From Buxus sempervirens (taxonomy: Eukaryota; Streptophyta; Magnoliopsida; Buxales; Buxaceae), in assembly GCA_947561395.2 (NCBI GenBank), contig OX387192.1, forward strand, positions 9,646,221 to 9,710,220: 64,000 nucleotides of DNA, read 5' to 3'. A model generated the notes under the pieces. It did not search any database. It was not told the DNA's origin and worked only from the letters and a program-made list of their open reading frames with translations. Position numbers and translations under genes: made by a program. Each line of letters begins with the position of its first letter. Position 1 is the first letter of the stretch. Positions 1-64,000 of the stretch are shown here, in pieces.

Positions 1-969
1 TAAGGAGTCCACTTGGGAGATGCTATAATCAACTTTGGGAGCTCAAATTTTTTATCTTAAACATTAAAACAACAATAATATATAGTAATAATAAGAGCAA
101 AAAGTAATAAATCAATGTTACATGAGGATATATATAGTTTTCCTTTTTGATTAAAATTGAATTTTTTTTTTACTCTAATAAATTTGATCATCATCATTAG
201 AATGTTTTTTAATTAAATACTGAAATATAATGGAATCATTTCATCAAACTTAATACTCATAACTTAATATAATATATGATGGATTTTTAATACCACTACT
301 CTCACACCCATCTTCTCTCTTAATTCCTTGGATATATAAGAGATGGTAGTAGTTTTTTTTTTCCAGCTTTAACAACAGAAAAACCAAATTAGAATCTTCC
401 TCCATGCTATATAATGAGAGAGAGGAAGAGCTATCACATGTGCTAGCATAAACAAAATCACTCTAAACATCATAATTATTTCCAATGCAAGAAGATAAAA
501 AATAAAAAAAGGAAGGAAAGAAAAGAATGAAAGATTTTATAGTTTTCACTTACATGCCAAAAAAAATTTGTTTTTTTATGTATATAAAAATATCAGTTAA
601 TAGTGTACTCTTATTATTTTTTTTTTCCTTTTAAAGAATATTTTTGGAAAAATTAATATATTTAGAATTTCTTGGACATCTTTAGGCTTGACAATCAGTT
701 CACACTTGAAGATACCAACGAATTTTGTAATATATATAGTTAGCCAAAATATAATTATGTGTAGCCCACCTAACGAATCACTTAGTCTCTATTTTGGCCT
801 CTTTTACTAAATCAATAAAGTAAATATTATTTAAATAAAAAAAACTAAAGAAACCAAATTATATATAATGTACAAATAAAATAAAACATGGATGAAAGGC
901 TTGAACCAATGTTCAACAGCACTTAATCTTATACAATAATATGCATATTAAAATAAGTAGTCTCATCAA
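1..969. other. AT-rich intergenic DNA
   Basis: The stretch is strongly AT-rich with short poly-A and poly-T runs. I see no open frame with recognisable protein similarity, no RNA gene and no clear transposon terminus. Positions 965-969 (ATCAA) are the left copy of the target duplication of the next element. Confidence 0.6.
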
Positions 970-2879
970 TGTAAAACCCCGAATTTTTAATAATATTAAA
1001 AATTGGATTTTAAGGTTTATTAATTTAATTAACTGATGGAAATTTTAGAAAAGAGATTGAGCGATCAAACCGGAGTTCTCGAGTGAATCCAGGTGGAAAA
1101 TCCTACTTATATAAAAAATAATAATAATAATAATAATAAGCATTATTTAAATTGTATTAGATATAAGTAAGGAGTTTTGTATTTAGTTGGGTGGCAAATC
1201 ATTTGATCTAAGGTTAAAAGAGTGAAGGTGTAGGATTTTCGGTAGAGCGGCATTTCATTTGATCACGAAGATGGGGAAGTTAAAATATCCAATTCAAGGT
1301 ATGATCTAATAAACTTTAATATGTATATATATAGGCATGATGTGAAATTATCATAAATCATTATTTTCGTACTTTACTTGGAATGGTGTTCTTAAGATGT
1401 GATTTAAATTGTTTTATGACTTATATTTGGATGATAGGGAGATAAAAGAAATTAAATCTAAGCAAAAGCAATGTAGAATTATTAATAGGTGTAGGTTACT
1501 ATCTTAATGATCAATTATATAAATATGAGGCATGCAAATAATGTTAAAATACTATAAATTATATTAAGGATAAATTATACTTAAATAAGGAATACAATGG
1601 CTCATGCAAGTAACATATATATATATATATATATCAAGAATAATTTCTTTATTAATTAGAAAGATTGGGGTTGTATGGGAATAAGTTACAAAGTATGTTG
1701 AGAAGTAAAAGTTTCATGAAATCATGAAAGCACTTAAAGTAAGTAGGAAGGTTAAGGGATTAAGTGCTTAAGGATTAGTTTAACTTAGAAAGGGGTTTAG
1801 GAAGTCCAAGAGACACTTTGGTTAGATTGGGCAGCAAGGAAGAGCCAAGGGAGAGGGGAGGACGTCCAGAACCCTAGGCTAGGGAGGAAAGGAAAGAAAG
1901 AAAGAAAAGGAGAAAGAACAAGGGAGAAATGAGGAGAGGAGAGGGAAGAAGAGAGCTGGACGTGATTGCTGTTGGGCTGGAAAAGATGGCGTTTGGAGTT
2001 TCATTTGGTTGCTGGTGTTTGGAATTCCATTGCTGCTGGGGAATAGGACGTTTGGAGTCCCATTTGGTTGCTGGAGAAAAAGTGGAACAGCAGAAGATTA
2101 ATCAAAATCTATGAAAAATCAGGCGATGGTTTTAAACAAATTCGTCCAAGCAGTTCAGATCAGGTAAGAAAATTTCAGGTTTGGATTTAGGATAAGTTAG
2201 TTCAATTTCATCAAGACTTTAGCAGAGAATTGGATCAGATATCGAAGATCTAAGTTTTGGAAAAATTCTCTGCAGATTTCAGTTCCGTCGGAGGATTTCT
2301 GTTTGCTGAAACTTCAGATCAGCACTTGCTTTTTGGAGGAGTTTGGATTATCAACAAATTAGGCAAGTAGCACCCCTTTAAACATCATATTTTCGTATGG
2401 ATTTTTTATGAAGTTCTAAAGAGATAAATCTGAAACAAACAAGATGATATTTCTGGTCTTAAATGGGCATTGGATCTATGAGATTTAATAGTTATGATTA
2501 CATTAAGTTCTAGTGAGTTTAAGTGTGTTATTTGAAGGATTTGTAAAGTGTTGATTGTGTCTTAGATGGGAGAAATTTAAGATAGGTGTGAAGGAAATGG
2601 AGTAGCAATGAAGTATGGCTGATTGTATGAAAAAAATTGCTGGCGCCAAGTGATGCCAAAATGAAAGGGGGGCTGAGGGGCACCAACCCCTCCTGACCTG
2701 GTGAGGTTGGCGCCCAACTCAACTTACATAGCATGGTGCGGCAGATTTGGAGAATGGTTATAATTAAAATTTTTATATTCTAAAAACTGTTCAAATATAT
2801 TTCTCTAAGATCTAATTAACAGCAAACTAACTAGAATCTTATGGAAAACAAGTTTGTAGCATGGATTAAGAGTTTGTTG

Positions 2880-3870
2880 GAAGACAAAATACCAAGGCAT
2901 GTAGCAAATTTCTGCAGCACCTTAGTTAAGATCTTTTTGAGTTATCTTGTGTTTATTTTCTTAGTTGCTTCACTTGGGTTATTCAAGAACTAAACAAGGA
3001 TTCCAGAACTGTAGAAAATCTAGGAAATTTTACATTTGAACAATGAAATTTATGGAGTAATAGATATTGAGATCATTTAGAAGAAGATAGCAAGTGCAGC
3101 TGATTTTGGTCATTAAGTTTAACTATAAATTTTAGCTTCTTAAACCTATTCAAATAGCTTCATCTAAGTCCTAATTAGCATCCTTGTTCAGTAGAATATT
3201 AGGAAAGCCAACTTAGTGCTATGGTTTAGGAAAATTATTGGGAGAGATAATACTAAAGACATGTCATAATTTTCTGCAGCACATTAGTTGAGATTCTTTG
3301 AGTTTAAATTGTGTCAAATATATTTTATAACCCCCCACCTAAGTCATTCAAGAATTAAATGAAGGTTTTTAGAACTGTTAGTAGCTTACGGGGATAAAAT
3401 CCTTATGGAAGATAAATTGACAGCATGATTTTAGAGGAGTGTGAGGAGATCAATAGCCAACTCAAATTTTAATCATATAGTGCAGCAGATTTTTTTTCTG
3501 TGGATCTTAACTTGAGTTTTGGATTGCTGACCCTACTCAACGAAGCTAATATAATTACCATTAGCATTCAAGTATAATTGGAAACCTAAGAAAAGCAAGT
3601 GAATATTATCAATTAGAGGATCAAATTAGAGGATTATAGTAAATTAAACATTGGCATGCATGCTGTAATTTTCTGCAGCATATGGTTACTATTTCTTCAG
3701 GCACCCTTGAGTTATAATTCATTGTACAACTTTAATTGAGTTAAGCCAGGTTTATATATCATGTAAATACAGTTAGAAAACCATGGAAATTAAAATAATA
3801 AGTAGGAATTGATTAGTATTTGGGAAACATAATACTAAGGCAAATAACAAATTTCTGCAGCATATTAGTT
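2880..3870. repeat. Degenerate internal repeats inside the solo LTR
   Basis: The phrase TTTCTGCAGCA, preceded each time by a similar AATACTAAGGCA-like stretch, recurs at about 2909, 3270, 3669 and 3852, followed by related ATTAGTT text. Spacing is irregular (about 360, 400 and 183 bases), so these are diverged duplications within the LTR. No coding capacity is seen. Confidence 0.5.
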
Positions 3871-5034
3871 TTCTTTTAAGCTCATTTCATGTCAATCTTG
3901 TTAGTTACTTTACTTGAGTAATTCAGAAATTAGTCAGGAGGTTCCAGAATTGTTCGAAGTCTATACAAATTCTTGACAATAAAAACCTTTATAGAAATAT
4001 ATAGTAAAATCATTTAGAAAAGGATATCAAATCTGAATTCCGTTGCATAGGGAGTTAACTAATGGATGAATGTTTCTAACTCGTATTAAGATGGGGTCCA
4101 GAATTGAAAGTAACCTATGGGAATTATCATTGGGAATAAGGACTAGGCATAATTGGTTATAGACTTAAATAGCAAGAGAATAGTAAAATCTGAAATCTTA
4201 ATCTAGATGACTAGTCTTTTGGAAAGCTCCTGTATTGACTTTAGTATTATGACATTAATTGAAATTCTATAGTGACCTAAATTATACAAAGTATAAATGG
4301 AAGTTTCAAGAGCTGTAGCATCTTGCGAAAAGTAGATTTGACATTAAAGAATAAGAACAAGTAGTTATTGGGAACAATTAGTAGAAGTTAGAGAAATCTG
4401 ATTTTCCAGCTCTAATAAAAATTGTTAATTTGTGAATTCTTGTATTGGTTGTAATATTATTGAAATTGATGATTTCTATTGTGACCTGGATAGTAATTGA
4501 TAATGTTTTCTTCGAAAAATCACTGGAGTTCATTTCTAGTTAAAGTGTAAATTATTTTCACTGTTGGTACCTATTGCTGTAAATTATTGTGGGATGGCTT
4601 TAGTGATTATTTGAAACTGAATTTGACATGGTTAACTATAAATAACTTCATATGCTTTGAGCATTATTTCGATTTAACTTGAGTTTATTTTTGTTTAGCA
4701 AATCTGGACAGCTTGGGATAAAAGTGATTTCGTGTTTAAACGGTTAAAGCACTTTGATTTATTCTTGGAAATCTTCTTGAGAAAGTATTTGGAAACTCCA
4801 TGTGGGAGTAGTTTTGGTCTTGAGTAGGCTCACTTTATGATTGAACACGTTTGATTGTATGTTGTTTTATGCTTCAAAATACTTTTTGATTTTAATCCAA
4901 TCATTTGTCTCATCGGCTGGTTAATTTTAAACTATTTAGGGCATAGCATGTTATAGATCCATAATCTAACTAGTAAGTGAAGTCGGTCTATTTTGTTTGG
5001 TTAAAGTCTAGTCTCCTTTGTGCATTTCCTCTAT

Positions 5035-5260
5035 ATGGAGAGGCCTTCCATGAGGGAAGTGCTGCATTTGGTTAAGAGAAATTTTCAATGCCTTTCCGCC
5101 AGTATAGAGAGGCCTTCCATGAGGGAAGTGCAGCAGCAGCTCCCTTTCCACCCTTGAAGAGGGTGAGGTCTTTTGTTGACAGCGGATTAGACAGTGCGAC
5201 AGGGTTCTCAGACTGGATGGTTATCCCTTTCCACCCTTGAAGAGGGTGAGGTCTTGTGTT
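5035..5260. repeat. Short direct repeats near the 3' end of the solo LTR
   Basis: Two copies of a block containing GGCCTTCCATGAGGGAAGTG lie at about 5041 and 5110. Two copies of a block containing CCACCCTTGAAGAGGGTGAG lie at about 5147 and 5231. Both pairs are direct repeats in a non-coding part of the LTR. Confidence 0.6.
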
Positions 5261-5772
5261 TTCCACTAAGAGATGAGGATTTTGGAATCAGATGTTTCAG
5301 AGGTATCAGATTTGGCAGACGATTTCGGACTGAAACTGTTTGGAGCTAGAACTTAACCTTACAAAGTGGTCAAATTTCACGAGTCCCACCTTACTTTGTC
5401 GTTTGATATTGTTTTGCCGAATTAGTCGGATTAATCGATTTATCGTGAATTCGTGATTAATCGTTGAGTATGTTTTAATCGTGCATGTTTTAGAATTTAA
5501 ACTTAATATATTTGAGCATGCATGTGCTACTTGCTGAGATATTCGTATCTCATTCCTTCAGTTTTGTTTTGTTTTCAGATTTCAGAGAGGACGATACAGG
5601 CGGGTATACTTGATTCAGGTGAGTTGGGGATGTTTAGTTGACTCTGATTATATTATTGTTTATTTCATGTTATCCTTCACTCTGATATAGCGATCCTGTG
5701 TATAAAAGTAACCCTTTGGGGAACGAGTTACGGTTTTTACTACGTAACCCGGTTCCGGGGCGTTACAATCAA

Positions 5773-6602
5773 TCATCATTGTCATATATAAGGGAGAGAT
5801 CATTATGCCACATATCGGTGTTGTGGTCCTATAAAAATAATGTGAAAGTGATAACAATGCATTAGATTGGAGTAATAATTAAACATGTATCCATTGACAA
5901 ATATTGATTGAGAAAGTATAATTCTAGATTATCTTTTCTTAATAAATTTTAATAAAAGCCTAAATTGGCCCATTAGGACTCTACATCAGCAATCATACAT
6001 CTCTTTATTTACTAATCAATTATTTTATTTATTTTTATTTCTCAAATCTTAACTTTTATTTTTACTTTTCAGACATCAAAACCCCAAAGTGCAAGCGGAT
6101 AAAGAGCCAGCAATCAATTTGCAAATATGAAAAAATCTCAACTACCCATGCATTACCAGAAAACAAATTCAAAAGCCCAAGTATCGGAATTTAAATTCGA
6201 TCAAAAGAAGTTCAAATTCGAGAAAAAGGATACAAAACCCTGGACACAAACTGCAAGAAACTAGATATCTTTCAGATAACTTAAGCAGTAAAACTAGACA
6301 AATGGGCTTAAGAACAGACCTGCAATATGTCTCTTTTTCTCCCTCGCTTAGTCTCTCAACTCAACTTTCGATTTTAGAGACAACACTGGAAGTTCCGCTG
6401 TAGAAAAAAAAATTTTGCTTCAAAGGCGGTTCGAGGTAGAGAAATCTTTGCTGTTCAAACACAGCCAGCGAAAGACTAAAAAAGCACTCCAAGGAAGGTA
6501 ACTGCAAAATCGCATTTAAAATATGAGATGTATGCAATGAAAATATAGGATTCTACGACCCACCATTCAAACACAGAACGTATATGACCTTTGTCGTGGC
6601 TC
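5773..6602. other. Flank between two transposons; possible first exon on - strand
   Basis: No protein similarity is recognised. On the minus strand 6500-6320 is pyrimidine-rich and ends in GCAG followed by GTCTGT (exon end at 6320), which resembles a 5' UTR or first exon with a splice donor. I cannot follow it to a coding frame, so this is only a possibility. Confidence 0.25.
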
Positions 6603-6720
6603 CTCTCTGTAGACACCCCAAATTGCACCCCAATATAAGAGATTAACCAAGAAGGGCTCCGAAGGTCTTACTTGAGCCTTGACATGTGTCAAACTTTCAA
6701 AAACTTTCAAAATCAGTGCC

Positions 6721-6987
6721 AACCGCACTGTGTATACGGTTTTCATAATCTCGGTTTCAACCGCTCTGTATGTGCGGTTGCAACCGCACACACAGCACGG
6801 TTCACATCAAGGCTTGTTGCGCTGGCGGCCACGTGGCTTCGCGAAGCTTCGGCCGTTAAGCCGCGTGGACAGCACTCAATTAAAGCATAACTGAATTGAA
6901 CCGCCCTGTATATGCGGTTTGGTCAAATTTGTACATAAACCGCACTTTCAGTGACGGTTGTGTAGAAACCGCACTGTGTATACGGTT
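6721..6987. promoter_or_regulatory. Cluster of six AACCG-N11-CGGTT palindromic sites (5' LTR U3)
   Basis: Units lie at 6721-6741, 6759-6779, 6782-6802, 6899-6919, 6938-6959 and 6967-6987. Five are exactly AACCG, eleven bases, CGGTT; the fifth has a 12-base spacer. The next base inside each arm is often also paired (AACCGC...GCGGTT). The cluster lies about 200 bp upstream of the LTR TATA box, as enhancer sites would. The half-site resembles MYB-type cores, but the binder is unknown. Confidence 0.85.
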
Positions 6988-7188
6988 TTGGCTGTTTCGA
7001 GGCTTTGCGAAATGGCTCGATCTCTGAGCCTTATTTACGCATATTACCTCTCTCTCAAGGACCTAAACTCCCTATTTCACCCTCCGAAACTTGCTGAATT
7101 ACTCCAATTCAAGCCTTGGAGGAGAATTGGAATAATCTAGAAGGCCTTTTTGGCCTACCCTTGTGACTCTTCTACCCTTGACTTGGCC

Positions 7189-7196
7189 TATAAATA
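7189..7196 (+). promoter_or_regulatory. TATA box of the 5' LTR
   Basis: TATAAATA followed by GAGGGGTCC is a textbook plant TATA box. It sits 580 bp into the LTR, which would place the U3/R border near 7220. It is identical in the other LTR. Confidence 0.85.
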
Positions 7197-9028
7197 GAGG
7201 GGTCCTCCTCTTGCAAATGGCTGAGAATTTGAAGCTTGGAAGCTCTGTAAGAAGAGGAGAAACTCTGCTGGATTGCTGCCTCAAGTGTTCAAGCTACCTA
7301 AGGTAAAGTCCTGATTACATTTCCAGCTTCTTCTTTACATTCCAACTCCCAACTTCTACCTTTCTGTAGTGTAAGGCCAATTTGTGGTTGTTTGCAAGCC
7401 CCAAACCCTTTCCAAAGTACCTGGGAATCCTCTCTAGCCCTAAAACGTGAAGAGAGAGCCTTGGGAAAAGGAAGGTGGAATGGATCCTCTAGGCTTAGAA
7501 CCTACAAGTGATGAAGAGCATGCTGTGTGGTTATTTTGAACCTATGGATGTTTATTTTCTGATGTTTTGCACTTGCTCATGGAGAAATATGTGGATCCTT
7601 GCTCTCAGTAGCAAAGGATTCCATCCTTCTCCTAGGGAGTGATTTTCCACATCTTCACACCCACTTTCCACCATTTTTTATCAAAATAGGCTAGATCTTG
7701 GATTTCCATGTAAATATGGAAAATCTGAGATCATTGGCCTTAGAGTGAGTTTTTAGAACTTCATGAGAGGGTTTTTATTGATTTTGAGGTTTTGGTCGAA
7801 TCCACATGCACACATGTACTGGTTTCCTTGTTTCCTCTTCAAAAAACTTCAAAACAGGACAGATCTGTGGCCTGTCTTGGAAGACTCATAACTTCATCCT
7901 CCGGATGAATTTTTGAGTAATTCCAAAGACATGTGATAGATGGATGTGTCTACTTAATATCTGGAAATTTTCGTCCACTTACATGTAGCCATTTTTGGAC
8001 ACCATCTCTTCAAAGTTTGTAAGACAGTTCAGCCCAGATTGTTGAACTTGCCGCTTTGATGGTGCACTATTTGCTCAGTTTTAATCCGTTTCCTATGATT
8101 CCAGTTTCTGAGTTTTCTTTGGGAAGTCTATTTTCATTTCCAATTGGTTTCAGCAGATTTCAATCTGTTTTGTGCCTTGGGTGCTCAATGGACTCAGAGG
8201 TGCTCGCTGGCATAGTCCAGAGCTCATCTGTGGTCTTTTAGGCCTGTTCAAGAGAGCACACAAGTCACATCCGGATAGAGATTGGTGTGAGGTTTTTTTC
8301 TTTGGAAAGATGGCACTACATACCACCTCCATACCAATTTTCATGGATTTTTATTGAGCCAAACTCCACGAATAGAGCTTTGAAAATGCCTACTTAACAC
8401 TTTTTCTGAGTTATAACAGCAGATTTCATATGTGGATTTCTCTCTTGTTTTGGATCGGATTGAGCTGAATTTTCTACTATATACTCTACTATATACCAGT
8501 TTTCCAATGGCTTTGGTTTCATTTGATTTGGATTTGAATTGGGGGAGTTATGGTTTATCAAAGCTTTCAAGTTCTTTTGACCTATTTTCTCCAGATTTGC
8601 CTTGGCTTGATTTTCTTCAATTTTACTTTGATTTTCCTTCACTCATGAGGTTTTAGAAGTGATGAATCCACAAAGAGAGCCTAAGTTCATTATACTTCTC
8701 ATGTGGAATGATCACATACATGGTGCTTGTTGTAAGCATCCTTTTGCCCATTTTGTTAGAAAATAATTCTTAGTATGAGCAAGCATATGGTAACCGTCTT
8801 AGACGGATGAGTGGGGGTGCCTAACACCTTCCTCCGCTCATAAATAATTCCCCGTACCCAATCTCTGGATTTTCCTTGTATTAGAGCTACTTTGGCTCTA
8901 TTTGACATCTATGAACCCTTTGGTGTCCATTCACACCTTAAAATGGATGGTGGCGACTCTTATTTTTATCGATCCCCGCGTGACGATAATCGGAAGTCAT
9001 CCGAGATGACGAATCCATGTCTCACAAC

Positions 9029-9046
9029 TGGCGACTCTGCTGGGGA
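9029..9046 (+). other. Primer binding site (PBS)
   Basis: Two bases after the 5' LTR comes TGGCGACTCTGCTGGGGA. TGG is the complement of a tRNA CCA end and the position is canonical. Ogre/Tat elements are known to use a tRNA-Arg primer; I infer the same here but could not align a tRNA. Confidence 0.85.
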
Positions 9047-10631
9047 CACTCGGAATTGAGCCATGTCTTTTGCTTGCTTATTCTTTGTTTGATTTTATTG
9101 ATTGTTTGTTGTTTGGAGTGATTGTAACAAGCATGCTGATTTGAATGCTTCTATAGTTAGAGAATGTGAGACCTTAGGAAATAGGGCATGAGATGTGTGA
9201 TGCTTTGTTTATGCTCAAAACCATGTTAGGAGACCTAGCTAGTTTTACCATGCTAGGCTACCATGTTTATATGACGAGCATGTTTTGATAAGGATTCTAA
9301 TGTCATTGAACATGTGATCAGGATTTTTAGGGAGATATTTTGAATATGTCAAAAGCATGCTCACCATAATTGAATACTATTTGTTGTATGATATGATAAC
9401 ATGCCTCCATGTTGGCATGATTGTGTGAATGCATATTTAGATGGAGCATGCTAGGCTTTCTTTTATTTAATTGAATGTTCCCATGCTTATTAGCTTCAAA
9501 AATGATCTCTATATCATGCCTTGGTGTGTATGGCTTGCATGGCTGCGAAAAAAGAGTGGCAAGGGTGGGACGTTGTGTTGAATGTGACCCACTTTTTCAA
9601 ATGCACTTGTGCACCTTTTTTCTTTTTTACACAGCCTACCTATCACCTATAGGAAGTTGAACAAGAATGTGGGTAGCTTGGCGCACCGAGGTCGTTACTT
9701 CGGAAAGCGAAAGTGAAAACATTCACCTTAGAGACTTTGAGCCAATGATGTGATGACATGGTGGATCTAGAATTCTGGTCATACACTAGGCTTGAGCTCT
9801 AAGTTGCCAATAAGCCAAAACCCAAAACCCCTACGCGAAGGTGGAGAAACACAATTTTGGCCAAAATAAACCAAATGCGAGGGAGAAAGGGCTTGTAATG
9901 AGGGAAGGCCGTCTTGCATGGCTCAGGTGCCCGAGGTATGATATGGACACCATCTTTGAAGGTAAAAATGAGTAACAAGGTATTTTCAGTTTCTCCTTGT
10001 GATAATCTCCATACTCTGTAAGAATCAGGCTCATGGTGTCCATTTGATTGGGATGTTATTTTCCCAGAAAATTTGTTGTTATCCTAAGATTGGTGTAGCC
10101 CTTAGAGAGAGTTCTTTACTCTTCTTAGGTGTCATTCTACCCAAATGTATATAGGAGGCACCTAAGAGTCCAAAAATCCATGCATTGGGTGTCCATTCTG
10201 GGGAGGGAGCCTAGGCCCTCCTATGTATGAATATTACTAATCCTTTGTTTTGCAGGAAATTTGTGTGTGGAGAACACCCAGGAGCTGCTGGTACAAAGGG
10301 CCTCTTCCTTTTTAGTTTAAAAAATTCTCATTCTCAAGCCCATGGAGGCTAAAATTGTATTTTTATTTTGTTCATGCCCTTGAAGGCCAATTTGTATTGT
10401 AACATGTTTCTTTTATTATAAGAGATCTGTTTGTGCATATTTATGGTCTCCTCATGCACCTTCATGAAATTCATGGTCTAAGCAGGCTCTTAATGCCATT
10501 TTATGTCCCAAATGCCTAATTTGGGGCAGTCTGGAAGCCACCCCATGGTGAATAATGTGTTTGGGCATCTAACTAAGATAATAAAACCAATTGGAAAAAG
10601 GAACAAATCAAAAATCTCATTCTCGGCTAGA

Positions 10632-10718
10632 AACCGTCCTGAGTATGCGGTTGTCTGCATTTTCGCTGCAACCGCATGTTTCATACGGTTTGAGCCAAAC
10701 CGTCCTGAGTGTGCGGTT
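10632..10718. promoter_or_regulatory. Cluster of three palindromic sites in the leader
   Basis: Units AACCG-N11-CGGTT lie at 10632-10652, 10670-10690 and 10698-10718, all with exact arms and spacer. No convincing TATA box lies on either side, unlike the other promoter-linked clusters. Confidence 0.8.
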
Positions 10719-11451
10719 TTAAGCCGAAATCCCATTCTGGCCATACTAATTAAACATTTCTGGGTCCTTTCATCCCTTAGTCATATAAGCAAATGGGCAG
10801 GGGCTCCAAATAAGATAAATGGCATTTGAACCATTCCAAATTCACCCAAATCAAGAAGGTTAAGATCATTTTAGGTAATTTTCACCTAAATTGAACAATT
10901 AGCTTAACTAAAGGGTGCAAATGCTGAAGTAAAACTTGTTTAAAACAGAAACCAAGTCAAGCACCTTAATTTGGGGATTAAGCTCATGTTGGGCACTTTC
11001 TACCTAATTTGAACACTTAATCCCTCTTAAGTGAAGTAAATGGTTTAAAAAGAATTGGTTCAAATAACCAACCTAATCACACTTCAATCTCAAGAATTGA
11101 ACTTGGAAATCACAATAAGTTCCCAAAACATGTTAAGCTTAAAGTATAATACAATTCATGAAAGGAAGCTCAACTCTTTTAAATGGAGCAAATTCCAACC
11201 AAAAATAAGAAATCTTTAGTCATAAAGTATTCAAACTTTTAAGATTTCAACTCATTAGGTCACTAAGAAACCTCTGAATTCCAAGCAAGTGATCAATTAA
11301 GGATTCAATAAAATAAAAAAATAAAAAAAAATTTTTTTTTAAATAAATCACCACCTTAAAGATAAAGTGAGTCTCTTTTTAACTCAAAATACCTAAGGCT
11401 GGAAATCAAAAAATTTTTAGGCATCAAAAAGCCTTGGAATTTCAGAAAATC

Positions 11452-11935
11452 AACTCATAGGACTCCTGGAAGCCTGAAATTCCAGACTTTTTCAAAATCT
11501 TCATAGGCCTTCTAAAGCCTGAATTTAGAAATTCATAGGACTCCTGGAAGCCTGAAATTCCAGACTTTTTCAAAATCTTCATAGGCCTTCTAAAGCCTGA
11601 ATTTAGAAATTCATAGGACTCCTGGAAGCCTGAAATTCCAGACTTTTTCAAAATCTTCATAGGCCTTCTAAAGCCTGAATTTAGAAATTCATAGGACTCC
11701 TGGAAGCCTGAAATTCCAGACTTTTTCAAAATCTTCATAGGCCTTCTAAAGCCTGAATTTAGAAATTCATAGGACTCCTGGAAGCCTAAAATTCCAGACT
11801 TTTTCAAAATCTTCATAGGCCTTCTAAAGCCTGAATTTAGAAACTCATAGGACCCTGGGAGCCTGAAATCCCAGAATTTTTCAAAATCTTCATAGGCCTT
11901 CTAAAGCCTGAATTTAGAAAATCATAGGCCCCTGA
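11452..11935. repeat. 78-bp tandem repeat, about six copies
   Basis: The phrase GACTCCTGGAAGCCTGAAAT recurs at 11461, 11539, 11617 and 11695, and near-identically at 11773, a period of exactly 78 bp. Two more decayed units follow, at about 11851 and 11928. Because 78 is a multiple of three, the minus strand reads open as a 26-residue repeat, which is most simply a by-product of the period. Confidence 0.95.
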
Positions 11936-12261
11936 AAGCCTGCGTAATTTCGGGAGGTTGTGGAAGCCTTAATTCCAAAGCATAAACCCTTGGAAGCTTA
12001 TGTAATTCCAATGCTTGATTTGACTATGGGCTTTTACCATAGCCATATCATTTTTGTGGGACATGTTGGAGGCCCTAGAATACTCCAACAAAATTTCTGA
12101 GGTTTGATCTTTTTCGTATCAATCACCTCGTCTTAATAAGGTTATTTTAACCATAAATACAAAAAGCAAAAAAGAAAAATATATGAATGCAAAGAGAACC
12201 CCAGACTCATGTTCACCAAGCCTACATGCATGCATAGGTGTGTAAAGTTGATTTGATGGGA

Positions 12262-12301
12262 TACTAACATTTTTCTCTTTTGTCTTTTTCCTTTTACTAA
12301 G
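12262..12301 (+). other. 3' splice-site signature upstream of gag
   Basis: TACTAAC (12262-12268), a perfect branch-point consensus, is followed by a long T-rich tract and by ACTAAG ending at 12301. The gag ATG lies 62 bp further on. Ogre elements are known to splice; here this would remove leader sequence. The matching donor was not located. Confidence 0.45.
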
Positions 12302-12362
12302 GTACTAAGTTCCTACTGCAACCATTGCTCCTCGACATTCTCAGAGATTAAAAGCTGCTACC

Positions 12363-15300
12363 ATGAACCCTGCTGAGGAACAATCCACTGTTTCGGCTGA
12401 GGCCTTTGCTCAACTGCAAGAGCAAGTGGCAGGGATGACCAAGCTATTGGAGAATTTGTTGGCCAACCAAGCCGCTCAGGCTCAGGTGCAGGCGCAACAG
12501 GCGCAGGCGCAGGCTCAGGTTCACCAGGCTTCATCATCCCACAATGCACCACCACAGGCTCCACCCCAGACTGAACTTCCACCACCAATCCAACCTATCC
12601 CACCTCAACCTGAACTCTCTCATCCAAACCCCGAGCCTATCCTGATCCGGGAGGAGGAATCTGAATGTGAGAGGGAAAAAGAGAAAGAAAAGGAGAGACT
12701 GAGGGTAGAAGTGGAAAGAAAATTTTTGGACAAACTGGAGTCCATTCAAGAGGAACTGAAAGAAGTGAGGGGGATCAACACGTTGGGTGGTACCAACTTC
12801 CAAGATCTCTGCCTGTACCCCGACGCATGCTTACCGGCCAAATTTAAGTGCCCGGACTTTGAGAAATATGACGGCACTGGATGCCCAATGAGCCATCTGA
12901 AGCTCTACTGTGGGGCGTTATGCCAATTTGGCCGGGATGATGGCATCCTGATCCAGCTGTTCCAGAGAAGCCTAACTGGGGCAGCCTTGAGATGGTTCGC
13001 AACTGTGGACCACGGCAGAATCAGAAGGTGGAAGGACCTAGCTGATGCTTTCCTTGCTCAGTACCGTTTCAATGCAGACATCGTGCCAGATAGGTACGAT
13101 ATGATGAAAATGAGTAAGGGAAGATAAGAGACAGTCAGGCAGTATGCCAAAAGGTGGAGAGAAGCCGCCTCTCAAGTCAGGCCTCCCATGATGGAGCCAG
13201 AGATGGTTACCACCTTCATTGGCACACTGGGGCATCCATTTTACAATCACTTGGTGGGTCAGGTTACCACCAGTTTTGCTGCCCTAGTGTTAATCGCGGA
13301 TCGGATTGAAGATGGAATCAGATCCGGGCGAATCCACGACCATTCTGCCACGACTCGTCAACAGGAGCCAACTTTTGATCCTTCTGCCCAGAAGCAGAAA
13401 AATGGGGCAAGAAGGAATGGAGGAAAGAAAGAAGGGGAAATAAACATGGTACAACCCCAACCACCACAGAAACCCATCCAGATCAATATTGCTGCACCTC
13501 CACCCAGTCCAGTGCAGCCACAATCGACCTATCAAAACCCTCTTAACATTAATGTTCCTCAGGCAGCAATGCCCAACCAAAAAAGGGTATTCTCAAAAGA
13601 GGAGAGAGACACTTGGATGGCGTCCAGAAGGAGCAGGGTCCTTTCCCCTCTTCCTGTGACTCCATCCCAACTTTTGCCATCTTTGTTAAACGCAGGGTAT
13701 GTCACCCTGAAAGAACCAAATCCGAATGCTTCAAAGGGAAAGAATTTCGATCCCTCCACCACCTGTGAATACCATATGGGTGCACCAGGACACCCTACAG
13801 ACAGGTGTTGGCCATTAAAACATGCCATCCAGGATTTGATCGATCAGGGAACCCTGTTGTTTAACACAGCTGCACCCTCTCCCGCCAGGACTGACATTGG
13901 TCAGAATCCTCTGCCCCAGCATAATGGGGCTGGTCCTTCCAATTTTGTAGGGACCATCTCTTCTAGACCTAGGACTTTTGATCCCTCGCAGCTGATTGCG
14001 CCAATAGGGACGTCCGTTAGGGTCTATTTTGACCAGGAAGAGATAGAGGAACAAATCAATGTCATTTCTGGAAATAATGGAAATGGCAAGACCGCAGAGG
14101 ACATTAATGCCTCTCTAAACCGGGCCGCTTCTCTCATGGCCCAGCTTAATGTAGCCAAACCCCCTCTCATTATTAATTGTAACCATGCTGTTGCTTCCCC
14201 ACCTACTCCATCATCCAAACCACCTTTGGTCATTAATTATGACCCCACCACCGCTTCGATTACGTCTGTTTCTTCTCAGACCTTAAAATCCTCTCAACCC
14301 AAGGCACCAAGGCAATCTTCGCCTCTGGTTATTGAGGTGCCTTCTTCTAGCCTTAATCCCACATCAACTCCTGCACCAAGGTCTCATCTCCAACCCTTGG
14401 TATTTAACGTTCCTAAACCCTCCTATTCAGAAACTGCTCTACCTTGGAACTACAGCGAAGGTTATACGACCACTATCCCAGTGGCCGGGAATCAGGGTCA
14501 GGAGGAGGTAAACCTCATGACAAGATCAGGGAGGTGTGTGGAAGGAAAAGAACAAGAAAAGAAGGAGACAGAGCAAGTCCAGAAGGGGAAGGCCAAAATA
14601 GGGGAAGACACCCCTCAGGTCGACAGTAAGGAGGCAGAAGATCTCCTAAAAATACTGAAAAAAAGTGAATTCAATATTGTCGACCAATTAACCAAGGTCC
14701 CTGCCCAGATATCAATACTGGGATTATTGTTTAATTCAGAAAAGCATAGGGACTCATTAATGAAAGTACTCCAGAGCGCCCACGTGCCCAAAACAATTGA
14801 GCCAGACCAGCTCGGCACAATGATCGGCCAGATCCTATCTCACAATGTAATAAGCTTTTCAGAAAGCGAGATAAGCCCTGGTGGAGGTTATCACATGGAC
14901 CCTTTGCACATCGCTGTGCTCTGTAAGGGTAGCATGATAGCCAGGGTCCTAATTGACAATGGGTCAGCCCTAAACATCTGCCCCCTTGTAACTTTTGTGA
15001 GGCTTGGTCTGGACCAATCCAAGATAAGGCAGAACGGGAGGATTGTGAGAGCTTTCGATAGCTCCAAAACACACTCCCTGGGAGAGATTGAACTACCAAT
15101 TACCATCGGACCGAATATCTTTAATATCACATTCGAAGTAATAGATATTCCTGCTGCCTTCAATCTACTTCTGGGAAGGCCGTGGATCCACTCAGCTAGG
15201 GCTATACCCTCTACTCTTCATCAAAGAGTAAAATTTATAAAAGGCCAGAGGGTGATAACGGTCCTAGCCAAGAGTCTAGTCCCTCCCGTCATACCACCTG

Positions 15301-16142
15301 ACGTACCTTTCATTAATGTAGAATTAACGGCAGACAAAATTGCCTTTCACTCTTTTCAGTTTGAGATAGTCAACTTCATACCTGGGGGGTGTCTAAAAAA
15401 TGAGAAGTTGACATGCGCCAATAAGATGGTGGAGAAGGTCTTAAAGGATTGCAATTTCCACCCAGGGAAGGGGTTGGGAATTAACCTGCAAGGAAGGGTG
15501 ACACCCATAGAGGCACGGAGGCTAGTCCCACGAGTAGGACTAGGGATGAAAATGAGAAGATGGAAGAGGGGACCACAGAAAGAAAATGAGAGGGAAAAGA
15601 ATCAAGGAAAGTTCCCTCATTTAAGGGAAACTTTCCCGAAGCCCTCTCATACCATTCAATTGGCTCCTCCTACAGATTCCTCCAAGCCTCCGTATTTCAA
15701 TGACAACCCTTTTAGAAAACCTTTTACCTCAACCCTTCAACCTTTTATCCCCCTCTCATCCACTTTGGCGCCCAAAGCCACGGGTGAGCCTGAGCCACTG
15801 CCACAAGAGCAGCAGGATTTCACAGAGGAGACAGGGGCATTCTTTGCAATGACAGAGAATGAAGGAAGAAAGAAAGCAGAAGAAGAGGTTCCTTTTATCG
15901 ACTGGGCCTCAATCAAGATTCCTGATGAAGTCACCTCTGAACTCAGCCCCGAAGCAGAAAAGGGCAGTTTTTCAAATCCGGTAATGATGGTATCGGATCA
16001 AGAGTTTGAGGAAGAACAGGTTTGCACTATACCACCTGTTCCAGAGGGCTTTGTATTGAAAAATTGGGAAGAGACCCCTTTGACGTTTGAGGCTGCATAT
16101 GGTTGGCAATCAGCTGCGGCCTCCAAAAAAAAACTCCATTAG
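12363..16142 (+). pseudogene. Retrotransposon gag-protease, broken by one in-frame stop
   Basis: The frame encodes the capsid polyprotein and the aspartic protease that matures it. It starts at the ATG at 12363 with a Gln/Ala- and Pro-rich N-terminus, then a Glu/Lys-rich coiled coil, then a retrotransposon gag domain (LRWFATVD, FLAQYRFNADIVPDRYDMM, and QYAKRWREAA after the break). An in-frame TAA at 13125-13127 interrupts the gag domain; the same frame resumes at once and runs to the TAG at 16140-16142. Counting from the ATG at 13188, a zinc-knuckle-like CEYHMGAPGHPTDRC lies near residue 192, the protease motif VLIDNGSALNICP around residue 590 (DNG for the usual DTG/DSG) and a G-patch-like block (GKGLGINLQGRV) near residues 748-786. 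The frame ends just after a run of nine A (16125-16133), where pol overlaps in the -1 frame. As it stands it cannot make full-length Gag without readthrough. Confidence 0.9.
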
Positions 16143-19100
16143 TGGATTGCCCTTTTCCTGAAGGTTTTAATGAACCTTCATCTTCAGGAAAAGCCTCTCT
16201 AGATGGTTCTCAAAAAACCCAAAAAGATTTTTCAATTTTTTCTAGAAAATCTAAAGCTTTCAAAATGGTCCAGACTGCTTATGAGCCATATATACAGACT
16301 GAATTAGAGCAAGTTGAATACGACTTCGACCTCGAGCTCGACTTCGACCTAATGGGGATCGAAGAGGAGATCGAGGCCGAAGACGATGACCTTCCAAGAG
16401 AAATATCATATCAATTGGAACGTCACGAAAAGGGTATTCAACCTAATATTGAAGAAACCATTTCCACAAACCTGGGAACCGAAGAGGACCCAAAAATTGT
16501 AAAGATTGGTGCATGCTTGTCTGGAATGCAGCGGAGGGAAATGTCCCAATTCTTGGCTGATTACAAGGACGTGTTTGCGTGGTCTTATCGGGATATGCCA
16601 GGGTTGGATACAGACATGGTTGTACACAGGCTGCCAATCCTGCCAGGAGTAAAGCCTATTAAGCAGAAATTGAGAAGGTTGAAACCAGAATGGACTTTGA
16701 AAGTCAAAGATGAAGTGGTAAAGTAGTTTCAAGCCGGGTTTTTGGCGGTGTCCACATACCCAGATTGGCTAGCCAATATAGTCCCAGTTCCAAAGAAGGA
16801 TGGAAAAGTCAGGATGTGTGTGGATTACAGAGACTTGAACAAAGCAAGCCCGAAGGATGATTTTCCATTGCCACACATCGACATCTTGGTTGATAATACG
16901 GCAGTGCACAGCTTGTTCTCTTTTATGGATGGCTTTTCCGGATACAAACAAATCAAAATGGCAAAGGAGGATCAAGAGAAAACCGCTTTCATTACTCCTT
17001 GGGGAACCTTTCACTACACAGTCATGCCTTTCGGATTAAAGAATGCCGGGGCAACATATCAGCGAGCCATGACAGCCCTTTTTCATGATATGATCCACAA
17101 ATAGATGGAAGTCTATGTGGATGATATGATTGCCAAATCATGTGAAGAGGAAGACCACTTGATCAATCTAAAGAGGGTATTTGACCGTCTAAGGAAGTAC
17201 AGCTTAAGACTTAATCCAGCAAAGTGTGTCTTTGGAGCCACATCAGGGAAATTGTTAGGCTTCATTGTAAGCAGAAGAGGGATTGAGATAGACCCGTCTA
17301 AAGCAAAAGCAATCATTGAAATGCCATCTCCTAAGACTGAAAAAGAAGTTAGGGGTTTTTTAGGAAGAATTCAGTATATCAGCCGGTTCATAGCACAACT
17401 CACTGCTATTTGCGAGCCGATCTTTAAGCTTCTAAGGAAGAATAACCCAACTATATGGAATGAGGATTGCCAGCAAGCATTCAACAAAATAAAAGATTAT
17501 CTGTTAAATCCACCTGTTCTAGTACCACCAATCCCAGGGAAACCACTGATTCTGTATCTATCAGTTCTAGAAACATCAATGGGATGCGTATTGGGGCAGC
17601 ATGATGAAACAGGCAGAAAAGAAAAGGCTATCTACTATTTGAGCAAGAAGTTTACGGATTATGAGACAAGATATTCGTCTTTGGAAAAGACTTGCTGCGC
17701 TTTGGTCTGGGCGACTCAAAGGCTTAGGCACTATTTCTTAAGCTATTCCACTTTGCTGATCTCAAGGATGGATCCGCTAAAGTATCTGTTTGAGAAGCCG
17801 GCTTTAACTGGTAGAACAGCGAAGTGGCAGCTATTGCTTTCAGAATTCGACCTGACATATGTCACTCAGAAAGCAATCAAAGGTCAGGCAATTGCTGATC
17901 ATCTAGCTGAGCATCCATTGCCAGATTATCAACCCCTCAAAACGAATTTCCCTGATGAGGCTATCTTATTTGCTGAAGAGGAAGAAAGTGAAGACTCCTG
18001 GCAGATGTTCTTTGATGGGGCTGCAAATATGAATGGAAATGGGATCGGCGCAGTATTAGTAAAGCCAGATGGTTCACATATCCCAATCGCAGTGAAATTG
18101 AGGTTTCAGTGCACGAACAACATAGCAGAATATGAGGCATGTATAATCGGATTACAAGCTGCTCTGGACCATGATGTTCAAGAACTTGACGTATATGGAG
18201 ATTCGAGTCTTATCATCTTCCAAACAACTGGGGAATGGAAAACCAAAGATCATAAATTGATCCCATATCACCAATATTTGGAAGAAATAAGTACCAAATT
18301 TACTCGAATTTCTTTTAGCTATATGCCAAGGGCTAAGAATCAGTTTGCGGATGCTTTGGCGACATTGGCCTCAATGGTTAGTATTCCAGAAGGGGTAGAC
18401 ATACAACCACTTGAAATTGAAGTCAGAGACGAGCCAGCTTACTGTCTTGTTTTGGAAGAAGCACAAGAAACAGAAATACCATGGTTCCAAGATATCAAGA
18501 ATTTCTTGGATAATCGAAATTTTCCAGAAAGCGCTAGTCCCACTGAAAAAAGAACAATACAGAAGTTAGCAGGACAGTTCCTTCTAAGTGGTGGGCAGTT
18601 ATATAAAAGATCTTACAATAATGTTCTACTCAGATGCGTCACCAAGGTTGAAGCAGAAAGGTTGATTGAAACAGTGCACGGGGGAGTCTGTGGGCCGCAT
18701 ATGAATGGACACATGCTCGCGAGGAAAATATTGAGATTGGGATATTATTGGTCTACAATGGAGCACGATTGTTGCCTACATGTTAAGAGATGCCATTTGT
18801 GCCAAGTATACGCTGACAATAAGCATGCACCACCCAGTGAGCTGCACAGCATGACCTCTCCATGGCCTTTCTCTATGTGGGGTATTGATGTAATTGGGAT
18901 GATTTCTCCTAAAGCGTCAAATGGACACCGGTTCATTCTGGTGGCAATTGATTACTTCACAAAATGGGTTGAAGCTACTTCGTATGCAAATATCACAGGA
19001 AACCATGTTCTTAAGTTTCTGAAGCACAACATAATTTGTCGCTATGGGTTGCCAAAAGCCATAGTTTCAGACAATGCTTCAAATATTAAGAACAAGGATA

Positions 19101-19729
19101 TGAAGAAGATGTGTGAGCAGTTCCAGATAACTCATCACAAATCAGCCCCTTACAGGCCAAAGATGAATGGAGCAGTAGAAGCGGCAAATAAGAATATAAA
19201 GAAAATAATCCAGAAGATGGTGGTAAGCTATAGAGATTGGCACGAGATGTTGCCATTTGCTCTCCATGCTTACAGAACCTCGATCCGAACTTCTACTGGG
19301 GCAACGCCGTATTCCTTGGTTTATGGAACAGAGGCCGTCTTACCTGTTGAGGTAGAAATCCCTTCATTAAGAGTGCTTATGGAAACAGAGCTTGAAGAGG
19401 TTGAATGGGTTCAGTCTAGATATGAACAACTTAATTTGATAGAAGAAAAGCGGTTGAATGCGCTTTGCCATGGTCAACTGTATCAGAGGAGAATGGCCAG
19501 AGCCTACAACAAGAAAGTGAAGCCCAGAGCTTTCCAAGTGGGTAATCTAGTCTTAAAGAAAATATTACCATTTCTGGAAGACCCTCGTGGAAAGTTTAAG
19601 CCAAATTGGGAGGGACCTTATGTAGTGAAGAAGGTCTTGTCAGGAGGCGCTCTTATCTTGACAGAAATGGATGGGGCAGATTTTCCTGAGCCAATCAACT
19701 CCGATGCGGTCAAACAATATTTCCCTTGA
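16103..19729 (+). pseudogene. Retrotransposon pol (RT, two RNase H, integrase), two in-frame stops
   Basis: This encodes the enzymes that copy and integrate the element. The frame is -1 relative to gag-pro and overlaps it at A9. Reverse transcriptase runs from about 16560 to 17330 with VPVPKKDGKVRMCVDYRDLN, FMDGFSGYKQI, MPFGLKNAGATYQ and the catalytic YVDD just after 17105. In-frame TAG codons at 16724-16726 and 17102-17104 cut the RT, the second only a few codons before YVDD. In the last open part (17105-19729, 874 codons) follow a degenerate native RNase H, a second RNase H (FFDGAANMNGNGIGAVL; 18000-18360), an integrase zinc finger (CHLCQ), and the integrase core with D595, D656 and E692, giving the D-35-E spacing. 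There is no chromodomain; the protein ends soon after. The dual RNase H is typical of Tat elements. Confidence 0.93.
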
Positions 19730-20781
19730 AGGAATATCACAAAGAAATGATCCGAGGCCATTTTTCTTCATCCCTCACAAATTTTAATATCCCTAGATTA
19801 AACCAAGTTGAGCCTGTTCGTGTTTTAAAGAACCCAAACTGGAGCTTACAGTCGCGACTGGGGCAGGGTTAATAGAAAAACAAAAAGGGAAATAGCAAAG
19901 AAAGGCCAAAAGAAAAAAAAAGAAGGCCAATATTGGGAATGGGGGGTCGCATCCATTATGACTGTAAGCCCAGTTATCCCATTTTAAAGATGTTAAAATT
20001 TTGAGCCTATAATAACCTTTTTTTTCATAAACTCAACCCAGCCTTCATTTCGTCCTATCGATCAAGTCCTCGGTGATCTGGGTATATTCCTTCAAGTTCG
20101 GGAGGTTGAAAGGGCAATGACGGAATAAATAAGCCGGTCCTAGTGAAAACCGTAACAGGCACTAGGGGCAATATTGGCAGAAAGAAGGCGAAAGAAAAAA
20201 AAGAAGAAGAAGAAAGAATAAAAGAAAAGAAAGAAACAAGGAAAAGGTCACCAACCGCACTTGGGATACAGTTTGAACTAAACCGCCCTTTTTCTACGGT
20301 TTTGGCAGAAGGGCTATGCAACCGCATATTGAAGACGGTTTTGGCTAAACCGTTCTGAATGCGCGGTTTTATGCAGCAGAATTGAATTGAACAGATTTTC
20401 TGCACAGGACTGAACCAGTAGGCTGGGGCAGGCCCCCTGGAAGTGGGAAAGAAACTTGGGGATGAGTCTAAGGGTTCCAAGGGGGACGGATTGGCTTCTT
20501 CCTCATTAACTGAAATACCTTTTTTGCCCAACTTACTTCAATTCATCCAACTATATGGGATTAAAGCATCATGGACCAATTTACAATAAAAACACACAAA
20601 AATGAAAATTATATTTTGGCCGATGATGAGAAATCAGTGACTTTTCATTAAAACTGTCAGTTTTTACAAGCATATGAGAGTTCTGAGGCCAATAGTATAA
20701 AAACCTATTTTGTATTCTCTATCCTTCCACTAGTGGAGTTTCTCTTTGTACAGAAGCATAAAAAAAATACAATAAAAGGGG
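19730..20781. other. Spacer between pol and the antisense genes
   Basis: About 1 kb without a supported gene. It contains purine-rich stretches (about 19880-19930 and 20160-20250) and four palindromic sites. It would be the 3' UTR of the downstream antisense gene and of pol, so the two transcripts could overlap here. Confidence 0.6.
20253..20368. promoter_or_regulatory. Cluster of four palindromic sites after pol
   Basis: Units lie at 20253-20273 (right arm CAGTT, one mismatch), 20281-20301, 20320-20340 and 20348-20368. The three others have exact AACCG-N11-CGGTT form. No clear TATA box is adjacent on either strand. Confidence 0.8.
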
Positions 20782-22436
20782 CTAATCTCTATCCCCTAGC
20801 CTTTCCTCAAGCTCCCTGATCCGAGCCGCCTGAACCGCCACAAGCCTTTCAGCCCCCTCTGCATCTGGGTCACTGAGGAATGAGATGACGTCATCTGAGA
20901 GGGTCTGCCTGGTCCTCATATCTCTGAGCCTGGCCATGGTTTCATCATGCCGGCGCCATGCAGCTCTCACCTCAAAGCGACGGGCCTGTATCTGCTCTGA
21001 TAACCGTCTCTCCAAATCTTCCTTCTCCAATCTCAAGGTTCGGGCCTCCTCCACCCATATGAGCTGAAGCCGCCTATGAGAAGCCCGCTCGGTCTCCAAG
21101 AGGTCCTCATAGGTAGGACACGGTATAGCAGGAGGATCCACCGGTACAGAAGCGCAGCTCTGCACCTGCTCTCTAATCCAGAAGATATAGTCCTTCTCAT
21201 GCAATTTGGAGAAGACAAGACCTCTCAAGAAGCAAGCCTGCGACCACTCCTTCAATAACCGGAAGCATAGGCCCATGGTGGCTGGTGTAAGGGGACCTAT
21301 GAGCTCTTCATATCCCTGAGGTACCAGGATCCCCTGCACCTCCTCTCCAAACTGCCGGATGACCCTCAAAGGCAAGTAGAGCAAGGCAGACTTCAATCCC
21401 ATGAGCACAGCGAAGTTTTGGTCAGAGAAGCTGATCACTGTCTCGACGGAGGGCTGGTAAGCACCAGGCCATCTCACCTGGTCGTCCTGAAGAGTCCCCA
21501 AGAAAGCAAACCATCCCTGTTTGCCGCCATGTATATTGGGACACCCCCTGTTGCTCATCAAAACAGGAACGTCCAATCTGGGGAAGACGCGCCGGGTTAT
21601 CTCTTCAACCTGACTCAGGTGGTCAAGTAACCAGAGCTGCACAAAACAGGGAAGCATTTCCAACCTTAGAAAATTTCAACTTGGCAATAAAGATTACAAT
21701 TCAAAGAAAGAGGTTCAGATTTTACCTGAAGTATAGGGGCGTAGGCAAGGAAACTTTTCTGTTTCCTGTGATAGCAGTCAGTCAAGGCCTGGTATATTTC
21801 AGCCAGGATCATAGGGGCAAGCCTTTCGCGCTCCCTAACTTGACAGATGACTAAAATGAGGGATAAATCAACCTCGCTATCACCTCGGGGGAATAAAAGT
21901 TGATTGACCACTATCAAGGTCAGAGCATTGAACCGGGCCGACTGGTTGGAGCTATTTAACAGCTTCTCAGTCAAAAATGACTTGGATAGGGTCAATAGGG
22001 CGTCGGCTTCCCCTAACTCTTTCTTGTTAATCCCTAAAAAGGTGGAGGCTTCCTTTTTAAAGCTCGGTTTGAGAGGTGGGTTAACTACTTTCTTGGAAAA
22101 GCTAAGGTTGAGGATGGTTTCAACCTCCTCGACTGTAGGGGTCATCTCTTTTTCCCCAAACCTGAAGATGTTCAATTGAGGCTCCCAATGCCCAATTAGT
22201 ACCTCTATGATTTCCCATTTTAGAGGAATCTTTGGGATTGAGAGGAGGTGGCCTAGATTGGCAGAGGCCCAATCCATCTCATCTTGAGGGGTCATTGAGG
22301 AAACCCACCTCTCATAAAATGTATCTACAATGGCATACCTAGTCAAATTAGGAGGTTTGGACCTAATTTTTGGTCTAGGTGCGGGTATTTCAGGTACGGA
22401 AGATGAAGGAGGCGCAGAAGCTGAACCAGAAGCCAT
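20782..22436 (-). CDS. Antisense gene B: PMD/DUF7745-like protein, two exons
   Basis: Transcribed against gag-pol. Exon 1 runs 22436 to 21726 (237 codons from ATG, MASGSASAPP) and ends CAG before GTAAAA, phase 0. Exon 2 runs 21636 to 20782, after a good acceptor (pyrimidine-rich tract then TTTTGTGCAG), giving 284 codons and a stop, 521 residues in all. The start has an Ala/Ser/Pro-rich tail; then comes a globular region with WEIIEVLIGHWEPQLNIFRF and TVEEVETILNL, and LWLLDHL just after the splice junction, which I recognise from plant DUF7745 / plant-mobile-domain-like proteins of retroelements. The last 130 residues are charged and coiled-coil-like. Function is unknown. A TATA-like box and four palindromic sites lie directly upstream. 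The frame is fully open, unlike pol. The exon model is by eye; an acceptor nearer 21665 would put the exon out of frame. Confidence 0.75.
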
Positions 22437-22545
22437 TAACGGGCAAAAGTGGATTAAAGGCAGCTAGGAGAGAGAAAATCGCCGAAAAAGAGGGTTTCTG
22501 ACCTAAGCAATACGTCAAAATGACGTCCTGCCCGCAATTCGCGGC

Positions 22546-22555
22546 TTTAAAATAA
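22546..22555 (-). promoter_or_regulatory. TATA-like box of antisense gene B
   Basis: On the minus strand the sequence reads TTATTTTAAA. It lies 13 bp downstream of the nearest palindromic site (ends at 22568) and 110 bp upstream of the gene B ATG. A TGACGT-type inverted pair lies at about 22512-22526 between it and the ATG. Confidence 0.45.
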
Positions 22556-22567
22556 CCTAAGGGCAAA

Positions 22568-22685
22568 AACCGCATACACAGAACGGTTATGCCTGAACCG
22601 CACTTAATATGCGGTTGCATTCCCGCAAGGTTTAAAAACCGCGGAATAAGTACGGTTCTTGTACAACCGCCCTGAATGTACGGTT
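22568..22685. promoter_or_regulatory. Cluster of four palindromic sites upstream of antisense gene B
   Basis: Units with exact AACCG-N11-CGGTT lie at 22568-22588, 22596-22616, 22637-22657 and 22665-22685. They fill the 480-bp gap between antisense genes A and B and end just upstream of the TATA-like box of gene B. Confidence 0.85.
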
Positions 22686-22915
22686 TTTGCACAAAAAGGG
22701 GTTTTACTTCTTCCTTTTAATAAGTCGTGTTCCCCAGAAAATCTGTTACCTGTATAACAATTGTAACATGACAAACATACAAAAATAAGCAAAAAAAATC
22801 TACAAAAAAGAAACAAAACCAAAAAATCTTCTCTTTTCATATAAACTGCCAATGAATACATCAAGTTTATATACAAATGTCAGATAAATCCTAATCTAGA
22901 CCTATCTCTAACAGG

Positions 22916-25761
22916 TCAATCCCTATCGCCTCTACCTCGCCGTCGCTGCCGGATGAAGAAGTGGTCGGAAAAGCGTTGGCTAGCGGGAGAAGAAGGCTCA
23001 CCAAGCAAGGATGGACCAACAGGAGGCACCGGGTCTGCAGGAGGCGCAGGATCGGTAGAAGAGGCTGAGGCCGGAGCTGGATCCTCCTGGGTCAGGTCCA
23101 TGAAGCAGGAAACTGAAGTGTCCGTCGCCAAAGGGACCAGCTCTAGAACCCGAGAGTCCTCCGCAGAAGGAGATGGATCTACGGTACCAGCTACGCCGGG
23201 AACATCCTCCTCTCTCGTAGGCTCGGCCGCCTCTGGCTCAGCTACACCAGGAACATCCTCCTCTCTCGCAGGCTCGACCGCCTCATGAACCGCGGGAACC
23301 TCCAAGTCACCCTCCGCTGGCTCAGGAGCAGTCTCTGGCTCAGATGCAGGAGCGGTCTCAGATACAGGTGCAGCCTCAGGCATCTCGGCTGACTCAGGAA
23401 CTACACCAACAGAGGTAGCCTCGGCCGCCACCTCAGTCTCTCTCTCAGGAATCTCCACAGCTCCTAAAGAGAAGGACCAAGTGCGAGAACTGGATGGTGA
23501 AGGCACCGCATCCTCCTGGAAGACAAAGACAGACTGATCAGAAACAGGAAAGATAAAGAAAAAAATATATATATACAAGAAACTGAAGAAGACAGACCTG
23601 AGCTCCTAAAGGCCCCGCCTGGCCCTGGGCACTGGCCAACTGGGCCCGCAAGTCGGCAATGAGAGCGGCCTGCCCCGTAATGATGACATCGCTCTCAGCA
23701 ATGGCGGCGTCTCTCTCAGCCAGCTGGCGCTCCAGATCCGCATATCGAGCCCGGACCTCCTCTAGCTGTGCCTCCTGAAATAAGATAAGAAGAGAAAAGA
23801 TATCAGTAAATAAGAAAGAAAGACTAGAAGAATTTACAAGAAAAGGAGGTTCATACCGTGGTGTCATAGAGGCGGATCACTACCCCTTCTATCTCAGTAA
23901 CTCCACCTCGAACGGGCATGGGCTGCATCAGACAACCCACTGAGACCTGCCCGAACCAGGTATCATAATCACTATCGACTAAAAGGCCATCTCCTGCCTC
24001 CCACTCGCCGAAGTGGGCAGGGTCGAATGTACCAGGAGGGATGAAAGGGGCTGTGGCTGGAGGAGCCGCTGGGATCCGGGGCTCACCAGTATGCTGGAAG
24101 AAGAAGCGCTCCCCGAGGTACCATATACTGCCCAACTGCCCAATAAAGAATGGGTACCTCTGGCGTCGCTGATCCAGGGCAAAAGCGGCATCCACAAAAG
24201 GCTGAAAAGCCAACTCGTCATGCAGGCCGTCCAGACGGGGAACAGATAGCTGAGGGTAAACAAAGAAGAATATCAGAATCTGATAAAAAGGAGAAAAGGA
24301 AATGAAGAAAAGAGAGACGGGGAAAGTGCTTACCTCTCTCCTGAAGGTCCTGTCCAGGTGAGCCCTGGCCGACCTAGGGCGACTCTTCTCTGAGTCACGC
24401 CTAATCTGATTCCACCGACGGGCCAAGGGAAATGTCCCCTCAGACAAGGTGGAGGTAGGGCGAAAGTGGGCCACATAGACCTGAGCAAAGAACTGAAAAG
24501 AAAAAAAAAAGAAGAGAAGAGAAGAAGAAAAAAATAACAAAAGAAAAAAGAAAAAAGAGGTTAAGCAGAAAAAAGAAGAGAGAAAAAGAAAAAAAAAGAG
24601 AGAAAAGTAAGGAAAGGAAGAAGAAAAGAATTTATACCTGCAGAAAGGGCCAGAAAAATCTGCAACCCACTCCGGCTCCCCTGGGAGAGGACAGGCCGGA
24701 AACTACCCGCCAAAGCCCCGCTAGCAAGGTGCCATAAACCAACTGGCCCCAGGCATAGTCCCTCGCTCGGTGCAGATCACGGAGAAGACTCAAGAAATGA
24801 GGGCTGACTGAAGTAGTATCCTCCAAGCAGAAGCAGGAGCCCATCATCAGAAGAAAAAGAAATCTGAAAGCTATCGGGAAACTGGGATGCTCCGCTGCTA
24901 AGGTACTGAATCCCCTCTCTATAAATGCCTCCCTCAACCATGTCCGGGAAATACGAGTGATCCTACTCCGATCCCACGCCTCCACGGGCATCTCGTCATA
25001 TCCCAACAGCTCAGCAATCTCCAAGTCCGCCGGCCGATCCATCTCAGTGATGACATCTCCAGTCATCCTGATCCCGGTAATGAGAGCGAAGTTGGAGGGT
25101 CGAATGCCTATCTCCACATCAGGCAGATGGAAGCTCAGGGTCTCCAGGAAAAAGCGCTCCAACAATGCTAAGATCAAGGGCCGATCCTGACGGACGCCGG
25201 TGATAATAATGAAAGGGCCAAATCCAAAACGGCCCATCTCTCGGCGCAGAGAGGACGAGCAAGCCCCTACTACATCAGCAAAAAGGGCCCAGCTCCCTCG
25301 GAAATGGGAAGAAGGATATCTAAGAGGGATGTCTGCCCTAACGCCTGCCGAAGGATGCGTCGTCAAACTGTGAAGAAGAGAGGTGTCCCGGATCTGATCT
25401 GATATCTCTGCAGGAATGGCGACACGAGTCGCCCGGGCCCCTGCCCTACCTCTATGACGGGCTCCCCTACGCTCACAAACCTCACCAGCAGGCTAGAAAG
25501 GCGAATAAAAAGGGTTTAAGTTGAATGTGATAAAAGAAAGGCCGGATATTAAAAAGGGAAAGGGAATACCTCTGGGATCGACTCCAGCGAATCCCCAGAT
25601 GCCCCAGAATCTGAATCTGAAAGCTCCAGACCACTGGGAGAAGAAGGCTCAGGGTCCGGCTCGGCCCTAGAAGAAGATGCCACATCGGCCGGATCCCTCC
25701 GAACCCTCGAAGAGGAAGGCTCATCCGCGGGACCCCGAGAAGCGCGACGTGTACGGGCCAT
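22916..25761 (-). CDS. Antisense gene A: plant mobile domain (PMD)-like protein, six exons
   Basis: Six exons on the minus strand: 25761-25570, 25492-24638, 24492-24334, 24249-23857, 23774-23598 and 23515-22916. Every intron is GT-AG, short (about 77-150 bp) and phase 0, and the joined frame is open for about 791 codons. Exon 1 is Arg/Ser/Asp-rich. Exon 2 carries the recognisable block: FHLPDVEIGIRPSNFALITG, then SCFCLEDTTSVSPHFLSLLR and YAWGQLVYGTLLAGLWR, which matches my memory of the plant mobile domain (host relatives MAIN and MAIL1, involved in transposon silencing). Exon 5 is a heptad-like coiled coil (LEEVRARYADLERQLAERDA). Exon 6 is a Pro/Glu/Ala-rich tail ending in a basic RQRRRGRGDRD, possibly nuclear-targeting. 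The acceptor CCCTGTAG abuts the ATG, implying a 5'-UTR intron. Antisense PMD genes in Tat elements are known; the biochemical role is not. Confidence 0.8.
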
Positions 25762-27186
25762 CTACAGGGACAATTACAGGGAGAAATTTATTATGTTTCA
25801 TTGGAAGTTATTTTATTTGCTTTTCGCGTTTCAGTTGATTTTACTATTCTTTAGATTAATCAATTCTACGTGGATTGCAGAAAAAGAAAATCGGAAGAGA
25901 CACTCCAGAAAGTGCCCGGCTGAACCAGGATCTGATTCTTTTTAGCCTCTATCAATTTCTTTATTATTTCTGTTATACATAAGAATTATATATAAGAAAC
26001 AAAATTTCCTATATATCCTTCTTATAAACAAAAAAGGAGAAAGAAAGAAAGATTTTTGAAACAAGCTATCCAAAATTTTCAATTTTTCTGATAAGTTTAA
26101 ATGGCTGTTCTAAAATCCCTAAAGTGTCCAACTTTATTCTACTTTCAGGCTTACTCAAAGCAGGATCACCATAGCAGGAGCTGTCTATACCTATACATAC
26201 TAGAGATGTTGGATGAAGTTTTAAAGCACAAGAACAAATGCTCAAATTTAGTACAGTTGAACACAACGGTTCGACATAACTAAGGCAAGCCTACAGGTTT
26301 TCAATCCAAGAAAAAATCAGGCATTGATTTGCATTGACTACAGATCGGAATAGGCCTAGAAGCATGAATAAGGGTAAATTGCATGCTAAATGAGATCGAG
26401 TCGGCTAAGAGTTGTTTCAGGCATACAAAAGCATGTTCTTCGTAACAGGGTAAGCATGTCAAGTGTTATGTTGCTGCAGAAAAGAAGTCCTCAGGTTGAT
26501 GAAAAGCGAATATTCAACAAAAGGGTAATACTCAAAATTGAACAAACAGAAGTATAGCAATCAAGAAAGAAACAAGCATAGGGAAATAAGGTTTCAGTTA
26601 AAGACAAAGCAGCACAAGCCAAGTTCTAATACAAACTGATTCAAGAAATGGGCAAGTATAAGGTTTGGGGATTTTGTTCGGTCAGAAGCAAATCTGAAAT
26701 CAAGAGTTCAGTTCAATCAATAACCAGAGTCAAAATCATGCTGGGAACAAACTCTTTCAAGTAGCAAACACATGCACAGATTTTCGGATCAAATATTCTC
26801 AAATGTGTTCGGCCACTTACTTGTTCAGGTCGACAAGAGAAGACTGGACAGTGTTTGTCTCACCAGAGCTTCGAAAGCAAATAAAATTGCCACCAACGAG
26901 GATGGAAGGAGATCTGAGTGTGGCAGAAATGTGAAAGCGAAGAATCACAGGCGGCAATGAGTGAGCTTTGGATGGAAGACGCCCGTTGCAACAGTTCGCC
27001 GGAGAAAACAGAGTTCACCGGAAAGGGCAGAAACCGCCGGAGAGCAGAGAGTCTTGCCGGAGGAGGTGTCTTCGTCGGAGAAGAAGAAGGAAGAAGACCG
27101 GAGGGAAACCACGGTCGCCAGAGAGAACGCAAGGGTTCGGGGGAGTCAAGGGTTTTGCGAGCAAAGTGAAGCCAGTCGCGGTCGCG
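25762..27186 (-). other. Presumed 5' UTR and leader intron of antisense gene A
   Basis: No coding frame with similarity is seen. Read on the minus strand, about 27150-26930 is rich in CTTC and TCTCCGGCG, like a plant 5' UTR. The acceptor CCCTGTAG lies immediately before the ATG at 25761. The donor was not fixed, so the UTR-intron model is inferred. Confidence 0.45.
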
Positions 27187-27192
27187 TTTATA
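27187..27192 (-). promoter_or_regulatory. TATA box of antisense gene A
   Basis: On the minus strand GCATATAAACGCG contains TATAAA. It lies 12 bp downstream of the nearest palindromic site (27205-27225), and CT-rich UTR-like sequence follows at the expected start distance (near 27160). Confidence 0.55.
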
Positions 27193-27204
27193 TGCAACCT
27201 AGAA

Positions 27205-27303
27205 AACCGCACACATAGAGCGGTTGGTATTAATATTGTCGAAAACCGCACATACAGCACGGTTGAAATTGAAAATGCTAAAAACTGCATGTTCAGTACG
27301 GTT
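27205..27303. promoter_or_regulatory. Cluster of three palindromic sites upstream of antisense gene A
   Basis: Units lie at 27205-27225, 27244-27264 and 27283-27303; the last has AACTG for AACCG in the left arm. The cluster ends just upstream of the minus-strand TATA box at 27187. Confidence 0.8.
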
Positions 27304-27634
27304 GGCACCCAAAAATGAATTTTCAAAACTTTTTCAATCTCTTTCAAAGGATCTGTGTCCAGGGCAGTTGTGAATTGCAAGAAGAACCATCCTATCAACT
27401 TTTGCTTTTAAAATTTGCTCAAATCTCACTTCATAGCCACGAGTACTCTGTGAGAGGCGAGGAGAGGTTTTGACCCTTAAGGTTAGGGACTTTTCATCAA
27501 ATCCTTTAAACAAATTCTTTTTTTTCAAAAAACCATATTGGAGTTCTTGCAGCTCATAATCAAATGGACACGATCCTGAGAGGTGCAATTTGCGGGTCTT
27601 TTGCTCTCCGCTGTCAATTGATTCCAATCCCAGC

Positions 27635-27648
27635 GAAGAGGGGGCAGT
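27635..27648 (+). other. Polypurine tract (PPT)
   Basis: GAAGAGGGGGCAGT directly precedes the TG of the 3' LTR, the canonical position for plus-strand priming. Confidence 0.85.
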
Positions 27649-27761
27649 TGTAGACACCCCAAATTGCACCCCAATATAAGAGATTAACCAAGAAGGGCTC
27701 CGAAGGTCTTACTTGAGCCTTGACATGTGTCAAACTTTCAAAAACTTTCAAAATCAGTGCC

Positions 27762-28028
27762 AACCGCACTGTGTATACGGTTTTCATAATCTCGGTTTCA
27801 ACCGCTCTGTATGTGCGGTTGCAACCGCACACACAGCACGGTTCACATCAAGGCTTATTGCGCTGGCGGCCACGTGGCTTCGCGAAGCTTCGGCCGTTAA
27901 GCCGCGTGGACAGCACTCAATTAAAGCATAACTGAATTGAACCGCCCTGTATATGCGGTTTAGTCAAATTTGTACATAAACCGCACTTTCAGTGACGGTT
28001 GTGTAGAAACCGCACTGTGTATACGGTT
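27762..28028. promoter_or_regulatory. Cluster of six palindromic sites (3' LTR U3)
   Basis: These are the 3' LTR copies of the 6721-6987 cluster, at 27762, 27800, 27823, 27940, 27979 and 28008. All arms are intact; the LTR substitutions I noted fall outside the arms. Confidence 0.85.
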
Positions 28029-28229
28029 TTGGCTGTTTCGAGGCTTTGCGAAATAGCTCGATCTCTGAGCCTTATTTACGCATATTACCTCTCTCTCAAG
28101 GACCTAAACTCCCTATTTCACCCTCCGAAACTTGCTGAATTACTCCAATTCAAGCCTTGGAGGAGAATTGGAATAATCTAGAAGGCCTTTTTGGCCTACC
28201 CTTGGGATTCTTCTACCCTTGACTTGGCC

Positions 28230-28237
28230 TATAAATA
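28230..28237 (+). promoter_or_regulatory. TATA box of the 3' LTR
   Basis: Copy of the TATAAATA at 7189. In this LTR it would drive transcription out of the element towards 30068 and beyond. Confidence 0.8.
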
Positions 28238-30072
28238 GAGGGGTCCTCCTCTTGCAAATGGCTGAGAATTTGAAGCTTGGAAGCTCTGTAAGAAGAGGAG
28301 AAACTCTGCTGGATTGCTGCCTCAAGTGTTCAAGCTACCTAAGGTAAAGTCCTGATTACATTTCCAGCTTCTTCTTTACATTCCAACTCCCAACTTCTAC
28401 CTTTCTGTAGTGTAAGGCCAATTTGTGGTTGTTTGCAAGCCCCAAACCCTTTCCAAAGTACCTGGGAATCCTCTCTAGCCCTAAAACGTGAAGAGAGAGC
28501 CTTGGGAAAAGGAAGGTGGAATGGATCCTCTAGGCTTAGAACCTACAAGTGATGAAGAGCATGCTGTGTGGTTATTTTGAACCTATGGATGTTTATTTTC
28601 TGATGTTTTGCACTTGCTCATGGAGAAATATGTGGATCCTTGCTCTCAGTAGCAAAGGATTCCATCCTTCTCCTAGGGAGTGATTTTCCACATCTTCACA
28701 CCCACTTTCCACCATTTTTTATCAAAATAGGCTAGATCTTGGATTTCCATGTAAATATGGAAAATCTGAGATCATTGGCCTTAGAGTGAGTTTTTAGAAC
28801 TTCATGAGAGGGTTTTTATTGATTTTGAGGTTTTGGTCGAATCCACATGCACACATGTACTGGTTTCCTTGTTTCCTCTTCAAAAAACTTCAAAACAGGA
28901 CAGATCTGTGGCCTGTCTTGGAAGACTCATAACTTCATCCTCCGGATGAATTTTTGAGTAATTCCAAAGACATGTGATAGATGGATGTGTCTACTTAATA
29001 TCTGGAAATTTTCGTCCACTTCCATGTAGCCATTTTTTGACACCATCTCTTCAAAGTTTGTAAGACAGTTCAGCCCAGATTGCTGAACTTGCCGCTTTGA
29101 TGGTGCACTATTTGCTCAGTTTTAATCCGTTTCCTATGATTCCAGTTTCTGAGTTTTCTTTGGGAAGTCTATTTTCATTTCCAACTGGTTTCAGCAGATT
29201 TCAATCTGTTTTGTGCCTTGGGTGCTCAATGGACTCAGAGGTGCTCGCTGGCATAGTCCAGAGCTCATCTGTGGTCTTTTAGGCCTGTTCAAGAGAGCAC
29301 ACAAGTCACATCCGGATAGAGATTGGTGTGAGGTTTTTTTCTTTGGAAAGATGGCACTACATACCACCTCCATACCAATTTTCATGGATTTTTATTGAGC
29401 CAAACTCCACGAATAGAGCTTTGAAAATGCCTACTTAACACTTTTTCTGAGTTATAACAGCAGATTTCATATGTAGATTTCTCTCTTGTTTTGGATCGGA
29501 TTAAGCTGAATTTTCTACTATATACTCTACTATATACCAGTTTTCCAATGGCTTTGGTTTCATTTGATTTGGATTTGAATTGGGGGAGTTATGGTTTATC
29601 AAAGCTTTCAAGTTCTTTTGACCTATTTTCTCCAGATTTGCCTTGGCTTGATTTTCTTCAATTTTACTTTGATTTTCCTTCACTCATGAGGTTTTAGAAG
29701 TGATGAATCCACAAAGAGAGCCTAAGTTCATTAGACTTCTCATGTGGAATGATCACATACATGGTGCTTGTTGTAAGCATCCTTTTGCCCATTTTGTTAG
29801 AAAATAATTCTTAGTATGAGCAAGCATATGGTAACCGTCTTAGACGGATGAGTGGGGGTGCCTAACACCTTCCTCCGCTCATAAATAATTCCCCGTACCC
29901 AATCTCTGGATTTTCCTTGTATTAGAGCTACTTTGGCTCTATTTGACATCTATGAACCCTTTGGTGTCCATTCACACCTTAAAATGGATGGTGACGACTC
30001 TTATTTTTATCGATCCCCGCGTGACGATAATCGGAAGTCATCCGAGATGACGAATCCATGTCTCACACTCTC

Positions 30073-30670
30073 CACGTGTTATTATATAATTGGAGGGTAT
30101 AGTTTAATTCCATGGTTTTCGCGATCATGGAAACATCTTGGTGCTTTCTTGATCCTTTCCATTTACTCAAAAACTTAATAATCCCTCAAAAACATTTAAA
30201 GTATTGAACCATCATTTCAGTATAATATTTCCTTTTCATGGAGATAAACATTTCATCCTCTAATTGGGTTATCTTGATCATATGTGCTTTCATGGCTGAA
30301 GTGTTGGTGTTAGATGCATCTGATATTGCTTACAAATTTTCATTTTAATAATCATTAGAGACCATTTCAAGTTTTGGTGATAATTCAGAATTTCTTTAAT
30401 GATCATCAATCATCAGAAAAACCCATTAAAAGCATCTGATTTTGCTGATTCTTGTTGTGATGGAGACAGTCAATTCGGATGGTGTGTCCTCAATCACTTT
30501 GAATTAGATCTCATTTTCTTTTAGTTGCTTTCACTTTGATTCTAGCAAGATTTCAAGCTGTCAATATGCCATTTTAACTATGAATTAAGCTAAGCCTAAG
30601 CTAGATAATTAATTAGGCTCGTGACTAGAACCTAAGATTTCAACTATCCAAAGTTTTTATAGACAAGTGA
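30073..30670. other. Right flank of the retrotransposon
   Basis: No gene or RNA is recognised. A CACGTG G-box core lies at 30073-30078, directly at the insertion point. Confidence 0.4.
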
Positions 30671-30679
30671 TCAAATAAT

Positions 30680-31320
30680 CCCCAAAATATGGAAAAGAAA
30701 ATAACAAGTATATGATATACGTAACCTGTTGACGAGCAAGGCAGCGAGCGCGTCGGCTACAAGCAAGGCAGCGACAACAACGGCAACGAGCAAGGCAGTG
30801 ACATCGACGACAATGAGCGACGGCAACAAGCAACTAGTGATGGAGACGAGCGACGGCAAGGAAGGGAAGTGCGACAGCCACGAAGGGAAGTGCGACGGTG
30901 GCAAAACCCTTAGAGTAAAACGAAACACAGTAAAGAATGAAAGGGGGTGCGTCGGGTGGGAAATTAGGTTACATTTTCAGCGGCGGTACAAATTTACCGC
31001 CGGTAATTAATATATTAGCGGCGGGAAAAATATTCCGACGCAAAACAATATTCCGATGTAAAACATTAACACCGGCGGAAATCTTACTGCCTGTGAAGAC
31101 ACATGAAAGCTATTACCGGCAGTAACAATTTTACCGCTGGCGTTTCATTTTCACTAGCGGTAAATTACCTCCGGTATATACATTTTCACACCATACTTTC
31201 GCGCGCCATCCTTCTTTTGCTTTGTTTTAACTTTTAAAGGCACGCTATTTGTATTTTTAGAGGCGGGTTTTACGTACCTCCGGTAAAGGTCCGTTGTCTA
31301 AAATCCTTTGTTTTGTAGTG
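30680..31320 (-). mobile_element. Terminus of a CACTA (En/Spm) DNA transposon, fragment
   Basis: The segment ends TTTGTTTTGTAGTG at 31320, which on the minus strand is CACTACAAAACAAA, a CACTA terminus. From about 30970 to 31290 there are many GC-rich subterminal repeats of ACCGGCGG / CCGCCGGTA type in both orientations, as expected for this superfamily. A low-complexity CGACGG-rich stretch (30730-30910) is probably its first exon or UTR. No matching opposite terminus is in the window, so the inner limit is uncertain. Confidence 0.7.
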
Positions 31321-31336
31321 ACAACTCTACTTTTAT

Positions 31337-31468
31337 TAGGGTTGGGCTTGGGCATGATTTCCAAGCCCAAAATCAGGGCCGGGCCGGGCTTGGGCAAGCC
31401 CTAAAGTACTTATATATGCTCTTAAGCTTAGCCCAAACCCGGCCCAGCCCGATAAATTGCCACCCCTA
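31337..31468. mobile_element. Probable hAT-type MITE remnant
   Basis: The stretch is full of GGGCTTGGGC / GCCCAAGCC-type text and ends AATTGCCACCCCTA, a common end of plant hAT-related MITEs. The left end reads TTAGGGTTGGGC and is imperfect. Confidence 0.4.
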
Positions 31469-34257
31469 GATGTCACAAAGTTCTATGAGATCAATCACCA
31501 AGAAATTGGAGGGTTTATTTCATTGACCTTAACTGAAATCAGAATTTCTCATAATTTCAATAAGATTTAAGACACTGAATGTATGAAATAAGGATGCTAC
31601 CCTTATGCTAGAAATTATGGAGCCACAAACAACAATGAAAATGTATTTTTAGGATAGGGAATGAAAACCTAATTTTTCTTCTTCCTTGTATTTTGATAAA
31701 GTCAACTGTCTATATCCATGTCAATAGACAGAGAAATAAAAGATTGATTATCTAAGAGGCAAATAAAACAAACGTTTTAGAAAATATTATCTCTAAAATA
31801 GTTCTCTGAGTGAGATGAAAAAGAAAAAAAAAATTAAGAATAGCGAAAAAAAGTTTCAGTTTTCTTCTATATGCTTAAGTTTCTTTCTATGTTATTTGAA
31901 ATTCCTAGAATGAGTCTCTTTTTCATTTATCCTGTGAAATGTACTGGTAATACATACGTTAGTGTTATAATGCTAAGTTATCTGTTTCCAGGCATTGGAA
32001 AAGTCCAAGTTTGAGAAGTTTAATATCCAAGAAAGCTCATCCCCCACTTCAGCTTCACATAAATCCTCAGAACAGAAGTATATGTGATTGGGACATCTAA
32101 GAGTCACCAGATTTCAGATCTTTTATCTTGTTTTAGTAAACAAAAATAAGATAAAAAGCTTGATCACGTTACCGTTATGACTTTTAACCATATGTAAGAA
32201 CCCATTTACCTATAAACAAAAAAGTGAAATCAAATTAATATGTATGCTGAAGTGACTAACCTCTCCAAACAATGGAAGAACAAAATATCCCATGTTGGTG
32301 GAAAGGGAAAAAGGCTCTTGATTTAGTAGTGAGCATTTGCCTTTCCCCATTTTTTCACCAATAGTCCCCACAAGAACAAGTCCCAGATTCAAAGTGGTGA
32401 AACCGGTTCCGATCTCTCACCACTATTTTCCTCTTTGTGATCTTTGCAATCAGCTTGATCATTGAGTGACAATCATTGCATATCCTCAAGTTCTTCACAA
32501 TCCGCATTGTGGTTCCTGGTTCAGTTGAGATTAGCCCATAGCAGATGGCAAGCCTCTCACTGTGGATTGCCAGAGCCCATTCTTTCACCTGATCTTCAAT
32601 GTCCTGTAAAACCACATCTGTTTCAGGAGAATAACCTTCTAATCTCAAAAGTTCATTCAATTCTTCTAATTTTCTATAGATTTCTACTCTTTTGGGGTGC
32701 CTGAGGTCCCCCAAAAGGAATTCATGGATCTCATTCTTCACTTCAATTGAACTACAACCAGGTTCTTTCTCGATTCCTCTTTCCCTCATTTTCACTCGCA
32801 CCTGTGCAGCCTCCTCCCATTTCCTTGCTGAAGCATAGGCATTTGCCAGAAGAACATAAGTTCCTGAATCTGCAATCCCACCATCTACCGATATTTTTGC
32901 AATCCTTTCTCCCAATTCTAGGTTTCCATGGGTTTTACATGCACTAAGCAGAGCTCCCCACATAATATTATCTGGGGCTATTCTCATTTTATCAATGAAG
33001 TTATATGCCTCTTCAAGGCGACCCACACGGCCCAGAAGATCCACCACGCATCCATAATGCTCAATTCTTGGCTCAATCCCATAATCCTTGCTCATGGAGT
33101 GAAGGATTTCAAACCCCAAATCAACCAATCCTCCTTGACTACATGCATTCAAAACACCAACAAAGGTAACATCTGTTGGTCTCAACCGCTGCTTCAGAAT
33201 TCCATGAAACACCTCAATAGCTTCATCACTCTTCCCATGAATAGCAAGTCCCACAATCATAGAATTGTAAGTCACCACATCTCTGTCTTTCATTCCAATA
33301 AATACTACACGCGCCTCATCCAAACTACCACACCTTGAATACATATTAATCAGTGAAGAACCCACAAAAGTATTGACCTTAATCTCATACTTCCTCACAT
33401 AAGAATGCACCCACCTCCCAAGCTCTAATGCCCCTAACTGAGAACAAGCAGATAGAACACAAACAATGGTTACTTCATTAGGTCTCACATTCTCCCCCTG
33501 CATTTGTCTGAAGAGCTCCAAGGCCTTGTTCATCTCTCCATTCCTAACGAGGCCATTGATCATCGCTGTCCAACAAACCGTGTCCTTCAGAGAGACTCGG
33601 TCAAAGATTTCACGTGCCTGTTTCATCAACCCATGATCAAAATAACAAGAAATCATAACCGTAGAAGCAACAGCATCACCCTCAGGCATTTCATCAAACA
33701 ACTTTTGTGCGTCTTCAAATGACCCACATTTACCATAAAATTGGATGAGCTTCATCCGAACAGGCCTATTCGAACCAAATCGGAGCTTCAAAACTCTGCC
33801 ATGAATTTCCGGGCCCTCTTTAAGGGCAAATTTAGATCCACAGGCTTTCAGTACGGAACCAATCGTATATGGGTCAGGTTCAACAGATTCGGAAACCATT
33901 TGAAAGTATACCCAGATAGCATCTATGTAAGAACCGGTGGAGACATGCCCATCAATGAGAGCTGTGTATAGGTAGACATTAGGGTTGTCAATCTGTTCAA
34001 AAATCTTGGAGGCATAATTCATGGATTTGTACTTGGAGCAGAGACAAAGCAGCTCAAAGAGCATGAAGGGGTCTTGTCCATGGCCGTTTCTGATTATTTG
34101 GGCGTGTATCTGAGGGATTTGGGTGCTGTTCTCTAATCTCTGCAACAGAGATCTGATCTGAATTCGAGAATGGGGGTTCTTACAATTGGAATTCGAATTT
34201 GAATTTGGTGCCAAATGAAAGGCCCCCACAACGGCTAGCGAAGAAGTCATAGAGAAC
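31469..34257. repeat. Duplicated segment, copy A (PPR gene plus its 3' flank)
   Basis: From GATGTCACAAAGTTC at 31469 to just beyond the PPR start codon (about 34257) the sequence matches 58851-61650. Upstream of the start codon the two copies share nothing, so the duplication break is a few bases outside the ATG. Confidence 0.9.
32355..34250 (-). CDS. PPR-DYW RNA-editing factor, OTP80-like, copy A
   Basis: A single-exon frame of 631 codons. PPR proteins of the PLS class bind organellar RNA and the DYW domain is the C-to-U deaminase. The N-terminus (about 45 residues) is Ser/Asn-rich, as in a transit peptide. Tandem PPR motifs follow (DTVCWTAMINGLVRNGEMNK, NTFVGSSLINMYSRCG, DVVTYNSMIVGLAIHGKSDE), then E motifs (EPGCSSIEVKNEIHEFLLGD) and a full DYW domain with HSE at about 563, CNDC at about 591 and terminal CSCGDYW. 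The wording is close to my memory of Arabidopsis OTP80 (At5g59200, chloroplast rpl23 editing); as I recall that protein lacks a complete DYW, so orthology is likely rather than certain. It differs from copy B at about 29 residues. Because upstream homology stops at the ATG, this copy may lack the original promoter. Confidence 0.88.
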   Translation of the reverse strand: MTSSLAVVGAFHLAPNSNSNSNCKNPHSRIQIRSLLQRLENSTQIPQIHAQIIRNGHGQDPFMLFELLCLCSKYKSMNYASKIFEQIDNPNVYLYTALIDGHVSTGSYIDAIWVYFQMVSESVEPDPYTIGSVLKACGSKFALKEGPEIHGRVLKLRFGSNRPVRMKLIQFYGKCGSFEDAQKLFDEMPEGDAVASTVMISCYFDHGLMKQAREIFDRVSLKDTVCWTAMINGLVRNGEMNKALELFRQMQGENVRPNEVTIVCVLSACSQLGALELGRWVHSYVRKYEIKVNTFVGSSLINMYSRCGSLDEARVVFIGMKDRDVVTYNSMIVGLAIHGKSDEAIEVFHGILKQRLRPTDVTFVGVLNACSQGGLVDLGFEILHSMSKDYGIEPRIEHYGCVVDLLGRVGRLEEAYNFIDKMRIAPDNIMWGALLSACKTHGNLELGERIAKISVDGGIADSGTYVLLANAYASARKWEEAAQVRVKMRERGIEKEPGCSSIEVKNEIHEFLLGDLRHPKRVEIYRKLEELNELLRLEGYSPETDVVLQDIEDQVKEWALAIHSERLAICYGLISTEPGTTMRIVKNLRICNDCHSMIKLIAKITKRKIVVRDRNRFHHFESGTCSCGDYW

Positions 34258-35630
34258 GTTTGTCAGGGATACTTTAACCTTCTTTGTTACGGGCTCACAT
34301 CGTCTGTCACGTTAGGCTGCTGCTGAAACTGCTGCTTGAATCGGATGCTGCCGCGTGCAGGACATGGCAGCGCCTCGTTAACGTTCCTCAGCTCCGTTAA
34401 AATCAAATGAGCGGCAGCCCATTTTCGTCATCTCTCTCTCGTTCTTGAAAAAATTTGGTCTTCACCAGAAAGCAGTTATCTTCTTCTTCCTACGTCTACA
34501 ACAAAGCCCATACGTTCTTTGCATGAGCCCCTTATGTTGCAAAAAAGAAAAAAAAAACAAATAAGAAAGACAAAAACTTACAAACCAGCAAGGGTGAGAT
34601 TTCTATCTTCTTTCTCTCACAGAAGATAGAGAAATGGGTTGGGTGCTCCACTGGCAGAAGAGAGAGAATGAAAAGAATTTTCTTTTCGTTTTTCAACTAA
34701 TGGCAAGGGATATAGACAAAGAGCATGAGATTCAAAAACCTGGGCATAAAAATGCTCAGAGAGATAAAGCAGAGATGGTCTTTCGAGAGAACACCAAAAC
34801 ACAACGGGGAAGAGAGAGAACCAGCTGTCCTTGTTCTGGTAGTGAACTGAGAGAGAAACCCCCGAGAAGGAGAGGAACGAGAGAGAGAGAGAATCAGTGA
34901 AGCAAAAAAAAAATTTAGAGAAGCAACTATCTTCTGTCGCAGTCAATCACGAACCAGCACCCCTCAATATGAAAAATCCCTCCCTTTTTGCTGAGATATA
35001 AGCCTAATTTTAGAGAGTTTTTCAATCTCCCTCCAATCCTTTTTCCCAAAGAGCCTGAAATTTTGCGTCCTTCACTTCAAAATTCCCATTTTTCAATCTC
35101 CTCCAACTTTCTAAATCCCTCTACTATTGCTCCAACCTCCTCCTAATGGATTCATTTCCAATGAGAGAGAAACTTGCATTGAACGAGAGATAACTTGACA
35201 TCGAAATGTCATTAACACAGATTCTAACGAGAGAGCACCTCGCATCGAAATGGCGTTAACGCATTTGAAGATTCTCTATCGAATGTATTAACCGAGAACG
35301 AACCACAGAGAGAGGCTCCCAAAATGAATTCCCGCCTCATTTTCCTCCCCGCCCGTTCGTCTTGCGAATGCTCTTGCAAATGACCGGTGCGGGACACGCG
35401 TCCAACCTCCCTCTCTCCTCTTTCAAACGTCAACGTTAGTTTTAAGCCGGGTTCGAGCCGGTAGGTCGATTGGAGCCGCGTTCGAAAAGTCATTCATTCG
35501 AGTCGCATTCGTTAATAAACACTTTCTCTCTCTCAGTCTCTCTGCAAAGTAAACACTATCAATCTCTCTGCAAAGTGGAACCTTCATTCGAGCACCGTTT
35601 TGAATTGAATTCGATTGAGAGTGTCGAGTG
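34258..35630. other. Upstream region between PPR copy A and the TVP38-like gene
   Basis: No supported gene. It contains GAGAGA/CTCTCT-rich stretches (34840-34900, 35520-35580), typical of plant promoters and 5' UTRs, and would hold the start regions of the two divergent genes on either side. Confidence 0.5.
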
Positions 35631-38148
35631 ATGACGTATAATATGGAAGAAGACGGTGCTGTTGTTCCGGAGCTGACGCTGCAGATGAAGGATGGAAAAG
35701 GAAATTATATGAAATTAGGAAACTCAAATCATACGGGAGCTGAGGAAATGGGAGGACCGGAGGCTCCATGCCTTAGAAGGAGAAAACCCTTGTGGTTTCT
35801 CGTGAAAGCAATTTTACTTTGTGCGTTCTTGGCTGCACTGGTCGTAGTTTTCATCAAATGGGTTGGTCCGTTCTTCTTGAATAAGGTTGTTATTTTATGA
35901 CGAAGTCAGCTACATTTACTTTTTGAACTCTGGGTGATTCATGCTTGTCTATGGATGCTGTTGTTTGCAATCTATATTTTCGGAATCTCTGTATGTCAGC
36001 AATACTAATGCTGTTGCTATCTTTGGGAAATCTCTTCAAAATAGTGATTAATTTTTGAAGATTTATTTGGTAGATCTCCTATAATCAACAGGAGTTCTGC
36101 TGATCATATATTTTATTTTGTTTTGTTTTTTATATCTGTGATTATGTAGGAACTTAAATCATTTACGAGGAATCTGTTAACGGTTTGAAATTTGTTATGA
36201 ACGTTCATGGTGAAAAATTAGGGTTCTTGATACGGTGAAACTTTTTTTTTTTGGGGGGGGGGGATAACCTACTTTTTCCCCTGGTTTTCAACCAAGTGTA
36301 TTTGACCTGTTACTTGCATGTCCATTTTACTAATTTACTTGGGCACCCTTGATCACAATTTTATGGCCATGATTGCAAAATGCCTATTGTTAGTACTTTA
36401 TATGCATGCCTTCTTGCTTTTAGGTTTGAATTATATTTTCCACTACTAGACTGTCAGGATGGTGACTACAGAACCGGGCCTCATATTTTCTCTCCATTTA
36501 TATTGAAGCAACACCAAGATAATCCATATTATTTGGAGAAAATTTTGATCCCATACAGCAGCAGAGCATATGATTTCTGGATGGCATATTTTGCCTTGGA
36601 GTTATGGTTATTTTACCTTTCTCCTCCTTATGGTTCTGGACAGGTTATGTGATACTTTCTATTTGTCATTTTAAATGCTTTAGTTGGGTAGTAGTTCAGA
36701 TGAAAATATTGTAAATTTGCGCTAGGTCAAGTTTCGAGGAGATTAGATGGACCAGGCTTTGTTTCTTTCACCCAAAGGAAAATGCATGCTGGTGCTTGTG
36801 AGTTTTCTGTATGTTTGATTTTAACCTAAATTCAGTAAAATCTGAAAAGAATGTCCAAAAATTAGCCAAATCTGCTAAAATAGCATACCAAGATTTTTAG
36901 CTGAAAATTACTTTTCAACTTATCTTTATCACATCCATTACATTTTGTGCCTCACAAACTGTCTCCCTGTTTCATCGATGCCAATTGCAGCTCCCTCTTC
37001 CTCTCCTGTCACGGGCACTAATCACATTTCAGCAACTACCTCTGCATTGGTGCCGACTTACTCAAGCACTCGGTGCAATCCCCTCTCTTCCCCTTCTGAT
37101 GGTCCTTTCTCTTCTATTAAAGTTAGAATTAATTTAAACTAAAAATTATAATTCCGTTACTGCTTTTTTTTTTTTGATGAAATTCCTTTACTGCTAATTG
37201 TCTCTCATAAATGATATGTCTCTCTTTGTCTGTCTCTGTCCATGTCTCTTGCCTAGTGTTAGAAACCAGATCATGCATTGAAATTACAAGGATGTGGGCA
37301 AAACGGGTCTATTCAATTTGGTTTTCATCGTTGATGCCTTGTTCTAAATATTACTACCGTGATTTGGTTCACACATATTTAATAACAAAGCTCGAACCAG
37401 TTTTACTGACCGATCTTGCCTGATTTAGAACATTGATACTATCATTTAACATAGTTGCATTTTATTGTTGAATTCATAGAAGTAGATCTTTCAGAACTTG
37501 GTAGAAGCGTATCTTCTCCAAGGACCTACATTTTATTGCTTGCATGTCTACTCGGTGTTCTAGTTATGGATGTTAAAAGATGCACAATAACTCTGTCATA
37601 TCCTAAATGTTAAGTTACCATGTGAAATAAATTTTCAAGTTAATTTGGTTTAGGTTGACTTTGAACTTATACTGATACGCATCTTCAATTCAAAGAAATT
37701 TGTTTATTTTGGTTTAGGTTTTTTTTCTTAAATTTTGTTTCTTAAAATTGTTTATAAGGTTTATATTCTGCTTATTTTATCTTTTATTTCTAGGCAATTA
37801 AAAGAAACTGGTAATTGCTCCTTTTTTTTTTAGCCTTTCATAATGTTATGCTCACTTGACATTCATGAGATACTTTGGGTCCACAAAAGGGGGAAAAAAT
37901 AAAAGAAGAAGAAATACATTGGGCCTTCTCTAACTCTGCTCACTTATTTCAGTGGGATTTTGATGAAAACGCTGGCAGATGCATCACAAGAACAGCAACC
38001 CCTCACAGCACTGCAGATCATCTTTGATGTCATTGGGTTTTGTGTAACCCTAGTTGCTACAATCATGATTGGAGCTACAACAGGAAGAGGAGCCACCACA
38101 GGAGTAGATCTGGTTCAACCCCACGAACACGTCCCTCTGTGTAACTGA
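35631..38148 (+). pseudogene. TVP38/TMEM64 (VTT-domain) family gene, first and last exons only
   Basis: Exon 1 (35631-35885, 85 codons, ends AAG before GTTGTT) encodes a soluble head and a membrane segment WFLVKAILLCAFLAALVVVF followed by KWVGPFFLNK, which matches the start of plant SNARE-associated Golgi / TVP38 proteins. The last exon (37953-38148, after TTATTTCAG) reads GILMKTLADASQ, LQIIFDVIGFCVTLVATIMI and ends at a TGA, matching the C-terminal helix of the same family. These membrane proteins usually run to about 300 residues with a central VTT domain. I could not find the central exons in the 2.07 kb between, and the two exons are not in compatible phase (0 versus 1). I therefore call it a truncated pseudogene. 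The alternative is diverged middle exons that I failed to see. Confidence 0.6.
36242..36263. repeat. T11G11 homopolymer junction
   Basis: Eleven T are followed directly by eleven G inside the TVP38-like gene remnant. Such runs are prone to sequencing error. Confidence 0.9.
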
Positions 38149-38287
38149 AGGAAGTCATATCTTACTCGGCAAGGTTTGGGGTTATATGATTCAAACCATT
38201 CGATTCTTAAAATTGCTCACGTATAGGCAAAAGCAATGTATATAATACGTAAGGTGTAGTTGAGTGTTGGAGAAGAGGGGATTACTG

Positions 38288-38648
38288 CTATGGGTCAGGT
38301 TCAACAGATTCGGAAACCATTTGAAAGTATACCCTGATAGCATCAATGTAAGAACAGGTGGAGACATGCCCATCAATTAGGGTTGTCAATCTGTTCAAAA
38401 ACCTTGGAGGCATAATTCATGGATTTGTACTTGGAGCAGAGACAAAGCAGCTCAAAGAGCATAAAGGGGTCTTGTCCATGGCCGGTTCTGATTATTTGGG
38501 CGTGTATCTGAGGGATTTGGGTGCTGTTCTCTAACCTCTGCAACAGAGATCTGATCCGAATCCGAGAATGGGAGTTCTTACAATTGGAATTCGGATTTGA
38601 ATTAGGCGCCAAAGGAAAGGCCCCCACAACGGCTAGCGAAGAAGTCAT
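38288..38648 (-). pseudogene. 5' fragment of the OTP80-like PPR gene
   Basis: The first 91 codons are open from the ATG at 38648 (MTSSLAVVGAFPLAPNSN) and match the full copies. A deletion of about 20 bp near 38378 relative to the full copy then breaks the frame, and homology ends at 38288, around codon 120. No PPR tract or DYW domain remains, so it cannot be functional. It lies 4 kb upstream of full copy A. Confidence 0.9.
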
Positions 38649-38837
38649 TGCGAACGTTTCGTAGCTGAACGTTTTCGGTTAATCTTCCGTTTCATCCTCG
38701 ATAGTCGCGATAACTCGCAACTCTCGTTTTCTAAAAGTTAAAATGGAAATCTTACATCTGAAACCTTCTTTTTAAAGGGAAACAGCAACGAGGATGAATT
38801 AATGTTATGTGTTTTTTTATCTTCGTGCTTGATGTGG

Positions 38838-39205
38838 ATACAACTCACAGATCTGCTGGAGCCTAACGCTGGAAGATTAATTGGAGCTTTCACAGATCTT
38901 CACCCATACGTTCCAAATTTATTATCGACTACAATCAAATTAATTACTGGATACAACTCACTCATTAAAAATACAACATAGTTTAGCATAGGATACAACT
39001 CAACTCTTGTTAGGTACAACCCAATGTATATATCATAGGGTATTCAACTTATCATGGGTACAATCTCATTCATCATGTGGTACAACGGGTATAATCCATT
39101 TCATTATGATAGGTTGGTATGACGAATGAGTAAGACACGTGGCGAAGATCGGTGGATGCTCCAGCCGATCTTCCACGTAAGAGGTTCTAGCCGATGTGAG
39201 GGCCC
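38838..39205. other. Insertion specific to copy A'
   Basis: This stretch interrupts the match to 61857-61910. It repeats the word ATACAACTCA several times and ends with an inverted pair around GAAGATCGG / CCGATCTTC (about 39147-39176). Its class is not recognised. Confidence 0.5.
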
Positions 39206-39412
39206 ACGGCAGGAGGTGCATATAACCCCTTATATTTTGGGGACCCGCCATTTATTTTTTGGGAGCCCCATACTTCATATGAGGGGATGTATACACTCCA
39301 CGCTATAGATGATGTCTATTGAAATTTCTAATCCAATTTGATGTTAGGGGATAGGGACAAGTAAAAAAATTGCATATAGAGCTGAAGAAGAGAGCATGAT
39401 TGTATCTGTAAG

Positions 39413-39763
39413 TAGGGGTAGGAATGGCAATGGGACGGATTCCGATAAGTGAGCACTATTGAACCCAAACCTTGCGCTCTCGAAATTTAGGTAAATACCA
39501 AACCCTAACCTGCACTTATCGGGTTGGTAATGGGCGGGATAGGTTTGACCTTGGTTGAAGTATAAAATGTAGTTTTTTTTTTTCATAAAAATAATATTTA
39601 AAACATATCAAAAAATAATATTTAATTTCAGAAGACCGGGTTTGGGGGTTGGGACGAGTTGGGAAAACCTCAACCCAACCCTAACTCTAATTTAGCCATA
39701 CTAGACCCTAACCATTAGGGGTGGGTGAGTTATGCATTCGGCCCGCTCCATTATCATCCCTAG
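39413..39763. mobile_element. hAT-type MITE in copy A'
   Basis: It starts TAGGGGTAGGAATGGCAATG and ends CCATTATCATCCCTA, imperfect inverted ends of the kind seen in plant hAT-derived MITEs, with A/T-rich non-coding content. A diverged copy lies at the same relative place in the other duplicate (62117-62418), so insertion preceded the duplication. Confidence 0.45.
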
Positions 39764-41390
39764 TAAAGCTAAGCCATATAGACTAAGCCATATAGACAAG
39801 GCCCATAGGAAGGCTTATGGAATAGATAAAGAGACTCTGAAACCAAAAAGGCTCCTGTTAAGAGATCCAGCCCACAAAAAGGATGTTTGTACCTATTCTT
39901 CCCTCCAGATAATCTCTACAACATTGACTGAGCAGATATTTGTTACCTTTTGGGAATAATTTACATTTGTTCTTGTTGTTCTCTCTTTAGCATTATCAAA
40001 ATGGTCAATTGACTTCTTTTTGAATGGATTCTTTGTTGGGTGTTGTGGAAATCCTTCAATTGGGACTCTTTTTCTAGGAAGTCCTATACTTAAAAGGACA
40101 ATTTTCTCAAGGGTTCCAAAAATTTTCAACATTTATGACCATTTTCACAAAACATCTGTCCCTTATTGTTTCCTACCATCACTACTTTATATCAAAAGTA
40201 GTGATGTTACTCTGATAAAAGCCTTTGGAAGGAGGAATATGGAGCCCACCCCATGGCGTTAACTTCACATCCAAAGTGATCCAATTTAATAAAAGAAGGA
40301 ATACAATTTACTAATACAATTAGATCCCATTTTGTTTATGATCAAGAATCATTAGGTTTTAATATCAATGGAAACAAGGTTGATGGTTATTTTTAGAAAA
40401 AGTTGTTGCTCCTTTGACAAATTGCATTTATTAAAGAAGTGGTTCCATCCAAAATAATTTCACCAACAGCCCAAGACATATAGGCCCCACTTCATGGTCA
40501 TTTGAAAGCTACACAATTGGGCATTAGCTAAAGTCTTAACTTCCATTATCAATTATGATATATTTATTAGCAGAGTAATGGAGGCACTTATCCATTTCAA
40601 TATTAAATAAAAAAAACATAAAAGTTATTATAAATTATACTGATTATATAATATTTTAAAGAAGCACGATCCACTACTCAAAATACACATTTCAAAGAGA
40701 AACTACCAAAGATTTAGAGTTGCATAGCACAAGCCAGTTAAGGAAAAGCCACGGAGACTTTCAAAAGACTGATAGAAAAACAGGGGTTTACTGTAATCAA
40801 AAAATAAAAAAAGGTTCACAAAAGTGTGGCTCCATCAGTTTTATTGCTTTCTAAGCAACGTTATTGAAAGAGACAGACAGAGAGAGACAATCAGCCATTG
40901 AAGCGTAACAAATAATAAGAAAAGCTTAATTGGAATCCATTATCTCGGGCCACGTAATTGTTTGAATATCCCCAGATCAAATCACATAAACAAGTCATGT
41001 AAATGACTTTAGTTTTTTTCTTGATGACAGCACCAGGATGGTACTTGACAAAACGGTGACTGTAATCAGCAAACCATAATGCAGAAAACCGTGGGTGTCC
41101 CCTTAAGACTCCTTGGGACAGATCTTAATGGGATGTCACAAACAGGAACATCCTTTGATGGTTTTCTTCTGAAAGAACTCAAAATGGCCAGTTTTGATGA
41201 TTTCTTCAGACCCCAGAATTGTTTCTCACATGGACTGGGTCAACCATTTCAACTTGAAAGTTTGATATTGCTTGCTATCTCCACCGTGTTGGCTCAGAAG
41301 TTTCTTGTAAGAAAGCTCTCTCTCTCCCATAAACCAGACGGTCCCAGTTATGAAAATGTGCCTCCAGTTGGCACCAACTCAGATATTAAG

Positions 41391-42460
41391 TGAAAAATGC
41401 CTTTCACAAGCCAAAAATCTTTAATAGAAAGTTGTTATTTGGGTGGGATTTCACCATCTTTCAACGTGAAAGGTCACAGGCTTTGCCACCTACCAATGCA
41501 CGCCTTAGATGTTGGTCAAGACTTGGGGTGTCATATATCAAGTTTGTAAAGAAATTCTCTATCATATGAGCCTTCAGTTCTCCCCCTGTTTCCCGGTCAC
41601 CGGATACCCCCGGTGTACTCATTGGCAACCGATTTCCTCTACGAGGAAATCCTGTTTGGATTCCTCTTGGGAGCGCCTGCGGACGCGTGCCTCAGCCCTT
41701 CGTTCGGCTCAGTTTTTAGCCGGCTCCGGATCATGCCCGGGTATGCTAGAGCTGTCGGTGGCTCATTTGCTTCACTGCTTCACGTGGGCGTTACCGGACG
41801 GGATGAAGCCCAGCGAACTCGTCATGGGGGATGTATTTGGACTCACTGCTCCCCGGGAGATTCGACTCGTTGCAGTACCCACTCCAAGATTGATTTGCCC
41901 TCTGTTTTGAGAGGAGCTTTTCATAGTCAAAAAGCTATCGAAGTACTCGTCTAATCTATAAATACCACCTATACTTGGTTTGAAATTTCACCCTGTGAAG
42001 AAGAAACAAAAATAGAAAGGAAAGAAGGAGAATTTGAATGGTACTCGTCCATCTTTCCTTTAACCCCTCTGTTCATAAAAGGGACTCGCGAGTCTTTGTT
42101 GTTTGTATTGTGTGGAGACCGTTTTGGCGTTTGTTTGTGCCCATTTTCAATTGAATCAAGAACGGCATTAATAAACACCTTCTGTTTTTCTGAAGATCAG
42201 TTTTTCCCTTTTGGGTGTCATGAGGAGAACATTTCTGGCACCTTTGTTGTTTGTCTTTTGGTTCAGTCTTTAATGGAGAGAGGGTGGCCCAAGGCCATAG
42301 ACAATTTCAATTTGGAGGGGGCAAGATGGTGGATACTACTGTCGGCCAAAGCTTCTATTTGGTTCCATCTCACCCATCCCCTTGTTGGTAATAATTTTGT
42401 TTATAAAAAACCACTATAAATGGGATAAGAAGGATATATATATGCACATTTTTCAGTCGA
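41391..42460. other. Region between duplicate A' and the fold-back element
   Basis: Overlapping open frames at 41509-41954 have no recognisable domain. At 41630-41700 there is a partial, diverged + strand copy of the terminal repeat of the neighbouring fold-back element (TTTCCTCTACGAGGAAATCC, then TCTTGGGAGCGCC-like text). Confidence 0.4.
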
Positions 42461-42599
42461 TTTCCTCTACGAGGAAATCCTCTTTCGATTCGTCTTGGGA
42501 GCGCCGGGTGACGACACGCGTCCCACCCGGTCCCACTCCTCATCAGCTGAGAGGAAATTGGCTGGCTCCGGTTTTTGAGCCAGCCAATTAAACATAAGT

Positions 42600-44295
42600 T
42601 AATTAAGTCCTCACAACCCCTGTTACAAGTCCTCACAACCACTGTTACAAGTCCTCACAACCCCAGTTACAAGTCCTCACAACCCCTGTTACAAGTCCTC
42701 ACAAGCCAAGTTACAAGTCCTCACAACCCCTGTTACAAGTCCTCACAACCCCAGTTACAAGTCCACACAACCCAAGTTACAAGTCCCTCACAACCCCTGT
42801 TACAAGTCCTCACAACCCCAGTTACAAGTCCTGTCAACCTCTGTTACAAGTCCTCACAACCCTAGTTACAAGTCCTCACAACCCCAGTTACAAGTCCTGT
42901 CAACCCCTGTTACAAGTCCTCACAACCCCTGTTACAAGTCCTCTTAACCCCTGTTACAAGTCCTCACAACCCCAGTTACAAGTCATGTCAACCCCTGTTA
43001 CAAGTCCTCACAACCCCAGTTACAAGTCCTGTCAACCCCTGTTACAAGTCCTCACAACCCCAGTTACAAGTCCACACAACCCAAGTTACAAGTCCCTCAC
43101 AACCCCTGTTACAAGTCCTCACAACCCCTGTTACAAGTCCTCACAACCCCAGTTACAAGTCTTGTCAACCCCTGTTACAAGTCCTCACAACCCTAGTTAC
43201 AAGTCCTCACAACCCCAGTTACAAGTCCCGTCAACCCCTGTTACAAGTCCTCACAACCCCTGTTACAAGTCCTCTTAACCCCTGTTACAAGTCCTCACAA
43301 CCCCAGTTACAAGTCCTGTCAACCCTTGTTACAAGTCCTCACAACCCCTGTTACAAGTCCTGTCAACCCCTGTTACAAGTCCTCACAACCCTAGTTACAA
43401 GTCCTCACAACCCCAGTTACAAGTCCACACAACCCAAGTTACAAGTCCCTCACAACCCCTGTTACAAGTCCTCACAACCCCAGTTACAAGTCCTGTCAAC
43501 CCCTGTTACAAGTCCTCACAACCCCAGTTACAAGTCCACACAACCCAAGTTACAAGTCCTCACAACCCATGTTACAAGTCCTCACAAGCCAAGTTACAAG
43601 TCCTCACAACCACTGTTACAAGTCCTCACAACCCCTATTACAAGTCCTCACAAGCCCAGTTACAAGTCCTCACAAGCCTGTTACAAGTCCTCACAACCCC
43701 TGTTACAAGTCCCTCACAACCTCTGTTACAAGTCCTCACAACCCCTGTTACAAGTCCTGTCAACCCCAGTTACAAGTCCTGTCAACCCCTGTTACAAGTC
43801 CTCACAACCCTAGTTACAAGTCCTCACAACCCCAGTTACAAGTCCTGTCAACCCCTGTTACAAGTCCTCACAACCCCTGTTACAAGTCCTCTTAACCCCT
43901 GTTACAAGTCCTCACAACCCCAGTTACAAGTCCTGTCAACCCCTGTTACAAGTCCTCACAACCCCAGTTACAAGTCCTGTCAAGCCCTGTTACAAGTCCT
44001 CTCAACCCCTGTTACAAGTCCTCACAAGCCCAGTGACAAGTCCTGTCAAGCCCTGTTACAAGTCCTCTCAACCCCTGTTACAAGTCCTCACAACCTCTGT
44101 TACAAGTCCTCACAAGCCCAGTTACAAGTCCTCACAAGCCCTGTTACAAGTCCTCACAACCCCTTTTACAAGTCCTCACAACCCCAGTTACAAGTCCTCA
44201 CAAGCGAAGTTACAAGTCCTCACAACCCCAATTACAAGTCCTCACAACCCCAGTTACAAGCCCGGTTACAAGTCCTCTCAACCCCAGGTACAAGG
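42600..44295. repeat. 22-bp satellite array, about 77 copies
   Basis: The unit is GTTACAAGTCCTCACAACCC plus two bases, repeated head to tail with common variants (CCTGTCAACC, CACACAACCC, CCTCTTAACC) and a few 1-bp shifts. Open frames across it are by-products of repetition. Variant units recur in blocks, so higher-order repeats are likely. Confidence 0.97.
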
Positions 44296-44349
44296 GCTCG
44301 CATGTGTAAGGATTTTAAAAACATTAAGTACGACGTTTTTTGAGCGAAT

Positions 44350-44740
44350 TCCGCGCGCGCGAGCGTCAAGGGTATAATAATAATAATAATACCTCAGAAA
44401 AGCCCAGGGTGGCGGTTTGGGTACGATTTACCCTCGCTCGAGCGTCAAGGCTTAGGTAATCGCTACTCAGAGAAGCCCGAGAGTGGCGGTTTTGGACCGA
44501 TTTCGGCTTGCTCGAGCGTCCAGGCGTGATTCTACATTATCAGAAAAGCCTAGGGTGGCGGTTTGGGTGAGATTTGCGCTTGCTCGAGCGTCAATGTTTT
44601 GGTAATATAAACTCAGAAAAACCCAGGGTGGCGGTTTTGGGCTGATTTAGGCTCGCTCGAGCGTCAATGCTCAAGAGGGGAATCTCAGAAAACCCGAGAG
44701 TCGCGGTTTGGGGGAGATTTGCACTCGCTCGAGCGTGAAG
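44350..44740. repeat. About 73-bp GC-rich tandem repeat, six copies
   Basis: CTCGAGCGTC recurs at 44437, 44511, 44583, 44655 and (as CTCGAGCGTG) 44728, with a partial first unit at about 44358; spacing is 72-79 bp. Each unit also has CTCAGAAAAGCCC and GGTGGCGGTTTGGG. The array sits inside the fold-back element. Confidence 0.9.
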
Positions 44741-45292
44741 GTTAGGTGGAGTACGCTCAAAGTGTTTAAACGCGTACATGAGCAATTTTTTGAAAACGGC
44801 CCGAGTTGGGCGTTGGCTGATTCCTCTTGGGCGTTGGTTGGCTCAAAAACCGGAGCCAGCCAATTTCCTCTCAAAAAAATTATACATGACACTTAAATGA
44901 TCACTTACTTAAGGTGATGTCACTATTTGAACATGTTCTAGCTGTTGCAGGAAAGTGAAACTGGTTGGAAATCAAGGATTCACGCAACAGAGAAAGCTAT
45001 ATCAGATCTTTTCTCTGCCTCTTCAATGTTATAAAGAATTTCAATTCCAACAGCTTGAAGCAATTTCTTCAAATGAATCTCCAGACCCAAGGATAAACCC
45101 ATACAGTTCAATAGTTCTGCGGGCCCGCTCAACAAATTTGTGGATGAATAGCTCTTGGGCGTTGGCTGGCTCAAAAACCGGAGCCAGCCAATTTCCTCTC
45201 AAACGGCTGATGAGGAGTGGGACCACCTGGGACGCGTGTCGTCCCCAAGCGCTCCCAAGAGAAATCCAATGAGGATTTCCTCGTAGAGGAAA

Positions 45293-46560
45293 ACGACTCG
45301 TGTATTGGAAGGTTGAGAACCAGTGATCCGTAAAAGGTTTAATTGAATGAGACCCTTTGACAGCGTGTCAAACATATACTTTTATTTTTAAAAAATAAAC
45401 TTCTGATATCATTTTATCTCATATATTTAGATGGGTAAGTTTGTCTTTTTACTTTTTTTTAACTTTCCAGATGATACCCATCAATAATTTCCTCTCCCTC
45501 ACATGTCCTCACCCCACTTGTACAATCAACAAAGCCGTGTTACACGTGTACCCCACTTGTACAATAAACGAAGCCAGCTTTATATCAAAATAAAATTTCA
45601 GTGCCGTACATTTTTGTTTGTTTTGAAACACTTGAAATATTAAAAATCAAATGACCATTAGATAGGTACGTAACGCATATTTTGAGGCTTGTACAAATTA
45701 AGATAATGTATTTATTTATAGGTAATGGAGAGAGTGCCTATTCATTTGAATAGTTTGAACAGAACAAATCATTCATCCATCCAATTGGTCAGTAGCCAAC
45801 AGCTGATTACCATGTTAGAAAATAACTATAATACTAGTCTAGACAATCCCAATTTTTCCTTCAAGGTTTTTGGAATATCAGTTTCTCACCCTGAGATTTG
45901 GTATATTGAACAATCCCTCTCTTTTAAAGGACTGACTGTTAAAATTCTAACATTGTTGATAAGGTAGTAAGTGATAATACATTTATTAACAAGTTTTGGC
46001 CCTCATATTCTGGTTGTTTAAACTTAAATACCAATATTACAATTTAGTGAGTTGATCCAATGTTTACAACATTGGCTTAACGGAAAACAACCATACTCGA
46101 TTCACATTTGCCATAATGTTATTCTTGGTACTAAGGAATAAATAAAGCTCTTTATTTTAAAATGTGAATAAGCGGGGGTAAATTTAACAATTAACATTTG
46201 ACTCATGATTTTAACTGTTTTTTTTTTTGAAAAAAAAACCCACTATCAATAATGGCATTCCATTAGAGGAAGGAGGATTGAGGCAGACCCTGATCTGTAG
46301 ATTAATATGATTTTAACTCTCAAGCTTCTAAGATATGAAGCTTATTACAAACAAAAAATGTGAGGACAATAAACTAGAATTTTAAAAATCTCAAGAAGAG
46401 GGGAAAGTGGGATTGTTAGAAACCTCAAGAGGTAAACTATAAATATCCTTCAAAAAAACCAAAAGAATTTTTTTTAGATTTCAATGAGGAGAGAGAAAAT
46501 ATTGCTGACATGGAAACCCACCCTTAGATAAAGCTTTTACTCGCTCATCCGTAAAGGATT
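45293..46560. other. Intergenic DNA
   Basis: AT-rich. An 80-codon frame at 45725-45967 has no recognisable feature and I do not support it as a gene. Nothing else is seen. Confidence 0.5.
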
Positions 46561-46601
46561 TGAATCCAACTGGCAAAAAATAGCCTTTATCGCCTGGGCT
46601 G

Positions 46602-46753
46602 AAATCGTCTACCGCCCCCTCACAGAAATTTTTTTGAAATGGGAGCTGTTTTTAAAAAAAACAGAATTGAAAAATGTGAACCGTGAGATGGGAGCATCTC
46701 ACGGTTCACATTTGGGCGGTATCGTCTGCCGCATTTTCATGCGGTAGACGATT
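46602..46753. repeat. Nested perfect palindromes upstream of fructokinase
   Basis: Arms 46672-46689 and 46696-46713 are an 18-bp perfect inverted repeat around a 6-base loop (core AACCGTGAGAT / ATCTCACGGTT). Outside it, ATCGTCTACCGCCCC (46605) pairs with GGGCGGTATCGTCTGCCGC and GCGGTAGACGATT (46716-46752). This could be a small fold-back transposon or a regulatory hairpin, about 330 bp from the fructokinase ATG. Confidence 0.75.
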
Positions 46754-46988
46754 CCATCCCCGCCTTATCGCCACATCAAACTATAAAGCTGTCATGGAAG
46801 AAAAAGTAATAATTATAAATCACAACCACTTCAAATTATAAAAAAGGAAAACGCCTAAAATCCTTTCCCCAAGTATAGTAACCCCATAATAAAACTTCTC
46901 ATTTTTAGTATTTCTTTAATTTATTAATCAACGCCAGCCAAAGAAGACCATCTTCTTCTCTCCCCCCAAATCTCTCCCATTCTCTCGC

Positions 46989-46995
46989 TATAAAT
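46989..46995 (+). promoter_or_regulatory. TATA box of the fructokinase gene
   Basis: TATAAAT sits in a CT-rich promoter and UTR (46950-47083), 95 bp upstream of the ATG, which predicts a start near 47020. Confidence 0.6.
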
Positions 46996-47083
46996 CTTCA
47001 ACCCCATCTCTCACATTTCCCTCTCTCTTTATCCTTTTCTCTCTCTCAACCCCATCTCTCTAAGCTTCTCTCTCTCTCTCAAG

Positions 47084-49371
47084 ATGGCCTTAGAGAATGG
47101 AGTTCGCCACAATAACAGCTCCGGCGGTCTCATCGTGAGCTTCGGCGAGATGCTCATAGACTTCGTGCCGACGGTATCTGGGGTGTCTCTGGCAGAAGCG
47201 CCGGGATTCTTGAAGGCTCCGGGAGGGGCTCCGGCGAACGTCGCCATAGCCGTATCCCGGCTTGGCGGTCAGTCTGCCTTCGTCGGAAAGCTCGGCGACG
47301 ACGAGTTCGGTCACATGTTGGCCCAAATCTTGAAAGACAACGGCGTTAATGGCGACGGCATCTTGTTCGATACCGGCGCCCGCACCGCACTCGCCTTCGT
47401 CACCTTGCGTTCCGACGGCGAACGTGAATTCATGTTCTATCGTAACCCGAGCGCCGACATGCTCCTCACCGCCGACGAGCTCAATCTCGAGCTCCTCAAA
47501 AAGGTCCATAATCGCATCACGTAGCGGGTCTGACCCGAACCGATATTGAAATCTTAGTTGTAATTAGATATGGCATAAGTTCGGTTAAAATCGATAAACC
47601 GAACCGAACCAAAGCTATTAGGGTTGGTTTTAGATTGTCCCATTAAAACCAGTAAGCCAAACCCCAAACCAAACCAAAGTCAGTTTTGGGTTTGTATTAA
47701 TCAATTTCGGTCTGGTTTTGGTTTTATTCTAAAAAATTGAGTTGGTTTTGGTTTGGTTTTGGGTTAGAGTATGCGGTTCAGTTTGGGTTTTTCTCAAAAT
47801 CGAACCGGTACCTACCCTAGTTGTGGATTGTGATGTGCGTTTAATAGATAAAGCACGGTCAATTGAAGGAAAATATTTTAAAAGTTTTAGTGTAATTAAC
47901 CGGGTCTTGATCTAGACCCGAATATGACTTATAGAACCCGTTTCAAAATAGGTTCATTGCCACCTTAGTATTCATCAAGATGTTTCAAACGCTATTGTGA
48001 TAACTCAGTTCGTGATTATTAATTGTTTGCAGGCTAAGATATTTCATTACGGATCGATAAGCTTGATCACGGAACCATGTAGATCGGCGCATCTACGTGC
48101 AATGGAGGTGGCGAGGGATGCCGGGGTTCTTCTATCCTACGATCCGAATCTCCGGTTGCCGTTGTGGCCGTCAGCCAAGGAGGCGCGGGAGCAGATCATG
48201 AGCATCTGGGAGAAGGCGGAGGTGATCAAGGTCAGCGACGTAGAGTTGCAGTTCCTGACTTCAAGAGATGAGGTTGATGATGAAGGTGCATTGTCACTGT
48301 GGCACCCGGGTCTCAAGCTCTTGCTGGTGACCCTTGGAGAAAAGGGCTGCAGATATTATACCAAGGTATAAAAAGAAAAAAAAACATTCCTTTAGTTCTC
48401 ATTTTGCTATGAATTGTTATTTGCTAGGTGTGACATCCTGATTCCATATCTTAGGAAGAACACTTAAACAAAGAGGCGTCTTTTGGGACAAAACCGTGCG
48501 GGTTTAAACCCAAAACGGACAATAAACCCAAAACGGACAATACCTCGCTAGATTAGGATGCTATATAGAATACCCCAAATCCATGATTTGAAGGCCCAGT
48601 TTAAAAGAATGTAATGTAATATGAAGAAATAAGAAAGATTGAATTAAATGTATTCTGTAATACCTAGTGATGGCTGTATATGTTTTTGTTTTGTTCAAAT
48701 GTAGCATTTCCATGGAGAAGTGGCTGCGTTTACAGTGAAAGCTGTGGATACAACTGGTGCAGGAGATGCATTTATTGGTGCTTTACTCTCGAAGATTGTT
48801 GATGACCAATCTGTCCTCGAAGTATGTATCACTATCATCATTACAACCATTATCACTACCGTTACTACCATTATAATCTAAAGTTACAAACTAAGCAAAG
48901 TTTAGATAAGCTTTTCTCATCTTGTTTTGAGCTCATAACCTTTATTAATATCAAGCTTTATTTAAGCAAGTCAAATTTAGAGCTTGAGCCAAGATCAGCT
49001 CGTTGATAGCCCTACAAGATCTTTATAATTTCTATGGGGATTATAATATAAACAATAATGGATTAGGTAGGATTTATGAATGTTAGGTGAGACTTGTTAA
49101 ATGAAGCATTCAACAACCCACCAAGAATGGCGGAATTTATATTAGATTAAGTGGGGCCTAGTTCTCTTCTTGCATCATTAGTTGCAGACATGCTGTCCAA
49201 CATATTCATGACTTTCTTTTCCTTTTGGATAATTTCTTGCAGGATGAAGAGAGGTTGAGGAAGGTACTCACTTTTGCAAATGCTTGTGGGGCAATTACCA
49301 CCACCAAAAAGGGAGCAATTCCAGCTCTTCCAAATGAGACAGAAGTCCTCAAGCTTGTACAAGGGGAATAG
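47084..49371 (+). CDS. Fructokinase (pfkB family), four exons
   Basis: The enzyme phosphorylates fructose with ATP in the cytosol, feeding sucrose breakdown products into glycolysis and starch synthesis. Exons are 47084-47503, 48033-48365, 48705-48821 and 49243-49371, all with GT-AG introns in phase 0, giving 332 residues, the usual length. Exon 1 has the N-terminal pfkB pattern ([51 protein letters not shown]). Exon 2 has [31 protein letters not shown]-like text and [16 protein letters not shown]. Exon 3 carries the signature [20 protein letters not shown] with the catalytic Asp. Exon 4 ends [20 protein letters not shown]. All key residues seem present and no break is seen, so it should be functional. 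Intron 1 carries a GGTTTTGGTTTGG-rich repeat. Confidence 0.96.
47577..47825. repeat. GGTTTTGGTT-rich repeat in fructokinase intron 1
   Basis: This part of the intron reads AAACCGAACCGAACC near one end and GGTTTTGGTTTGGTTTTGG near the other, ending in ACCCTAG. It looks like the common non-autonomous hAT-like repeat of plant genomes; a related stretch is at about 50640-51115. Confidence 0.45.
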
Positions 49372-49535
49372 AGAGACTCTTTTTGAGTTTCCTTTTCTTT
49401 TTCTTTTTTTCTCTTTGATTTCTCCGATTGAGTTGCAATTTTATCTTCAATTTAAAGAGGGGGCCCCATTATGTCAACATTCTTCTCTCTTCACAAAATG
49501 ATGAGAGGGGAATGGCATGCAGTAATCTTCCATCC

Positions 49536-49541
49536 AATAAA
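49536..49541 (+). terminator. Candidate polyadenylation signal of fructokinase
   Basis: AATAAA lies 165 bp after the stop codon, followed by a T-rich stretch. It is the first good signal downstream. Confidence 0.45.
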
Positions 49542-50036
49542 ATGTATTTCTTGTTTGCAGAGTTCATTACTTCCTTTGATTAAAGCAATAGAAATACTAC
49601 AAAAATGAACTCTGTTGATTGTTAACTCTCTCTCTCTCTCTCTCTTTTATTTATTTATTGGGTAAGAATGAATTGGAGAGCACAAATGGATCCCTTTAAT
49701 ATAAACTTGAAACTATATTAAATTGTGCTGCTAACTTAACTAGTGGTTAGAAGGGCATTGTTGACTGCTGATTGAGGTTGCAATATAATATCAGACAGAA
49801 GATAAAAATAAAGAGAAAAAAGTTGTTGGGATTTATTAGTTATTTCTTTATAGTGCTTCAAGAAGAATTTTAAGGGTATTTTGGGCATTTAAATTTGAGG
49901 TTTTATTTCCAGCAGCCGTTTGGTTGGCTTTCTTCTTCATTTTCACCAACCCATGCTAAAAATAAGGAAAATTTTAATGTAGCTAACTGATGTGGTTCAA
50001 GAAATGGTGTATTTCAAGCAAAACAGAAGACCTGAA

Positions 50037-50178
50037 CACAAAAATATACACTGCCTCCTCAGACACATTTTCTGCTTTGTGCAATGATGATGAGGCCAAA
50101 TCCAAACAAAAATATAAATTGCCTCCCCGGACACATTTTCTGCCTTGTGCAATGATGATGTGGCCAAATCCAAACCAT
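50037..50178. repeat. 68-bp tandem duplication
   Basis: Two adjacent copies share ACACATTTTCTGC and TTGTGCAATGATGATG at an offset of 68 bp, with a few differences. The surroundings (49640-50640) otherwise hold no supported gene. Confidence 0.8.
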
Positions 50179-50639
50179 CCATTAACATGAGAGTCTCTAG
50201 ACAAAGGCACATGGATTGTATTTCACCTTATACAATTAAGATCCTATGGGACATTTATCTACAACCTTATGTGAAGCCTGCATTGGGATCATGCCATGTG
50301 TATTGTGAATGGCATATCTGTAAATTTTTAAGCAATCCTGTGAAAAGCTGCAAATAAAATTGCAGATAAAGGTCCTACAGGATGTGAACTGCAACTTATA
50401 TGGTCCTTATTAATATTCATATAGAGGATTTGTCTCATCTAATCAGAGTCCTCAAAAAAAAATTTTTTATATTAAATTCTACACAAGAAATGCCTTGGAT
50501 TTAATACAGTATTAACATGTAGAAAAGGCTTTAGAGCTAAAACCCAGTACCCATGGCAAAAGTAGCAAAATCTAAAATCTAAAATACCAATTACGAGTAA
50601 TTCAAGGAACAGGATAAGTATAGGAACTTGGGGTGAAAC

Positions 50640-51115
50640 TTGGGTCGGTTTGATTTGGGTTTTGAGGTCAACCCAAGACCAAATCGAAAATATTTCAATC
50701 AACTCGAATAGAATCGAATTGAAAACCGAAAATATAAATTGAATTGAAAATAAATAAAAAAGCCGAAACCCAAACCAAACCGAACTGGATTACATGAGAT
50801 CAATTCAGTTCGGGTTAGACTAATACAAGCTTATGCTCAAACAAGGGTATTGTTTGTAATATCCTCAAAGTATAAAGGTAGACTTTCAAAGTTTAATATA
50901 TATTGTATATATATAAAAAATTAGGTTAACTTGGTTCTGTTTAGTTTAGGCAAATATATGAAATTTGGTTTGATTCGATTTAACCAAGCATCAAACCCAA
51001 AACCGATCCGACTTAGTTCAGCTTTGGGATTTCTGGACTAAAACCAAACCAAACAACTAAAAAACTGAATTGAAGCTGGTTTGGGTTTGTTTTTAACCAG
51101 ATCAAGTTGCACCCC
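50640..51115. repeat. Interspersed CCAAACC/GGTTTGG-rich repeat
   Basis: The stretch begins with TTGGGTCGGTTTGATTTGGG and ends with GGTTTGGGTTTG and ACCCCC, with many CCAAACCAAACC words. It resembles non-autonomous hAT-like repeats. No coding content. Confidence 0.4.
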
Positions 51116-51141
51116 CAACAAGAACTACAGTTTTAACTTTC

Positions 51142-51595
51142 GGAAAATTATTGTTAAATTACCTTTTGGATGACATGACCTATTGGTCATAACCTTTTTG
51201 TAAATGATCAAATGAGGACGGAAATGAAAAAAAATATAAACCATTTGATCCTATTGATCGATTAAAGTTCATTGATGAAGAATTATAAGTCAAGTGATCG
51301 GAATTACAAGTCTCTTGATAAGGATTACAAGTCCATTGACGGGGAATTACAAGTCAGATGATAGGAATTACAAGTCCGTTGATGGAGGAATTACAAGTCG
51401 GATGATGGGAGTTACAAGTCTATTGATGGGATTACTCTCATTATTTGACTTGTAATTCATCATCAATGGACTTATAATCCATAAATAGGATCAAATGGTT
51501 TATATTTTCTCATTTCCAAATTCATTTGATCATTTGCTGAAAAGGTATGACCAATGGATCATGTCATCCAAAAGATAACTAAATAGTAATTTTCC
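51142..51595. mobile_element. Small fold-back element with TTACAAGTC array, 454 bp
   Basis: Inverted ends of about 130-150 bp (GGAAAATTA...CTTTTGGATGACATGA and its complement at 51595) surround a short tandem array of about six units with core TTACAAGTC and TTGATGG-like linkers (51290-51425). Nearby TTTTAA words on both sides might be a decayed target duplication. It has no coding capacity. Confidence 0.75.
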
Positions 51596-51931
51596 TTTTA
51601 ATTTTATTGGTACAAATGGACACGATATTTTTTATACAACTCAATACAACCTTATTGGCATCATTAAATACCCGTATTAGTTGGTAAATATCGGTTGGTA
51701 TGACTTGATACCGACCACTACCAATACAAGGTTTTAAACCTTAATGAACCATTAAAGGTACTAAAGAAACAAGAACTACTCATCAGATAGAAATTTTCAA
51801 ATTAAAAAATGACCCATGCCTTTTTTATCCTCCATCTCACAGCCCCATCTTTCACTGACAATTTATGCAAAACCACTCTAGTTTGTTTTTGCTTGAATTC
51901 CTTCTCATTCAATTAGGCATTTAATTGATAA

Positions 51932-51933
<2 letters not shown>

Positions 51934-52005
<72 letters not shown>
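51934..52005. repeat. (AT)36 microsatellite
   Basis: An uninterrupted AT dinucleotide run of 72 bp. Confidence 0.97.
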
Positions 52006-52008
<3 letters not shown>

Positions 52009-52184
52009 AGATAAATCACATTAGACATGAATATAAGATCACTAAAGTGAGCATCAATAAGTTGTTCTGTTGCATCTTGCTTAGATAGGATTTACAAATA
52101 CCCAGTAAGACAGTACAATCAACTAATACAACACCTCTAATTATGTTAAAATAAAAATTGGTTCCAGAACAAATTATTTAGAAT

Positions 52185-52290
52185 TATGAATTACATCTTT
52201 TCCACACATTTTCTCTAATTATTATATGAAATAAGTTTAATAATAAAAATGAATGACCATGATTGTCTCTCAATAATGACCACAAGAATT
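52185..52290. repeat. Left member of about 105-bp direct repeat around the LINE
   Basis: This stretch (CACACATTTT, AAAATGAATGACCATGATT) matches 53106-53216 with scattered differences. The pair brackets the LINE remnant. Confidence 0.7.
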
Positions 52291-52329
52291 ACTTGTCAGA
52301 AGTATGAACTAAAATAGGACAAAGAAAAT

Positions 52330-53105
52330 GGATGAGTGGATGAGTCATATTCAAGATAAGATGCTTTGGTATATGTTATTTGTAGATGATATAGTCTTGA
52401 TAGGTCACACTAGAGAAGAAGTGGTAGGTTAAAATTGTGGAAATACTCTTTTAATATAAATAACAATGTAATTAATGAAACTATTAGAATTGACAATTAG
52501 AATATCCCTTAAAATAATAAGTTAAAATATCTTTGATCAGTGGTACAAAAATATGGAGAAATTGATGAAGATGTAGCATATAAGACCAGAGTTGGTTGAC
52601 TTAAGTGGTGGTGGTGGTGGTAAGGTGTGTGTCCAACTTAAATTAAAGGTAAAGTTTTGAAAGACAGAAATTAGACCAACTATGTTTAACAATATATAAT
52701 GTTGGGCAGTAAAGAACCAATATGTTAAGAAGATGAGTGTTACTAAGATAAGGATGCTAAGATGAACTTGAGGCAAAACTAAAAAAAGACAAAGTAAGAA
52801 ATGAAGACATTTGGAAGTGGTTAGGTATAGCGTGCATTAGGGGTAAAATAGAGGAGAGTAGGTTAAGTTGATTTGCACATATAAAGCAGAGACCCAGAGA
52901 TACACCGGTAAGAAGGTGTGAAAAGATACATATTAAAGGTTCTAAGAGATCAAGAAGAATACCTAAAAAGACTTGGAATAGAGTTAATAAATCAAGACTT
53001 ACAAAAATATAAATTAACTGAAAATATGATTTTTGACAGAGCGGGATGAAAGAAATAATTCATGTCACCAACCCCACTTTGGTGGGAATTGGCTTATGAT
53101 GATGA
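52330..53105 (+). mobile_element. RTE-type LINE remnant (3' part of reverse transcriptase)
   Basis: Conceptual reading with several stops gives WYMLFVDDIVLIGHTREEV (the RT catalytic block), then words for the C-terminal part (AVKNQYVKKMSVTKIRMLR, KDKVRNEDIWKWLGIA, then a block ending in HVTNPTLVGIG). It finishes in a TGATGATGATGA tail at 53093-53105. RT wording and tail fit plant RTE-like LINEs as I remember them. It is 5' truncated and long dead. Confidence 0.8.
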
Positions 53106-53216
53106 TGAACTACAATTCCATCTTTTTCACACATTTTTTTCTAATGCTTTTCTCAAATAACTTTGGTAATAAAATTGAATGATCATGATTATCTCCCAAT
53201 AACAATCAAATGCTAG
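53106..53216. repeat. Right member of the direct repeat around the LINE
   Basis: Diverged copy of 52185-52290, beginning directly after the LINE tail. Confidence 0.7.
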
Positions 53217-54903
53217 TTTAAGATTAAATAAAAAAACACACACACATTACCACATTTTTAACAACTTTAAAAGATAATATAAGCATCCAAATATATTTTG
53301 AATTAGATATGCATAAACAATCAAAAACATAAAAATGGTTCTAAATCAATCCTAGAAAGGATTTTTAGCATCCATTTCCTGACATTATGGTCCAAAAAGT
53401 TCCTTAGTTTTAACTATAATCCTATATTTATTATAGTTATTGTATTCATGTTCATACCATTAAAGTTTTCCAACTTCAATCAGTAACTTGTATTAAATAT
53501 TATAGAAACCTTTCATGAATTAAGTAGCATTTTGAATCGATCTCCCTATATTCAAGTCATTTTGTACTTATATATCTCCATATGCCATATTTGTTCTTTT
53601 ATATGCTCAATATCAGCAAACCATATGTTATAAATAATAAAAATAAATTCTTGAATCAGTCAGAAGTGTAATGGAGATATGAAACATGTTATATAATGGC
53701 CCACAACAGGAACTGGAAATTTATGATCCGAACCCACTTGTTTTTAACTGGATTAGGTTGGCACAGCATTGTGTTTTCATTTCTTACATCAAAATCAATC
53801 CTTCCAAGTCCTGGTTATACATATAGAGTCAAGCAATAAGCATCATTTTGTGCCATCGCTACATGTAATGGATTTTAGAAAACTAAGAAGCTCATTTTAC
53901 TAAATTTGCAAGCATAACGAGTGTATTATGTTTCTTCTAACTTCGAGACTGCAAACACAACAAATGGAGTGTATAGAAGCAGAAATTTGATAATATATGG
54001 ATGAATGGAAATGCTGCTTATTTTACAAAAGGCTACTATCCTCACTCAATCGAAAATAATAACAAAAATTTGCAGATGTTAATGGTAGGGAAACAAAATG
54101 CAATGATTATATTAAACAGGGTATAAATACAGAGATCTAAATGGGAGGGTAATTTCAGAAAGAGCAAACATGAGAGTGTGGATACAAAAAAGCTGTATCA
54201 AAAAGTACAAATAAGTTTTAACAAAAGCTCTTAAGAATATTATAGAACACCACCACAGCTACACACAATACTGCAAGTGTATGTCAGAACCAACATGACA
54301 AATATGATGGCCAAATATGTATTACAGATGCTTCAAAAAAGGGTAATCCCATATAATTAATTACATTAGAAAAAAGAAAAGAGGGACAAATGGTTGTTCG
54401 ATCTATTTTGAGGTCATGTCGGACTTAATTAAAAAGAAATTGAAAAATAAAAGACAAAAAACATAAAGTATCTATACCATATATAAAGAGAAGAGGGGGG
54501 AATATTCCCTCCAGATTCTGGCCCCCTTTTCTTTTTCCAAGCACTACCCTCCTCAAACAAAACAATCCTTGTAACTACCTTGGCTATTTATCAAAGTGGG
54601 CTCACGTTTTTTTACGCGCTTAGCGCGTGCAGCCCCCTAGTAAAATATAAAAAGAAGAAAAAGAAGAAGATAAGGATAAGTTTCCCAAAGAAAAAATAAT
54701 GCATCTAGAATGCACAAGCCAAGGGAAGAGAATAGAATGTCAAATTTTCCCCTTTTTTGAATAAATGAATTAGATATCAAAATCAAGTAGCAAACAGATT
54801 GTACTTAGGAGGATTTGAAAATGGCCATACAAGGAGTTGGAAAATATAAAAAAACATTGAAAAGGAATGGGATGAATTATGATCATTTGATGAATTAACA
54901 TAC
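53217..54903. other. Intergenic or intronic DNA
   Basis: No supported gene. A short perfect palindrome ACGCGC-TTA-GCGCGT lies at 54614-54628. It may be 3' flank or intron of the minus-strand gene that follows. Confidence 0.4.
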
Positions 54904-57580
54904 CTTTACTGACAAGCAAGATTACAACTATCCAGATCACAGCCTGCCTGCCTCCCAGCAAAATCTTCCATAGTTTAATTTTTACGTATATATACCTTTA
55001 TTTACAAGATAACCTATATTCATGACTACTCTTCTACTGTATCCAGAATGTAACTGTCCTTCGACCCCAAAAAGAGGCATCACAATCAACTTTGATATAT
55101 TATCAAATAATTGTCCTTGTTTTACACAAGATACACACTTATCCAGAACCCTTTGTCCATTAGATTCAAAAAAATTTGTCTTGATAAACAGATCTATTTG
55201 GAAGAATTATTCATCTTTATTGTTACTACAATGCTATTCCTTGTGGGTAGCATTCACTAACCTCCATCCGGAAAGACCTCCATGCCACCTTGCATCTTTC
55301 CCACTTTTCTGTCAAGAGAGAAAAAAATGTCTCTGCCCATGGCTCGTTCTTCCCTCCCAAGGACAGATCATAAGGTACTGTGAAACTGCAGAGGAAGCAT
55401 ATTGAATTATATGTCATGTCCAACATTAAACACTAATGTCAGCCATTCAATCAATAAATTTCAGTTCTTGACAGCTTGGAATACTTTGAGAAGTATAACG
55501 AGTGCAGCTGATTGGGTGTTTAGGATCAGGAACTAGATAAAAGTTTAGCTGAATCACATTTTATAGGAAAGGACCTGCCAACAGTTGTGATACCTAGTCC
55601 CCTTGTAAGTTTGTGTTTCTGACATGTGGAAGAGGTAAGCTTCTTGCTCTTGTCTTGAGCCATTGTGGCAATTACAACCACCAAGATTTTGATTCAAAAT
55701 ATAATTAATGGAAGGAAGATGCAAAGGGAAACTCACCTCATTAGTTCTTCTTCTTGTCCAGGTCTATTACCAGATAAATCATCATGTCTGCAAGAGTCTA
55801 AATATTAAATAAGCGGTAGCTTCTTAAGTTGATTTTCAAGTTAAGAATCAGAAAAAAAACTTACCTGCTTACTAAAATCTTGAAGAGATTAAGAGGCTTG
55901 GTGGACAAATTATATACCGCATCCGTGATATGTTCCTTGCCAAACAAATAAACTACTGGATATCCAAGAAGCCACCTACAGCGAAAAAGAATTTTCAGAA
56001 AAATGAAAAAAGAAAATATGAAAGACAAAGGATCCAGCATTTACTTACAAACTGAAACTAATCTTGGACAAGATATAAGTATCCATCGGGAATCCAAAAA
56101 AAAATTCAGGTACAGCGTACCATCTTCTTTTCAACTTACCTTCCATCTATGTGATATGGACTCCGGTACAAGTGTCAGGTGTGGTTGTGTATCTATGAGT
56201 CAGATCCACCTCAACACAAAGGATACGGGGACTTGGTTGAAAAGTGTCTGAACTTCTCAGATATAGATACTAGGATTTGGCTGAAAAGTCTCCAAATAAA
56301 TGTCATTAAGGCGGATCAGAAGCAAAGCAATCTCTTTGTTTGTTTCTGTCTGTGTTTCTTGTCCCTATTTTTCTTTTTGATTCATTGCTTGCAGTTTGAT
56401 TCTGAGAATACTTACTCTCTTTATGCAAATTATTTCCTTTACCGATGCATTACTTGCAAGCTGATCATTTGCTATTTCTTTTAATTTATTTCCCTTTGAT
56501 CTTGAACTACCTTGTTCGAAAGAATAAGTGAAGGATCCAACAAATAACAAGTACTCATGCCCATATCCTGATGTGTCAATATAGATACTTCAGGGTTATG
56601 TAAAGTGTTCATGTAACATAGCCTTCCATTAAAATAACAATAGGATTGTCAACAATTCAAGCCAGCTCGTCTCAGGCTCGGCTCTTAAGAGACAAGCTTG
56701 AGTTCTATATTTACCATTGCAAGTCGAGCCAAAGCCAAAAAAATAACTCATTACTCTAACAAGCCTGAACCAAACTTGTTCCCCAGTCCCCACTATGGCT
56801 TGGGGCCAATACCGAGTTGACTTGACCAATATTAACAGTATCTGCGAGTTAACTCGGTTGAGCTCAAAAAGGGCTCAACAAAGGCTTGCCGATACTACCA
56901 AGTTATATAGGCTCGGTAGTGTTGTGGTATCTTGGCTCTATCAATGCTGATATCAAGGCAACTTGACTGTACGACTCAATATTGGCTAGGTTTTTATATC
57001 ATGCTATGCAGCTACATTTCTAAAAGGCTAGCTCAGTGCACAAGGCTCCTGACAGTGCGCGGGTATGTGGAAGGTCTGATCTCCGCAAGCGGGGGGCCTA
57101 TTACCTGTGACTCGAACCCGCAACCTTCAAACTGCAATGGAGCAACCTTACCGTTGCACTAAGGCTCGCTTTCATGCAGCTAATTTTCTATATCACTAAA
57201 ATTAAACATGTGTTAATACCTTCGGTTATTGTTCCCAGTTAATATGGTTGTAATTGAAGGATAATCAGCCTATTCTGGGCAAAGCACTCTTGTATTTCAT
57301 TTTTCATAAAAGATTTAAACCCAAAAGAAAAATTCCATCCAAGTTTCTTTCCTTTCTAACTTACAAGAAGAGAAGAAAGGAAAATGTTTCTTCCTTTCCT
57401 TAGAGAACAAATTCAATTTATTTAATCAAACTTTTAGCATATAAACCATCTGGACTTACCTTCTGGATCCCCATCTGATGAAAATTGCCACAAAAGATCT
57501 TGTCACGACAGAGGAGAAAATTGTTACTTGTTGACTTTTAAGAAATAGGGACAGGAATGTTGTTATCACAGAAATATTTG
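54904..57580 (-). CDS. Partial gene for an unidentified membrane protein, - strand
   Basis: At least three exons have textbook splice sites and join in one frame: 57580-57460 (acceptor CACTACAG, donor GTAAGT), 55975-55865 (acceptor CTGTAG, donor GTAAGT) and 55787-55737 (acceptor TCTTGCAG, donor GTGAGT). They read a hydrophobic stretch (ISVITTFLSLFL, then VVTRSFVAIFIRWG), then LLGYPVVYLFGKEHITDAVY, then HDDLSGNRPGQEEELMR. A possible fourth exon at 54947-54904 (QAVIWIVVILLVSK) keeps the frame and would add a membrane helix, but its acceptor is weak. I do not recognise the family. The 5' and 3' ends were not found; upstream exons may lie beyond 57600. Conservation of the splice signals and frame argues for a real gene. 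Confidence 0.55.
57015..57173 (-). mobile_element. tRNA-derived SINE (Au-like)
   Basis: Read on the minus strand from 57173: GCCTTAGTGCAACGGTAAGG (A-box-like), then GGGTTCGAGTCAC (B box), then a pyrimidine-rich body. It is flanked by a perfect 9-bp target duplication ATGCAGCTA at 57006-57014 and 57174-57182. The wording matches the widespread plant Au-type SINE as I remember it. It lies in an intron of the minus-strand gene above. Confidence 0.8.
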
Positions 57581-57582
57581 CT

Positions 57583-58850
57583 GTAGTGGCAAGGTTAAGG
57601 GAAGTAGAATTCAGGATTTTGAGACTCGAGAGTCAAGAGGGTATTCATCTATAATTGTTGATGGTCACTGATAAAACAGGATTGCTCTACGAGGCCTAGG
57701 CATTTTGCCTGAATGGCTTGATTCTAGACAGATAGGTTCAACATCTGTTTCTCATGTTCCAAGGCCAACTAACCAATAGGCTTGTCAAGAGGTGATTAGT
57801 TTAGTTTTGGAAGGTGTCATTTTTCTCAGGAATGCCACCTGAAAGCTAACGAAGATTGACAATAATATTCAATATAATATGGTGTTCCTATTACTACCTG
57901 ATTTAGGAGCAACTATACTGACAGAAAAATTGAATTTATCAAACCATTCTCATCAAACCATTTTCTCTAATTTGTTTATATGATATATTTAACCAATGAA
58001 CAATCCAGTTTTAACCACTAGCTACAACCCACAAGAACTTGAATATGTTACTCTATTGTTTCTCTTATTCGTTTGTACTAGGAAACTGCTCATACAATCA
58101 GTTTTGAAACAAATGAACCTGCTAATATTTGCATAAATGAAGAGAACAAATTAAAAGGCCTAACAGATGCACCAAGTCAGAAGATAATATGTTATATCTT
58201 AAAGGTGCACCTATCCAACAATAGTTTTCCTGTCACTCCGTGAGTAAATAAACCAGTGAAACGAACATCACATTAGCATAAATATGATAATATAGTATGT
58301 CCTATTCATCCTTGATAAAGCCAGATATAGTACCGGGGGTGGCACATGATGGGATCCCAATTCAAATAAGTTTTTGTCCAAGGGGTGGCACATGCAGTAC
58401 TGCACAATAGGCAACTGACAAAAAGAAATTGAATAATTTCTTGGAATGTCAAAGGGTTCCAAAAAAAAAAAAGAAAAAAAAAAAAAATACTTAGGGGCAA
58501 TTTTTGAAAAATAAAAAAGATCAGTCCATAATCCTTCCTGTTTGCTTTGTATAATAATAAAGGTAATAATAATTTATTAAGGGACGCATTATGCTTAGCC
58601 ACAAGTTTTATTGCTTACGGATATGTTTTCCAAGTAAAAATTAAGTTTACTCAAAGATTATGGAATGAAACAATTTCTTCGTTATTTTGATTTTGTTGTT
58701 GAAATCTTGAATATAATTCCAAATTTCCATAAAATTTCAGGGTTTACACACGTATATGTGTGTATTTCATGAATAATAAAATAATATTATTCTTTGAAAC
58801 ATTGTAAAATGTCAAAATATTAGACCAAAATTTTGTGTATTTTTAAGAGG
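57583..58850. other. Intergenic DNA upstream of duplicate B
   Basis: No gene or element is supported. It includes an A-rich run at about 58459-58488. Confidence 0.4.
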
Positions 58851-59748
58851 ATGTCACAAAGTTCCATGAGATCAATCACCTAGAAATTGGAGGGTTTTAT
58901 TTCATTGACCTTAACTGAAATCAGAATTTCTCATAATTTCAATAAGATTTAAGACACTGAATGTATGAAATAAGGATGCTACCATTATGCTAGAAATTAT
59001 GGAGCCACAAACAACAATCAAAATGCATTTTTTGGATAGGACAAGAAGACCTAATTTTTCTTCTTCCTTGTATTTTGATAAAGTCAACTGTCTGTCTCCA
59101 TGTCAATAGACAGAGAAATAAAAGATTGATTATCTAAGAGGCAAATAAAACAAACGTTTTAGAAAATATTATCTCTAAAATAGTTCTCTGAGTCAGATGA
59201 AAAAGCAAAAAAAAAATTAAGGAGAGCAAAAAAAAAAAGTTTCTATCTTCTTCTATATGCTTAAGTTTCTTTCTATGTTATTTGAAATTCTTTGAATGAG
59301 TCTCTTTTTCATTTATCCTGTGAAATGTACTGGTAATACATAGGTTAGTGTTAGAATGCAAAGTTCTGTTTCCAGGCATTGGAAAAGTCCAAGTTTGAGA
59401 AGTTTAATATCCAAGAAAGCTCATCCTTCACTTTAGCTTCACATAAATCCTCAGAAGTATATGTGATTAGGAAATCTAAGAGTCACCAGATGTAAGGTCA
59501 GAAATTCAGATCTTTTATCTTGTTTTAGTAAACAAAAATAAGAAAAAAATCTTGATCATGTTACTGTTATAATGACTTTTAACCATATGTAAGAGCCCAT
59601 TTATCTATAAAAAAAAAGTAAAATTAAATTAATATGTATGTTGAAGTGACTAACCTCTCCAAACAATGGAAGAACAGAATATCCCATGTTCATGGAAGGG
59701 GAAAAAGGCTCTTGATTTAGTAGTGAGCATTTGCCTTTCCACATTTTT

Positions 59749-61644
59749 TCACCAGTAGTCCCCACAAGAACAAGTCCCAGATTCAAAGTGGTGAAACCGG
59801 TTTCGATCTCTCACCACTATTTTCCTCTTTGTGATCTTTGCAATCAGCTTGATCATTGAGTGACAATCATTGCATATCCTCAAGTTCTTCACAATCCGCA
59901 TTGTGGTTCCTGGTTCAGTTGAGATTAGCCCATAGCAGATGGCAAGCCTCTCACTGTGGATTGCCAGAGCCCATTCTTTCACCTGATCTTCAATGTCCTG
60001 TAAAACCACATCTGTTTCAGGAGAATAGCCTTCTAATCTCAAAAGTTCATTCAATTCTTCTAATTTTCTATATATTTCTACTCTTTTGGGGTGCCTGAGG
60101 TCCCCCAAAAGGAATTCATGGATCTCATTCTTCACTTCAATTGAACTACAACCAGGTTCTTTCTCAATTCCTCTTTCCCTCATTTCCACTCGCACCTGTG
60201 CAGCCTCCTCCCATTTCCCTGCTGAAGCATAGGCATTTGCCAGAAGAACATAAGTTCCTGAATCTGCAATCCCACCACCTACCAATATTTTTGCAATCCT
60301 TTCTCCCAATTCTAGGTTTCCATGGGTTTTACATGCACTAAGCAGAGCTCCCCACATAATATTATCTGGGGCTATTCTCATTCTATCAATGAAGTTATAT
60401 GCCTCTTCAAGGCGACCCACACGGCCCAGAAGATCTACCACGCATCCATAATGCTCAATTCTTGGCTCAATCCCATAATCCTTGCTCATGGAGTGAAGGA
60501 TCTCAAACCCCAAATCAACCAAACCTCCTTGACTACATGCATTCAAAACACCAACAAAGGTAACATCTGTTGGTCTCAGCCGCTGCTTCAGCATTCCATG
60601 AAACACCTCAATAGCTTCATCACTCTTCCCATGAATAGCAAGTCCCACAATCATCGAATTGTAAGTCACAACATCTCTGTCTTTCATTCCAATAAATACT
60701 ACACGTGCCTCATCCAAACTACCACACCTTGAATACATATTAATCAGTGCAGAACCCACAAAAGTATTGACCTTAATCTCATACTTCCTCACATAAGAAT
60801 GCACCCACCTCCCAAGCTCTAATGCTCCTAAATGAGAACAAGCAGATAGAACACAAACAATGGTTACTTCATTAGGTCTCACATTCTCCCTCTGCATTTG
60901 TCTGAAGAGCTCCAAGGCCTTGTTCATCTCTCCATTCCTAACAAGGCCATTGATCATCGCTGTCCAACAAACCGTGTCCTTCAGAGAGACTCGGTCAAAG
61001 ATTTCACGCGCCCGTTTCATCAACCCATGACCAAAATAACAAGAAATCATAACCGTAGAAGCAGCGGCATCACCCTCAGGCATTTCATCAAACACTTTTT
61101 GTGCGTCTTCAAATGACCCACATTTACCATAAAATTGGATGAGCTTCATCCGAACAGGCCTACTCAAACCAAATCGGAGCTTCAAAACTCTGCCATGAAT
61201 TTCCCGGCCCTCTTTAAGAGCGAATTTGGATCCACAGGCTTTCAGTACGGAAGCAATCGTATATGGGTCAGGTTCAACAGATTCGGAAACCATTTGAAAG
61301 TATACCCTGATAGCATCAATGTAAGAACAGGTGGAGACATGCCCATCAATTAGAGCAGTGTATAGGTAGACATTAGGGTTGTCAATATGTGCAAAAATCT
61401 TGGAGGCATAATTCATGGATTTGTACTTGGAGCAGAGACAAAGCAGCTCAAAGAGCATAAAGGGGTCTCGTCCATGGCCGGTTCTGATTAGTTGGGCGTG
61501 TATTTGAGGGATTTGGGTGCTGTTCTCTAATCTCTGCAACAGAGATCTGATCCGAATCCGAGAATGAGAGTTCTTAGAATTGGAATTCGGATTTGAATTT
61601 GGCGCCAAGGGAAAAGCCCCCACAACGGCAAGCGAAGAAGTCAT
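59749..61644 (-). CDS. PPR-DYW RNA-editing factor, OTP80-like, copy B
   Basis: A single-exon frame with 631 codons from the ATG shared by all copies; an in-frame ATG eight codons upstream (61668, MFGYETFS) would lengthen it. I prefer 61644 because the fragment copy has ACG at the upstream site. The layout is as in copy A: transit-like N-terminus, PLS-type PPR tract, E motifs, and DYW deaminase ending CSCGDYW. The gene has its natural upstream region, so it is the best candidate for the ancestral, expressed copy. The last 143 residues are identical to copy A, while all of about 29 differences lie in the first 488. Confidence 0.9.
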   Translation of the reverse strand: MTSSLAVVGAFPLAPNSNPNSNSKNSHSRIRIRSLLQRLENSTQIPQIHAQLIRTGHGRDPFMLFELLCLCSKYKSMNYASKIFAHIDNPNVYLYTALIDGHVSTCSYIDAIRVYFQMVSESVEPDPYTIASVLKACGSKFALKEGREIHGRVLKLRFGLSRPVRMKLIQFYGKCGSFEDAQKVFDEMPEGDAAASTVMISCYFGHGLMKRAREIFDRVSLKDTVCWTAMINGLVRNGEMNKALELFRQMQRENVRPNEVTIVCVLSACSHLGALELGRWVHSYVRKYEIKVNTFVGSALINMYSRCGSLDEARVVFIGMKDRDVVTYNSMIVGLAIHGKSDEAIEVFHGMLKQRLRPTDVTFVGVLNACSQGGLVDLGFEILHSMSKDYGIEPRIEHYGCVVDLLGRVGRLEEAYNFIDRMRIAPDNIMWGALLSACKTHGNLELGERIAKILVGGGIADSGTYVLLANAYASAGKWEEAAQVRVEMRERGIEKEPGCSSIEVKNEIHEFLLGDLRHPKRVEIYRKLEELNELLRLEGYSPETDVVLQDIEDQVKEWALAIHSERLAICYGLISTEPGTTMRIVKNLRICNDCHSMIKLIAKITKRKIVVRDRNRFHHFESGTCSCGDYW

Positions 61645-62116
61645 TGAGAACGTTTCGTAGCCGAACATTTTCGGTTAATCTTCCGTTTCATCCTGGACAG
61701 TCGCGATAACTCGCAAACCTCGTTTTCTAAAGGTCAAAATGGAAATCTTACATCTGAAACCTTTTTTTTTTTGTAGAATCTGAAACCTTTTTTTTAAAGG
61801 GAAACAGCAACGAGGATTAATTAATGTTATATGTTTTTTTTTATCTTCGGGCTTGATGTGGACAAGTGAGTTCACCCAAATTTTTGCGATTTGCATCCCG
61901 CACGGCAGGAGGTGTATATAACCCCTTATATTTTGGAGACCAACCATTTATTTTTTGGAAGCTCCATAATTCATATGAGGGGGTCTATATACTACACGCT
62001 ATAGACGATGTCTATTGAAATTTCTAATCCAATTTGATGTTAGGGGATAAGGATGAGTTAAAAAAATTGCATATAAAGCTGCCGAAAGCAAAAAGAAGAG
62101 AGCATGATTGTATCTG

Positions 62117-62418
62117 TAAGTACGGTAGGGATGGCAATGGGACAGATTCGAGTAAGTGAGCACTATTGAATCCAAACCTTGCGCTCTCAAAATCTATGTA
62201 AATACCAAACCCTAACCCTTCCTTATCGGTTTGGTAATGGGCGGGATAGGTTCGACCTTGGTTGAAGTATAAAATGTGGAAAAGGTTTTTTTTTATTTTT
62301 TTCATAAAAATAATATTTAAAATATATCAAAAAATAATATTTAATATAAGTAGATCGGATTTGGGGGGTCGGGACGAGTTGGGAAAATCTCAACCCATTC
62401 CATTATCATCCATAATAA
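62117..62418. mobile_element. hAT-type MITE in copy B
   Basis: Counterpart of 39413-39763: it reads TAGGGATGGCAATGGGACAG at the left and CCATTATCATCCATA at the right, with internal deletions relative to the other copy. Confidence 0.4.
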
Positions 62419-64000
62419 AGCTAAGGCATATAGACAAAGCCCATAGGAAGGCTTATGGAATAGATACAGAAACTGTGAAACCAAAAAAGCACCTGTTAAG
62501 AGAGCTAGCCCACAAAAATGATGTTTATACATATACTTGCCTCCAGATAATTTCTAAAACATTGACAGAGCAGATTTTTGTCACCTTTTGGGAATATTTT
62601 ACTTTTGCTCTTGTTGTTCTCACTTTAGCATTATCAAAATGGTCAATTGACTTCTTTTTGAATGGATTCTTTGTTGGGTGTTTTGGAAGTCCTTCAACTG
62701 GGACTCTTTTTTCTAGGGAGTCCTATACTTAAAAGGATAATTTTCTCAAGGGTTCCAAAAATTTTCAACATTTACGACCATTTTCACAAAACATCTGTCC
62801 GTTATTGTTTCCTACCATCACTACTTTATATCAAAAGTAGTGATGTTACTCTGATAAAAGCCTTTGGAAGGAGGAATATGGAGCCCACCCCATGGTGTTA
62901 ACCTCACATCCAAAGTTATCCAATTTAATAAAATAAGGAATACAATTTGCTAATACAATTAGATCCCATTTTGTTTATGATCAAGAATCACTAGGTTTTA
63001 ATATCAATGGAAAAAAGGTGTTGATGGTTATTTTTAGAACAAGTTGTTGCTCCTTTGACAAATTGCATTTATTAAAGAAGTGGTTCCATCAAAAATAATT
63101 TCACCAACAGCCCAAGACCTAGGCCCCACTTCATGGTCATTTGAAAGCTACACAAATGGGCATTAGATAAAGTCTTAACTTCCATTATCAATTATGATAT
63201 ATTTATTAGCAGAGTAGTGGAGGCACTTACCCATTTCAACATTAAATAAAAATAGAAAAAAAGTTATTATAAATTATACTGATTTTATAATATTTTAAAG
63301 AAGGATGATCCACTACTCAGAATACACATTTCAAAGAAAAACTCCCAAAGATTTAGAGTTGCATAGCACAAGCCAGTTAAAGAAAAGCCATGGAGATTTT
63401 CAAAAAGACTGATAGGAAAACAGGGGTTTACTGTTCCCAAAAAATTAAAAAAGGCTCATAAAAGTGTGGCCCCATCAGTTTTATTGCTTTCTAAGCAACG
63501 TTATTGAAAGAGACAGACAGTGAGAGACAATCAGCCATTGAAGGGTAACATATAATAAGAAAAGCTTAATGGGAATCCATTATCTCGGGCTACGTAATTG
63601 TTTGAATATCCCCAGATCAAATCACATAAACAAGTCATGTAAATGACTTTATTTTTTCCTTGATGATAGCACCTGGATGGTACTTGACAAAACGGTGACT
63701 GTAATCAGCAAACCATAATGCAGAAAACCATGGGTGTCCCCTTAAGAACCCTTGGGACAGATCTTAATGGGATGTCACAAACAGGAACATCCTTTGATGG
63801 TTTTCTTCTGAAAGAACTCAAAATGGCCAGTTTTGATGATTTCTTCAGACCCCAGAATTGTTTCTCACATGGACTGGGTCAACCATGTCAACTTGAAAGT
63901 TTGATATTGCTTTGCTATCGCCACCGTGTTGGCTCAGAAGTTTCTTGTAAGAAAGTCACTCTCTCTCTCTCTCATAAACCAGATGGCCCCAGTTATGAAA

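Follow-up and report, generated by a model that had tools for sequence, protein, structure and literature searches.

A gapped dyad with family-specific arms in Ogre-like retrotransposons of Buxus sempervirens suggests element-encoded DNA-binding regulators

The closest described system is VANC of the Arabidopsis VANDAL transposons, for which the relevant passages report demonstrated co-evolution between the transposon protein and the motifs it recognises (PMC5735166). There, a transposon-encoded protein recognises short repeated motifs in the non-coding regions of its element, and related families carry different motifs that have changed together. VANDAL is, in the same passages, a Mutator-like DNA transposon with a 9-base motif in one orientation and in tandem repeats, and VANC binding and demethylation are demonstrated, whereas the Buxus element presented here has LTRs, a reverse transcriptase (RT) and an integrase (INT), carries gapped dyads grouped into separate clusters close to promoters, and has a reader that is only proposed, from sequence. 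Ogre elements (Tat Ty3/gypsy) resemble it in having an additional RNase H (aRH) between RNase H (RH) and INT and an eORF with a plant mobile domain (PMD), which is present in 57% of them; the passages on Ogre describe neither a cis-site network nor a function for the eORF (PMC6317226), and PMD function is elsewhere given as undetermined (PMC5418596). Retand elements share antisense genes between pol and the 3' LTR, and the passages on them offer, as the author's proposal, that these ORFs are possible DNA-binding regulators, but they carry TRP28 instead of PMD and no binding site is described there (PMC11963269). Finally, the passages on Arabidopsis MAIN and MAIL1 tie PMD proteins to a short promoter motif, 'DOWN' (PMC7156037, PMC9899485); these, however, are host genes, and the authors there leave direct binding open. 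In the first of these sources, as far as its relevant passages go, DOWN occurs in 12.46% of all Arabidopsis genes and pp7l-2 genes are not enriched (PMC7156037).

The window, by which we mean the whole 64-kb stretch analysed, contains an Ogre-like LTR retrotransposon of 23.5 kb (6608-30067) between target site duplications CTCTC at 6603-6607 and 30068-30072. As in the Ogre clade, it carries a PMD ORF as well as an aRH placed between RH and INT; the RNase H order also fits Retand. Its parts, in window coordinates, are:

6608-9026, plus strand: 5' LTR, 2419 bp, 99.46% identical to the 3' LTR, with TG...CA ends
6721-6987, no strand: six-site cluster in U3 (6721, 6759, 6782, 6899, 6938 with N12 spacer, 6967)
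7189-7195, plus strand: LTR TATA box TATAAAT, read from the sequence
10632-10718, no strand: three-site cluster in the leader (10632, 10670, 10698)
12309-16142, plus strand: gag and the stretch up to pol, G-patch above cut-off, in-frame stop at 13125-13127
16727-19729, plus strand: pol with RT, RNase H, second RNase H (aRH) and integrase, in-frame stop at 17102-17104 inside RT
20253-20368, no strand: pol/gene A intergenic cluster of four sites (20253 with one mismatch, 20281, 20320, 20348)
20785-22463, minus strand: antisense gene A, PMD/DUF7745 protein, PF24924 and PF10536 in its first part
22568-22685, no strand: four-site cluster at the gene A promoter (22568, 22596, 22637, 22665)
22919-25492, minus strand: antisense gene B, which codes in several pieces for a PMD protein, PF10536 in the frame at 24635-25492
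27187-27194, minus strand: gene B TATA box by reading, CATATAAA on the minus strand, nearest site ~10 bp away
27205-27303, no strand: three-site cluster at the gene B promoter (27205, 27244 and, with one mismatch, 27283)
27649-30067, plus strand: 3' LTR, carrying six sites (27762-28028)

The pol domains RVT_1, RT_RNaseH, RVT_3/RNase_H and rve scored above cut-off and Integrase_H2C2 slightly below; in the frame at 17105-19726 they follow one another as RT_RNaseH (144-248), RVT_3 (303-421) with RNase_H (299-420), Integrase_H2C2 (514-569) and rve (588-685). Retrotrans_gag fell slightly short of its cut-off (23.9 versus 24.1 bits), and ARAGORN and Rfam (gathering thresholds) returned no match in the window.

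We recounted 26 AACCG-N11-CGGTT sites (class 1) in the window, 22 of them exact, two with an N12 spacer and two (20253 and 27283) with one mismatch, arranged as six per LTR and internal clusters of three, four, four and three, identical to the count in the initial annotation. Its statement that none lies outside the element holds for exact sites within the 64-kb window. When spacers of 10-12 bases and up to one mismatch were allowed, two further near-sites appeared, one in pol (18912) and one beyond the element (44246); each has an N12 spacer and one mismatch, and both were taken as background. The 22 exact N11 sites compare with no match in 40 first-order Markov runs of window-derived sequence. 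The shorter CCG-N11-CGG occurs 24 times, 22 of which belong to the AACCG-N11-CGGTT set; the other two (23736 and 27096) are also inside the element, and none is outside. The U3 cluster is positioned ~200-470 bp 5' of the LTR TATA box, and the gene A promoter cluster ~130-250 bp 5' of the ATG, adjoining a TATA-like stretch at ~22546-22555 and recurring at the equivalent place in the class-1 loci compared. Across eight other aligned LTR copies the U3 sites are in register, several copies having decayed arms and one (L020) a 4-base insertion within a site; the TATA box reads CCTATAAATA in five of the eight, is altered in L011 and L012, and was not seen in L020.

The initial annotation had also confined the site to one retrotransposon, and here it was mistaken: 19,195 exact class-1 copies were counted in the genome, and they belong to a larger group, spread over the genome, that has three or more arm classes. 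With 10 bases between these arms, 184 copies were counted, about 100 times fewer; the reversed pattern gave 1,691, a weak control, being a pattern without CpG. Class 2 (ATCCGG-N9-CCGGAT, family F2) has 32,622 genome copies versus 36 for the reversed pattern and class 3 (GCCCGTA-N7-TACGGGC, family F3) 11,266 versus a control of 0, so that the three exact patterns sum to 63,083 places.

The sister families retain the 21-bp geometry and the places of the sites and differ in the symmetric arms, with site numbers and steps varying among families. In the one F2 and the one F3 element read through both antisense promoters, the LTR and both of these promoters share a single arm class, i.e., the arms have switched in concert between families. 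All ten symmetric sites in the 3' half of F2, located 5' of A, 5' of B and in U3, are ATCCGG, and in the F3 element 11 sites of the form CCG-N11-CGG are divided among three clusters, in U3 and at the promoters of B and A, with GnCCGT as left arm in 11/11 and CGGnC as right arm in 9/11; clusters upstream of gene B are thus present in F2 and F3 too. Three F2 loci (L013, L015, L016) have four clustered sites where their sequence corresponds to the class-1 leader, one odd AACCGG site is retained in the F2 leader, and no CCG-N11-CGG was found at the homologue of the pol/gene A cluster in F2 (L027). Among 20 DUF7745 loci chosen by protein, 14 have a cluster at a fixed distance (six class 1, eight class 3); the remaining six (L028, L029, L031, L034, L035, L038), which form a separate PMD-A clade, have no CCG dyad cluster upstream. 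No exact N11 site was found in L025, a family with two PMD proteins (575/590 aa), or in the large-frame PMD locus L026, and because the two-PMD family is devoid of exact sites, having a PMD need not entail having the dyad. Half-sites are somewhat dense, though unordered, 5' of the first gene of L025. At 20 loci, among the matches listed, 33 of 48 exact class-1 sites have a neighbour within 60 bp; 11 of the other 15 are in stretches matching the window LTR, two (L007, L018) are in a repeat common to two loci, and the last two, both at L005, are in neither.

To assess arm conservation, we aligned eight class-1 copies, six of them chosen by protein rather than by site. The arms are better conserved (identity.951) than spacer (.811) or flank (.848), and CpGs are kept rather than decayed at 57:5 in arms versus 37:26 elsewhere (Fisher test, p 2e-5). 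In class 3, the observed conservation was reached by 11 of 120 mask shifts, and CpG keeping showed no difference (62:2 in arms, 55:5 elsewhere). Conservation of class-1 arms and their CpGs supports the preference in the initial annotation for a putative protein-binding dyad over plain duplication. Its picture of varying spacers between constant arms stood for the arms and failed for the spacer, whose variation is not free: C/T follows the left arm and A/G precedes the right arm in 19/19 N11 spacers of one LTR plus interior, and the rule holds for 76/80 exact sites across all loci. This spacer bias common to the sites and the regularity of the steps between them (12 of the 14 under 60 bp, in one LTR plus interior, measure 28-29 or 38-39) could be read as relics of tandem duplication and homogenisation without present function. 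We regard that explanation as highly improbable, since spacers differ while arms stay, class-1 arm CpGs decay less than other CpGs, conversion that swaps arms but spares spacers is implausible, and three of the five kinds of cluster are at promoters.

A hairpin in RNA or DNA, serving for instance RNA packaging or processing, is a second candidate for the conserved unit. Four of five single units fold better than shuffles (z -2.7 to -4.1), and class-2 and class-3 units form 7-bp stems of -8.7 and -10.4 kcal/mol, but one of three class-1 units does no better than shuffles (z -0.12). Complementary stem changes beyond the arms are mild in class 3, where pairing versus shuffled was 0.83 versus 0.73 (6/16), 0.81 versus 0.67 (7/15) and 0.47 versus 0.33 (10/12), and absent in class 1, where none of five spacer pairs exceeded the shuffled value (0.47/0.50, 0.36/0.45, 0.38/0.44, 0.06/0.42, 0.06/0.28), the two innermost being far under it, so that the site centre is less self-complementary than shuffled sequence. 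Furthermore, the U3 sites, 5' of the TATA box, would be carried by the genomic RNA at the 3' end but not at the 5' end, and a symmetric protein dimer would yield equal covariation of the arms. The hairpin alternative raised in the initial annotation is therefore weakened for class 1, a mild pairing excess persisting in class 3, and we consider it improbable overall.

Both antisense genes have PF10536 above cut-off and are under purifying selection. Compared with L014, dN/dS was 0.15 and 0.13 for gene A, and 0.12 for the 24635-25492 piece and 0.16-0.27 for the other pieces of gene B. Gene A was read as two exons with a predicted short intron near 21.67 kb and an ATG at about 22436; a homologue (L050) keeps a single frame across the intron place. 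A protein search with gene A exon 1 gave 969 candidates, none at E 0.001, and of the PDB sequence searches one returned a single chance-level match (E 0.65) and the other none. AlphaFold gave poor models (mean pLDDT 58.5 and 40.7), and Foldseek with the better one gave 33 matches at E ≤10 and none at 0.001.

Mapped onto the PMD-A tree (23 rows), site class requires three changes, which is the minimum, and class-1 monophyly has a support of 71/73. For B1, class 2 is 50-52% identical to classes 1 and 3, while classes 1 and 3 share 71% (window) or 66% (L014); for A1, class 2 is 81% identical to class 3 and 72-74% to class 1, and the C-terminal part of pol is 89% identical between class 2 and the window. 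Judged by these sequence identities, PMD-B diverges most in the family whose site differs most (class 2). With one F2 and one F3 element read and a class-1 support of 71/73, the association of site class with protein could reflect nothing more than common descent of the sites and the genes.

Taken with the places of the sites near TATA boxes, we think it probable that the dyads form the retrotransposon's own operator network, read by an element-encoded factor, probably a PMD dimer. An element protein, most likely an antisense PMD, with B a better candidate than A, would bind nnCCG-N11-CGGnn as a symmetric dimer in U3 of the LTR, in the leader and at the two antisense promoters, and would thereby control both transcription of the genomic RNA and synthesis of the regulator itself. 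It would probably act as an activator or anti-silencing factor, and protein specificity and cis sites would switch together, giving each family a private address. The proposed regulator resembles VANC/VANDAL in one observable respect, the repeated family-specific motif in non-coding regions, which is present in the Buxus families.

The initial annotation had named host MYB proteins and the two antisense proteins as candidate readers; the evidence favours the latter, short of proof, and makes the former less likely. In a host-factor explanation, a MYB-like or other dimeric factor would drive the LTR and antisense promoters, and families would have switched host factors. CGGTTR fits CNGTTR, the core bound by plant MYB proteins, LTRs are known to carry sites for host factors, and site class tracking the element tree is also expected from descent alone. 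This explanation, however, needs at least three specificities with a single dimer geometry. Because the arms of a family switch jointly while the 21-bp geometry and homologous places are kept, we judge a host MYB unlikely. A variant of opposite sign, the odds of which overlap with those of the element-encoded regulator itself, is a repressor or copy-number control in which the element protein binds U3 as copies accumulate and represses A and B. In genes B and A, ~10-12 bp separate the TATA stretch from the closest site, so near that a dimer bound there could obstruct assembly. VANC, the closest known system, is nevertheless anti-silencing in the passages describing it, and of the common genes losing expression in host pmd mutants 25 of 26 carry a motif, according to the passages concerned (PMC7156037). 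We consider repression a minority prospect, if a serious one.

Returning to the element-encoded regulator, the DOWN instance of MORC1, CATGCAGTTT, equals one half-site in the gene B promoter of the window, a post hoc comparison; six of 38 half-sites match it at ≥8/10, likewise post hoc and with the shared CNGTT core making up half of the match. It is tempting to speculate, though only tentatively, that PMDs are sequence-specific DNA readers. Those of Ogre families may be private master regulators that bind promoter dyads and change specificity in concert with them, and MAIN/MAIL1 domesticated or sister versions that use a related half-site (the DOWN motif), in which case host silencing and the element's regulator would have a recognition code in common.

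Altogether, these results suggest that families each make their own DNA-binding regulator, which evolves together with its sites. A site of fixed geometry with family-specific arms poses a falsifiable question, namely which element protein binds which arms, and touches on the role of the antisense extra genes of giant plant retrotransposons and of PMD itself. If the proposal is true, LTR retrotransposons run a transcription network of their own with co-evolving specificity, like some DNA transposons. Some of the 63,083 exact-pattern places could affect host genes, and with three specificities already provided by nature, work on the DNA-reading rules of PMD would have a first set to build on.

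The palindromic sites of the Ogre-like retrotransposon at 6608-30067 (AACCG-N11-CGGTT) were recovered at all 26 positions reported in the initial annotation, comprising 22 exact sites, two with an N12 spacer and two with a single arm mismatch. Both N12 sites represent one equivalent position, found once per LTR, and this U3 site is undamaged in six of eight other aligned LTR copies. The further claim that the sites far outnumber chance expectation also held, with none in 40 runs of first-order Markov sequences. Convergent CCG...CGG at a distance of 14 occurs 24 times in the window, compared with one to nine times for each other distance from 3 to 30, and was not found beyond the element within the 64 kb. 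The clusters lie as follows, with TATA placements for the antisense genes A and B read by eye from the window sequence:

U3: six sites, with the LTR TATA box ~200-470 bp downstream
Leader: three sites
Between pol and gene A: four sites
Gene A promoter: four sites, ~130-250 bp upstream of the ATG, the nearest ~12 bp from a TATA-like stretch
Upstream of gene B: three sites, the nearest ~10 bp from a TATA box

Across one LTR and the interior, the 14 steps below 60 bp measure 28-29 bp (six), 38-39 bp (six), 23 bp (one) and 41 bp (one); steps of 28 and 39 are about one helical turn apart, which is a tendency and no rule.

The LTRs (6608-9026 and 27649-30067) share 99.46% identity across 2419 bp, and the element ends in TG...CA with the target site duplication CTCTC. 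In sense it encodes gag followed by pol (RT, RNase H, second RNase H, integrase); between pol and the 3' LTR lie, in antisense, gene A (PF24924 DUF7745 and PF10536 plant mobile domain, PMD) and gene B (PF10536 PMD). Membership of the Ogre clade is suggested by the extra ORF with a PMD and by where the second RNase H lies (excerpt of PMC6317226). Because the sense frame (12309-17104) contains in-frame stops (13125-13127, 16724-16726, 17102-17104) and a frame change at ~16.1 kb, this copy may be non-autonomous, and an intron could cause part of the disruption. Unlike the sense frame, genes A and B look intact by reading frame. At another locus, L050, a single frame joins the two parts of gene A through an intron-like stretch, and we therefore read the two frames of gene A in the window as two putative exons. 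Compared with the diverged copy L014, dN/dS was 0.15 and 0.13 for the gene A parts, 0.12 for the first piece of gene B and 0.16-0.27 for its later pieces; gene B of L014 is interrupted by a stop. The leader also holds a tandem repeat (11455-11942, 78-bp unit, 6.3 copies). Outside the element are a tandem array at 42605-44260 (22-bp unit, ~75 copies) and two PPR-DYW genes (32358-34262 and 59752-61674, both minus strand, 635 and 641 aa) within a duplicated stretch of 95% identity whose copies lie ~27.4 kb apart.

In the whole genome (676.5 Mb) the pattern occurs 19,195 times, and its N10 and N12 variants 184 and 1,428 times. The first set of loci comprised 20 stretches (18 on C1, drawn from the first listed places of the pattern, and two at the window ends) and four short loci. 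A 293-bp U3 query returned at least 40 full-length copies at 95-100% identity (40 scored of 1,738 candidates). We aligned eight rows of class 1 (the AACCG arms), namely six protein-picked loci, the window and L014. Mean pairwise identity was.951 in arms,.811 in spacers and.848 in flanks, and none of 120 mask shifts reached the observed value. CpGs were kept:decayed 57:5 in arms versus 37:26 elsewhere (Fisher p 2e-5, a rough value since the rows are related).

A relaxed dyad scan of the loci revealed clusters with arms unlike class 1. In two sister families the geometry is as in the window family, F1, with the arms changed: F2 carries ATCCGG-N9-CCGGAT (class 2) at steps of 38-39 bp, and F3 carries GnCCGTA-N7-TACGGnC (class 3) at steps of 27-28 bp. 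The F2 pattern occurs 32,622 times in the genome versus 36 for the reversed pattern, and the F3 pattern 11,266 times versus 0 for its control. The comparison through both antisense promoters covers one F2 and one F3 element of one plant genome. The F2 element (C1, ~3409-3430 kb; stretches L016 and L027) is 89% identical to the window in the C-terminal part of pol, 75% and 61% in parts of gene A and 52% in a piece of gene B. It has four sites in each LTR, a placement based on identical four sites recurring 20.4 kb apart, four in the leader, four upstream of A and two upstream of B; 17 of these 18 are class 2, the exception being a leader AACCGG-N9-CCGGTT. F2 leaders (L013, L015, L016) have one such dyad beside three ATCCGG dyads at 39-bp steps. 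L027 also holds one asymmetric CCG-N11-CGG within coding sequence. The F3 element (L048) has four class-3 sites in U3, as placed by matches with other loci, three and one decayed upstream of B, and four and one decayed upstream of A; two asymmetric CCG-N11-CGG lie elsewhere in the locus. Across eight class-3 rows, identity was.954 in arms,.867 in spacers and.842 in flanks; 11 of 120 mask shifts did at least as well as the real placement, the strongest of them at -28, which is occupied by another decayed dyad, and CpG keeping showed no real difference (62:2 in arms versus 55:5 elsewhere).

Twenty loci were also taken from 118 scored DUF7745 matches, with varied frame length and match span and sites not known beforehand. 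Six had class-1 clusters, eight class 3 and six none; L036 (class 1) retains one intact dyad and L044 (class 3) two. On a PMD-A exon-1 tree of 23 rows (these 20 loci, the window, L014 and L027), the four site labels require three changes, the minimum possible. Support was 71/73 for class 1, 93/96 for class 3 and 100/100 for the no-site group, and class 2 is a single row. Proteins of the group lacking sites share 30-36% identity with PMD-A of the window. By eye, several copies among L031 and its kin show short CAGATGAAAGA repeats ahead of the DUF7745 gene, which may be a separate repeated motif belonging to another PMD family. L025 (2173-7217) represents a further repeat family, in which two PMD genes, each in a single frame, stand in tandem (575 and 590 aa), with GATACAAG-type tandem repeats upstream and no dyads found at the locus; such gene pairs recur among the listed matches.

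No description of such sites was found in the titles, abstracts and excerpts covered, which took in a minority of subscription journals and no bioRxiv preprints. In maize Grande an antisense gene is under its own promoter (Vicient 2020, PMC7264820), and a regulatory role has been proposed for antisense proteins (Vicient 2025, PMC11963269); the excerpts of both papers name no site. Gypsy-encoded PMDs form their own clades adjoining genic PMD clades (excerpt of PMC5418596). A gene set with the DOWN promoter motif (25/26) depends on MAIN and MAIL1, which are PMD proteins encoded by the host, and the authors left PMD binding to the motif as a possibility; the motif is present in 12.46% of all Arabidopsis genes and shows no enrichment in pp7l-2 (excerpts of PMC7156037). 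The decayed left arm of the gene B promoter site at 27283-27303, read outward, is CATGCAGTTT, identical to the DOWN-motif instance of Arabidopsis MORC1 (excerpt of PMC9899485). Six of 38 window half-sites match this instance at ≥8/10, versus 0.055% of window 10-mers, a likeness that we treat as a lead and that is less striking than these figures because the core is common to both.

Beyond gag-pol, the element products are two PMD proteins. Two AlphaFold predictions were weak, and a fold search gave no match at E 0.001. Co-evolution of VANC, a protein of VANDAL DNA transposons, is reportedly the subject of a 2022 EMBO J paper. VANC/VANDAL is the closest working analogue of this site system (excerpt of PMC5735166). 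Gene A is 81% identical between F2 and F3, and 72-76% between F1 and either; gene B is 50-52% identical between F2 and F1 or F3, and 71% (window) or 66% (L014) between F1 and F3. The most different site among the three families is that of F2. Because F2 thus combines the most diverged gene B with the most different site, the comparison, from three families only, points to the gene B product as a candidate reader of the sites. The concerted switch of arms is most simply explained by a reader that changes specificity along with the element.
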